Assembly: GCF_000835495.1 (NCBI RefSeq)
Contig: NW_015622542.1
Location: forward strand, 5,292,485-5,356,484
DNA length: 64,000 nucleotides
Origin: Cladophialophora immunda
Lineage: Eukaryota > Ascomycota > Eurotiomycetes > Chaetothyriales > Herpotrichiellaceae
Reading direction: 5' to 3'
Positions 1 to 64,000 of the stretch are shown here, one piece after another. Below the pieces are notes generated by a model, which was not told the DNA's origin, did no database searches, and saw only the letters and a program-made list of their open reading frames with translations. Numbering within the stretch: position 1 is the stretch's first letter; every line of letters begins with the position of its first letter. The position numbers were made by a program, and so were the translations under genes.

Positions 1-346
1 CGACCGTCTGAATCAGGCGCTCAACTTCGGATTCAGAGGTCACATCGGCAATGACAGCTTCTGCTCGTCGGCCTGATATAGATATATGGCGCAAGTCAGC
101 CCGTGGCCGTGAATGAAAGGCGACCTACCCCTGGCCTTGCAAATTTACCTATTTGTTCTATCTCCGTCTTCACCTCCTCCAGACGAGCCCGCTGACTCTC
201 AATATCATTGACCTAGGTCATTAATTATTAGGTAAACATTCATCATGGCGACTACTAACGGCGATGTCCATGCCATCTTCTGCGAGTCGAAGAGCGATGG
301 CTTTCCCGATGCCGCGGCTCGCACCAGTCACAACAGCAACCGTCAT
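1..346 (-). CDS. Short-chain dehydrogenase/reductase, 5' part only
   Basis: The gene starts at 346 and leaves the window at its left edge. The first exon reads MTVAVVTGASRGIGKAIAL, which contains the SDR cofactor-binding motif TGxxxGIG at residues 8-15. Two introns with fungal borders (about 204-231 and 78-150) restore a frame that continues ...EQIGRRAEAVIADVTSESEV..., where the VIADVT stretch matches the SDR strand carrying the adenine-contacting Asp. Family knowledge: these are NAD(P)(H)-dependent oxidoreductases of alcohols and ketones; the substrate cannot be told. It is divergent from the MFS carrier at 1080 and shares an intergenic region with three CGGNCCG sites, so it probably belongs to the catabolic cluster. 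The catalytic Tyr-Lys part lies outside the window. Confidence 0.85.
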
Positions 347-1079
347 GATTTTAAGCTGGTCCGCTAAAGTTGGTCTCGAGCACTATATTGAATATTCAGT
401 CCGAGAGCCGGTTGCAGCAGTACAGACTCACTCGAAGATGTACTGGCAGTAACTAGATGCAGGAGGCTTTAATTTCGAGGTGTCTACACTGCAATCATAC
501 TCTGCGGTGCCTATGGACAACTTGGCACACTTACTGCAAAGTTCCACAACGGCTCAATGGCCAACATCTGACAGTCATGCTTAACAATTGATGCGTGAGG
601 AATCAAAGGTGCGTTTCATGGCAACCCTGCATCCGAGATTGTGCACTACCATCATGCCGTATCTGGTGCACAGAGACTTGTCCATCAACCCGTGTTTCTG
701 GGGACTAAATCTGGAGAGAAGACAAGGCTCCACAAAATATTCGGCCCGAAGGACAATAACGCCGCAGCCAGGCCCCACTCATGGAGAACATCATGTTAGC
801 AACCATATTGGCGGTAGCTCTCGGCCCGCACGCCAATGTCTGTCGGTCCGAGAGACGAAATGCCCAGACGTCGAGGGAGAGAACCCGCGTCGTTTACCCC
901 GGATTGAACCCCGGATTTGACTCCTTCAGGGCTTCTCCATATCGCCATCTGCTACAAGTAGGTGCAGAATCCATATCACAACCAAGGCCAGGTGATCTCC
1001 TGACTAAAAAGTCTCACTCAAAATTCGCTGGTTCGCTATCAAACGGCATTCTGCGCTCTATTCTGTCCTCGCAGTCACC
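347..1079. promoter_or_regulatory. Divergent promoter with TCGGNCCGA palindromes
   Basis: Intergenic DNA between the SDR and the MFS carrier. It holds TCGGCCCGA at 741-749, TCGGCCCGC at 821-829 and TCGGTCCGA at 843-851. The same palindrome recurs in other promoters of this cluster and is probably the site of a cluster-specific zinc-cluster regulator (inference). No gene is seen here. Confidence 0.6.
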
Positions 1080-2927
1080 ATGGGAATGCCTCGAGCAGGT
1101 GAAGATGACGTTGAAGGCAAAGTTGTCGAGCTTGAAGAATGCCAAAACGTGCCGGTCGTCGAACAAGGCAACGGCGCCGTGCTCCTTGACGTTCGCCACG
1201 TAAAGGGGCAACCAGGAGGAACCAATTTGAAGTTGACCGAGGACGGCCATGTCAGTCCTCCCGGACTCAATGATGACTTGTCCCGTGTTCTGACTCCGCT
1301 ACAGACTGTCCTCATCCCACAGCCCACGGATGATCCCAATGACCCACTGAACTGGTCCGATCTCAAGAAGAATCTGCTCCTGCTCGCCATCAGCCTTTCA
1401 GCGTTTCAAAGCGACTTTCAAACCGCGGCAGGCGTCCCAGGTGTCGGCCTCCAGGGCGTTGAGTGGCATCTCTCTCCCGTCCACGTCAACTACGCAGGAA
1501 ATCTCAATGTATTGATGAAGTACGCTTGATGGATCCCCTTCACCCATCGATTCCTTGACGTGGGCTGACTTGGTGTTTGCCAGTGGGATTGGAGGACTCG
1601 TCTGGATTCCTTTGATCTACTTCTGGGGTAGGGCTCCTGTATTATTCTGGACCAGTTTCATCGGCACCTTTCTCACTTTGGCGACTTGCCTCGTCCCTGA
1701 TTTTGCCGGTTACTACGGCCTTCGAGCGTTGATGGGGTTTTTCCTCTGCTCCGGTCCCGCGGTCGGCCTGGCCTTTATCCAAGACATCTTCTTCCTCCAC
1801 GAACAGGCGAGGAAGATCGGCATCTGGATCTTCGCGGTGCAGATCTGTCCCTACTGCTCTCCCATGTTTGGCTCCTACATCATTGCCGCCACGGGATCCT
1901 GGAGAGCCACTTTCTGGATGGTGTTTGGCCTGGAAGCCTTGGTGCTGCTTTGCCTGGCCCTCTTCCTGGACGAGTCGTTCTATCGAAGGGACCTGCCGCT
2001 GTCAGAACAGCCCCAGCGCGGTAATAGGATCCTGCGACTCCTTGGTTGGTGGCAGCTTCGGGTCCACCGTCAATACTTTGCCAACTTCGCAAGCTCATTC
2101 CTCCGGGTGTTTGAGATCCTGCTCAAACCAATCATCATCCCACTGTTGGTATTCTAGTTAGTCTTCCCAGAGCCCCCTTTCGAGCCCACAAGTGCTGACA
2201 CAGTCAAAATCCAGCTTATTGAGCTGTATGTGGGCCATCGGCATCAACCAGTCGTCTGCCATCCTCTTCGCCGAACCCGTGTCCGCGGGGGGCTATGGAA
2301 TGAGCCTGAACTCCACCGGCTACCTGTATTTCGCGCCGATTATTGCCGTGCTCATCGGCGAGACTTTGGGTCATTTCATCAACGACGTGAGTTCTCCATC
2401 TCCCGTTTAAACATAACCATCGCGACTTTTGATCAAATACATACGATGAAGTGGTGCTGAACAACCAAATTCTCTTCCAGTGGACCACCACTCGTTACGT
2501 CCGAAAGCATAACGGGGTTTTCAAGCCGGAAGCTCGTCTACCACCAGTCTACCTGACGCTTTTCCTCACCGTCCCCGGTCTCATCCTGGTCGGCCAGGCG
2601 TTGGAGAAGCATCTTTCGTGGGTCGCAGTCGCCTTCGGCTGGGCCATGTACACCGCCGCGGTCATGATGTTTTCCGTGCCCTTGTTCGCCTACGCTCTTG
2701 ACTCGTACCGCAACGCGCCGGGCGAGGTGTCGGCGTGGTTCAACTTCGCGCGCATCATCGGTGGGTTCTCGGTCGGGTATTTCCAGCAAGGCTGGGGCTT
2801 GAGGGCCGGGTTTGACGTATCCTTTGGCGCGCAGGCCGGGGTTGTCGCATCGGGAGGGCTCATCATTCTCGCCCTCCAGATCTATGGAGAGAAGCTCAGG
2901 GCGAAGGGGGGTGCGCTGCGAGACTGA
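1080..2927 (+). CDS. MFS transporter, DHA1/HOL1-like
   Basis: Four exons (1080-1519, 1584-2156, 2215-2386, 2481-2927) join in phase to give 543 residues. The N-terminal cytoplasmic segment ends in PTDDPNDPLNWS (about residue 82), a signature of fungal drug:H+ antiporter-like carriers, and about 12 hydrophobic segments follow. Family knowledge: proton-coupled import or export of small organic molecules at the plasma membrane. The gene is divergent from the SDR and followed by an NTF2-like gene; three operator-like palindromes lie 230-340 bp upstream of its ATG. Inference: it takes up the cluster substrate, while the TRI12-type carrier at 24172-26231 may export it or an intermediate. The direction of transport cannot be read from sequence. 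Confidence 0.85.
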
Positions 2928-3398
2928 ACCTGACTAGCATTATCGAGATCTTATCGTTACCAAGTACAAGGCCAACTGCGAGACCATCGAGAGGCATACT
3001 TTTCTGCAGGGGCTTGTGAGTGCATAGTAAAGTTCGCCTTGGCTCAGTTCTGAGCCACAGAACCTGCAAATATTGCCCTGCGATTTACGTCTTGTATTAC
3101 GAATCAAAGTCTCTAGTCGAAGTATGGTTCTGACAAGAGATTGTAACACCAAGCTGCTTACTCGAATACTGACTTGCATTTTTGTTTCTTAATTTTTTGT
3201 TTCTTTCAGAATTTTCCCTATTTTTGTGCAAAGTGCCTTCAGACACTGGACAGAGGTCCTACGAAGCTGACGCCTTCCTCGGCCCGAAACCCATCGAAGA
3301 TGAATCTGTTCCACTTCCGCTGCCGTGATATATATCAGTTGCGGAAAATAGTCGTGCTTGTAGCCTTCGAGTTATAGTCGCTAGAGATTCCTCGTCCC
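2928..3398. promoter_or_regulatory. Intergenic region with one TCGGNCCGA site
   Basis: It contains the 3' end of the MFS gene and the promoter of the next gene. TCGGCCCGA at 3279-3287 sits about 110 bp before the ATG at 3399. No gene is seen. Confidence 0.5.
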
Positions 3399-3974
3399 AT
3401 GCGGAATCAAGACGAAACTCATCTGGAATCAATGTCATCTACCAACCACCCTGTCAGCTGGCCCGCGAGCCTCAAAGGGGAAGTCATAACGTTGGTAGAC
3501 TTATTCTTCCAACTGCTCGATAGCAAGTCACCGCAAGCTGGCTCTCAGCTGGTTCAAGATGTGTTCACCGAGGACGGGAAGTTCTTTTCCTCGTCGGGAT
3601 ATTTCCAAGGACAAGGTACGTTGTTGTGCGACACCTCTCTTCCATCCTGGCGAGAAGTCAAGAATTGGAGATGTTGGATCCGTGCCTGAACCTTTGCTGT
3701 CATAGACATCGCCTTGTCACGAGAGGGCATCTGGGAAGCATTTGAGATCCGCAGTCACGAGCTTCGCAAGATCTATTTGAACGATGCCAACGGGCAGGAC
3801 TTGGATCTGTTGATCGTGGGAGGGGCGGTCATTAAGCCACATGGTGGAAAGGCGACGGCGCTGGAATTCATTGGCCGCGCCGTCGTCCAAGATACGATCA
3901 AAGGTCCCCGGATCCGTTACTATCAGCCGATCGTGCCAAATTCGGCTGAGCAACCTATTCTTGCGAATGTTTGA
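3399..3974 (+). CDS. NTF2-like (SnoaL-type) small protein
   Basis: Two exons (3399-3615 and 3706-3974) give 161 residues; an in-frame ATG at 3432 (MSSTNHP...) is an alternative start. The order is a helix with VDLFFQLLD, then VFTEDGKFFSSSGYFQG, REGIWEAFE and later beta strands. This matches the NTF2/SnoaL cone fold, in which small proteins bind or isomerise hydrophobic substrates. The exact reaction cannot be assigned. A copy of the shared palindrome lies just upstream, so it is probably co-regulated with the catabolic genes. Possible roles are a cyclase, dehydratase or isomerase acting on an aromatic or keto intermediate. Confidence 0.7.
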
Positions 3975-4270
3975 TGGCGCTCCTTCTACCCGATGTGGAA
4001 ATCCGTTGTCGCCGGCAAGGAGGGGCATATTGGCAAAGGCTGGCTCATGATGAATACTGCCCGTGAAGCCATTTCAAAGTATTCGTGGGAGCGGGCTGGT
4101 GATCAGAAAGGGTGCTATGAGCCTCGTTGTAGTGGTATCGATCCAAAGGTCCAAATCGAAGTTTGCACTCCTGCCTCTGGGCATCTGTTGCATCTCTGCA
4201 AAATCTTTACCTTGGGCTCATATAGTGGTATGATTCATAATTTACTCAGCATACGCTAGTTTCGTGCTGG

Positions 4271-6393
4271 TCAAATGCTCATTTGGACATTGCGACTCGT
4301 CTGTCTCGCGGCTTCGGATGAGGTGTTTTGGGCTTCGGCGACGACGCCTCGAGCGAGAGCTGCAATGTCCCGCGCAAATGGGAAACTGATCTTGGACCCA
4401 GTTATGAATTCCATCTGGCCGAAGTACCCCGCTGCCACGTCCAGGAGCGCCAGGTCTGACTGCACAGAAGGCAATCGCGGGTTTTGGAGAACAAAGACGA
4501 AGAGGTTGACAAAAGCCCGCATTGGGAAATGCAGCGCGAACCTGGGAAGGAAGTTTCAGCAGTACACCAGACAGATGCCGGATGCCACACACTCACGATT
4601 GGGTACCAACACTGTCCATATCCAGACTGCGTACGACGACAATGAGACTCCGCGAGGCGTTTGCGACCAATTGCGAACTGACACGAATTTGTTCTTTGAT
4701 CCGCTGAGCCAGCTCTGCATCTACATTCTCGGAGAAGGACTGGATGACCCACGGGTACAGAAACGTAGAGTGAGCCGCCATGACCAAGTCGTAGAAGGAA
4801 CAGTGTGCCGTCATTAGCCCCAAAAGCTTCCTGTTCCCCGGCATCTCGAATTGTTTCAGGAAATCGGTGGGCCGGAGCTGTAACGGCATCGACTCTTTCC
4901 ATGCTCGTAGGTGGTTGTCAAACTGTCCGACAAGGCTGAGCATCTTCTCCGGAGGCTCTTGAAGCGCTCGGGTAGTCAGCATTTGCTTACTGATCTCGTG
5001 GTAGAGCCGACATGTCTGGATGATATAGGTGAGCGTCTCAAGCTCAATGGTGCTCCCAGGGTGAACCGTCGTGGGTATGTCGCAAGTAATGTCGTCGTCG
5101 TTAATCAACTTGGAGACGGATCAGTCGATAATCTCCTCAAAGCTTTGACCCTACCTACAGAAGGCTGGCCACAGCGCTGTGCGATGTGTTTCTCGGTGCA
5201 ATACACCGCCCAGAAGAGCCAAGTGGGTTGAAGAGCCTCCGAATGTTCATCAGCGCCGGTATCAACTCGCTTCCGATGAAGACCTAGGGATTGTGCAAGA
5301 AGTGCGGCATTTGACGCTAAGCCCGAACTCAATGCTGGGCTTGCTAAGCCTTCTGCAAATAGGGCCTGACATTGATCCATCTTAGTACCTTCCCTGCGAG
5401 ATATAGCAGCTCATGAGCTCACCATGGTCAATAGAGCTCGAACTGAGCGCAGTGTTGGTTTGGTGAGCAACAATTTGCTGTGAACAGACAGGGAATTGGA
5501 GAAATAGCTCCAAGATTCTCTCTGAACGTCGGATGGGTTGGCTTCTGGAAACTGGGATCGATATATCCGACAGCCCCCAGCATAGACGGCGTTACGAAGA
5601 GCGTACCAAGCTGGGTCGTCATACTGTACTTTCCCCGAAAGGTGCGCCCGTAAGTGCCGTTCGAAGTCCGGTCGATAGACGCTCTCCCACAGGTTGTCCA
5701 CGGAGCGCTCGAAATAGGCGCTGCAATACAACCAAGCAAGTGATGGCTCGGGCTCAGCACTTTGAGACATAGGCTGAGTGTGCTCCAGTTTCGACTGTTG
5801 CGCCCAGCTGGCTTTCATTTCCTCGGCGATTTCAGCAAACTCGTTGGATTTGTGTTTTTGGCAAATCCACGCAATTCCAGGAGCAGAACAGATTGAGAGC
5901 CAGTACCCAAACCCTACCAAAGTCACTCTTGGAAGGGGTATCGAAACGGAACGCACGCACCATAATGGTTTGGGATTATCTGTCAGGGCAATCAGTATCA
6001 TGCCAGATCGAAGTTGAATACGCCCATCTTGCCACTTACGCTTTCAAGGTCGTGAGAGCCAAGCGTCACTGCGTCGCCGCCATCATTTGAATTGGTAGAA
6101 CTATGTTCACCAATGGCACGTGAGTGTTCTGTAGGGATGATGAACTGGTCTTGGATCAAATCATCAATGTCTCCCAGAGGTTCTGGTGCGACAATCTGAG
6201 GCAAAGTGTCAGCCCCTGATAGGGTTGCTGAGATTCCTGCAGAGTCAAAGAATCCTTCAGCGAGAGGCCACAGGTCTCCGTCGTCAAAAAGGCCATCTTG
6301 GAAGCTGAGACTGTCGAAGGAATATTGTTGCTGGTATGTCGAACCGTTTGCATATGGAGTGGATTCAATGTGGATGTATTCTCGGTCAGCCAT
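4271..6393 (-). CDS. Fungal transcription-factor domain protein without zinc cluster
   Basis: The protein is about 600 residues. It starts at 6393 in a strong context (gcccATGG) with MADREYIHIES. The middle region (WLSICSAPGIAWICQ, VYRPDFERHL, LRNAVYAGGC, WAVYCTEKH) and the end (ALLDVAAGYFG) align with the divergently transcribed regulator at 6910-9350, so the two are paralogs. Unlike that gene, no CX2CX6C zinc cluster occurs in its first exon or in the 500 bp upstream. Introns lie near 5365-5430, 5109-5155 and 4546-4599. The first intron (about 5935-6035) does not close in phase with a GT donor; a GC donor inside aagtggcaag with the tag acceptor would fit. Inference: a co-regulator or inhibitor that pairs with the DNA-binding paralog. 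Confidence 0.75.
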
Positions 6394-6909
6394 GGGCTCC
6401 TTTCCAAATGGAAGCAAAAGAAACACTGTTCTCGCGAATCAGTTGAGTTATGCCAGTTGATTTCTCCTAGACTGTTGATTTCACAGTCAATACATAGGAT
6501 GGTAGAAGGAAAACCACAGTAAAGGTGGCAGAAGTAACTAGAGGGGTAAATTAGCTTGCAGCATGAGCCAGCCTTTCGAGGCCGGCCAGACGGTGCTCCG
6601 AGGTAGAAAGTTAAGGTTCCCAGCGCCACTTGGGCTTGACGCGGAGGTGCTCGACACTCATTATTCATTGGCCTGACGGGGGCATTCGTGGTCGGCCATG
6701 CGCACCCCGCGGAGGCTGGATTAACAAGCAGAGCATGGAGAGGTCGCCAAGTCGGGTCCAGTCGCGGGGGAAGGGAGCTAGGATGCTGATTTCAGGTGCC
6801 TCCCGGGCTGATTTCCTTCATTATCCCAAATGCCACATCCTCGCCATGGTGGCTGAGTGTCATTGGAAACCAATGTCCAGAAAGCACCACAGTTGATGCG
6901 CAACGTACA
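6394..6909. promoter_or_regulatory. Divergent promoter of the two paralogous regulators
   Basis: A 516-bp spacer between two divergent regulator genes. I see no TCGGNCCGA palindrome in it, so the regulators may not be controlled through that site. No other gene is seen. Confidence 0.4.
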
Positions 6910-9350
6910 ATGTCTACACCGCCGGAAAGGCAGAAAAGCGACAGGGTACCTATTGCTTGTCGAGCTTGTAGGCTCCGAAAAGTGAGATGTAAGTTGCTAT
7001 GCTCTGTGGCCAGCCTGCTGTTTGCCTAAACCCCCTCTAGGCTCTGGCGGCCATCCATGCAGACATTGTGCGAAGTCGACAGCAGAATGTATCTATCCAC
7101 CGAAGCAACGTCGGACAAGGACAAGGACGACGCGAAACAACCACGCGGCTGTCAGCAGAGATGTGGTGCCCCTATCCAAAGACCAGGAAGCTAGACACGA
7201 TTTGCCAAATTCTTCCTGTGTCTCTGTGGAGAGACCGTCCTCGTCAACCAGTGCCGAGCATACCGTTGCGGTGGTGCGAGAAGGTGTTGCGACAACACAA
7301 CAGAGCATCCCATCGACCTCGAACTCGATATCGCCTTCACAGGCTCCAAGAGTACAAGACTGTGAATCCTCATTAGGTCCAGCACTGTCACTCCTCTCTT
7401 CGGGAGGGCCATCCTTGGAGAAAGCTGCGACTGCGAGGCCTGCTGGAGTCGATTTCTCTTATGGCTCAACTACTCCAGTGGACAGCGTGGCTCGGATGGG
7501 GGACGCTGCTGTCTGGCTGTCTGCCTGTACTAATGCTGGGATCGCATGGGTGTGTGAGACGACCGCCAGCCTCACTTTTGCCGACATGACAGAGAGATTC
7601 AACCGAAGCATTGAGCCATGGGCTCCAACCAGCGCTTGGCCTGGTCTGGGCGCAGCAAGAGCGGAGCCGAGCGAGGAAACTGCCTGGGAGTATGTCAACG
7701 GTGAGTTATTCCCGCACCAACACCACAGCATCGGGGATCCTATTCTAAATGACAGCCTCCGTAGCTTTCTTTGAAAATTGCTGGGAAGCTCGCTTAGGTC
7801 TCATCCATCGCCCAGACTTTGAAGCCCAACTTCAAGCGCATTTTCTCGACGATTCCTCCTCCCGCAATGATTATGCCGAGATCGCTCTCCGCAACGTCGT
7901 GTTTGCGGCTGGCTATCGAAGTATAATGGCCAAGACTGCAAAAATCCCATTCCACATAGCCCGAAAAGCGGCCTGGGAAGGCTATTTCCAGAACGCGTTG
8001 TCGGTCTTGACTGGACTCCTCCTGTCGCCTTCAAGACTTATGGTCGTACAAGGACTGGCATTGATGGTATGGCGCCTTTGATTTGGCAGGATATAACTGA
8101 TCCTCGAAACATTAGGCTTGTTACGTCGAGGGGCTTGGAAGCCCTGATATTCAGCGCGTGCTATGCCATAATGCGGTTCATGCGGCACTAACGCAGGGCT
8201 TACACCTTGGTCATGAGTCAGACCATCGGGCGAGCTCCTCATCGGACAACCATCTGAAAAAGACCTGGGTGTGGTGGGCAGTGTATGCGCTAGAAAAGCA
8301 TCTCTGTCTCGCCAGCGGAAGGCCATCGATGATTGACGACTATATAATCAGTGTTTCAATCCCATCGAAAGTCCCACCTAACAGCACCATATATCTAGAA
8401 GCCACCACATTAGCAACTCGGCACGCAAAGATCTGCTCCCGAATCCTTCAGGAAATCATGTCAACAAAGGCACAAAGGTTATCTCCCCATGAGCTTCTCA
8501 ACGTCGTGAACGACATCGACCGACAGCTCAAAAGCCTGCTTGATGACTTTCCATCCGACCTCCAGGTTGGTACCCTTGCCAAATTATCTGAAGAGACACA
8601 TCCAATGGCCCATCGTCTCCACACCTTGTATCTCTACTTCGCAATCCATGGCAGTTTATTGGCGCTTCACTCGCACTTTTTCTACCCCTGGCTTTCCGTC
8701 CGGCTTTGTGATCGTGGTCCAGATGTTGCTTTGGAGGCGCAGTTGCATGCTTCGTCAAAGACGGTGACGGAAGCTGCCCGGAAGATGTTACTAGCAGTCC
8801 GGATAGTAACCACAAATGCAGCCACACCTACATGGCTGGCAGTTACTTATCCTATATATGCACATCTGAGCTTATTTGTGCATGTGCTGAAACATCCGAC
8901 CTTTCCCACCGCCAGCGCCGACCTTGGCCTCCTCGACATCTGTGCGGGCCATTTTGGGTACATTGATTTTATGACCTCTTCTGAGATATCCATCTCTCTA
9001 GCAAGAGAGTCCGTCAACCTCGCGGCTAAATTCGTCAAAGCTGCCAACAAAAGACACGACAATGGTCAGACCTCCAGATTTAACCAGGGGCGCGGAGTCA
9101 AAAGCGCGAATGCTCAGAGCAAGCGATCAGACAACTATAGCCCCCAGAATACAAACTCGCGGTCGGTTTCTGCAGCACTGGGCCAGGTAAGTGGGCGTGT
9201 CGAGGAAAGCCGTCTCCGCCATTGCTAACCTGTCACTCTTTATAGGGGAACTTTGCGAATGTTGATGGTGACTGGAATATGCTGCCATTTCTGGACACTT
9301 TGGGTGCGGACGACAATACTTATGACAGTTTCCTTCTCCAACGTCCCTAG
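6910..9350 (+). CDS. Zn(II)2Cys6 transcription factor
   Basis: Five exons (6910-6988, 7041-7700, 7765-8066, 8116-9186, 9246-9350) give 738 residues. The first intron splits the zinc cluster: CRACRLRKVRC joins SGGHPCRHCAKSTAEC, giving CX2CX6CX5CX2CX6C at about residues 17-43, followed by a basic TRTRTTR stretch. The fungal_trans region follows (IHRPDFEAQL, VVFAAGYRS, WWAVYALEKHLCLASGRPS). Family knowledge: nuclear regulators that bind CGG half-sites. It lies inside the catabolic cluster, divergent from a paralog without a DNA-binding domain. Inference: the pathway-specific activator that reads the CGGNCCG palindromes spread over the cluster. Confidence 0.92.
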
Positions 9351-10038
9351 GTCAGGGCTATTTATGTACTTCCATTGTCCGGAATACATCCTGTTGTGGT
9401 CTTGAGATCTAATCAATGGTCCGAAACTTCCGACATCACATCGTCCGGTGTTGTAAGGACCGTTGAATTTGCCCGTTTGAAGTAGAGTAGAGCCGACAGA
9501 GACCGGGGCCGATTGCAGGACACGGTGTACATCTACACGAGCTATATCAGAGCATGGACCTGGAACTACTTCCACTATCACCTGATTGAGACAGTGAAAT
9601 TTTCCATTTACCCTTTTTTCACTAGGAAGCTGATGTGCCATCGTTCTCACTTGGCGGTTATATTCAATGAAGCAAGATTATGACACTGGCTGAAGCGCCG
9701 AAGTAGTGATATACTGCAGAGAGTAACTGCGGACCGAAACCCCATTCACCCGGTCCGTGACTTGTGACTACATGCTTTTCACGATCAGAAGCGTCACCTA
9801 TGGCTATTTCCACCTACATTTGACATTGTGGCCAGGCCACATACATGATACGGACCGAGCCCAATCCGACACGCCGTACCAGTGGTCCCAGCGCTATACC
9901 CAAGGAATAGGGGAGTTCGAGTCTCCATATGACTCCAAACGTTTCATATACTGTAAGGGATTCTGATGTATTCACTTCTTGATTCCCATTAGCCCCCCCC
10001 CCCCCTTGACCCCCTATTGTGCCGTCTCGAGAACAAAA
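9351..10038. promoter_or_regulatory. Promoter with three CGGNCCG sites
   Basis: It holds GCGGACCGA (9729-9737), CCGGTCCGT (9750-9758) and ACGGACCGA (9850-9858), 180-310 bp before the monooxygenase ATG. The half-like TGGTCCGA lies near 9418. No gene is seen. Confidence 0.6.
9993..10005. repeat. Homopolymer C tract
   Basis: Thirteen consecutive C lie about 35 bp before the ATG of the monooxygenase-hydrolase gene, inside the likely 5' leader. Such tracts are length-unstable and error-prone in assemblies. Confidence 0.9.
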
Positions 10039-12494
10039 ATGACGGATAGCAACCAGTCTAAAGTCGTTGTGGTGGGAGCCGGCCCGGCAGGGCTTCTGCT
10101 TGCGCTGATGCTCGCGAATCACGGCATCAGTGTCGACGTGGTAGAAGCGATGGACGCAGTGGATTCCAGGCCGCGTGGTGCAGCGTACGGTCCAGCGGCT
10201 GTCAGGTACGTCCATGAAGTCAGAGATCTTGTTTTGAGTTGCCCTATTCGAGCAGGGCACATGTATTTCTGGTGGGCTGTAGGTTGATATGTACGCCGCG
10301 CAGCGTCCTCCGCCGTGCGGGTGTCCTGGACAGAATCCGCCAACAGGGCCTGTCCGTCGACTCGTTCACCTGGAGGAAAGTGGACGGCACCGTCATCAAC
10401 CGCCTGACCGGGATGAGCAGAAACCCTGATAGGGGCGGGTTTGTCTGTCTACCGGTTTACGACCTGGCGTGTCTCCTTTACGACGAACTCTCTCGGCTCC
10501 CGAACGCGAAGGTGTATTGGAACCACAGAGTGACGGCCGTTCTTCAGAGCGAAACAAGAGCCTGGGTCGAGTGCGAGAATGGCCAAAGGTTCGCGGGCGA
10601 TTTCGTCGTCGGCTGCGACGGTGGCACATCGACCGTGCGGAAATCCTTGTTTGGCAGCAATTTTCCAGGCCACACTTGGGATGTCATCATGGTCGCTACG
10701 AATGTAATACGCGGCTCCCGCTGATTTAATCGCTACAAGTGGAGAGAGAAGATTGATATGCTGATGTTTGCGCGATTTCAGATCCGCGGCTACGATTTCT
10801 CAAAGTTCGGCTGGGAAGATACGTCCTGGATTGTCGACCCTGAGCATTGGTCGGTGGTAGCTCTGATCGACCAGCAAGGGACATGGCGTGTTTCCTACGG
10901 AGAGAAGGGTTCGCTCTCCCACGACGAGCTTTACGAACGGATGCCGGCTAAGCTGCAACGAATTCTTCCCGGGAATCCCACCCCCGATCAGTATACCATC
11001 GAAAGATTTAGCCCCTACAATCTACACCAAAGATGTGCCGAGAAAATGCGAGTTGGTCGGATCCTGCTCGCAGGTGACGCTGCGCATCTGAACAACCCCA
11101 TGTATGTATTTGCACGTCTCGACCCTCATGCTGGGCTAATGGTTTCAGGGGGGGTCTCGGTCTCACCAGCGGCATCTCAGACGTGGGAGGCTTGGTCGAT
11201 TGTCTCCAGGGTATCCATGACGGCAAAGCGGGCTATGATATACTCGACCAATACGATCAGATTCGGCGTGAGATATACAGAACCGTCACCGATCCTGTAT
11301 CAACGGCCAATCTTGCTCGCGTACAAAGTGATCCAGCGGCGCTGGTCGGTGGTCAGGACCCTTTCTTCGCAAAGCTTGATAAGTCTCGCGAAGATGCCAG
11401 CGTTCTTGATGAGATTGAAAAGGTCAGTGTTGACTTGTCTGTATGGTGGGAAATATGAGGCTGATTGAATCAGAACGACATGGGGCTTCTTGTGGACTTT
11501 ACTCAATTCTACCACAAACCTGAGGTGAATGGCCACACCAACGGCCTGGCTAATGGCCATACTTCTCTCACCTGCTGGGACCGACTGGTTCGCTACGTGT
11601 CGGCGAAGACTGGCCAGACACGGTATGGTGAACCGCTGGCAGACTTGACGGCAGACATCGATCAACTGGCGGCGGAGAGAACTCTGAAGGTTCGGCCCTT
11701 AGAAGGATCCAACTGGCTGGCCGCAAGACCATCAGACGAGGAGGAGGATCTCGTAAAGGAGCTTCTCGGTCCTTTCACTCCAAGAGATGTGCCCATAATC
11801 CGTTGCACCGGCCTCAACTATCGGACTCATAGTAAGTCTAGATTTTTCTCGCACTTGATCTCACTAACTGCAAATCTTAGTTATTGAATCTAACTGGGAT
11901 ATACCAACAAATCCGACATTGTTCATCAAGCCCGGACAGGCCGTCGGCGACACGCGTGCTCCCATCCCGGTCCCCAAACTCTCTCAATCCAAGTGCGACT
12001 ACGAAGGCGAGCTGACCATCGTCATTGGGAAAGACGCTAAGAATGTCAGCGAAGAGCAGGCCCTTGACTACGTGGCGGGATACGTTGTTGGGAACGACGT
12101 CTCATGCCGCGACTGGCAGCTTGACAAAGACAAAGCCGGCATGATGCCCCAATGGTGTTTCGGCAAGTCGTTCGATAAATACGCCCCCGTGGGCCCGGCA
12201 ATCGTGAGCCCCAGGATTCTGGGCGACGCCTCAGGACTGCGGCTCCGAACATATGTGAACGGCGAGCTCAGGCAGGACTCTGACACGTCGGACCTATGTT
12301 TTGGCGTTCGAAAGCTGGTCAGCTTCTATAGTACTGGTCAGACGCTGGAAGCGGGAAGTTTGATCATGACAGGTACACCGGGTGGCGTTGCAGCGGCCAT
12401 GAAGACCCCCAAATATTTGCAGGACGGGGATGAGGTAGTGGTCGAGATTGAGGGGATTGGGAAGCTGAGAAACGTCATCAAGTTTGACGAATGA
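10039..12494 (+). CDS. FAD aromatic monooxygenase fused to FAH-family hydrolase
   Basis: Six exons with introns 10206-10303, 10704-10781, 11102-11148, 11423-11473 and 11832-11880 keep one frame of 710 residues. Residues 1 to about 390 are a class A flavoprotein hydroxylase: VVVGAGPAGLLLALML near residue 9, the GCDGG motif near 160 and GDAAHLNNPMGGLGLTSGI near 288. After a linker rich in Asn, Gly and His (about 400-415) comes an FAH domain with TGLNYRTH, DYEGELTIVIGKD (metal-binding acidic residues) and VGNDVSCRDW. The fourth intron (51 bp, GTCAGT donor) removes a stop at 11456-11458 and joins the domains in phase 0. No promoter-sized gap separates them. Inference: one polypeptide hydroxylates an aromatic ring and hydrolyses a C-C bond later in the pathway. 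Two separate genes remain possible if this intron is not spliced. Confidence 0.75.
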
Positions 12495-13150
12495 GAGACA
12501 GAGTCATCCGTTTGTGTGGCCAGAAATCAGCTGTGCTCTCTACGCCGTACCCATCCATGTTGGAAGACGTGGTGTGGGTTTCCTGCCAATTGGCGGTGTT
12601 GTCTACATCCCATTCCTGAAGATGAAGCCTGGAAATCCTAAGCAGCCATAAAATGGGCCGTTCTCGACCCTCGAATTGCAAACCACGATGATCCCGTTCT
12701 CGCGGACCGAAGTTTTGGATGTCTCGGGCCGTTTTGGGGAAGACACTGCGGGCCGAAGACGGAACACTGACTGCGTCAACGATGACATGGCATTGAAGTG
12801 GAGGTGTCTTAACAGGCTGATCAGGCTTGGCACGACAAGGTGTCTGGAGGGTTTAGCACCTAATAACCCGGATAAGCACTGCGAGCTTTAGGTGGATGGC
12901 CCAACTAGGATGGAATAGACGCAATGCCTTTTTCGTTTCAGCGACCAATGAGAATTGATATGATGGTGGCATTGTTTCAAATTATATTGTAAAGATATAA
13001 ATCACTCGTAGAATTCCGAGCGAGCACCGTGCGAATACAATTGCGTTGAGTTCTTCAAGGCCACATCGTGGTAACTATTGACGACTTACCTGTCTCGTTC
13101 TTAAGATCCCGACTTCCAGCTATTTCTCTCGATAACAAACCAAATGCATC
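12495..13150. promoter_or_regulatory. Intergenic region with three clustered CGGNCCG sites
   Basis: GCGGACCGA (12702-12710), TCGGGCCGT (12724-12732) and GCGGGCCGA (12748-12756) occur within 55 bp. They lie about 400 bp before the aldo-keto reductase ATG and about 200 bp after the fusion gene stop. No gene is seen. Confidence 0.55.
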
Positions 13151-14377
13151 ATGGGGGCCCCCGCGGTCCTACCACGGTCTTTACAGGAGAGTCTAGCCAA
13201 CACAAAGGTTTCCTATGCACAGTTGGGTAATTCAGGCCTTCGTGTCTCGGTCCCCATTCTTGGGACTATGTCTTTTGGTATTTCCACCACTGCTTGTCTT
13301 GTTAGTCCTTCCACCTAATAATGCTCAGGCCACAAAGACTGGCAGCCCTGGGTCTTGGATGATCCGGACGAAGTGGACGGGATTCTCAAGGGTGCCTTTG
13401 ATCGCGGTCTTAATACCTGGGACACTGCCAATGTCTACTCGAACGGCCTCTCGGAGCAAATGATTGGCAACACCCTGAGAAAGCACAACATCCCTCGACA
13501 CAAAGTCGTTCTGCTGTCCAAGTGCTTCAGTCCAGTGGGCGAAGAGCCTAACGTACATGTCATTAGCTACCCGAAACAGATATCAGCAAGCAAGGACTAC
13601 GTGAACCAAGAGGGTTTAAGCCGTACTGCAATATTTAACGCCGTCAATGGCAGCCTTGAGCGACTCGGGACAGATTATCTCGATCTTTTGCAGATTCACC
13701 GCTTCGACCCGACAGTCCCGGTTGAGGAGACGATGAAAGCATTGCATGACTTGGTGCAGAGTGGAAAGGTTCGATACATTGGTAAGTCAATCAATTATGC
13801 GGCCCGTGCTCGTCTACACTGGCATCGAGATGAAGCAGAAGCCGACAAAACCCAGGAGAAATATCTAATGAGCACAGGAGCGTCGAGTATGTGGACGTAC
13901 CAGTTTGCACAGATGCAACACGCGGCCGAGATCCACGGTTGGACCAAGTTCATCTCGATGCAAAATCACTACAGCCTGTGCTACCGAGAAGAGGAGCGTG
14001 AGATGAACCGGTACTGCCGCGAAACCGGGGTTGGTCTCATTCCGTGGGCGCCGCTCTATCGTGGCTTGCTTGCGCGCCCGCTGGGCTCCGACAAGACGAC
14101 GCGCGAGGAGAGCATTAAGGGTATATTTGCTGGATTACACGGAGGAGACGTGGAGATTATTGAACGGGTCAGTGAGCTGGCCGAGAAGCACGGGTGGAAG
14201 ATGAGCCACATTGCACTCGCGTGGATCATTCAGAAGGGCACGATCCCGATTGTAGGAGCTAGCAGCCTGGCCAGGTTGGAGGAGATATGTGAAGTTCGAG
14301 GCAAATCGTTGACTGACGACGAGATCAATTATCTCGAGGAGCCATATCAGCCTAGAAATATTGTCGGTCATCACTAG
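13151..14377 (+). CDS. Aldo-keto reductase
   Basis: Three exons (13151-13277, 13329-13781, 13878-14377) give 359 residues. The catalytic tetrad is visible: Asp and Tyr in [13 protein letters not shown], Lys in VVLLSKCF and His in LLQIHRFD. The C-terminal NADP-binding region has [14 protein letters not shown]. Family knowledge: NADPH-dependent reduction of aldehydes or ketones, or aryl-alcohol oxidation. The second intron (13782-13877, 96 bp) has no stop and keeps frame, so a retained-intron form with 32 extra residues after RYIG could be made; the family normally has RYIGASSM without the insert. Three operator-like sites lie upstream, so it is probably part of the catabolic cluster. Confidence 0.9.
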
Positions 14378-14953
14378 AGATGCCGATGAAACGCAGCATT
14401 TGGCAATCCCGGACTCATTTTATCGTAGTTTTTAAGGCCACTCACATACGCTGATTGGGGAGTCCTGTCCGATTATTTTAATAACGGGATCTATTCGGGG
14501 TCTGCACTGACGAGTGGACACAGCGTATTGACGAGAGCTTGGGTCTGTCGAGTTAGGACTATTGAATTACAAATCCTCCAGGTAAAAGACAGACCGCGGG
14601 ATCTTCTACTACTACGTGAAGTCAATCTCATTTGTCTGCTTCTTATCGCCGGAGGCTGCGGAGGTCGCATCGAGTCCGACTCCGCGAGGAGCAACGACTA
14701 TATGTATCGTCCGGCATGACTAGTAGCCTGAGATTGGCTTCCAAATAATAGAGTTGTCCTACAATCCTCCTAAACAAATGGGGATTGGTCAGCAGGAGAT
14801 ACCGGTTGAGACTGAGCCCAGGCTTGAGTTTACACAATACGATTGGTGCTTCTATTGCCGATATATAATTCTCGTAAATGCCTACCAGCCCACTCTTGAC
14901 ATAGGAGCTACTAGGTTCCCACTTCTCATCTCGCAAGAGCCAAGATATCTGCT
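14378..14953. other. Intergenic region, nothing recognised
   Basis: A 576-bp spacer with AT-rich stretches before the amidohydrolase. I found only half-site-like GTCCGA sequences, not a full CGGNCCG palindrome. Confidence 0.4.
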
Positions 14954-16352
14954 ATGAATTCTTTCATCATAAAAGACGTCTGCCTTTTCGACGGAGACAA
15001 GGTGGTGGAGAACAGCAGCGTGCTTGTAGAGAATGGCATCATCACTGAAGTTGGTGACATCGTCAGCAAAGATGGAATTCCCGTCGTATGCGAGCCTGGC
15101 CACACGCTTGTTCCAGGCCTGATCGAGGCGCACTGCCATCCATATGGCAATGTCAAGCTGCCGGAACAGTGCTTTCGGTTTGGCATCACAACGTTGATGG
15201 ACATGCACAACGTCCACGAGCACGCAGTTCAGCAGAAACAGTGGGCTAGAGAGAGGAAGGACTTCCCAGACGTCAAAAGCAGTCATTACGCAGCCACCAT
15301 TGCAGGCGGTTGGCCGGCTTTCGTGGAAAAGAAGTTGAGCAAAGATGGAGTAGGTATTTGGTGGAACTACACCCTCGCAACAGTCGATGTGCAAATGCAG
15401 CTGACAAGCCCCTCTCTCTTTCCGTTTAGCATGAGAAGTTCGACAAGTACCCCAACATTGCCACCGAAGCAGACGCCGAACCATACATTGCGAGATCACT
15501 GCAGAACGGTGCCGACTACATCAAATTGATGCACGAGGCGGGCAAAGCTATCGGGATTCCTGCAGGTCTCATCGCACAGCCGACCGAAAGTGTCCAGGCG
15601 GCGGTGGTGCACGCGGCACATCAAAAAGGTCTCAAGGTCGTTGCCCACGCGCTGTCGCTCAAGGACACGATCGAGGTGTTGAGAGCTGGGGTGGACGGCC
15701 TCGCACATACATTCTTCGACGAGCCCATTACGCCCCAGGTGATCGAGTTGTATCAACGAAATCGCGCCTGGTGTAACCCAACACTAGGCTGCTCCGGCAG
15801 CATGACTGGCGAGTCATTGGACATCGTCAAGAAGTTCTCGGAGGATCCGAGAGTCCGGAGCCGAGTGCTTCACTCGGATGTGCAGGTCATGCAACATTGC
15901 ATGCACTTGAAGGCTGACACCGCAAAATGGGACTACGCCATTGACAGTGTGCGGCAATTGAGAGCGGCGGGTGTCAAAATCATCACGTAAGTCTACAGAA
16001 GAAAGCGCTCTCATGCGGGAAAGCAGTCTGACACTGTTGCTTTCTCATTAGGGGTTCCGACTCCGCTTCAGGTGCGCCAGGCCTGGCTTTTGGTGTGAGC
16101 CTACACATCGAGATGTTCCTGCTGGTGTACAAAGCCCGAATGACAGCGCTGGAAGTCTTGAAATCTACAACTAGTGCCACTGCGGATGCTTTTGGATGGT
16201 CGGATCGAGGAAGAATAGCACCGGGTCTCAAGGCTGATCTTGTTCTGGTGGAAGGAAATCCCATGACCGACATTACAGACATGCTGAATATTAGAGGGAT
16301 TTGGAGAGACGGTATCAAATTTGAGGGGCATGAGGGATTTCCCCTGTCATGA
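14954..16352 (+). CDS. Metal-dependent amidohydrolase, imidazolonepropionase-like
   Basis: Three exons (14954-15349, 15430-15986, 16052-16352) give 417 residues. Ligands typical of the superfamily are all present: HxH in LIEAHCHPYG (near residue 58), a Lys in DYIKLMHEAG, His in VVAHA and GLAHTFFDE, and the final Asp in GSDSASGAPG. A C-terminal composite strand follows (GLKADLVLVEGNPM). Family knowledge: cytosolic hydrolysis of amide, lactam or cyclic amidine bonds with one or two metal ions; the substrate is unknown. Its position inside the cluster suggests it opens or deprotects the starting compound or a ring intermediate (inference). Its promoter lacks the shared palindrome. Confidence 0.88.
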
Positions 16353-16516
16353 TTAGCTGATTATGTACAAGACGAAGAACCCAAATGGATTGTGGTAGGA
16401 TTTACTATGAGGACCCAAAGGGAAAATTGGCTTCAACTTGGTTTACTTTAATGATGACCATAACACTGTCGCCTCAGGACTTGCTTCTGCTATGGACACT
16501 TTCGCGCACGCGAATT

Positions 16517-17056
16517 CTAAGAAGCGCCCATCCCTGGAACTCCACTGCCTTTGACGTCGACACCACCAAATTGCCAAGGCTCTGCTGGGATGACGGCCGC
16601 AGCCATGCGTGCCCATTCAGTAGAGCTGACGTTCCTCCATGAGTGATCGACGCAGCGTTGAATGGCTGAGTCGCCGGGGCCAAGGATTCGTTTCTCCCCC
16701 GAGTTCAGCGTCAACTCCATCTGCCCCTGCAACACCACGTTGAAATTCACGCTGATGGTGCGGTGCGAGACCGAGTTGTACCTCGGAGGCAGGTCCAGGA
16801 TGCGACAGGCGAAGCCATTCGGAATCACGATTCCTGGCGGATTGTCAATCAGATGCTGATAGGACTGCAGGTCTTGCTCGCTGGCCAAGTCGACCGGGAA
16901 GCGCTGACAGCCGTAACAAAAGGTGATCTTCGTCCCGTCGGGTAGCTGCTTAGATGGAGGGTCTGAAGATATTCTGGGAGAGAAGACTGACACACCGTCG
17001 TCGTTGTTGGTGGTGAGATGTCGTTTCACAGCTGGAAGGCCTTTGGCATCTGTCAT
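16517..17056 (-). CDS. Small single-domain cupin protein
   Basis: A single exon gives 179 residues from MTDAKGLPAVKRHL. The ATG at 17056 is preferred because the frame upstream offers no other ATG. The cupin core is seen at about residues 95-150: SHRTISVNFNVVLQG, then GPGDSAIQRCVDHSWRN, with His and Gln positions that can bind a metal. Many fungal biosynthetic and catabolic clusters carry this type; no reaction has been firmly assigned to the family as I know it. It ends 164 bp from the amidohydrolase (tail to tail) and is divergent from the FAH-family gene at 17541, sharing a promoter with two palindromes. A ring-cleaving dioxygenase role is possible but unproven. Confidence 0.8.
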   Translation of the reverse strand: MTDAKGLPAVKRHLTTNNDDGVSVFSPRISSDPPSKQLPDGTKITFCYGCQRFPVDLASEQDLQSYQHLIDNPPGIVIPNGFACRILDLPPRYNSVSHRTISVNFNVVLQGQMELTLNSGEKRILGPGDSAIQRCVDHSWRNVSSTEWARMAAAVIPAEPWQFGGVDVKGSGVPGMGAS

Positions 17057-17540
17057 GTTTGATTCTTGAATGTCGTCGAGTCGAGATAAAAACGAGGCTG
17101 TCTTCAAAATAAATCAGCTAACGGCAGTTCTGTTGGATCAAAAATATCTTCTTTAACAGCCTGACCTCACTTCAGCCCACCCCAGGTAAACTGCTGGTCG
17201 ACAGAAAGGACAATGGTGGTAAGTCGACCGCTTTCGGACCAGACACTTTCGGGCCGACAGAAACCAAACGGCATGGAGTGCCCCCTGAAACCGAACTCGA
17301 TCTTCAATTCCAAACGATAGAACCCGTCAACTAAACCAGATATATCCACCGCGCGGGCCGTTTAGTTTGTTATGACAACTCCTCAAGACCCGAGTGCTTC
17401 CACTGCTTCCACTGGTACGAATCACTATCAACCGCAATCAATCATATAACACACTGCCGGATAAGTCTGTCTTTGGCTGCACATGTCAATTGCCTGGTCC
17501 AAATTGTTTTATCGACTCGTCTGTCTCCAGAAGAGAAAAG
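17057..17540. promoter_or_regulatory. Divergent promoter with CGGNCCG sites
   Basis: TCGGGCCGA (17249-17257) and GCGGGCCGT (17353-17361), plus the half-like TCGGACCAG at 17234-17242, lie between the cupin and the FAH-family gene, within 180-310 bp of both starts. No gene is seen. Confidence 0.6.
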
Positions 17541-18617
17541 ATGCCGGCTAAGTTCACAAGACTTATACGATTCGAGGATGCGCAAGGAAAGATTCACTAC
17601 GGCGAGGCTGGCCCCGACTGGGAGAAGGATCTCCATGGCCAGACCGTCCCAACCTACGATATTTCAGACCCATGGGCTTCTGAATTTCCTTTGACTGGAA
17701 ATCATGTTCAAGTGGCAAAGGTTGTCGCAGTTGCCGATCTCTGGTGCTTGCGTGTTGACTGACCATGGTTGAGATTCTATGTCCACTGGCAACAACACCT
17801 CTCATGTACGCCATCGGACTCAATTATAAATCGCATGCGGAGGAGGCTGGGGTAAGTATTTATCTCCACTCAATACCACACAAAAGTGGTTAATGGTGAG
17901 AAATTAGCTTCCAATTCCAGCATATCCCGTCGTCTTCACCAAGTTCGGTGGTGAGTACCTTCTATTCCTCGATCCGCACCGGCCAGGGTGGCTGACGAGT
18001 GCAGATATGCTTGCCGACCCGTACCAGGACATCCCTGTCCCACCAGTGGCCAAATCCGAGATGGACTACGAGGGAGAACTCTGCGTCATTCTGGCCAAGG
18101 ACGTGAAAGACCTGTCCGACGACGACGACGTCTCAGACTCTATCCTGGGCTATACCGTTGGAAATGATGTTTCGGCACGGTTCTGGGCCTGGCCAAAGCA
18201 ATCCGGAACTCAATGGGGCCTCTCCAAGTCGTTTGATCACTTTGGGCCGATTGGGCCGGTCATTGCCTCGCCTGCGTCGATTCCGAATCCACAGAACTTG
18301 CAGCTGAAGACCTTGGTCAACGGGGAGATCAGGCAGAACGGCAATACCGACAACATGATCTTCGACATTGTCACCATTCTGAAGCATATGAGTCGAGGTA
18401 CCACGCTCAGAAAGGGGAGCGTCATCATGACAGGAACCCCGGAGTATGTCCCCCTTCTTTTTTTTTCATCTGCAAAAGACTCAAATAGCCCTTGGACTGA
18501 CGTGAGCATAGTGGTGTTGCTGCTTGCGCCAAACCTCAAGTCTATCTGAAATCTGGGGATCTGGTCGAGGTTGAAATTGAGAGAATTGGGAAGATCGGGA
18601 ACAAGATGATCTACTGA
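17541..18617 (+). CDS. FAH-family hydrolase (acylpyruvase-like)
   Basis: Five exons (17541-17720, 17774-17851, 17908-17950, 18005-18443, 18512-18617) give 281 residues. The start MPAKFTRLIRFEDAQGK matches the usual N-terminus of the short fungal FAH-domain proteins. The core has AIGLNYKSHAEEAG, MDYEGELCVILAKD (acidic metal ligands), VGNDVSARFW and GSVIMTGTPDGVAA. Family knowledge: Mg2+-dependent hydrolysis of acylpyruvates, fumarylpyruvate-like compounds or oxaloacetate. The first intron uses a weak GTTGTC donor. Its FAH domain resembles the C-terminal half of the fusion protein at 10039-12494. It is divergent from the cupin gene. Confidence 0.9.
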
Positions 18618-19041
18618 TTTGAGCAAGGTGCAAAAGCTGGCAGGTTGTCTGGAGCGCACTGGTATTTGTCGACATCAGCTCGACAACTTTGTTGTTGTTG
18701 AGTCGAGAACAGCTCGAAAACTATCAGGCTGGCCAGCGCAACGGAGAGAGGAGTAGGATTCCGTGATCTCAACTAGAGAATTGAGGCATGGCCTGTCTAT
18801 TGATACATGACTCGATCACTTGAAGAGGTCTTCAAGGTGGTCGAGGTGCGAAGGGCATGATATAAACATCCTAGTGGCTGACTACTGCCATGCCGGTTCC
18901 TAACACCCGATTGTTGCCTTAGCAGTCATGATTCTTGGATCACATATTGAGCTGCGGCCAAATAAATACCAACGAACTCTGTCCCAATCTTCTTTACAAG
19001 GCACGGTTTGAATATAGTTGCTAGATACCCAAGCCGCTTCT
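18618..19041. other. Convergent 3' spacer, nothing recognised
   Basis: A 424-bp region between the 3' ends of the FAH-family gene and the thiolase gene. No coding or repeat signal is seen. Confidence 0.4.
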
Positions 19042-20499
19042 CTACAGTTTCGCCTCTGGATGGTGTAAGGCCTGCGCCGTCTCGCCCAAGGCGTAATCAT
19101 TCCTCCGCCGACTTCGGACTTTCTCTGCCATCTGGCTCGTGATTGTTCTAGCCTCTACAGCCGGATTGTATCCCATGCCACTGAGCCGGGCAATCTCCTC
19201 CTCACTTTGCCTCACGCCAATGTCGGTGTTCTTTCGTCCATCCGCTCTCTTGTATATGGTCACGACGACTGCTCCACCCAGCCCCAAATTATGTTGCAGC
19301 GCCATGCCAACATTCCGGACCAGTCTCCCGTTGTTTGCCCAACCGCGCAATTGCCAGACCAACTCGGCGCACTGGGCAAGTCCTGTTGCTCCAAGTGGGT
19401 GGCCTTTGCTAATCAGTCCACCAGAGGGGTTTACCACCACCTTCCCCCCATAAGTGATATCTCCATTCCGCACCATATGATGTGCTTGACCCGCGTCGCA
19501 AAAGCCCAGTCCCTCGAGGAGGATGAGTTCATTGGTGCTGAAACAATCGTGGATCTCGCAGACGCGAATGTCCCGTGCTTGAACGCCTGCTTCGGCAAGC
19601 GCTGCTTGCGTTGCCCGACGCGTCATATCGTTTCCCACCAGGTCGATCGCATTCCCAGAGTAAAGCTCGGGGGAATCAGTCATCAGAGCCTGGCCAGCCA
19701 TGAAAACCGCGTGTGTCTGCAATTCCGGGTGGCGGGATTGGAGATATCGTCGCGAGACAAGAATCGCACATCCGGCACCGTCAGAGGTCGGGCTACACTG
19801 CAGCTTCGTGAGAGGCGGGTGAATCATTGGCGAGTTTTCGATCTCCTCGAGGCTGTACACCGTGTTGAACTGGGCATACGGATTGCGGGCCGAATGCTGG
19901 TGCGATATCCGGGCAATTTCCGCAAAATCTCGAGCAGATGCGCCATGCCTACCCAGCGGAATTTAGGAGGTCAGTTCAAAGATATTGGAAGGAAATTTTC
20001 TCCCTTACTCCTCCATATACTGTCGCCCGGCATTCGCAAAGAGCTGCACGTTTCTCGCGCTGCCATGTTTTCCCCTCGTCTCCTCCATCATTCGAGTCAT
20101 AAGGCCGAGCGCACTTGGACGTCCGTCTCCATTGTCGCTCTTGATGGCTCCTGCCTGCATTGTCTCGAAGCCGAGTACCATGACGACGTCATAGATCCCT
20201 CCACGGATCAGCGAGCGGGCGAGGTGAAGACCCGTACTGCCAGTGGCACAGGCATTATTCGTATTGTAGACTGGTATATTGGTCATGCCAAACTGATAGA
20301 AGACACGCTGGCCGGATGCAGTCTCGCCGTACGCGTAACAGGCAATCCCTGCTTCGACATCATCATAGTTGATGTGGGCATCAAGGAGAGCCTTGGTGCC
20401 TGCTTCAAAGCCGAGCTCAGGGTACGGTCTCAGTTGGCGTGGTCTGAGGAACTTGGTCAGACCCACCCCGAGGACAAAAGCGTCATTGGGGGAAGACAT
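19042..20499 (-). CDS. SCPx-type thiolase with PTS1 signal
   Basis: Two exons (20499-20009 and 19948-19042) give 465 residues. The start MSSPNDAFVLGVGLTKF fits the thiolase fold. The nucleophilic Cys is in NNACATGSTGLHLAR (near residue 90), followed by CEIHDCFSTNEL and GGLISKGHPLGATG near the C-terminus. This is the lipid-transfer/thiolase (SCPx) branch without an SCP2 domain. The last residues are PEAKL, and AKL is a canonical peroxisomal PTS1. Family knowledge: CoA-dependent cleavage of 3-ketoacyl-CoA. It is divergent from an acetoacetyl-CoA-synthetase-like gene that also ends in AKL, which suggests a two-step peroxisomal route from a beta-keto acid to acyl-CoA units. Confidence 0.9.
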
Positions 20500-21058
20500 C
20501 TCGCTCTCAAGCAGGAAAATCGAGGTAAAGATCAAGGCTGCTCATCAACTGAACTATTGATCAGATAAATTCTTGATTCCAGACTGAACTGACGTCTTTT
20601 GGGGGAAAGTCTCGGATGTTTCTCTGGTGGCTTGGGACCGACGGAGATGATGGCAGATCCAACAGGGTTCCAACCCATGTCTATTCACGCTGTTGCCGAG
20701 ACGGTTCAACATCTGTCGAACATCGAATGAGACTTGAAAGCTATTGCTAGAAACTCGGAGCGGCAGGGTCTCGAGTCTCCATTGCTGGTCTCGGGACAGC
20801 CATTTGGAACTTCGGACCGAAAGGAGGCAAAGCACCTGGTTGTCGAATTGATGCCGAGATCGATCTACCACGGCCCAGACATTGAATCTCATACCCCATC
20901 GACTCTTCAACTGTAGTAAAAGCTACTTGGGTATCAGCGCGGGCGTAAGTGTTGCAGAAATCATATTCAATGTTTTTTTCCATGAGCATCCTCCCTTAGA
21001 CAGCAGCCTCGAGCCTTGCCAAGACTTCACATCTCAACCCGTACTATAGACTACTCCA
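20500..21058. promoter_or_regulatory. Divergent promoter with perfect TCGGACCGA
   Basis: One perfect palindrome at 20812-20820 lies between the thiolase and the ligase, about 310 and 240 bp from their starts. No gene is seen. Confidence 0.6.
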
Positions 21059-23760
21059 ATGGCACCAAAACCGACTTATGTACCTCCTCCAGGCTTGCGG
21101 ACACCGTTGGAAGACTTCAAGGATCTCGTGAATAGCAAGCATAACCTGCACCTTAGTGAGCATCTACCTTGATAAGCCCCACTCCAAGCTTCTGATTGTA
21201 TGTCGTGTTAGAAAGCTATGCCGACTTGCATAGATTCTCGGTGACGCGGTTGAATGACTTCTGGTTGACCGTATGGGAGTTTACGGGCGTCATAGCAACC
21301 GTCCCTCCTTCGAAGGTGAGCAGCTTCTAAGACTGAATCCATCGGAGACGGATGTTGAATCGTCCCTCTAGGCGATAGAGGATAGTGCTGCCATTGACCA
21401 ATTCCCGGTTTTCTTTGAAGGCGCTCAATTGAACTTCGCCCAGAATATCCTGGACCCGAAGTTCAACGGTCTGGCAGTCGTCAACATGAATGAAAGCAAC
21501 TCGTCGTCGCCTGAGGAGTATTCATGGGATGATCTTCGTGAACTCGTGCGACGTTATGCTGCCTCTCTCAGATCATCTGGCCTGCAGAGACAGGAAGTCG
21601 TGGCGTGTGAGAACAACCCCAGACCCATTGCTTGGAACGGATCATGCTTACGTCTTGGACAGTGGTTGGCTCTAACTGCATACGCTCTCTCGCATTGCTC
21701 CTTGCTACCACGGCATTAGGGGCGATTTTTGCTTCGTTTGCAACCGACATGGGCTCCAAGGTGCGTACCAAGCACCAAGTCTGCCAAAAGAGAGAAATTT
21801 ACAACGAGCGCTAGCTACTCAGTGACCGCCTTCAATTGTTGCAACCACGTCTTCTGTTTGCGGAGTCGACGTATGTATACAATGGCAAGTGCCATGACAT
21901 TTCTGACAAACTCGATCCATCTATACAGCATCTTCAAGAGAGTGGAGGGACTAAGGCCGTCATCATCGGCTCCAGAGAGAGCCTAAAGTCGGAAACGTCA
22001 GTTCCTACAAGGCATCCCGTCATTCCGATTGCAATTATTGACTAAGCGTAGTGTTTCCTTTGAGGAGTTCCTGTCCCATGATAGCGGCGCATCCGTGGAT
22101 TTTGTGCAAGTACCCTTTGGCACTCCAGCTGTCATTATGTTCTCGTCTGGAACGACAGGAACTCCAAAAGGGATAGTCCACTCACATGGGGTAAGCCTCC
22201 TCTCGGTGACTTTGAAACATGCCGGAGAAGAAAAGCTGATACATTCAAGGGTCTCGTCGTGAATGGTCGGAAAGAATACCTCCTTCACAACAACCTTGGT
22301 CCTGGGGATTTAGCCTATCAGTACACAAACGTGAGTCCTAGTTGTTAAATGTGGGCATCACGTTGGCACTTATAACCGCAAAACAGATTGGGTGGACGTT
22401 GTGGAACATCTCGATTCACGCTTTGTTTGTCGGAGCCGCGGTCATCTTGTACGATGGCAGTCCGTTCTACCCGTCGCCTGAATCGTTCTTAAAAGCGCTC
22501 TTTCATCTTAAGTAGGCCGAACGCTTCACCATGATCCGAGACACAGATGCTGATGGCAGCAGAGTTACTTCCTTCGGCGCTGGTCCACGCTACTATGCCG
22601 AACTTCAAAAGGCCAAAGTGAAGCCAAGTCAGTGTCTTACCCAATGCCATCGTACCAGCGAGCCGAAAGACTTCCTTGCCGCAGAGAGACTGACTCAATT
22701 CTGGTGACTTTGCAGGAAAATATTGTCGGAGCCTTCATTCTATCATTTCCACCGGAGCAGTCCTCACTCCAGCCCTGGCGGAATGGCTTGTCGAGGCGTT
22801 TGGGCCCGTCTGTCAGCTCTCAATGTCCGGCGGCACTGAGATCTGTGGCTCGTTCTTGCACGGTACCCGCTCTCTTCCCTCGTATGCGGGGGAGTTGGCG
22901 GTGAGGGGACTAGGTATGGACGTGGCCGTGTTTGGCGCGGACGGCAACGAGCTGCCCGACGGCGAAAGCGGTGAACTGGTCTGCCGGAAGCCATTCCCAA
23001 ACATGCCGGCCATGTTCTGGAATGACCCTGTCCGGAAGAGGTATTACGACTCATACTTTCAGGGGTTCTCACGTAAGTAATCAGAGAGTTTTGCTTCTGC
23101 CCATTCAGATGCTCACACGGCGATACTTAGACGTGTGGACACACGGCGATTTTGTCCGAGTTAACCCTCAGACGAAAGGCATCTATGTCCTTGGTCGAAG
23201 GTGAGTAGCACCTAAGTGACATAAGAATATGTGGTTTTATCACGCTCATCCTTACTGACGTTGCCGGGCACAGCGACGGGGTGCTGAATCCCTCTGGCGT
23301 GCGATTCGGCAGCGCCGAGATCTACAATGTTCTCGGCTCCGCGAGGTTTAGCGGTTTGATCGCAGACGCTATCGTCGTTGGGCAGCAGAGGCTCTCGGCC
23401 CCTTACTCGGATGCAGCTGAAAAAGTGGTACTTTTCGTCAAATGCACGCCCGCAGCAAATACAGGCACGCTCCGAGTCCGGGAGGACCTCGCAGCTGCAA
23501 TCCGCGAGCAAATTGCGCGGGATCTGAGTCGCAGACACGTGCCGGCCTACATATTCGAGACCGACGTGGTTCCTTACAATGCCAACGGGAAGAAGCTGGA
23601 GATCCAAGTCAGGGCCATTCTGTGCGAGGGCGAGGCCGCGTTGCGCAGGCTGAAGTTGACGCAGGATGAGCTCCTGCAGCTGCGCCGCTATGTGCCCTTT
23701 TATCAGATAGAGAAAGTCGTTTCGCAGCTTGCGCAAGCGGGCACTGGGGCAAAATTGTAG
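21059..23760 (+). CDS. Acetoacetyl-CoA-synthetase-like ligase with PTS1 signal
   Basis: A gene of about ten exons. Recognisable blocks in order are FWLTVWEFTGV, FFEGAQLNFAQNIL, TTALGAIFASFATDMG, the AMP-binding loop VIMFSSGTTGTPKGIVHSHG, IGWTLWNISIHALF, STGAVLTPALAEWL, MSGGTEICGSF and the C-terminal GVRFGSAEIYN and NANGKKLEI. This order is that of acetoacetyl-CoA synthetase. A frame change near 22000 is explained by a 55-bp intron with a GTCAGT donor (about 21996-22050), and a TAG at 22514 lies in an intron (about 22513-22562). The protein ends GTGAKL, a PTS1. Family knowledge: ATP + acetoacetate (or a related keto acid) + CoA gives the acyl-CoA. The divergent thiolase is the natural next step. 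Confidence 0.88.
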
Positions 23761-24171
23761 AGTGGCCACATAGTGTAACAGAGAAGCAGATTCAAAACCC
23801 AAGGGATGATTTTTAGTTAAGGGATATGCTAACATACTTCAGAAACCTACTGTGGGACGACTCATCGAGGCAAGGCTGAGAACATGTAAGAATTTCTCAT
23901 TTATCAGACTCTCGTCCACTCTTCGTAGAGTCAATATAGACCTTGTGGGAAAGCACAACTATCGTAAATTTGTCTCCTACACAGCGAAGCCAACTAGTCA
24001 GTCGGTCATGACTAGTCAGCTGACAACATTGCTCCTACAGGTCTTCATCACATGGAGTCAAAGGAGTGAAAGAGCCGACGAAACAGTACTGGGGTAATGT
24101 TGATGGTGGAAGCCGAAGGCTAGTATCAAATTCAGACACCTTGTCCCGTTCCTTCGCAGCTAATTTCGACA
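23761..24171. other. Convergent 3' spacer, nothing recognised
   Basis: 411 bp between the 3' ends of the ligase and the TRI12-type carrier. No gene or repeat is seen. Confidence 0.4.
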
Positions 24172-26231
24172 TCAAGCGCGCCTCTCTGTTCCTGTTTGGC
24201 GATCCCGTTTCGCATGCAGCTCTTCGACCGGAGCGTCGACCCGATAATTCATGGTTTTCTTCATGTCGCCAAGGAATAAACACGCGAGGCTGCCCAGGAG
24301 ACCAATTGGAGCTGCAATGATGAACACTACCCTGATCGAATCCGCGTATGCCTGCTGCAAGGCACTGAAGCCTTTAGCCATGATTTCCGGCGTGACGCCT
24401 GGGACTTTGGCTAGCGCGACTGCCTGACCCGCAGTCAATGCCTGGATGAAGGCTGGGATAGAAGAAACAGGAAGCCCTGAGGCCTCGGCGGCCGCTGTGA
24501 TATACTTCGGCAGGTAGTGTTTGATTCGCGTATTGAAAGCGGCCGTGAATATAGCAGTGAAGATAGCCACGCCAATGGCGCGTGCGGTTGTGGTCACCGC
24601 CGAGGCGGTCGCAAGGACTTTGTGCGGGACGACCAGCTGTGCGCCGCTGACAGTAAGAACCAGAGGGGCTCCAAAGCCTAGGCCGGCGACACAGGCAAAA
24701 GCAATGGCGTTGGTTGATTGACCTGGTTGAACAGTGGCAAGCCCTACCATGCCCGCGGTCATAATCACGTTGCCGAGCAGCAATGGCTCCCGAATAGTGC
24801 GAAAGCGAGTACTAGCGTAGCCCCAAGGAATCGTAGAAAGTAATGCTGGGATCCAAGCCGCTTGGGATCGAAGAACGACGAGAATGGGATCCGTTGTGAA
24901 GAGAATCTGAGACCTGTATACGACAGTAGTCAGCCTTTGTAAGTCCTTCTGGTAGAAGATGGGGGACTTACATGATAGGATAAAAAATAGCAAAGGCAAA
25001 TATACATAGGCCTTCAACAAAGATCAAGAATGCGCATAAGATAAATGTTCTCGCCTTCGCCTTGCCCTCGCGGAAGAGATCGTGGTGTACAATGCCGGTT
25101 GCAGTGCCCTTCCACTCGTAAACGCCGAAAGCGATCAGGCCGAAAATCCCAATGATTAGGGTGGAAAGTGTGCGAGCGTCGATCCAAGTATACTGACCGC
25201 CTCCTAGGCTAGTGCCGGTGAGGAACAAGGTGAGCCCGATCATAAGGAGGCCGCAACCGACGAGATCAAGATGCATGACTTTGTGCCAAAAGGGCAGATT
25301 GTCCAGCTCTGTGTGCCGCTTCGGAGGTCGATATGCGATCAGGAGCGAGATCATGTTGGTGCCCCACAGAGCCGCCTGAAACCACTATAACATCGAGCGT
25401 AAATGATATGCTGTATATCCGGGAAGCAGATCTGTTCAAGACTTACGTAGAAGTCACGCCAACCGCTATGCATATTGCGCTTAGTGAGTGCGCCGATTGT
25501 CAACGGCCCTACAACGGTGGCGAGGAGCGCTGAGGCGTTCATGGCCGCCTGTGCCACTGATGGCTTTGGTCAGTTGACTGTAAGAAGGTAAACAAAAGTG
25601 TGAAGATATGTTGAACTCACTAGGTCGCCATCGACGTGGAAGGATTTCCGCAGGCACCGCATAACCCAAAGGCACTGCAGCAAAGCCAAAGCCGATCAAG
25701 ATGCTTGCTCCAATCAGTCGGTAGATACTTTCTGACCCAGGAGCAATGCATGCCCCGATGAAGGCAATTGCGCAGGTGCCCACGAGGAGGAGCTTTCGGG
25801 CCTGGAAGGCGTCGGATGCGGTGGACAGGATAGGTCCTACCACTGCTTGGACCAGTGATAGAGCATTGACGACCCATGTCTGGGTGGTGGTATTGAGTAG
25901 GTCGGTTCCGATATAGGTCAACTGGTGATGGAGAAACACCGTCAAAGCCAGACACGGTGCACGCGGGGTGTTCACGTACCACTGCTGGAGGCCCCTGAAG
26001 CGCCAGGACCTGAGTGAAAACCAACAGGTTCATTGCTGCGAGGGCGATCCAAGTGCGTGCATGAAGCTCTGGCTCAACCTCTTCCTGTTCAAACGTGAGA
26101 TTACCTTGGTGTTGGTCGGAATACTCCTCCTCCTGGAGCTCAAATTCGTTCTGCGATTTGGATTCGGCAGACCAGGTGATCCCACCAGTATAGGGATCTA
26201 TGGGGACTGTAGTACCATTGAGAGCAGCCAT
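24172..26231 (-). CDS. MFS transporter, TRI12/DHA2-like
   Basis: The start at 26231 (cacaATGGCTGC, MAALNGTTVPID) is preferred over an upstream in-frame ATG at 26303 because of its context. An acidic N-terminal tail is followed by up to 14 hydrophobic segments in five or so exons. VPLGYAVPAEILPRRWRP marks the TRI12-type fungal efflux group, and VVLRSQAAWIPALLSTIPWGY and GVAIFTAIFTAAFNTRIKHY are typical of its second half. Family knowledge: plasma-membrane export of toxic or secondary metabolites, or siderophore-type transport. It is divergent from the fumarylacetoacetase-like gene over a promoter with two palindromes, so it is probably the second carrier of the catabolic cluster. Confidence 0.85.
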
Positions 26232-26676
26232 TGTGGGAGACTGTGATGCAGAGAGACAAATGTGAGAGGTGCCCAAGGTGGATATGCAGGAGTAAATACT
26301 CATGCGTGCTTAGTACGCGCACATAGGATTCGGTAAGCGTTTGCGTCGGTCCTAAGGAAAGGTTCAGGCAGAGAGACAGAAGACTTCAACAATTGAACTA
26401 CCAGGTCCAAATCTAGAATTCAACTGCATTGAATCCGGGGTGTTTTTCGGCGTGGGGAGCTCGGCCCGTCATCATATGCGATTTAGGGGAAAGCGACACG
26501 ACTCTAAACTATACGAGTTCTGTCGGCCCGAGATCAACGAGACGCAAGTTGACGACATTCAGCCTTGACACCAAGCCATTTGTGTAGGTTATTTTATACT
26601 GAACTGACCTCCCGATTCACCTACCATGGCTGCTCTGCAGCGCGATCGTTGACGGCGCACATGCATTCTGATCATC
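26232..26676. promoter_or_regulatory. Divergent promoter with two CGGNCCG sites
   Basis: TCGGCCCGT at 26461-26469 and a perfect TCGGCCCGA at 26523-26531. These are the rightmost copies seen in the window and may mark the right border of the co-regulated cluster. No gene is seen. Confidence 0.6.
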
Positions 26677-28209
26677 ATGGTTGCCGTCTCCTTTCCCGTA
26701 GTGATTCCGGAGGACAGCCCGTTCGGCCACTACAACATCCCCTTTGGAATATTCAGCACGCCACAAGGTGTTGGTCTTGGAGTTAGTATTTCATCCATGG
26801 TCTCCTTCATGCAAGCCCTACTAATGAGCCTGTGATACCCAGACCAAACCACGAGCTGGAGTGGCGCTCGGAGAGTTTGTCATCGAACTTCATGAGCTGG
26901 CTCAACACGGCGTATTCGATGCGCACCAGAAAACCTCAAAGATATTGAGACGTGTTTTCCTCGAGGTGGCCATGACATTCATTCTTCAGCTCCACTTATA
27001 GCGTTCTAATACTTGTCACCAGCCCTCGCTGAACTCGTTCGCTGCCTTGGAAGTCAACGAAAGGAGATGGGTCAGATTGGCAATGATCGAGAATGTCACT
27101 AGCGAAAAGTCAGTCCTCTTTACGGATCCAGGCCTGAACCAGAAAGCCTTCGTGCTTGGCCGCGACACGCAGATGCACCTACCTATGGACATCACCGACT
27201 ATACCGACTCGTTTTCATCTCTCATTCATGCCGAAAACGTAAGACTACCATTCTCTAGGAATGTCTCTTCACTCTAAATCATTCGTAGTCCCTGAAGCCC
27301 CTGGGACTTGACCTACCCCCGGCCTTCAAGCTCTATCCACTTGGATACAATGGCCGTCGCTCCTCCATCTTCCCATCAGGCCATCAGATCCATCGGCCAA
27401 GTGGATTCTTCATCAAAGAAGGCGAGACTCAGCCAGCGTTCCAAATATCGAGGCAGATCGATTTTGAGATCGAGCTTGGAGCCTTTATTTCGAAGCCAGT
27501 CCCCCATGGGAGGACAATCGACGCGAAGACTGCAGCAGATCATGTGTTCGGCTATGTTCTCCACAACGACTGGTCAGCCAGAGACATTCAGCCGTATGAG
27601 ATGCCTCCACTGGGGCCAATGCATTCCAAAGGCTTTATTACGACCATCTCACCCTGGATTGTGACTGTTGAAGCGCTGGCAAGTTGTTGCACTGGCCCGC
27701 CGACATCGAACACAACCCCAATCCATTCATCGCTCGTTACCGACGAGACGAGTCACGGTGTGTATGATATCGAGTTTGCAGCTTCGGTGGCTCGTAAGTA
27801 GTCACGATTTCTCTGTTTGAAAACAAAAGCTCAAGTCGCGATAGGTTGCGGCAATAGCCCCGTCGAGATTGTCCGGTCGAACTACCGCCATTCTTACTGG
27901 AGCATTCCGCAAATGATAGCGTACCAATCCTCAGGAGGTTGGGGTATCAATACAGGTGATCTGATAGCCAGTGGGACCATCTCATCTCCAGTGCCAGAGG
28001 TCAAGAAAGGACTCGGCACGTATGGGTGTCTGCTAGAGAGCTTTGCGCAGAAACATGAGCTGCCTGCAGTTGGCGGCAAATCCATGTCCTGGCTCGAGGA
28101 TGGGGATGAACTCACCATCCAAGGTTGGTTCAAGACCGCTGATGGTAGGAGATGTGGATTTGGCAAAGTGTCGGGCGTCGTGGTGCCGGGCCCGTCGTGG
28201 CCTTCGTAG
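26677..28209 (+). CDS. Fumarylacetoacetase-like hydrolase
   Basis: Exons 26677-26781, 26843-26965, 27023-27238, 27289-27793 and 27845-28209 give 437 residues, the length of true fumarylacetoacetases. N-terminal NIPFGIFSTP is typical. Active-site blocks are conserved: DITDYTDSFSSLIHAEN (metal Asp and catalytic His), DFEIELGAF (Glu pair) and HNDWSARDIQPYEMPPLGP (Asp, Arg), followed by the Lys in HSKGF; RSNYRHSYW and GDLIASGTISSP follow. Family knowledge: cleavage of fumarylacetoacetate to fumarate and acetoacetate in aromatic catabolism. Acetoacetate would feed the ligase at 21059-23760. No other homogentisate-pathway gene is adjacent, so the substrate may be an analogue. Confidence 0.9.
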
Positions 28210-29064
28210 AATGAAGTTCTACTGTCCTCTTCTGCAGGAATTTCATGGTCTTGGGCTTCATTACCGAGTCATACAGAATCCCCAGCTGCCTTACTGAGGA
28301 TATCGTAGATGAATGTGATGTGCTGAGTCTTTCCAGCGAAATCCCTCTGCTGGATATGTTGTGCATTATCCCTGAAAAGAGACACCAGGTCGAGTTGATG
28401 GAGCACGACGCGGCAGGAATCCGAACTACTATCTTTTAGTAGGTTGGGGGTCCTAGCTTAATTAGTTCTATCAAGTAATAAATACTCGGCTTGCGTCTAT
28501 GCTGGGGCTGGTAGGAGTCGATTCCTACCCTTGGTGACTCTCGACTCCTGAGTTGACATTCTGATTAGGCAGGCGACCGAGTCTCCGAGCATTAATGGTT
28601 CCCAAAAAAGCCGTCCTAACTGATGCAGAGCATGTCGCCGTAGCCATTGGTGCGTTGTAACCGCTCGAGCTGTGTGCCGGTGGTTGGTGTACTTCTCTTC
28701 CATTGGCAGGAGCTGCAAAGTGGCTGGATATAGCTTGTCGCAGATAGCATTTCGAGCTGACCGGTACGCTCGTTCCCCGAGCTCTGCCTGCTGTCTCGTC
28801 CCTCGAACTCTCTAACCCCTTTCCCTACGCTTTGTGGTTGAGCTTCTGCGTGGGTTAAGTGGTGGAATATCAATACCCAGGTCTCTCAAGCAATTGCGGC
28901 TGATTTGCGACATTTGTGTCAACGATGCACTGTAAAGATCTTCCACTACTGCCAGCGCTGTGTTTTGTAGAATAGTAGCACTATCTTGGGCGGCTTTCCG
29001 TCTCCGCTGGAGTCTTTCTCTAAAGTCGTCCTAGAGAGTCTATTTTCCAATTCTTATGCTGCCC
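28210..29064. other. Convergent spacer between the two gene clusters
   Basis: 855 bp between the 3' ends of the fumarylacetoacetase-like and hydantoinase genes. It contains a small hairpin (separate entry). I see no coding exon, palindromic operator or recognisable transposon part. Confidence 0.4.
28510..28529. repeat. Short perfect inverted repeat
   Basis: GGTAGGA and TCCTACC arms of 7 bp flank a 6-bp loop; the inner GGAGTCGA (28514-28521) also pairs with TCGACTCC at 28541-28548. It lies between convergent 3' ends. Its role is unknown. Confidence 0.6.
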
Positions 29065-30818
<1,754 letters not shown>

Positions 30819-31485
30819 CGCGTTTGATCTTCTGCCTAGTATGCGATGTCTGTGTATATAAGGACGGGTCAGCCAGTGGCAGCCAGGCCAAAAGACAGAG
30901 CAGCTCAGAATCAGAACAATCAGGAGCACCTGCAAGGAGCTCTGTGGTTGTTCGGTAGACAGCTTCCAGGCAACATATCGGAGGGCGTGTATCGGTCCAG
31001 CGTCGGCTGGGAGATATCATATCTCTTTCCGGCGTATTTGCGCGGCTCACCTCGCTAGCCATGGCCGGTACTAGCGCTGGCTTCATGCACGAGAGTCTAA
31101 GGTCGAATACCAAGAGATGACCCGGTTCGAGGCGAGCTTATCGAGGTCGGGATGCTGTCGCTCAAGACCGCATTGATAGAGCGGAAATATCCAAACGAGG
31201 CGCTGGAAGTTGTCGGCAGCGAATCAAAATCGAGGCTCAGCACCACACTTCGGCCAACGCGATTCGTTTGCCTGAAGGGTAGTGGGTACTGGCAGGCAGA
31301 ATGGTTGCGTCTAGCACCGCTCCTGCTGAGGCGACGACAGCAATAAGAGTTCTCCTCTAACTTCACAACCATCGTGGCTACTGAGCATCCCTTCCCATAG
31401 TACAAGTGATTCATTGTCGGCTCTCCCCAGCACCCCGGTGTCCGGCCCCTCGCTTTCTAGCGTACACCAAGATACGAACAACATT
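30819..31485. promoter_or_regulatory. Divergent promoter of hydantoinase and carbamoylase
   Basis: 667 bp between two divergent pathway genes. HGATAR-type GATA sites occur at 31138-31143 (TTATCG on + strand) and 31174-31179 (TGATAG), but two are about what chance gives in this length. A half-like TCGGTCCAG near 30991 is not a full palindrome. Confidence 0.4.
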
Positions 31486-32613
31486 ATGGCTCGTAAAATA
31501 GTGGTCGCAGCTGCCCAACTGGGGGCTGTACACATCGACACTCCCCGCAAGGCCGTGATCGACCGTATGCTGGTCTTGATGAAAGAAGCAGTGTCCAAAG
31601 GAGCGCAATTGGTGGTCTTTCCAGAGACCGCCCTTACGACCTTCTTTCCTCGGTTTCTGATCGACGACAAGGAAGTGCTCGATTCCTTTTTCGAGCACGG
31701 TGCCGATCTGACTCAGTCGCCGAATCTGAAGATCCTGCTTGACGAAGCCCACCGACTCGACGTTGATATTTCGGTTGGTTTCGCCGAGCGAACCCCTGAA
31801 GGAAAAGGCTTCAACACTTGCATTTACTATTCCGGGTCCCAGAGCAGGATTCTTAGCAAATATCGCAAGACTCATGTGCCAGGCACGTTCGAGCCCTTTC
31901 CAAATCCAGACGCCATCAACCAGCTGGAAAAGAGATATTTTGAGCCAGGCAACCTCGGATTCAAGGCCTTCCGCGTGCCGGGACTGCTTCCCGATGCTTT
32001 GAAGAAGGAAACAGCTGGTGGCCCCCCGTCGCGCGAGCTTGAAGGGAAAGGCGATCCTATCATGGGAATGATGATTTGTAACGACCGACGGTGGCCAGAG
32101 TCATGGCGGTGCTACGGCCTCCAAGGTGTCGAAGTCGTCATGGTCGGCTACAACACCCCGTCGTTCAGTCCAGATCTTGTCAGCTCGCTAGGTCCCAAAA
32201 ATGAGGTCGACGGCGAGAAGGAAGCCCTTTACCATCATCAACTCGTGTTGAAAGCCAACAGCTATATGAATAGTTGTTTCTCCATCGCCGCTGCTCGGGC
32301 AGGGCGTGACGACGGGAAATACCCTTTGATTGGGGGTAGTTGCATCGTGGACTCGGAGGGACATATTAGAGCAGAATCAAAGACGACGGATGATGAAGTT
32401 GTCGTGGCCGAAATCGACCTGGAAGAGGCCCGTCAGGGTAAAGAAAAGGTATGTAACAACCCTCCATTGCGCTGTGAGTATTGCATGCTGAGATCATAAA
32501 AGCTCTTCGACTTCCACAGACATCGACGGATCGAAGCGTACGGAATCATCCCAAGTCAAACCGGGGTTGTCGAGCCTCCTTTCCTGTCCCAAAAGGAAGA
32601 ATTGCCTAATTGA
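31486..32613 (+). CDS. N-carbamoyl-D-amino acid amidohydrolase-type nitrilase-family enzyme
   Basis: Two exons (31486-32448 and 32503-32613) give 357 residues. The nitrilase triad is visible: Glu47 in VVFPETALTTFFPR, Lys128 in YRKTHVPGTFEP and Cys198 in MMICNDRRWPES. The TALTTFFPR block, ICNDRRWPE, GYNTP and the C-terminal FDFHRHRRIEAYG closely follow bacterial D-carbamoylases, in which the glutamate is also residue 47. An extra stretch of roughly 25 residues (about 166-191) separates the Lys and Cys blocks relative to those enzymes. Family knowledge: N-carbamoyl-D-amino acid + H2O gives the D-amino acid, NH3 and CO2. Its genomic partners complete the hydantoin route. A beta-ureidopropionase role is less likely from these motifs. 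Confidence 0.92.
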
Positions 32614-32764
32614 AGCTCTTCAAGGTCTTGAGAGAGAACGAAGAAATCCAGTTTCTCTTCTTACCCCTTCAGTTCCAACCGAAGAAATAGATGTCCAAGC
32701 TAGAACGGAAGAAGACTCTTTTATTCCTCTAAAGTACTCATCTCGAGTGAAGTTCGGAGGTCGC

Positions 32765-33562
32765 TTACATCCAATCCTGTCCGCGTGCTGCTCTTGCCTC
32801 CCTCGAACCTCTGTATAGACCTGCCCTGGGCGTCTTCAGTCCCTCTCGCACCATGCCTACGAGCAGGTGAACCCCAATCGTCACTCCATCAATAACAGCC
32901 ACGTCGTCACCAACATCGCTTTCACATCTGGCTTTCATTTCCGTCATGCCAGCACATCCCAACAGCACACAATCGGCTCCCTTTTCCTTCAGCCGACTCG
33001 CCGCTTGACCCATGCCTTGCAGGACCTCGCTCTGTGGTCGTGACTCCAGCTCCAGCACGCTCAGTCCGACGGATTCGCAGCCAACCGAGAAGAAATCCAA
33101 GCCGTATGACCGCACGGCATTCTCCTGCATTCGCTGGCTCTTCACATTGTTGGCCACCACTCCGAAACGTCCACCGAGCATTCGGGCTGTGTACAATGAA
33201 GCCTCCATGATGCCAATCACGGGACCTGGTACCTCCTCGCGCAAGGCGTCGATCAGCGGATGGGCACTGAAGCACGCCACGAGAAATGCATCGAACTGGT
33301 GAGCAATTGGTACGATGGCTCGTGTGGCCGCGTCGGTCGAGATGGCCGCGTCCAGGTATCCCTCGATGGCTGAGGGGGCCGGACGAGGTGAAGTGAAGCC
33401 AGTGACAGTGACGTTGACCGGCAAAGTGTTTGCAAGTGATTGGAGGCAGTTCTCTGTCATGAACTTGGTGCCATTCGGATTGACGAGCAGAATTTTGACC
33501 TCTTTGGTAGATTTGCCCGCGACTTTGGGGAGGCTGGTGCTGGTGCTGGTGCTGTCCGCCAT
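32765..33562 (-). CDS. Asp/Glu/hydantoin racemase family protein (Dcg1-like)
   Basis: A single exon of 265 residues. A Ser/Thr-rich start is followed by VKILLVNPNGTKFMTENCL, the first strand of the family. The two catalytic cysteines are in LVACFSAHP (about residue 95) and LLGCAGMTE (about 200), and GVVANNVKSQRM lies between. Family knowledge: bacterial members racemise 5-substituted hydantoins through two Cys acid-base residues; the yeast homologue is DCG1. It lies 151 bp from the 3' end of the carbamoylase gene (tail to tail) and is divergent from the UNC93-like gene. Inference: it supplies the D-hydantoin enantiomer to the hydantoinase. Confidence 0.9.
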   Translation of the reverse strand: MADSTSTSTSLPKVAGKSTKEVKILLVNPNGTKFMTENCLQSLANTLPVNVTVTGFTSPRPAPSAIEGYLDAAISTDAATRAIVPIAHQFDAFLVACFSAHPLIDALREEVPGPVIGIMEASLYTARMLGGRFGVVANNVKSQRMQENAVRSYGLDFFSVGCESVGLSVLELESRPQSEVLQGMGQAASRLKEKGADCVLLGCAGMTEMKARCESDVGDDVAVIDGVTIGVHLLVGMVREGLKTPRAGLYRGSREARAARGQDWM

Positions 33563-34262
33563 TACAGAGATATGCGCATCTGTATACGGAGTACTAGTTT
33601 TACCCAGACACCCTACCTACTATACGTGCTGTAGTCTGGTATACTTGAATGGGTCGGACTTCCAACGCTTTAGCGCGATATGCGGTTGACTTGGATTGTA
33701 TAGCTGACCCCCAACAACACCCAGCAGGAGTGGTTGAGCAGTTCAGGATGTAAAGTTCGGACCCAATGTCTAGGTTCTTCATGCTGTTGCCCGCTAGCCG
33801 TTATCTAGCTTCTTCATAAGCACCAGCATATGCAGTCCCACTTTTCGGTCTCCAACATGCGCAATTCCGTGCCGATCATCTCGTGTAAAGCCGCCACTTG
33901 ACTCTCCCAGGTTCTAGTCTCGAGTCAAGAACGGCTCGTGAAAGGAGGCTGATATCAATCAGTCATGGCTATCGGCGCGGAGGTCCGTTGTAGAGTACTA
34001 GACCAACTGGAGATCGAGACGGTCGAACGCAGCCTCTCATGTCGGTTGATACCACCGTTCGGCCAAGCGACAGCACCACGATCGAGAGTCGAGATAAGCC
34101 AGTTAGACGGACAGGGAACAGGAACTTTTAAGAAGAGCAGTCGTCCTAGCCAGAAAGAAAGTCTCGAGGTTTGTACATTGCGATGCAACAACGACAACTA
34201 AAACCAGGAGGCTATACTCTAGACACTGGGAGGTGCCATACAGCCACTATCATCAGTACGCC
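33563..34262. promoter_or_regulatory. Divergent promoter of racemase and UNC93-like gene
   Basis: 700 bp with GATA-type sites at 33801-33806 (TTATCT) and 34092-34097 (AGATAA), as many as expected by chance. No TCGGNCCGA palindrome and no gene are seen. Confidence 0.4.
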
Positions 34263-35856
34263 ATGTCCGCTTCGAACGAGGTGCATCGGTTGTCACCCTG
34301 GCGATGGAACAACCCTTTGGTCCAAGCCGCCTTTACCTCAAGCATCTGTGCCTGCACTGCGGGGCTGTATGTCGCCATCAACGGCCTTGGTGCGTGCGAC
34401 AGGGGCCTTAGCCTTTACTATGTGTATCACTGACCGTGTGTACTGTAGGTGCTGGTGGTGGTAAACCCAGCTCCCAGACGGTGGCATCGACCACGAATGC
34501 CGTGAATGACACGCTATGGGTGTTCGCCTCTCTCGTTGGTGGTGCGCTGCTCAACCGCTTCGGACCGGCCAAGGTTCTGTGCTTCGGGGCGTCTGGATTT
34601 CCCGTGTACTTGTCCGGTTTCTGGATCTACGACAAGACCGGTAAAGAATGGGTGCCGCCGTTGATGGGTGCCCTTGCTGGCGGCACCGGGGGCGGACTCT
34701 GGGCTGTGCAGAACTGGGTAGCTACCGCTTATCCCACTGAACAGAACAAGGGTCTCTTCATTTGGATCAACTGGGCGGTAAGTGCTATGCTGGGGGGAGC
34801 TGTGGTCTCTTTCTCCTGGGCTCATTAGTTGGACAGATTATCAAATCCGGCGCCACGATCGGGTCTCTGATCGCGCTGGCGATCAATATTCACCGCACCG
34901 AGACCAGCGTCGCCTGGCAACTGTACCTAGCCTACGTGATCATCATGTGCCTTGCGACAGTGGCAGCCCTGTTCATGGCAAGACCCGAAACCCTCCGACG
35001 AAATGACGGCACAGCTCTTGCCATCTTCAAACGCCCAACCTTGAGAGAGGAGTTCAAGGCGCTTTGGGACGCTATCAGGACAAGAGAGATCATCCTCATG
35101 CTTCTTCCACTGTTTGTCTGCGAGTCATATCTCGCCCCATACACGTCCATCAACGGCTACTCTTTCACGCTTCGGACAAGGACCCTCAACAATGTCCTGT
35201 ACTGGTTAGTGCAAATCCCAGCTGGGTGGGTGCAATACAAGATAGCGGACTCACGCCGATTTGGACGTCGAACTCGCGCCTTTATTCTAACGACATTCGT
35301 CTTGATTTTTGTTCTTGGCGGTTTGATCGGCGCTATCATCCTCACCGCTGGGCCGGATTACAGAGACCGCTCGCTGGCGGGTCCTTCGATTGACTGGAGC
35401 GAGAGCAGATATGCCTCCCGCTGCGTCCTTTATATCGTGTGGGGGATCAGTTATGGGATGTTCTTCCAACTCCGACTGTGGTAAGTGTTGAGACGGAGCG
35501 GGCTGTAGTGAGAGAGCAGCGTTAACGATATCGATAGGTTCATGGGTGCACTCTCCAACGACCCCATCAAGCTTGGTAGATACTCGTCTCTGATTCCATG
35601 TCTGCAGGCGGCCGGTATCACGGTGGCATTTGGCATCGATTCTGCGAAAACCACATACTGGAAGCAAATCGTGGTGTGGTTCACTCTTTTCGGGGCTGCC
35701 TTTGCTTGTTTATACTACTTGGCTGCCTTCCACATAACAGAAACAAACTACTTCAAGGAGGAAGCGGTCATTGTACCTTTGGATGTGGCCGAAAAGGCGG
35801 GACATGACACAAGCACTCCTCCCTCCGAGTCCATTCACGAAGTTACAAAGGCATGA
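34263..35856 (+). CDS. UNC93-like multipass membrane protein
   Basis: The start at 34263 gives MSASNEVHRLSPWRWNNPLV. Introns at 34390-34448 and 34778-34836 and near 35480-35535 keep frame. About eleven hydrophobic segments are seen, with FTSSICACTAGLYVAINGLG, the TLWVFASLVGG region, a GGTGGGLWAVQNWVATAYP block and GISYGMFFQLRLW. This matches the fungal UNC93/DUF895 branch of the major facilitator fold. Functions of fungal members are largely unknown. Its gene is divergent from the racemase and borders the hydantoin genes, so it is a candidate carrier for hydantoins or carbamoyl amino acids (inference only); bacterial hydantoin permeases belong to the unrelated NCS1 family. Confidence 0.8.
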
Positions 35857-36858
35857 TGTTCAGGCGCACGTGCTACTGTAGGCAGAGGCCGAAATCGTGT
35901 GCTCTTCATACATATGGCAAAGAGGGGATGCTGGAGAGAGACTCAGGGCATACGTAGGAAATTAGTCGGGCAGTGAGAGGTTGTCTATTGTTGCGTGTGT
36001 GGTTCTCGTATTATAGTCGTTTATCCGCATTCTGAAGCTCTCGTGGTCCGTGGATGGGAAAGGCGGACGCATGTACTGCAAGTCTAACCAAGTCAGCCCT
36101 GTCTACCTTCTGTGTCTTCGATACTGAGAGCATAAAACCTGCTGCGGCTCTTAGACGACGGCCATCTACCTCGGTACACTGGCATTAGATACGGTACTTG
36201 AATCTCTTCTGGAAGAGTGTGATGTAGTCAGTATTGGGCAGGGAACTGGCCCAAGGGTCTATAATGCGGCTAAATCTGCTTCTTTCTACCTGAAGGAGGG
36301 TGGTCTCTAGGCTATGTCGATCCTCTATCACTGTCGGCGTCCGCCGATTGACGTCTTGGTCCTCCCAAAGATTGGCAGAAGCTATTTATACGGCCTCAAA
36401 CCATGGATGAAGTGGGAATGTGTATTAAAGTGGTCGACGCTGACTCTCTGATCGCCGCCGTTGCCGCACTGCCAATGTCCTGTAGTACATGAGTTTGGAA
36501 TTCTCCTACCCCTCTAGCCCCTCCACCCCCTCCCTGACTTGGTCCGGAGCAGGCGTTCTATCGGAGGAACGCGAGATATCCCTGGGCGGGTTTACACGGC
36601 GGGCGGCCTTCAGCAGATCCTTGCAGTATTAACCCCAGGGACACATATTTCCGATAGGAGCACAGTTGGCATCCAAGTCCACAGAGCGAGACCGGTTACT
36701 GCTTACAGTACGTTACTCCCCGACCACGGCCAGATCGGGAAGTATTTAAGTGTCATGATGGCCTTAGACTTCATCTTCTGTAACCACATCACCTGCGTCG
36801 GTTACCACGTTTCAAGTTGCAGTAGTCTCCCAGCACGAGCTCAAGGCCACTCACAAAC
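35857..36858. other. Intergenic region, promoter of the oxygenase gene
   Basis: About 1 kb. A pyrimidine-rich stretch lies near 36505-36535 (cctctagcccctccaccccc). The rest shows no coding exon, repeat or recognised site. Confidence 0.35.
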
Positions 36859-38242
36859 ATGGACGGATCCGCTTCCTCGACGACGACCCTCCAGCAGCCT
36901 GGACCTAACATAATTCGACTGCAACAAGGGATCACGCGGACCGTGAAGCCCGCCACCAGTGGTGAGAAGAGCTTCAAGGAAATCCCGGTTCTGGACGTGT
37001 CCCGCATGTACAGCGAGGACCTGGCCGAGCGAGAGAAGCTGGCAGTCGAGGTTCGTGATGCCGCGACCAAGGTCGGGTTCATGCAGATCAAGAACCACGG
37101 CGTGCCTCAAGAGGCGATCGACGCGGCGTTTGATCACGTCAAGGAGTTCTTCGCCCTGCCTCTGGACGCGAAGATGAAGTTGACGCAACATCAAAACCCT
37201 CACTTTCTGGGCTACGAGCCTCTCTACGAGACCAATGTCGGCGGGCTCAAGCGCGGAGGTCAGTAAACACGCCGTCCAGTTCAGAAAAGAAGGTGGAGGC
37301 GAACCTCGGGCCAAACAGTCGCTAATCGCGTCCTACAGATTGCAAGGAGTCGTTTTCCTTCGCCTACGACCCAGACGACGATCCGTCCGGGGGCAAGGAC
37401 ATGCCTGCTATCATCAGGAGAGTCTCTCAATGGCCAGAACCGTCCGTCGTCCCGGGATATCGCGAGGCGTTGGTCAAGTATCAGCAGTCACTGCTTGCTT
37501 TGGCCAGACGCTTTATTCGCATATTCGCCCTGGCTTTGAACCTGCCCGAAGACCACTTTGATAAGATGGTCACTCACCCGCTGGCCGGCGTGCGCACTTT
37601 ACACTATCCTCCCATGACGGGGTCGGACGACCAAGAGATTGGCCTTGGTGCCCATACCGATATCGAATGTTCGTGGCCCACTCATTCCCTCTCGCCTTCT
37701 TGGTTTCTTGGGGGGAAATGTCATTCCTGCCATAATTAATTAATGTTGACGCTACTTAGTCTTCACCATCATCGTCCAGACCATCAACAAGCACCCGGCG
37801 CTTGAGGTCCTGAATGCAGACGGCGAGTGGATCAAGCTCTACCCGCAGTTCGGCTGCTTCGTGGTCAATCTTTCCGATATGATGATGCGGATGACCAACG
37901 ACATCTTCTTGTCGACGGTCCACCGTGTCATCAACCGCGGCGAGACGGATCGCTATTCGATCCCGTTCTTCTTCGGCGCCAATGCCAACGAGCTCATCGA
38001 GGTTTTGCCCAGTTGCACCTCGGAAGAGAATCCCCCCAAATACGAGGGAATGACCACTTATGATGTAAGGCTCCTACAAAGGCAGATGAATCATTGACAC
38101 TGACGTTGAGGGATGCCAGCACTCGAATGCACGTCTTCGGATTGCAAGGTACCAGCATCCCAATGCCAAACAGGCACAAGTGTTTCTACCCAAGAAATAC
38201 GTCGTACGGAAAGGTGTGCCCGTGTTCCCGGAGGAGCAGTAG
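36859..38242 (+). CDS. 2-oxoglutarate/Fe(II)-dependent oxygenase, IPNS-like
   Basis: Four exons; the junctions join GLKRG to DCKESFSF, HTDIE to FFTIIVQ and TTYD to HSNARLR. The N-terminal DIOX_N block (EIPVLDVSRMY, GFMQIKNHGVP) is followed by the double-stranded beta-helix core with LGAHTDIE (iron His and Asp), TVHRVINRG (second iron His) and the RYSIPFFFG Arg/Ser pair that binds 2-oxoglutarate. Family knowledge: soluble fungal oxygenases that hydroxylate, desaturate or cyclise small molecules. It lies between the hydantoin genes and the double regulator and carries no shared promoter motif, so its pathway is unknown. A link to amino acid or hydantoin use is only possible by position. Confidence 0.9.
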
Positions 38243-38494
38243 ATACACGGTGGTGGGTAGGATCGTAGTGTGACTGCGAGGAGATGGAGATCGAAACGGA
38301 GGACGAGAAAGAACCATGTTGGTACTCTGACTTAGCATGGTGCCAATGGGCCACAAGAACTGAGGACTATGTAACTTGACGGGCTTCTAGAACCTCGCAA
38401 ATACCATAGGCCAGCTTCAAGTATCTCTTTCCCCATCATAACATGGCTCAGGTCTAATCGTGTGATTGACAGACCTCCTCGCACTTCTGCCCGG

Positions 38495-41400
38495 TCATCC
38501 TTTTCGTTCCATCATAGCTTCTAAATGTCTCGAAAAGCCATAGGACAGAGTGTCTTGATCAGTTTCGAGCGTCGCCAAAAGTTTGGTGCATTGCCTTAGC
38601 AGGCTTTCATGGCCATCCCCTGGGTCTCGACTGGCTTGCGTTGAAATCGCCAGGGTCAACCCTGCGGACAGCAAGGAGTGCACAGTCGGCCATGTGATGG
38701 GGAAGTAGCTGAACGCGGGCTCAGTGTCCCATTGCGCCTGGCCACCCAGAACGAGTCGACGTATCCAGTCGGTCTGAGGCGCAAGGATGTCTGTGCAGGC
38801 TTCGATGAAACCGGGGGCAGTGTTACACCCATGCTGGAGAGTACCTGTCCATGGATGGCTCCTTTCCATGAGCAACAAGCCACCGTGATATAACAGCTTG
38901 CCCCAAGAATTGACGACGGGCGGCATCTGCGCAGTCGCTTCGGCGTTGGCTATTTCCGTCATGTTCAAATCTGCCATCCAACAATCCATCCACTTTTTCA
39001 GTTGGTCTTGACTGTATTGCCTCCAGCTCTCCGCGTTCTCCGAAGTCATTTGTGTGCCACTATCACTAAGTGTCTTGTTGAGCAGTGCGGCTTTCAAGCG
39101 ATTCAGTTTGTAGATATGCGAAGATACTTTCTCGGACGCAGTATTAGCTTGGATGTATTTGACAAACTGGTTACGAGAAGTCAGCTGCACGCCGGAAAGG
39201 GAGCATAGATGCTAGACACCCACATTATGCCGGTCAGGTAGTTGGGTTGGCCGCCCGAATGCAATTGATATCTCGCTGGATGATATATAAGTCAGTACGC
39301 GGCGCGGCGCGCTCCGAAAAGGTTGTATATTATTGGACGTACCATTCAAGGCAGTAGGCAGTTCTGTGCAAGAGAGCATTTTCTTCTCTCTCTTCCTGTG
39401 ACTGTCGTTCAACCTTGATGTTGGCCAGGTCAAGGCATAAGCGCGACACAAGTCCGAGAACGCGCCACACATCACCCGCGGCCGGGTTTAATAGAATGTA
39501 TATGCAGGTCAGAATTGCTATGCGAAGAGTTTTAGATCTGCATGTCTCGTTCGACCACTGCCATTCGCGCATGGCTTTCAAGAAGTATGTCGAGGACCAC
39601 GCCGCCATCCGACGGTCAGCTTTGCCGATAATATGGGTAGAAATTGCGAGGATCAGGGAGAGGGTGACAGAGGCAGTGGAGTCGCCATCCGATGCAGCCA
39701 CGTAGAGCTCATCCAACATTTCTTGGCGACAGATTGGATAAAAAATATTGATCGAATGCCCAAACAGGGTCATCAGCGTGGTGGCAACGGATGGAGGCGG
39801 GAGGTCAGTGTCTAGAGGAGGAATACCTGCAAGGAGAGATGTGCGAGAGCTCCAACTCTGGCCATGTCCCGGTGTAGAAAATGCGGCAAGGTGTAGAGCT
39901 TGGTGGCTCATTTGCCCCATTTGCACAAAGACACTTGTGTGGCCGTAGAAGGTCAAAGTGGCATCCAACTTCTCGGCGTTTACGATGTCGCCCACGACAA
40001 GGTGGTTCGAGAGTTGAGGCGAAGTAATGAGTCCTGTTCCAGGACCGGAAATAGCGACAGGCTCACACTCACCAGACAATAGGCTGGTAAGTTGCTCCAG
40101 TGAACTGGGTTCATGTGCTCGTTGTCGTTGTGTCTGGATCAACTCTTGTAGTCGCGACCGCAGTGCAGAGATATACCTAGAGATCATCAGTCAGAAGCCA
40201 CCCCTTCACAGTATACATGGATCATAGATATGACAGAAGCATTCCTGTGAATGAGGCCGTCTCTGAATGTTTATTTTCTCGTCCATACCTAGCATGGGTT
40301 GAGAAGAGTTGAAACTTACTGTCGAGGAATCTCCTCCGATAACACATAGTCATAATAAAGGCAAGCGCTATCTGACTTTGAACAGTAACGACAGGCAGGA
40401 AGTTGCCGGTCGCATTTAATTCGTCGGCGTCGGCAGCTGTTGCACGATGGCAAGAGGTCTATGGCCTGCTGTATCTGTGCATACAGAGCGTCGTTCCAAA
40501 TAAACTCCGTGGCAGGATAGTCGTGGTGGCGGGACAGGTCTATGGGAAGAATTTCGGCGCAGACGGCGCTCTGATCGCCATTGATGTCGTCTAAGCTTGC
40601 ATCTGGAAATGGATAGGAAAAGCTGGATTCGATGTCTATGTCAAAATTGTAGAGCTCTTGCAAACGATCTTCTTCCGCCGGGAAAATCTCGTGGCACATA
40701 GTGAAAGAATACGTGTTTGAGTCCGCAACCTCTGCTGGGGTCGGGCGTGGGCGCTGTTGTCCCATAGAGTAGAGGTCTTCAATGACTTTGTGAAGGACAA
40801 TATCGTCCAGCTCTTTGAGGTTCGCGGAGTCATCAGCGGTGAGTACTATCTGGCCAGGACGTAGAAAGGTCTTCAGCACGGTTCTCTTCAGGTTGTCGAA
40901 GAGATCTCCAGCATATGCTGCGGCCGCCCAGCGCTCTGATAGAAGAGTCTGGCAAGTCCTGTGGTCAGCTGAATGCTTTCTTCGAGCAAGATGGACACGT
41001 ACAAACACTGCAGACAAGTGAGTGAGATTGCTGACGATTTCCTGATTTGGGAACAATGCCCGGGCAATGGTCGGCTTCTCTTTGAGAATATACAGCATCG
41101 TGGTCCCAGCTTCGAAGGCATTGTGGACAATATGGAAGGTAAAGGTGAGATATGACGTTTGAGCGGTGCTCCAACATCCTTTGGCCATGTGGAAGGCCGC
41201 ATGGAAGCATGCTCGAAGTGACTGTTTCGATGGATTGGGGTTGCGACAACATGGGCGATGGAGCATAACGCGATTGTTCCAGACACACGGTAACAGCCAC
41301 TCTGGGGCCGTCTCAATCATGGACAGAATATCTTGATGTAGCTGTTCAATCCGGCCTTCTACTTCTGTCTGCCACTGATCGTAGGTGAGGTCGCCGAGCG

Positions 41401-42815
41401 GGCGGTTGAAGTATTGAACAGAGCAAATTTCGGACTGGATTTGCCGGAAGCGCACCACGTTGAGAAATTGGAACTTGATGCGCCGTCCACTGGTGTCAAT
41501 ATGGTCCCGGCGAATACAACAGTCCTCGTACTCGGAAGGATATTGAGTATTGATGTGTTCGTCCATCAAGGTGAAAGGACGATGCGATGTGACGGTGAGC
41601 GATCTCTCAATTGCATATGTCTGGTACGTCTAGTCAGCCAGCCAGCCTCGAATTGGGGTCAATGGGTGCCTTTTACCGCCCAAAAAATGCGTCTGCGAAG
41701 GTCCACCGAGACCAGGTCGAGACTGAGATCATCCCAAGGCTCTTTATGCAACCCAAGCTCAATAGCAATTCGCATGGCTTCTCCCGCAAGGTGCCAGAGG
41801 TTGCCTGTATATGGGAGCAGGGCGGCAAATTGTTGCAGGAGTAAGATGCATTGCATCGATCTCAACGTTGCATACTTCAGAAACTCGTCGTGTCTGAGGG
41901 CGTCTTGGTGCAACGGTTCGGCCACGGACAGAACATCGGAAAAATTGGGTGTCTTGCAGGTGAGAGTCACTATGGCGAGGACCATGGCAACCACAAAGTA
42001 TGCCTCATGTGGTACTGCAGCAGCCGACTCATCGTAGACCAGAGCGAACTGCCAGCGGAGATCACCCTCGAGAAAGTAGGGATATTGAGGCAGAATTTTA
42101 TCGACATACTTGTCAAACAGCACTTTGGCTATGCTTTTCGGGATGTCTCGCAGACCACTGCGCTGCGTGTCCCCTCGACAGATCTCAGCGCTCACGCTCT
42201 GTGACAACGACAGAGGCAATTCCGCGCAACTTGTCAGTATTTGGCGATACGGGATACGATCGAAATTGTCGACCACCGCCCTGCTGGCATACTCGGTGGC
42301 GACTTTGGCCACATTCACGCTGATCGGTGATGCATCCACATGCAGCGGTGGTATCACGTCGAACCCCGACTCCGCGACCTTGGTGGAATCTGGAGTACAC
42401 CACGTCCGTGGCGTTTGATAGTTTCGACACTTTCTAAGGACACATATCGAGCTATCGCCTGGTTTATCGGCCTGTCCAAGTTGAAGTTCGAATGCTGCAA
42501 TTGTCTCCTCGAGAAACTTGACAACGCTGCTGCAGCATCAGAACTAGGACCAGGGAGCCCATAAGAAAGGGTCGCTTGCGAGTATCTTACCTTCGCGGTA
42601 CCTCGCCTTTGGTATCCCGATCGATACTCATGCACTCCACCCCGGCGCGTTTGCATGAGGTGCATGTTGGCAGTATGTTATCACACTTGTCAAGCTTGGT
42701 TAACGCATCCATCCGTATTCATCCGAAAACAGAAATATTCAAGACGTACCCGCTTCTTGCCTCTGTAGCATCTGGCGCATGCAAACGAGGCGCGCACTCG
42801 AGTCCGCGGCGGCAT
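38495..42815 (-). CDS. Two Zn2Cys6 transcription factors in one open frame
   Basis: The frame starts at 42815 (caccATGCC, MPPRTRVRASF). First unit: zinc cluster CARCYRGKKR joined to CDNILPTCTSCKRAGVEC, a VVKFLEETIAAFELQL coiled coil, then a fungal_trans region (LWHLAGEAMRIAIELG, RPFTLMDEHI). With no stop, a linker of about 100 residues then leads to a second zinc cluster, CNSCRRRRIKCDRQLPACRYC...C, near 40345-40435. An intron (about 40190-40320) joins it to QYISALRSRLQEL, a second dimerisation region, and a second fungal_trans domain (SISIAFGRPTQLPD) ending at 38495. No Met stands close before the second zinc cluster. So either one protein of about 1270 residues or two genes wrongly joined here. 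Targets are unknown. Confidence 0.7.
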
Positions 42816-43408
42816 GGTGACACGACTGATCTCGATAACGAACAGAGCAAGTCGAAAACGTGTCGACGGCCGGAATCTCGCGATAGGATGCTAAAGCCAT
42901 GTCTAGTAGTACTTGAGGAAATCAAGTGCCCCAGATTCACCTGTTCATCCTTGTCTGGGTCTCAAGCTAGACGCTTGCGAGATAGGATCTTGCGGGTTTC
43001 TCCTAGCGGGGAGAGCATTTTTACGAACGCCGCACCTCTGATTGGTCTTTTGGGGATGAGGACTGCTGGGCAAAGTGCGAACAATGGCGGATACATCGAC
43101 GAGTGATGGTGATCATGGCTATTCACCAGAATCAGTGCCCGGCTGCACAGTTTCTGGTAGTGCTCAAGCGGCTAAGTGGCTATCACCGGCCCAGGACGTT
43201 TCGCGTAAGTCCGCCAGGCACTGGCGGATACAAGCGATATCAACACTCCCGAATCACGTTCAGCTTATCCTAATTCGGTTTAGTCAATCGCTAGCCTATC
43301 TTGGCATTGAGCCTTCCCCGCATTTTCTCCTCACTATCTTTTAACCCTCAAAACATGTACTTTTTGTTCTCCTTCAATTACCACAGCGATTCCAGGATGC
43401 CCCAGCAC
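42816..43408. other. Upstream region of the double regulator
   Basis: 593 bp between the regulator start and the 3' end of the secreted hydrolase. No gene or clear site is seen. Confidence 0.35.
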
Positions 43409-44845
43409 TCAGCTTGGCGGTACGTTGGCCACTTCAGCATCCGAGACATACTCTTGAGCCTGATAGTCGAGGCAAATACCCCGAGCCAGAGCGGCTGACG
43501 CCGCAGCCTTGATTTTGGCGACATAGTCATCGTGGGTTGGATAGAGAGAATCGAGCTCTGCGCCAGGAAGGGGCTTTAAATACCCCGTCCCAACGGCCCC
43601 CCCAAGACCCGAATAGCTAGCGACAGGAACAGTGATCGGCGGCAAGCGGACTCCGCCGATGGCATTGCCGTTCTGATCGCGCACAAGGTAAGAGCCGTTG
43701 GCGTTGTGTCCACGCTCCATGATGGGAAAACTCGGGGGCGCGGTACCGTTGCGCACCCACGTGGACATGTGGCGGTACGCGGCGTCCAAGGTTGTTCTCC
43801 AGTCGATGCTTGTCAGGGAGGTATTACCGAAGTTGACCAGGGGTAGGCCGTCACGCTGAGCGATGGCGTTGATCTCGTTGAGGACGGCGGTGTTGATGTG
43901 CCCAGCGCCGGCAGTCTCCCAATATCGATACTTGCCCGTGTCTGGTTGCCATGAGTTCTCGTCGGTCACGTTGAGGGCTTCAGTCTCGGTATTGACTTCA
44001 AAGACAGGCACGTCCAAGTCATCCCGAATCCGAGCTGGGAAGGCGCGCGCGGGAGCGGGCAGTGGACGCAGAGTTGCTGAGATGTTCAGAAAGTCGGCAG
44101 CCTGGCCAAATCCAATCACTGGCAGAATGCCGTCGAAAGACCTGTTGAGTATTTGGGGACCATCAGCATAGGCAATGAGCCGTGTTCCGGATTGCGATTC
44201 GCCGACGGCGAAGATATGTTGCGCTTTAAGGCTTCCTAGCACACCGCCGGCGTTGTGGCGCACAGCATTTGCGGCCTGGGTGTAGATGTCGTATGACAAG
44301 CCATCGTCAGGGATGGACAGTCTTGAATATCGCTCGGGGTCCCATTGATGAAGCCCGAGGGGATTAGAGATACCTGGCGTGCCCTCGATGCCGACCTTTT
44401 GACAAGTCACGGCGGCAAATACATATCCAGCCTCATACACACCGGGATGGTCCGATATGGCCAGGTCAGAGCCGAAGGAGACATTGTCCCATTCAATTAT
44501 GACATCGCCATTGAAGTCATCGGTGTTGGAGGGGCGGCGAACAAGGATACGGGTTCTATACGCCGCAGTGCCATTGTAATTCAAGACGAACTTGCCGTCG
44601 AGTGGGACCTTGCCACCGACCAAGTTGAAGCGTGTTGCATTGCCACTGAAGAAGAACTCCTCTTCGACATACCCGATCCTGCTGATGTTTCCGAGGTAGC
44701 TGCTAAATGGGCGGCCGTGGGAGCCCCCTACGATGGGGCCCTCGACTTTTGGTATAATTGGCACCGCTCCCTTGGTTGCGAATGCGAGCGGACTGACGAC
44801 ATTGAGCCCAGCGAAGAGGAGTGCCCCAAAAGTCTTTAGGTCCAT
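43409..44845 (-). CDS. Secreted alpha/beta hydrolase
   Basis: A single exon of 478 residues from MDLKTFGALLFAGLNV, a likely signal peptide cleaved near residue 23. The start at 44845 is preferred because the signal peptide begins there. The nucleophile elbow is VGESQSGTRLIAYA, and an HINTAVL block near the middle may carry the catalytic His. Several N-glycosylation sequons (NISR, NATR, NGTAA, NRSF, NVTD) fit an extracellular protein. It resembles the broad alpha/beta-hydrolase domain group with sequences such as VIIEWDNVSFG and GLSYDIYTQAANAVR; the substrate cannot be named. It lies between the double regulator and a sugar carrier, and an ester-hydrolysing role in plant-polymer use is conceivable. 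Confidence 0.8.
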   Translation of the reverse strand: MDLKTFGALLFAGLNVVSPLAFATKGAVPIIPKVEGPIVGGSHGRPFSSYLGNISRIGYVEEEFFFSGNATRFNLVGGKVPLDGKFVLNYNGTAAYRTRILVRRPSNTDDFNGDVIIEWDNVSFGSDLAISDHPGVYEAGYVFAAVTCQKVGIEGTPGISNPLGLHQWDPERYSRLSIPDDGLSYDIYTQAANAVRHNAGGVLGSLKAQHIFAVGESQSGTRLIAYADGPQILNRSFDGILPVIGFGQAADFLNISATLRPLPAPARAFPARIRDDLDVPVFEVNTETEALNVTDENSWQPDTGKYRYWETAGAGHINTAVLNEINAIAQRDGLPLVNFGNTSLTSIDWRTTLDAAYRHMSTWVRNGTAPPSFPIMERGHNANGSYLVRDQNGNAIGGVRLPPITVPVASYSGLGGAVGTGYLKPLPGAELDSLYPTHDDYVAKIKAAASAALARGICLDYQAQEYVSDAEVANVPPS

Positions 44846-45625
44846 GACAGGGATGTCTGACAAAAGGGATAGGTGAATCGACGTCTTCCTTCCAAATAGA
44901 TGCTCCTTACGTGGCACTCATAGTGAGCTCGAAGGCAAATCCCTTCCTTATATCTCGTAGGAGCGGATAATGTTATCCGAGCAGGCAGAGGCTGAGAATC
45001 TGGGGGTCCCCAGGGGATAGTGCATGAAGTGGAGATCGCGGTGAGTCGGTGAGTCGGTGAGCCGCTAGAATATGCAAGCGTCGCAGATATTTCCTCCTGC
45101 GTCGTAGGATCCGCTCGGCCTGATCTGGAGATCCAGTTGCCATCAATTTCGGTAAAAGGGGCGTACTGCCCGGGAACGCCAACCTCCTCTCTTACTTGAG
45201 CATATTAAACCTTATCCAACAGACATTCGGTATAACATACGCCACACTGCCCAATACTCATCCAAACGAACTGCTTTTCCGGACTCGGAGGTAAACGTCC
45301 AAAATCCACCCAAGAAAGGTCACAGTTGTCTTTCTTAGTGGCACGCACAAGGAAGCTAAGCCTACACCCCTGGTCATCACGGTATACTCTTGCTGATTGG
45401 CAAGAACATGAGGCTTCCGGCAGTCCTAAGCAAAAGCGTTGCGAGATCTCGTACGACAGGAGGGATGTCTGGGTTATATCTCAATCTCCTTTCCTACCCA
45501 GCTCTATCAACGAGGCCGGAGTTCCAGCTACCAATGGTACTGGCCGATTCAAATCACCCGGGTGGCAGTTGAGCTCGAGGGCCTCCGACACAGGCCCCTA
45601 TCCTTAATAGACGTCCCTTACATCG
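44846..45625. other. Intergenic region, nothing recognised
   Basis: 780 bp between the hydrolase start and the sugar transporter 3' end, with a short 8-bp tandem repeat (separate entry). No coding exon is recognised. Confidence 0.35.
45041..45064. repeat. Short tandem repeat, 8-bp unit
   Basis: Three units GTGAGTCG, GTGAGTCG and GTGAGCCG in a row. Probably a minor microsatellite about 200 bp before the hydrolase start. Confidence 0.8.
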
Positions 45626-47250
45626 TTATGCCTTGCTCATAGCACTGATTTCCTCGACATGCAGAGCCGTGTCGACCACCTTTTCTCCGGCCAGGTTCTC
45701 GTTCGTCTTCGCCGCCACATCCTCTCCATCGAAGATCTTGGTGATCTCTTCGAGTGGGAGGTACTTGGTCTCGGGGTAAAAGAAATAGATGACGATGACC
45801 TCGAAGAGCAAGAACACGCAGTAAACAATATAGTACTTCCACGCCAGCGCGTTCATGGCAATCGGGTTGACATATTGGTTGAAAAAGAGTGCGCCGTAGA
45901 GCGCGTACTCCATAATGGTGAAGCCCTTGGCACGCAGATTGTAGGGGAGGATTTCGGTAGTGTAAGAGGCAATCAGTCCGGACCTGTCAAGATGAGTTAG
46001 TTGTGGCCTTGAAGCAAAGATCGGCTGGGGACAACGTACTTGAAGTTGTAGAAGAGAGTGTAGATAAAGATGAATGCCAGATTTCCTTTGCCATACGCGA
46101 GCAGTTTAGTCGCAGTGTATCGCTCGGCCAGGATCGTCCAAATGACCCAAGATACGAGACTGCCCACGATCGAGATCAAATAGATTGGTCGGCGACCCCA
46201 CTTGTCAACGAAGAAAGAGAAACCCACGTTGGTGACCAGGCTAAAGGTGGTGATCCCGCCATTGATGAGCAGTTGGTGATTGGGATCCGTGATGCCAATG
46301 TTGTCGAGGATAAGGTTGAGGTAGTAGCTGATCAAGCCGTTTCCAGACCACTGTGAGAATAGACCCACTGAAACGAGGATGATGAACCGCTGGCGGTTGC
46401 CCTTGGTTTTGAAGAAGTCCAAGAAAGAGGAAGTCTTCTTCTGTTGCTTTTCAAGCGCAAGTGCCGTGGATATTTCGGTGTACTCGATCTGAACCACTTC
46501 GTCGTGTTCGTTGCCATCGGCATGGTATTTGGCTAGAACCTGCATAGCTTTTTCGGATTTGTCCTTGCTGATATAGTAACGAGGTGATTCTGGCATGAAC
46601 CAAACGACTGCCAACATCCATATCGTGAACACGCCTTGAATTAAGCTAGGAGCTCGCCAGGCCCAGTTGTTGTTGATCTTGAGTGTACCATAGGTGACCC
46701 ATGCAGCGATAAAAGCGCCAGATTGATAGTTCGCTGCCTGGATGGTGACCAGCAAGGCACGATCTTGTGCTGGGGCAATCTCAGCAATCAAGAGTGGTGA
46801 GGCGCAGTTGACAATGATGTCGCCAAACCCAAGGACAAATCGCGCACCGACGAACATGCCGAAGCTCTGTGCGGCAGACTGAAGAGCAACGCCGACAAGC
46901 ATGATAGATGCGCCAATGGTCAGAGTTGTTCGTCTCCCGAGGCCGTCGAGCATGAATGGAATGAACAAAAGACCAGCAAGTGCGCCTGCACTCATGACAC
47001 AGTTGAAAAGACCTAAGATAGACCCTCTTGGATGGTTGAAATATGTCTGCCATAACGGAAGCGACTGGAGACCGTTCATCATCGAGTTGTCATAGCCATT
47101 GGCAGTGTTGGTGCATATCAAGGCAAAGATATAGAAGTAGAGCCATCTCATCGTCGAGGACTTCCACCACTTGACTCGAGGGAAGACTCTGCCTGCAAGA
47201 ACAAAGTGGCCCTTGGGAGGGACGAACAGCTGAGGATCCTTCTTCGCCAT
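45626..47250 (-). CDS. Sugar transporter, MFS SP family
   Basis: Two exons (47250 to about 46040, and about 45985-45626) encode roughly 520 residues from MAKKDPQLFVPPKGHF. Family signatures are NGYDNSMMNGLQ in helix 1, DGLGRRTTL in loop 2-3, PESPRYYISKDK in the central loop, the FVDKWGRRPIYLI repeat in the second half and FYPETKYLPLEEI at the end. About 12 hydrophobic segments are seen. Family knowledge: proton symport of mono- or disaccharides at the plasma membrane; the sequence is of the fungal lactose-permease-like subgroup. It is divergent from an intracellular GH43 glycosidase, so its cargo may be an arabino- or xylo-oligosaccharide (inference). Confidence 0.92.
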
Positions 47251-49773
<2,523 letters not shown>

Positions 49774-50472
49774 GTGATTCCTACACATTAGATACTGATC
49801 TCAGATACATTTCCGAGCTCACCTTGCTCAAATATGGATCTTTGTGTGTGCAGCTGGTGCCTATTGCCTAAGTACTGTTTTCTCGCTCCTCTCTAAGACA
49901 TTTGGCCCTGCAACTCTTGCGGCATTGCTACAGGTGGTCGATTTAGAACATGGGTCTGCCGACAGGGCTTTGGCAATATGATGAACTCTTTCACAAAGGA
50001 TTTGGGTTTTGGGAATCATTTGTAAATACAGAATGTATGGGAGCCTGATCTTTGAGATGGAGGAACCGGTTCTGCTTCGCTCGACTCAGATTGACGAGAC
50101 TAGAGTAAAGGTACGGACGAGGAGGGTATCTCGGTATTTAACTCAATTATGGCGGCTAGCTACTTTGAAACCTCAAAACCCTCTCGAGAAGCATCTAATT
50201 TACAGCTCGACCCATTGAAAAAGCTACTCCTTATCAAAAAGGATGCCGTCTGTTGGGGAAGGTAAGGTTAACCAGAAGTTAGAGTCTATCTAGTGGTCTA
50301 GTCTGTCTAATTCTATGCACCACCCCCCGGCGAGTCTGCATGCCTCCGGTACAGCAGCAGCAGAAGAAATATGCACCAGACTGCCTGCATTGGCTGATTG
50401 TGGCTGGACAGAGCACATGCTTCGTCAGCCATATCAAGGGCGGGATACAGCTTTGTTCACCCAGAATCTTGA
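49774..50472. other. Convergent 3' spacer, nothing recognised
   Basis: 699 bp between the 3' ends of the GH43 and amidase genes. No coding exon or repeat is seen. Confidence 0.35.
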
Positions 50473-52582
50473 TCATGTGCCAATCTTGCCTGATGGCGGT
50501 TTCCGGGGTCCAAAGGTAGCGTCCCACGCGCTTTGTACTTTGATCAACATGGCTTCCTGGTTGGCACGGGCAACTACCGAAAGCCCAAACGGCCTGCCAT
50601 TATACTCTAGATATGACAATGGCAGGGTGGCAATCGGATATCCTGGACGCTTTTAGCTTAGGCGCATGTCAGAGTGCGGATGATACGTACCACTGCACGC
50701 CGCGTACGATATCAGCAGACTGTCTGCTGGTGCCATGATCACGTCGACCTTATACGTGTCGAGGATAAAATCTATGCCTTCTTCTCTGGCCACACGTCGG
50801 AGGTGGCCGAAGTGCGCGTTGTATTCTTCTGTGGTGATTGATTGCCGATATGCTCGTGTGAGCCGTTCTTGGTTCGGAGAGTCTGCTAGAATGTTATTGA
50901 GGGTCGAGGTGGACCTGTGCGCGTGTCTTACAAGGAGAAAGCTCCAGCGCGGCGTGTTGTTCGTTGAATTTAATGAGCCCCTTTAAGTCTCGAATAGTCG
51001 AATTGATTCGGGTGTCGAGATAAGCATTGATATCTTTAACGAAGTCGGCAGCTGTGAGTTTTTGTCAGTCTGGGATGCTAATAGTGTTCACGTCAGACTC
51101 TCTACCTGCAACCACAGTCTCACTATTTTGACCGTTTAGAGTCAAGGCGCCGTGGCGAGTCAAAGGTACATTGCCTGCATACGACTTGGCCAATGTCTCG
51201 ATCTTGGCGTACGCCTGGCGGATCTCCCTGTTCTGTCTCATAATCAGCTTATGCACATACTCAGAGTCACCGTGGGAGAATGCGGACCATTTGCTGTGTA
51301 GCATTTTCGACATGCCTTAACCAGCTGTCCGGTAGGTTCCACACTTCCGGATCCAGTGTTGCAACAGAAATGTCGCTCCAGCTCTCTGTCAATGCAGAAG
51401 TATAGCTTTGCGGTAGCTTTCGGTCAGGGTCAACAATTGCATCGAGGAGCACAGCCAAGTCATAGGAACTTTTAGCCATGGGACCGGCTGAGTCGAAATT
51501 GGACGAAATAGGGACAATGCCAGCTTGCGGGACAAGGCCGATTGTCGGCTTGATGGTGTACAGCGCGGCCCTGCCCGCTGGCAGAATGAGCGAGCCGTCA
51601 GTCTCGGTTCCGATGGAGAAAGGACTGTAGCCTGCCGAAACTGCAACAGCTGAGCCGGAGGAGGATCCAGAGGGGTTCTGATTAGGTGTCATGTAAAGCC
51701 ACTTAGATCGCTTTCCGCAAACAAACTCACACTGTGACTGTCTTTGCCATCTGCTGGGTCAACCTTGTCGCGTACGTATGCAGACTGGACTTGGCCACCG
51801 ACAGCAGAGTAACCACTCGTTATATTGGTGCCTCTATGCCGAGGTTAGTGTCTTAGGTATCACAAGCACCTTCGACCATACAGACTTGTAGTTTGACAGT
51901 TCCTAGCTTAAGTCAGTGACTGGTAACATCACTATGTAGGCTCACGTACGCTCAGGTTTGTCTTGCCGATGATGATGACTCCAGCTGCAATCAGCTAAAG
52001 GCCGTCAGTAGGTGCTTTTCCTTGTGTATGACCGAAACAGAATTATACCAGGTCGACTATTTTGGCATTCCTCTGCGGCCAGGAACCCACGAGCGCGTAG
52101 CTCCCGGCAGTCGTCTGAAAGCCAAGGTCAGGGTGGGTGTCAATGTTGTCCTGGCGAGCAAATATTAGTCCAGCGTCATTGAAGAGTGGCACGAAACCTC
52201 CCTTGATGACAATTGGGATGCCATGCAAAGGCCCTCTGGTTTTCCCTTGAGATCTCTCTTTGTCGAGGATCTCCGCGGCCTCGAAGACACCCGGCAATGG
52301 TTTGAAATTGATCATGGCCTTCAAGGAGTCGTCATATTTCTGGATCTGATCTGTGTACAACTGTACAAGATCAACACTCCGCACTGTTCCACTGCCAAGT
52401 GCGCTCTGAAGCTCCCTCAAGCCGGCTGTCAGAGGATTGATGACCACGGCATTTGTCTCCACGGCCGCTGGAACTTGCGAGCTGGCCGACGAATACCATC
52501 GTGTGGCTAAAATGACTGCCACAAAGAGGGCAGCGAGGCTGAAGGTGATAGATCGGTCTGGGCGCCTGGCGCGAGAATCCAT
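50473..52582 (-). CDS. Membrane-anchored amidase-signature enzyme
   Basis: The start [20 protein letters not shown] has a signal anchor at about residues 12-27. Many short introns split the rest. Amidase-signature motifs are present: GIPIVIK (catalytic Lys), [40 protein letters not shown] (Ser residues) and GTETDGSL. An apparent stop near 51250 is removed by an intron of about 54 bp that joins ENATQQM to [16 protein letters not shown]. The C-terminus [19 protein letters not shown], ending at 50473, is typical. The sequence between IVIK and DNIDT contains about 17 extra residues that may be partly intronic. Family knowledge: amide hydrolysis with a Ser-cisSer-Lys triad; the substrate is unknown. 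Confidence 0.85.
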
Positions 52583-53175
52583 GGAGCCAGGTTCTTCAGG
52601 CTCTGGACAGATGGACTTCGGTTGCGGCTTCTTTGCCGCGAGGTTTCGTTCAGCTTCAAGAAATTTTTGGGCGGCAGCGGGTGTAGTCCGTAGTATTTCC
52701 TCCGTACAGAACCCCGCAGGCCGCTCGCCGGCATTCCTCCAAGCGATCTACTCCGTCTAAGATAAGACGTAAATCTGACAAACATATCAACGCTCCCCCA
52801 AAATATTAACGTCAACTCTTATGATGCGCGGTATGGGCTTGCCTCAATACTCTACCCACATTCGTGTACTCACAAAAAGTGGAGGTTGACACAACTATTC
52901 CCGGTGCTGCTGAGCAGATCCACGTCCTGTCAAGCCTTGTGGGTGGCAAAAGCGGATAGACTGTGTCCGAAGTTCAAAGCTCTTACATCAAGTTTGACCT
53001 GGCGGTGACGAATCAATGCGCGCCGCATCAGCCTCGTGCTTGTGGTGTTCCCACCGTCGTGTTAATGAGCCGAATACCATTGCACGCTGTCTCTTTCAAC
53101 ATTAGGAACATTGAGCATTTGGAAGAGTGAAGTTTCCACGAGCGCCACTCTATGGAACCTAATTCAACATGACTG
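52583..53175. other. Intergenic region upstream of amidase
   Basis: 593 bp between the amidase start and the 3' end of the next gene on the same strand. Nothing is recognised. Confidence 0.35.
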
Positions 53176-55520
53176 CTACACCTCTGTATTCAATCCCACA
53201 CAATTGTACACCAACCAAGCCTTGACCCCAAACGACACATCCAACTCACCCCCTCCCTCCTGGCATGTCTTATTCCAGCTTCGAGCTGTATCACAATTTG
53301 ACGTTTCGAACATGGCTATACAGCAAGAGTCGATGTTCGTGCTCGTGCCGGAGCTGGTGTCAAAGGTGATTTCGGCATCGGCGGGGATGGTGCTCAGGTC
53401 GCTCAGAGTGCTCATCTCGCTGGTACTTGTGACAGTGATACACTTCGTGTTGCGGGTGAGTTGATCTCCATACAGCAGATACGACGACCGCTCGAGTGAC
53501 TGGTCGTTCTCCCAATATTGATACTGTTGCACGTTGAGAACCCAGCCGTTCATCTCACCTGGAACAGGGGAGCGGAGGGGGAAGGGGTTGGAGGACGTAG
53601 AGGAAGATTTTGACGTCGTCGTTGTCGTCGTAGGTATCGCTGTGGTTGTCGTTTGTGGAGTCGTCACGACTTTGGATGTAGTTGTCGATATTTTCAGTGT
53701 GCTTGTGGATGTGCGCTTGGTTGTTACAGGAGTGGTCGTGGTTGTCTTCTTTGACGTCGTTGTCGAGGTAGGGAATGAGCCAAACGCTTTACAATAATGC
53801 TTGACGAGCACAATCTGTTGATCTTCGCTGTCCTCCCACAGATCGATGTCGAATAGGTCTTTCCTGCCCGTCCAGAACTCCATGACGCCGTCGACAGTCA
53901 TCGCGGAGCCTACATTTACATCAAGTTTCACCCCATTGGGTCGAGGGTCAGGAGGGCAATAGCCGTTGTCAGCTAAGGCAAAGTCAGCATCCTTCCTGTT
54001 AATGTTTACCTTCGCCTCCAAGGATTTATGTTCGCGATTCAATGAGTGTGCGTTGTGGGAAGACCTACCGTGCCCAGCCTTGCCCTCAAAAGAGAAGATT
54101 GGATGCTTGAAAACGAGCATCATCTCGAAGCCCTCTTCAGGAACCTTGACCCAGGGTAGTTCGAACTCTAAGGATCTGTTAGCAGGATACAATTCCAGTC
54201 ACTGGATGAGGACACGCATACCGGGGAAGAGTGACACGCCCAGGGACACGTTGAATTCAAAGAACACCTTCAGACCCATGCCCAGCTGGGCACCAATACC
54301 CAGTGGCTCCACCTCGAACTCGGGGAACCAGCCATAGAATTCACTCTTATCCAAAAACTCTTCTGGGCTGTCCACGGCAAAGTCGACCTTCGCCAGTGCC
54401 GTGTCGGGTATGCTGGCCGTTGCCCCCGTGGTGATGGTCGCCTCGCCCTCGATAGAGTCGAGCTCGAAGCCAAAGCCCACCTCCATGCTCGGACCAAGCT
54501 TGAGGATATCCGGAATCTCGAACTCTCCGGGCAGAGGTATCTCGGCCAACTTGATCTTTTTCCCGGGCAGGTCAGAGACGGCTGAATCGGCTTTGCCCGA
54601 CATATCCAATTTCAGATGCACATCGGCTTCGACGCCGCGAGGCTCTGCCCTCAGCTCAAAGATCTCGAAACCGTCAAGGATGCTCCACTTGACATGGCCG
54701 TGGGCGGCGAGTGTTCCCTTGGTCCCGCAATTCTCGCAATCCACGTTGATGGAAATCAACGGGTTGGGATTGAGGAACCAAAGCACGGTGGTCGGCCATG
54801 AGCTGCTCAGATCGAACAGAGCTTCCCCGGCCTTATCGAAGCCTACTCGCCGCCTCTGGAGACCCGGACTGGCGACGCCGAAATCAATGGTGAATGCAGA
54901 TGCTGCCTCCACCCACAGCTTCTTTGCGGCAGTGAAGTGGACTATTCTCTGGGTCGAGTTGAATGTAGCATGATTGATTGCCCACGGAATACGTCTGTTG
55001 CTGGTTTGACAAACGGCAGAGTCGCCCACGAGAATGAATGTGCGGTTTGTCCCGCCATTCACCCAGTCAAATGATGCTTTGGCGGCCTTGAAGGTCTGTT
55101 GTGTCGAGAACCGGAGACTGAAATGCTCAGAGCAGTCCGCCATGACAAGTGCCGAAGAGAATTTCTCCATGTCAATGATTCTCTGTCCTGGAGCTGGCAC
55201 GACATTGAACAGCACGGTGGTCAACTGAGTATCTAAACTTCTGTTGGTAAAAAGGGTCGCACGATTGCTTTGATCGACGTACTGTTCGGTGAAGTCCAGA
55301 TCAAATCCTCATCGTGACCAAGCGTAACGTCGAATAACGACGAATTAGTGGTCCTGGTCGGGCTATTGGGATAATATGGACAACAATCTTCCGTGGCGCG
55401 CTTGACGTTCACACGCCAACCGTCCCAAAGATGGCGGTCGAGTGGCACGAGCTGGGTCGTGGCCGACGCAACGGCTGTATACAAGGTAACCAGGACTAGT
55501 ATGATACGAGACGAATGCAT
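53176..55520 (-). CDS. Secreted Thr/Ser-rich protein of unknown function
   Basis: The signal peptide MHSSRIILVLVTLYTAVASA starts at 55520. Three exons: a 40-bp intron near 55230-55270 joins STSIKAI to LTTVLFNVVPAPG, and another near 54180-54225 joins SLFPE to FELPWVKVP. The protein has a large beta-rich region (residues about 70-430) with sequons, then a mucin-like linker of Thr and Ser (near 53590-53760), then a C-terminal part with several cysteines. Similar two-part secreted proteins are common in fungi as unnamed DUF families; I do not know a function. The long hydroxy-residue tract suggests O-glycosylation and a cell-wall or extracellular location. Both neighbours on either side are unrelated. 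Confidence 0.75.
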
Positions 55521-56299
55521 TTTGACAAAGCTGGTAGCAAGGTCAATGCTTCGGATGGAAAATACGAGGGAATCAAAGGAATGAAGGAGCACTTTGCAGG
55601 GGTATTCCCAGTAGCTTTTATTGCTTTTAGAGCTCCAAGCCTGCAGCGCTGGCGCTGGGCCATTGTTTGTGTGAAGACAACCACCCTCGTATTTGATGAA
55701 ATAGTCTTGCCATGTTGACCCGACATGCTTGGGCGCATCACTCCATTCCTCCAAACGTGGAAAAACTTGTTTGTAGACCAGAGGTAGAGCAGTTGAGGCC
55801 AAGAATGCCGTGGTATGATGCCAAGAGCGGAAGGCTGAAGTGGTCCCTCTTCTGCAGCTCCAGCACCTCTTCCGACAGAGGCACAGCATCTTCCGTCCAT
55901 CCGTTCTCTGCCAGGATGAGAGCCAAGTTCGGCCACCGCTGCATTTTTCCTCCCTCGCACAGATCATCTAGCTGATCCCCGAGTTGCAGAAGCTCGTGCA
56001 CATGCGATACCAGCTATCCTATCTGAATACCTAAAACAATTTTTCCGAAAGTGGCGGTCGAGCTCTCCCCACGTACAGAATTCGTCTCCTGATTTCTTGG
56101 AATGACCAGCCCGGGAGGAGGCATAGATAGAGGCAGGGGTTGGCCATGTTGGCCCGGAGGATGAGTGTGAGTCCAACTATGAGGTATATTGCCACAGTTG
56201 TTGGTGTTATTCAATCCTAAAAGCCATCGTGATTATCTGTAGTTGTACATGATTCTATTGACTATACAGTTTTGTGCCGAGAATAATCGATCTTTCCAG
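55521..56299. other. Spacer with a TPR-like relic
   Basis: 779 bp between two minus-strand genes. Apart from the TPR-like fragment entered separately, no exon is recognised. Confidence 0.4.
55850..56001 (-). pseudogene. TPR fragment, probable relic
   Basis: About 50 residues read LGDQLDDLCEGGKMQRWPN followed by LALILAENGWTEDAVPLSEE and VLELQKR. This matches the A/B helix pattern of the TPR repeats found at the end of fungal NACHT-TPR proteins (NLALxxxxxGxxxEAxxLxxxVLExxKR). There is no start, no repeat array and no upstream NACHT, so it looks like a leftover of a decayed gene. Confidence 0.4.
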
Positions 56300-58730
56300 T
56301 CAACCTTGTCTCAACGATGCCAGTATGAGCTTTTGAGTTTCATAATGCCCGCGCTCCTTCGCCAAGTCGGCAGCTCGTCTCCCATCCCGTAGGGCAACAT
56401 CCCTATCCGCACCTCGTCTCAGTAACAACCATACGACGTCGTCGTGGCCTCCGTAGGCTGCCTCGTGCAAAGGCGTCCAACCCCGGTTATCGCGTGGATC
56501 TGTCTCTCTTTTGGGATCCCGTTCCAACAGCCAGCCTACCAAGCCAATGTTGCCAGCTCGCGCTGCATCGTGGACGGGTCGGCATCCGCTTTTATTCGTG
56601 GGGACAGGATTGGCGTTATTTTCAAGCAGGAAGTAGACAACCTCTTCGTGGCCTTCGCGGACGGCGAGATGGAGCGGCGTGTCCCGGTTGATTCTCAATT
56701 GTGCGTTCAGATCGGCACCATATCGGTGAAGCAGTGCCACAGCTGCTGTGCCCGCTCTCGCTGCGTCGTGAAGAGGTGTGCTTTCCCACATGGGGTCTCG
56801 TGCGTTCGGATCTGCCCTATGCTCCAACAACAGCTGTACCAGGGCTAGATGACCACGGCTTGAAGCTTCGTGTAAAGGAGTCTTTCCATTCTCAGCTGGT
56901 AGGTTGGGATCTGACCCCCACTCGAGTAGAAGTTCAACGACATCCTTGTTGTTGCGGATGGCTGCTCGAAAAATCGCCGTCTCTCCTGGTCCCATTATGT
57001 CTCCATTGGACTTGATTTTCAATCGAGGGGCAGATAGTGTGGCCGAATGAGACGACAAAGCGCCCAGTGGTCTGAATCGGAAAATGTCAGTTTCTTTTCT
57101 TCTAGCTCTTCTTCATTGGGTGGCCGCACCGGGGCTTGTTGTCCCTAAAGTTCGGGTGGGCTCCCATTCTTAGCAGATAAAGCGCTTCCACGATCAAACC
57201 TAGATCAGCTGCTAGTCTTAACGCCTGGTCTATAGGTTCTGGTGTGTCAGCAAAGTGTCTGACAAGACCTTCGGCGACTGCGTGATGACTATCGTACGGA
57301 CGATCGACATTTTGACTCGCAAGAGAAGAGCCTGCTTGCAGATTAGACCAAAGATCCATAAATGCCTACGGACCAACCAACCATTGGTGAATCCGAATGA
57401 GTTGAGATAACCCCTCAAATAGTTGCGGACGGATTGGTACGTGTCGTCGGCAGAACTCGTAAATTTGACCATGGTCGAATGATCGCCATCAACAGGGATT
57501 GCTTCTTCGATCTGAGCCGGCAGATAAAATCTGGCAGAGGGTTCTTTCACAACCTGTATATGCTCTCCGGAGCGCCCATACATGCCGTTCTCATCCTGCG
57601 GAAATGTAAGACACGCATTGGCTGATACCTGGACCGACCCGGAAACTTGCCCTTGTAACTGCCCTGGTCATTCGTGTCTCATAAAATGAAACGATCTTCT
57701 TGCCCATGGTCATGTTGATAAAGCTCTCCATGATGGGGTCAATTCCTGAGGAAGATTGGATAATTTCCCGCACCAGCAATGCCCTCTGAGGCTGAGAATC
57801 TTCGTCGACCATTTTAGCAACATCTTCAAGGCTGATACCACGATGTGGTACCCCAAAGAAAAGGAATGCATGAGTTGATTTGACTAAAGACCCATCATCC
57901 TTCTCTCTGGCCGCGACCAGTGCCTATATTTTCAGTCTCGAAATCAGACTCAGCTGCCCAGTGGCGATCAATGTATACGCACATGAGCGATAAGAATCCC
58001 TCCGAAGCTGTGACCCAAAAAGACTATCGGCCGATTTCTCTCCTACATCATCTTGTGTCGGCCAACGAAAGCGCAAATTGATGTCACACGGGAGCGCAAA
58101 GAAACACACCTCGCGGGATTTTCTCGCTTTCCTGAGTTCCTCTAGAAAGATTCGGACGTAATCTCTGGTGGTGTGGACAGCTTTCTCTTTCAATTTAGTG
58201 TTGTACCCGAAAATCATGGTCCTACAAGCTTTCAAATATTCATCCTCACAGAGAAAATCGCGAAGCCACATCCTGTCATTCCCTCCCGTCCACGAACCGA
58301 AGGCATGGCCGTTGAGTCCTGTGACCGCAATAATGCTGAGGAGATTCCTCCGTCAGCGATTTGATGCGTCCAAGGAGAATATTTTTAGTACCTACTCAAG
58401 AGGAATTCTGATCCCGCGGGTTGGATACAGTTGAGTAAGACCAAAGAAATCCTGGTCGATGTCTATGTCCCTGGTGCCTTCCACCTCGATCTGTTCTCTC
58501 TTCTCGCTAAGACGGCTGAGAAATCTAGGCATGGATGGACGAAACTTGATTATTGCTGTTTGAGTCTCTCCATTGTCTGTGCATGTCGGCGCAAGAGTTA
58601 TTTTGGATGTTATCGTGGACTTCTCTGAGGCCTCGAACCGAAGATAGATGATATTCTTTACACTCTCGGCGGTAAATCCCAAGGGCACATTGCGGGCCCT
58701 AACTGTGTTCCTGTTCTTGTTGGTGGCCAT
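56300..58730 (-). CDS. Alpha/beta hydrolase (SesB/PGAP1-like) with ankyrin repeats
   Basis: The start MATNKNRNTVRARNVPLGF is at 58730. After an N-terminal beta region comes a lipase-like domain with GLNGHAFGSWTG, MWLRDFL, TMIFGYNTKL, the nucleophile elbow FLGHSFGGILIAH and FFGVPHRG. A helical linker follows, then about five ankyrin repeats (NGKTPLHEASSRGHLALVQ, DTPLHLAVREGHEEVV, GWTPLHEAAYGGHDDVV) ending at 56300. Several short introns separate these. Family knowledge: this hydrolase type is used as an N-terminal effector domain in fungal NLR-like proteins; here no NACHT or NB-ARC lies between it and the repeats. Function could be lipid or ester hydrolysis triggered through ankyrin recognition (inference). 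Confidence 0.85.
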
Positions 58731-59149
58731 GTTTGGTAGACTCGATCGCCGCGTAAAGGAGTATGACCAGAACCAAGTCGAGTGCTTCGGGAATATCTCA
58801 CTTCATTATCCTTCGGCAGTCATGCAAATCAGGGGCAGAAATGCGGAGCTCGTATTCGATTGCCTTGGGCAACCTGGTTGGCCGCATCACTTTTGAGGAG
58901 CAATCGCAAACTGCAGCTTCTAACTGGTCGTTGACTGACCATTTGCTGCCCATCCGCCTGAAACCCCTCGACACCACCATGCATCTCTCTAATTTGCCAA
59001 GTGACGTGTCTTGTTGACTTGAGCCCACGTATGCAACTAGTCATGAGGCTGAGTAGATGGATACACCACCGCGGCACCTACAAATACATAAAGACAAGAT
59101 CACATTACTGTACGATCATTACCCGCAGTAGAACCACGATCTCTCCAAA
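58731..59149. promoter_or_regulatory. Divergent spacer between hydrolase-ankyrin and vWA genes
   Basis: 419 bp between two divergent starts. No distinctive site is seen. Confidence 0.35.
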
Positions 59150-61481
59150 ATGACCATACGCGCAAGCCAACTTGCGGAGAAATACACCCAGATCCTAACT
59201 TCTATTCTTGGAGAGCCTGATGTGCGTAATCTCATAGAGAGCCATGTCAACAGATCTATGGACAGCATCGACAACGTCAATCCGGACTCTCTCGACGGAC
59301 ACATAGGAGCACTGTCCGAACGATCGGCCATTGAAATGATAAAGAAGTTCCCAAGTTTGCTCCAGGAACGGATACAGAGCCCGGCAATTCGGAATGCACC
59401 AAAGATGGATGATTGTAAGTCGAAACTCCCGTAATCCCTTGAGTATGCCTTCAGCTGATACCTAATCCTCTTCCCTGGACAAATATAGCTTGGCGTCCAG
59501 TATCAAAGCCCACCTATGGACAACCCCTTGGAGGGAATGACCCGGGGTACTTCAATAGCAGAAGCGCCGATTGGGGCTTGGGAACAAAATCCTCATTCGA
59601 AGGATCTCAAGCCTCAACCTTGGTCCCTGAACGCCAGGAGCCATATCAAGATCACGGAAGTCGCTATCCCTCGGACAATGAACCAAAGCGAGGTGTCGGG
59701 TTTTCCAAATCAGCTTTCATTCCTGAGAGACCACCGCCTACTCTACCACACCGAGGCGTTGAAATATCTAACTCACCGTTTATTTCTGGGGGACCAACAC
59801 ATACTCAATCACCCCGAGGTGTCAGGTCTTCTAACCCCCCGTTCATTTCAGGGAGATCACCAACATCTCAACCAACCGGAGGTGTCGAGTCTTCCAATCT
59901 ACTTTCTACTTCTAGGATACCACCGCCAGAAAACTCAAAACTCCGTCCCATTTCAGAATTGGACAAACGGAACCCGGAAAGCAACCGCAACAAGGCAGCC
60001 CAGATGACAGAGCCCGGCTCCACTACCGTAGACCCAGCCACATCATATCTTAGAGGACTGGATGCAAATGCAACGGGGACCCAAAGGGAGTTACCCACAA
60101 CATACAGGAGCCTTGGGCAGCCTTCATCTAACCATATAAGTTCTTCAACGCCGGCTTGGGGAAGTAATAATGGAGCATCTTCTTCGGAGACCAAACATTC
60201 AAGAACGCGCGAAGAGCCTCCTCTCAGCAGCCGATATGGGTCCCAATTTGAGGAAAGACCGCTCACCCCAGACAGTGAAACATCCGAGTCCGATATCGAG
60301 GAACAACCACTCACTAGTCTTTCCGATAATTCAGAACAAATATATGCGGAAGTGACCAGTTCTCTGCAGAAAAGTCAGGAGTACCTGTCAAACACCATAG
60401 AGAATACTGGACTCACAGAGTTCTACGGCAAGGATCACCCCAGGGTGCAGACCATCGCCGCGAACGCTGCTGCCAGGGCGGCCGATGTCTCAGCCAGATA
60501 TGAACTAACACCGAAGACCACCCTTGGAGCGATTAAACTCGCTCTGTACAACTTTGTGATCCTTTGTGGTAAGTTTGTACTCTACTCCGGAAGGCTCATC
60601 TGGTTTGCTTCTCTGGTTAATCGTGCTTCCCCAGATGATAGCGGTTCAATGAAAGAAGAAAATCGGATACCAGCATTGCAAGCTACTCTTAAGCGTGTCG
60701 TGGAAATAGCGACATTATTCGAAGACACCGGCATTTCTATCCGCTTTCTCAATTATAGGCGGGATTCGCGGCTTGACGACCTGAGACAGCCAGATGATAT
60801 CGTGCAGAAAGTCGCATGTGTCCAATGGAGAGGAATCACCCAACTCGGAATCAAGTTACATGACAAGATCATACAGCCTATGATCATTGATAAGGTAAAA
60901 CGGGGGACTTTTGAGACGCCTTTGATTGTGGTGATCATCACTGACGGCGAGGTAAGAAAGAAATACCGTTCCAAACTCCTCGGGGCTCTTAGTTGTGGTT
61001 TCCGCTCTCCCTTTCCTTCCCTTGCTCTTTTGTTGTAGGGGCCCGAGAAGCTATAGACGGTTCCAAATCTGAGACTGATCATCGCTATCACAGCCCTACG
61101 GTGAGGGTCGCGAAACGCTACGAGATAAGATTCGACAATGCAAACAGAACTTATCGGGCACAAATTTCGGAGACGGTTCGGTTGTCTTCATTATCTCACG
61201 AGTTGGAAGCAGTCCCCAGGCCTTGGGGTTTATTGGGGAGCTTGAAAATAGTCCAGGATTGGAGCAGATGGTCTATTGTTCCCCAGATCGATTAGACGAG
61301 AAGATGGCAATTTTGCAGCCAGCCGCTGGGAACACCAAGTATACAAAATATGTGAGTTCAGTTACGTTTTTCCTTTGTTCCAACTGCAAGGCCGAAAAGA
61401 TTCGCTCGCTGACTTTTCGCACATTGGTGGGAATAGTTGATTGAATTGTTTGTGGCTGCATTGGACAATCAGACAGGCTAG
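59150..61481 (+). CDS. von Willebrand A domain protein with novel N-terminal module
   Basis: The start at 59150 gives MTIRASQLAEKYTQIL. An N-terminal helical module (residues about 5-80) is followed by a disordered region (about 90-400) that contains four degenerate repeats of the type RGVxxSNxPFISG (DNA about 59690-59930). The vWA domain follows with the MIDAS motif DDSGSM, FLNYRRD, IVVIITDGE and FIISRVGSSPQALGFIGEL. An intron near 61351-61438 leads to the end LIELFVAALDNQTG. Introns also lie at about 59414-59489 and 60570-60634; the one or two introns between 60951 and 61162 are unresolved. Family knowledge: fungal vWA proteins bind ligands through Mg2+; the role here is unknown. Confidence 0.75.
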
Positions 61482-62187
61482 GGTACAAAGTTCGCGGGAC
61501 AATCATGACAGGGACACGACGAAATCGCTCAAAGTGCGACACTTTTGGAACGATCGGACGCTGCAAGGGGAAATGTTGGAACTATATCAAATGTAGCAAC
61601 TTCCCACAAAATCTGTAAAAGCCTTACAAAGTTGCATAACTGTCAGGTGTCACTGAAACAAAGGTGCAAGCCAAAGGGAAGTTGCTCATGATGAGGATCA
61701 GAAAGGAGTCATAGTAACTCTGTGAGTGCAAAGAATAGGGTGTGGATTGAGCTGTATTTGGGATCGTCATGATTCAATTGGCCTATATGCCCATATGAAA
61801 TTTTCTACTCGCATGGAAACTATCTACTCGCATGGAAACTATCTACTCACAAGGAAACTATCTACTCGTATGGAAACTATCTACTGGAAAAACAGTAGTG
61901 ATGGCAAAAAGCCGGTGTCACGCTTGCAAAATCCTCCACAATGAATCAGGGCACCAGTAGTGTCCTCCGTCCCGAAGCCTATCTCTTCATCTGAAGCTCT
62001 TTGTGTGGTCCCTTCCTCCAATCCATCTGCTCTTGCCCTCTGAGTCGTAAGTATTCGTAATTCGTAGCTGGTTGTTCGCGGTGATAGTCGCTTGATTGGT
62101 CGGTCTGGGTGTCACAGCGGCCAGTCATCTGGCCGTCCGACACGTCCCAGCCGGTGTCCAACAGAGACTCTACCACATTCTGCCTAG
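61482..62187. other. Convergent 3' spacer with tandem repeat
   Basis: 706 bp between the 3' ends of the vWA gene and its N-terminal-module relative. It contains a 19-bp tandem repeat (separate entry) and no recognised exon. Confidence 0.4.
61804..61879. repeat. Four tandem 19-bp units
   Basis: Units TCTACTCGCATGGAAACTA (twice, identical), TCTACTCACAAGGAAACTA and TCTACTCGTATGGAAACTA lie in direct succession, followed by the start of a fifth. A simple minisatellite in the 3' spacer. Confidence 0.95.
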
Positions 62188-62874
62188 CTAGTAGCTCGGG
62201 GGGCCGGTCTTGGAGCCGTTGGTTGTGCCTGTACTTGTTGCTGTGGTTATACTTGACCGTGAGGCTTCATGGGTGAGTGAATTGCGGCTGTTGCTGTCTT
62301 GTCTAGGTGTGGATTTCTTGGCTGCTTCGCTCCCGGAATGCTTTGTTGCCTCCTTGACCGGGAAATAATATGTCTGATCTGGCTCGGTCTTCGTGGAGCT
62401 GCTGTTGACGGATGGTTTGGCTGTCTGAACAGGAACCGGAGCCGGTGGGTAATAAGGCTCTGCCTTCGTAGAGTTGCCGTTGACGGGTGGTTTGGCTGTC
62501 TGAACAGGAACCGGAGCCTGTGGGTAGTAAGGCTCTGTCTTCGGTATGCCGCCGTTGGCGTATTGATCAGTCGTGTGACCCGCTACGGAAGAGTAGTTTT
62601 GAGTTCTAGTATTTAGAACATTTCCCGGTCGCTGGGCCAGTCTCTCTGCAAGCTTTGTCGGGAAGGAGCACGCGACTTTGATTGCATTCTCGTAGGCCAG
62701 GAGCTCGAGGTGCAACTCCAGGACGGAAGGGTCGATGTGCAGAATGTGTGAGTCCGCATCTTTCTGTTGAAGATGGCTATTGAGCAGAGTGACCAAGTCA
62801 GTGCTTTTCAACTTGCTGGTAAATTGACCAATGAATTTCTCTGTCAGATCTTGGGGGGAGATTGCGTGCGCCAT
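62188..62874 (-). CDS. Small protein sharing the vWA neighbour's N-terminal module
   Basis: A single exon of 228 residues from MAHAISPQDLTEKF; the ATG at 62874 is chosen because homology to the vWA protein begins there. Residues about 5-85 align with the first 80 residues of the vWA protein: L-x-EKF/Y, TSxL, SH, a P-x-x-L and the block AIxxxxxFPxxLxERL. The rest is low-complexity, with two copies of a roughly 27-residue repeat (PYYPQAPVPVQTAKPPVN and PYYPPAPVPVQTAKPSVN) and a Ser/Thr-rich tail. There is no vWA domain. It lies tail to tail with the vWA gene. Inference: a partner or a truncated duplicate; function unknown. Confidence 0.7.
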   Translation of the reverse strand: MAHAISPQDLTEKFIGQFTSKLKSTDLVTLLNSHLQQKDADSHILHIDPSVLELHLELLAYENAIKVACSFPTKLAERLAQRPGNVLNTRTQNYSSVAGHTTDQYANGGIPKTEPYYPQAPVPVQTAKPPVNGNSTKAEPYYPPAPVPVQTAKPSVNSSSTKTEPDQTYYFPVKEATKHSGSEAAKKSTPRQDSNSRNSLTHEASRSSITTATSTGTTNGSKTGPPSY

Positions 62875-64000
62875 GTTTAATGGAGTCGTGGCCGAGTTGA
62901 AGTATATAGATGTACGATGATGATTTTCGAAGCAGCTATCATTCAAAGAGGAGGAGATTGATGCCGAAGGAATGAGGCGTGATATTACAATATCGACATG
63001 GATTTATATGTCCGGGGTACGTACCAACATGAATACTCTAAACTTGAACCAGGAAGAGAAGGGTGACCTCGTGCAAATGATGCTTGCGACGTCAGCGAAG
63101 CAACCCATTCTGCTGAGGCTCATCCATAGCCCATACGGGACCACGTCTTTTTCAGGTCCTTGCGCAGGCGCGGGCTAAGGAAATTTACCAGCACAGAGTA
63201 TTTGGACAGCTCATCCCTCGACCCCGTGTTTGGTGACGACGCAATCTCTCTGCGAAGCTTAGCAGCGGCCTCTACCCTGAGCTCGCCATCGAAAGAGGTG
63301 TGCGGGCGCAAAAGTGGTGAGGCTGAAAATCGACTCAATTTCGGTTACTTGCAAAGCCATCGCTTAAGGATGATACGTGCATTCGGAATCTGACACGCTT
63401 CCTTCAAGGTAGTGGTTCTCTTGAGTCGTTGCAGTGCGCTGTCAGAGCACTCGCATGGGATCCAAAAGCTGCATATCCTAGGCGGCGGCCCCTGCGGGAT
63501 TGCTGCCTAAGGCCGCAGTATGTGTTCATGCGGGAGGAGTGTGGTCGCTTTTCATTGGGGAGCAATAACTGGTCAAGTACCGAGCTGCAGTGCCACCTCA
63601 CACGAGGGGGTGGTGGTTAGCTTCTACCGCGAACTTCTTCAACGGTGATAGTATAGAATATTTGGGCGCGAGTTGCTCGCCCAACTCATCACATTGGGCT
63701 CACCGGTTTGACGGATTCAATGCACGACGAGACAGGAATTTCTCCCATGAGCTTCCTATCCTCGAGAAACTATTGCACTGCCCCTTATCAAAAGTAAAAA
63801 CCAAGGTGTGGAAGGATCAGGCTGCTTGCTCATCGGTAGTTCTCGGTGGCTACTAGCAGTCCGTGAATGATCTACACATGTCAGAACAGTGAAGCGGTAG
63901 TCGACACCAACCGCCTGGAAGCTCGTGCCTCACTTTGGGAAGGTTTGGACCTTTTGCGATGCCAGTCCATATTCGTGTCGCTCTTCTCCTGACGAAGGTC
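62875..64000. other. Right end of window, no gene recognised
   Basis: 1126 bp. An open stretch on the minus strand (63120-63338) reads like protein (DELSKYSVLVNFLSPRLRK) but matches nothing I know and has no supporting exons. Nothing else stands out. Confidence 0.3.

Follow-up and report, generated by a model that had tools for sequence, protein, structure and literature searches.

CGG triplets are the typical target of zinc clusters, and regulators of the AflR and GliZ types serve their own clusters through TCG-type palindromes in the promoters, with the spacings TCG-N5-CGA and TCGG-N3-CCGA. The closest described systems besides these are as follows. In the available text on Aspergillus nidulans, the site of PrnA is CCGG-N-CCGG (PMC5983819), and the prn (proline) cluster has two intergenic regions with three sites apiece (PMC5983819, PMC12941744). 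The site listed for Neurospora crassa CLR-1 in the accessible part of PMC5468973 is CGGN5CGGNCCG. Among four Fusarium genomes, the promoter motif M18, CGGnCCG, is conserved and carries no function in the table that reports it (PMC2853525).

Here we describe a predicted and testable operator of a large, hitherto uncharacterised catabolic gene cluster in the hydrocarbon-associated black yeast Cladophialophora immunda, found in a 64-kb stretch of DNA (the window; negative coordinates lie to its left). An inverted CGG repeat with one base between the triplets, as in PrnA, is the core of all listed sites, and spacing 1 is the top-ranked dyad. The original prediction called this spacing unusually tight in comparison with CGG-N4 to N11-CCG sites; the PrnA site CCGG-N-CCGG, as given in the available text, is a precedent.

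Gene content of the cluster

Gene models are our own and approximate, and come from a gene finder run with looser settings for local models. The predicted regulon covers about 32 kb, its genes lying between about -4.1 and 28.2 kb. The genes modelled are as follows.

346 to -292, minus strand: SDR gene, sharing a divergent promoter with MFS1
1080..2927, plus strand: MFS1 transporter
3399..3974, plus strand: small SnoaL-like gene, with no Pfam match of its own and 27% identity to a SnoaL_2-like gene of the cluster on contig C1 (see below)
4271..6393, minus strand: TF-B, a TF-C paralog with Fungal_trans and no zinc cluster detected, head to head with TF-C
6910..9350, plus strand: TF-C, Zn2Cys6 regulator (Zn_clus and Fungal_trans), candidate binder
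10039..12494, plus strand: FMO2-FAH1, FAD monooxygenase fused to an FAH-family domain
13151..14377, plus strand: aldo/keto reductase (AKR)
14954..16352, plus strand: amidohydrolase
16517..17056, minus strand: cupin-domain protein, 51% identical to the C1-cluster cupin
17541..18650, plus strand: FAH2, FAH-family protein (ends approximate)
19042..20499, minus strand: thiolase, lipid-transfer (SCP-x) type
21061..23760, plus strand: acetoacetate-CoA ligase-like (AACS-like) gene (only 22531-23760 modelled, earlier part by eye)
24172..26231, minus strand: TRI12-type MFS transporter
27083..28209, plus strand: FAH3, fumarylacetoacetase-like

For the AKR gene, the segment map assumed a start at 13187; the ATG at 13151 is likelier. 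This gene content looks suited to the breakdown of aromatic-type compounds. The database tag CLAIMM_04596 belongs to the cluster; tags CLAIMM_0458, 0459 and 0460 are absent from the available main text of the C. immunda toluene paper (PMC5595782). Among the titles and abstract openings by which the literature was judged, none describes the regulon.

Distribution of the palindrome

The palindrome TCGGNCCGA and its core occur between the genes at the following positions.

741-749: TCGGCCCGA, divergent SDR/MFS1 promoter
822-828: core CGGCCCG, divergent SDR/MFS1 promoter
843-851: TCGGTCCGA, divergent SDR/MFS1 promoter
3279-3287: TCGGCCCGA, upstream of the small SnoaL-like gene at 3399
9730..9857: three core sites (CGGACCG 9730, CGGTCCG 9751, CGGACCG 9851), upstream of FMO2-FAH1
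12703..12755: three core sites (12703, 12725, 12749; 22 and 24 bp apart), upstream of the aldo/keto reductase
17249-17257: TCGGGCCGA, divergent cupin/FAH2 promoter
17354-17360: core CGGGCCG, divergent cupin/FAH2 promoter
20812..20820: TCGGACCGA, divergent promoter of the thiolase and the AACS-like gene
26462-26468: core CGGCCCG, divergent promoter of the TRI12-type MFS and FAH3
26523-26531: TCGGCCCGA, same promoter, the rightmost promoter site in the window

All six perfect copies claimed in the original prediction (741, 843, 3279, 17249, 20812, 26523) are present, as are its nine core sites, whose positions it gave as 9-mer starts, 1 base 5' of CGGNCCG. It had placed every site between genes. 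This stands for the 15 of 15 listed copies, within the approximate gene models, but three unlisted copies of CGGNCCG in 741..26531 fall inside gene models (10080 in FMO2-FAH1, 13800 in the AKR gene and 19886 in the thiolase gene); 15 of 18 copies in the interval are therefore intergenic, not all.

On a wider map that includes the left flank, 17 sites lie in 9 of the 11 promoter-bearing intergenic segments, the two segments without a site being those of the TF-B/TF-C pair and the amidohydrolase. The five promoterless intergenic segments of this map hold a single site (core, -944), and its genic DNA holds three core copies in 23.9 kb. The view that the motif labels a group of promoters is further borne out by the four convergent intergenic segments of the window, in which there are 0 copies. 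The predicted right border of the regulon also holds: beyond 26.5 kb, CGGNCCG occurs just twice in the window (34561 and 36937), both times inside a gene. The left border had to be moved, as the cluster begins some 4 kb to the left of the window, where core sites lie at -4210 and -3047. The three genic core copies in the cluster, the -944 copy in a promoterless segment and the two promoter segments without a site speak against an operator function.

Distances to start codons, predicted to be mostly 110-340 bp, are 116-335 bp from the nearer start for 14 of the 17 promoter sites; the remaining three lie at 435-481 bp, or 399-445 bp with the likelier AKR start. The gene assigned to the site at 3279 was corrected to the small SnoaL-like gene at 3399. 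Close-set pairs of sites (gap 11-21) number 23 in the whole genome, 4 of them in the cluster. Pairs with a gap of 22-46 number 48 genome-wide and 1 in the cluster, and the spacing of about 100 bp is nothing special (gap 84-108, 70 pairs genome-wide and 3 here).

Excess over genome and background

The genome of 42.2 Mb contains 459 copies of TCGGNCCGA, which predicts 0.28 for the 25.8-kb interval; the interval has 6. For CGGNCCG (7663 copies genome-wide) the same interval has 18 against 4.7 expected from the genome rate. Taken across all 64 kb, the core shows just a mild excess (20 copies for 11.6 expected, P 0.016), which locates the signal within the cluster's intergenic regions. There, an unbiased test ranked CGG-N1-CCG first of 41,282 trinucleotide dyads (15 against 1.16 expected), and first of 42,375 when the left flank was added (18 against 1.39).

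As background we used 112.8 kb of other DNA from the same genome, excluding loci chosen because they contain sites. It has 0 copies of TCGGNCCGA and 6 core copies in its 52.6 kb of intergenic DNA; at this density 0.81 core sites would be expected in the 7.09 kb of cluster promoter segments, which hold 17. As far as they were run, the genome counts and this background thus agree with the expectation that the motif is not equally common elsewhere. Of the first four TCGGNCCGA loci on the genome list (L001-L004), three are inside genes and one is upstream of a P450 gene.

A related cluster in the same genome

The closest TF-C paralog belongs to a small, related cluster of contig C1, in which two copies of TCGGACCGA and three core sites lie upstream of MFS, cupin and VOC/SnoaL genes. 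Its promoters thus hold 5 sites in 3557 bp, two of them perfect, against 0.41 expected from background. The association of motif and cluster is thereby replicated. In the dyad ranking of the C1 cluster CGG-N1-CCG is only 45th of 32,303 (P 0.002), and the FMO and TF promoter segments there have no site. The site as a trait of the entire TF-C family was rejected: around more distantly related paralogs (L034, L035, L037, L038 and L039), five regions of 10 kb contain 0 copies of TCGGNCCGA and 8 of the core, of which 3 are intergenic.

The regulator pair and a proposed mechanism

The Zn2Cys6 regulator predicted at 6910-9350 is confirmed as TF-C, with a complete Zn_clus (1.7e-9) and Fungal_trans (4.5e-17). 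Its zinc cluster is split by an intron (6989-7040), and the zinc exon is missing from the database copy (P0001). Since the palindrome precedes most of the cluster genes and recurs in the related cluster, it is most likely a docking site for the cluster's own regulator. We consider it likely that TCGGNCCGA, with its core CGG-N1-CCG, is the operator through which TF-C controls the cluster genes. TF-C would probably bind as a homodimer, with each zinc cluster contacting one CGG, and we infer that it switches on, rather than represses, the genes for transport and catabolism that lie between about -4.1 kb and 28.2 kb. An aromatic or aromatic-derived compound may be the inducing substrate. Several promoters have two or three sites, and four pairs lie about two helical turns apart, so that binding could be cooperative. 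The TF-B/TF-C pair itself would stand outside this control.

TF-B may belong to the switch, by dimerising with TF-C and holding it off or by sensing the inducer, such that occupancy would follow the balance of TF-B and TF-C. This would supplement operator binding by TF-C rather than compete with it, and we regard it as possible but doubtful: the C1 cluster has the site, and the 30 kb read there showed no recognisable second regulator; the minus-strand partners on contigs C3 and C6 do not clearly resemble TF-B more than TF-C; and annotated models can miss a zinc exon, as in the database copy of TF-C. A broader proposal is more doubtful still, namely that black yeasts have a duplicated module serving aromatic catabolic clusters, in which a Zn2Cys6 activator reading TCGG-N-CCGA is gated by a divergently encoded zinc-less paralog as dimerisation partner or sensor, and that other clusters of the genome are run by module copies whose operators have changed.

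Alternatively, the operator may be genuine and its binder an unlinked regulator, such as a factor of broader reach for aromatic compounds or carbon sources, with TF-C acting elsewhere or through protein contacts. The promoter between TF-B and TF-C, which has no site, fits this reading. On contig C2 (L011) a pair of sites occupies the region between two divergently transcribed FAD monooxygenase genes and, in the part of the Fusarium source available, CGGnCCG is a conserved promoter motif with no assignment; the site may therefore be read outside the cluster. We nevertheless think an unlinked binder unlikely, as the motif accumulates in two clusters, each with TF-C or a close relative, and the 112.8-kb background has no perfect site. 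Accidental clustering of a CG-rich palindrome through base composition could appeal to a core rate over 64 kb only 1.7 times that of the genome and to two other dense places (C1:3.95 Mb and C4:5.08 Mb), but is scarcely credible given the dyad ranking, genome counts, background density and C1 replication, and given that the close-set sites at both places fall inside gene models.

Comparison with known systems

No mention of TCGGNCCGA was found in the literature searched, which took in few subscription papers. Neither the full PrnA-type site, CCGGNCCGG, nor the full CLR-1 site can be the identity of the palindrome, each being found at 0 of the 22 promoter sites; the additional CGG at N5 that CLR-1 would call for is absent from all 22 on either strand. 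The CLR-1 site, as listed in the accessible text, does contain CGGNCCG. M18, in the available portion of its source, has the same core as an entry in a genome-wide list, but is not a cluster operator.

The AflR and GliZ types differ from the present case in spacing, which here is TCGG-N1-CCGA, and in the catabolic nature of the genes.

The likeness to PrnA, on the text available, is that a Zn2Cys6 regulator lies in a catabolic cluster with inverted triplets one base apart, CCGG-N-CCGG itself containing CGG-N-CCG. The flanks here are TCGG...CCGA, the pathway is another and the cluster is larger. If TF-C is indeed the binder, the cluster would join PrnA as a natural instance of a zinc-cluster protein that recognises two CGG triplets separated by a single base, and the paralogous cluster and zinc-less partner would make it a compact case for the divergence of regulator and operator after duplication.

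A one-base CGG dyad concentrated in the cluster

Pattern searches of the window (C2:5292485-5356484, on contig C2) recovered every motif copy listed in the original prediction and five unlisted CGGNCCG cores, at 10080, 13800, 19886, 34561 and 36937, each of which lies within a gene model (our own simple exon-chain predictions, with approximate ends). Across the genome (42.2 Mb in 39 contigs), the perfect palindrome TCGGNCCGA occurs 459 times and CGGNCCG 7663 times. Reversed control patterns are more frequent (834 and 13711, respectively), and the motif is thus not generally abundant. The 25.8-kb interval predicted to form a regulon holds 6 perfect copies (0.28 expected) and 18 cores (4.7 expected); the motif observation is real and strong.

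All trinucleotide pairs with spacers of 0–20 bp were also compared, without prior choice of motif, in 7180 bp of intergenic DNA (13 segments, positions 1-27082). CGG-N1-CCG ranked first of 41,282 dyads (15 versus 1.16 expected, P 2.4e-12), and the second-ranked dyad, CGG-N2-CGA, overlaps the same motif. Segment 1-1079 in this test still included part of an SDR gene recognised later; with the revised map and the left flank (8937 bp), CGG-N1-CCG again ranked first, of 42,375 dyads (18 versus 1.39 expected).

Sites lie in promoters and extend beyond the window

The cluster reaches farther left than predicted, with genes and core sites beyond the window's left edge (negative coordinates):

346 to -292, minus strand: SDR gene
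-2799 to -1276: second FAD monooxygenase gene, left of the window
-4078 to -3398: VOC/glyoxalase-type gene (PF00903)
-4210 and -3047: core sites of the left flank

In the extracted locus covering this flank (L020:5790-8724, window -4210 to -1276), one core site precedes the VOC-type gene and one the second FAD monooxygenase gene.

On the whole cluster map, 17 sites fall in 9 of the 11 promoter-bearing intergenic segments (7092 bp); the two segments without a site are the divergent region between the regulator genes TF-B and TF-C and the amidohydrolase promoter. The five promoterless 3'-3' segments contain one site, at -944, possibly in the end of an unmodelled gene, and the genes themselves (23,873 bp) contain only 3. 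The nearer start codon is 116-335 bp away for 14 of the 17 promoter sites; the other three, the AKR (aldo/keto reductase) sites, are farther out (~400-480 bp).

Background density was taken from 112.8 kb of other DNA (the window right of 28209, loci L021, L034, L035 and L037-L039, and the outer parts of the C1 region described below), which holds 6 cores in 52.6 kb intergenic, 9 in 60.2 kb genic and no perfect 9-mer. L042, in which perfect copies lie within a gene model, L043 and the 3-kb loci were excluded because they had been chosen for their sites. Adjoining the cluster, 29065-33562 carries amidohydrolase, carbon-nitrogen hydrolase and Asp/Glu/hydantoin racemase genes and no core site.

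Among 22 promoter sites (the 17 and 5 of the C1 cluster), the central base is free, T stands 5' of CGG in 26 of 44 half-sites, and a pyrimidine occupies the next position outward in 34 of 44. Four of the 23 site pairs with a gap of 11-21 genome-wide are in the cluster, spaced 21, 22, 22 and 24 bp centre to centre (roughly two helical turns). The reversed control pattern yields 53 such pairs. Of 13 inspected among the 19 non-cluster pairs, 10 lie within gene models and 3 outside (Fisher P 0.015). One of these three, L011:1501-1530 (C2:1856256-1856285), is a close core pair between two divergent FAD monooxygenase genes, and is a possible regulon member elsewhere in the genome. Another close core pair, L034:3245-3277 (C3:4523745-4523777), separates a TF-C paralog from a gene of unknown type and has flanks unlike TCGG/CCGA.

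Candidate regulators

On the best reading, the site would be the operator of a cluster-specific regulon, with TF-C most likely its reader. TF-C is, as predicted, a Zn2Cys6 regulator within the cluster (Pfam Zn_clus and Fungal_trans). It runs from 6910 to 9350 on the plus strand, and its zinc cluster is split by an intron (6989-7040). The protein from 7496-9350 matches PV07_04081 of the black yeast Cladophialophora immunda (100% identity over 95% of length), and the public model, P0001, begins too late, omitting 6910-7495 with the zinc-cluster part, so that domain-based surveys would miss TF-C.

TF-B (4271-6393, minus strand), head to head with TF-C, has Fungal_trans only (Pfam). A search for zinc-cluster halves on its strand found a single stretch, the antisense of the TF-C first exon. 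Zn_clus is absent from the domain lists of all 13 TF-B relatives listed, although such lists are unreliable, since P0001 itself misses the TF-C zinc cluster. By locus tag, TF-B and TF-C relatives are adjacent in C. bantiana and E. mesophila, and in C. psammophila the TF-C relative A1O5_08550 is near the FMO A1O5_08547. Two divergent pairs in the same genome, L035 and L037, each have one member without detectable zinc-cluster halves; all three divergent paralogous pairs read combine a Zn2Cys6 regulator with a partner in which no zinc cluster is detectable.

A related cluster on contig C1

Searching the genome with TF-C gave 72 exon-level matches, the top one outside the cluster being C1:2953199-2954668 (35% identity, E 4.9e-80). 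The small cluster there holds FAD monooxygenase (FMO), TRI12-like MFS, cupin, VOC and SnoaL-like genes together with a regulator gene that encodes a Zn2Cys6 cluster of its own; identities to the window cluster are 51% (cupin), 47% (VOC), 41-64% by piece (FMO) and 27% (SnoaL). Its MFS and cupin genes are each preceded by TCGGACCGA and a core site, and one core site lies between VOC and SnoaL. Its promoter-bearing DNA (3557 bp; 3 of 5 segments with sites) thus has 5 sites versus 0.41 expected from background; two more cores are within the cupin and VOC genes. Against replication, the dyad comes no higher than 45th among 32,303 here (P 0.002), and no site lies in the promoter segments of the FMO and TF genes. 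As five 10-kb regions round more distant TF-C paralogs hold no perfect copy, the site appears to track the closest TF-C relative and not the family at large, a reading based on a single positive case.

Predicted pathway

NCBIfam matches of the cluster enzymes fall below curated cut-offs, except for the thiolase, which scores above that of a lipid-transfer subfamily. The best named relatives of the FAD monooxygenases include 3-(3-hydroxyphenyl)propionate hydroxylases; the VOC-type protein is a possible ring-cleavage enzyme; and the cluster also encodes a cupin, an acetoacetate-CoA ligase-like protein and three domains of the FAH family, of which one resembles fumarylacetoacetase. This set suggests a route in which a ring is hydroxylated and cleaved, followed by hydrolysis and recovery of acetoacetate; we infer the substrate as a class only. 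One gene, FMO2-FAH1 (10039-12494), fuses an FAD monooxygenase to an FAH-family domain. Both domains occur in 3 of the 120 matches listed (of 1803), P0041-P0043, one of them from another C. immunda record.

Comparison with known sites

We found no mention of TCGGNCCGA in the literature searched. The one-base spacing, originally considered unusually tight, has a precedent in PrnA, which binds CCGG-N-CCGG (PMC5983819); PrnA shares this spacing with the window sites, but its full site occurs in none of the 22 promoter sites. Likewise, the full CLR-1 site, CGGN5CGGNCCG (PMC5468973), occurs in none of the 22. CGGnCCG itself is listed as a conserved but unassigned Fusarium promoter motif (PMC2853525).
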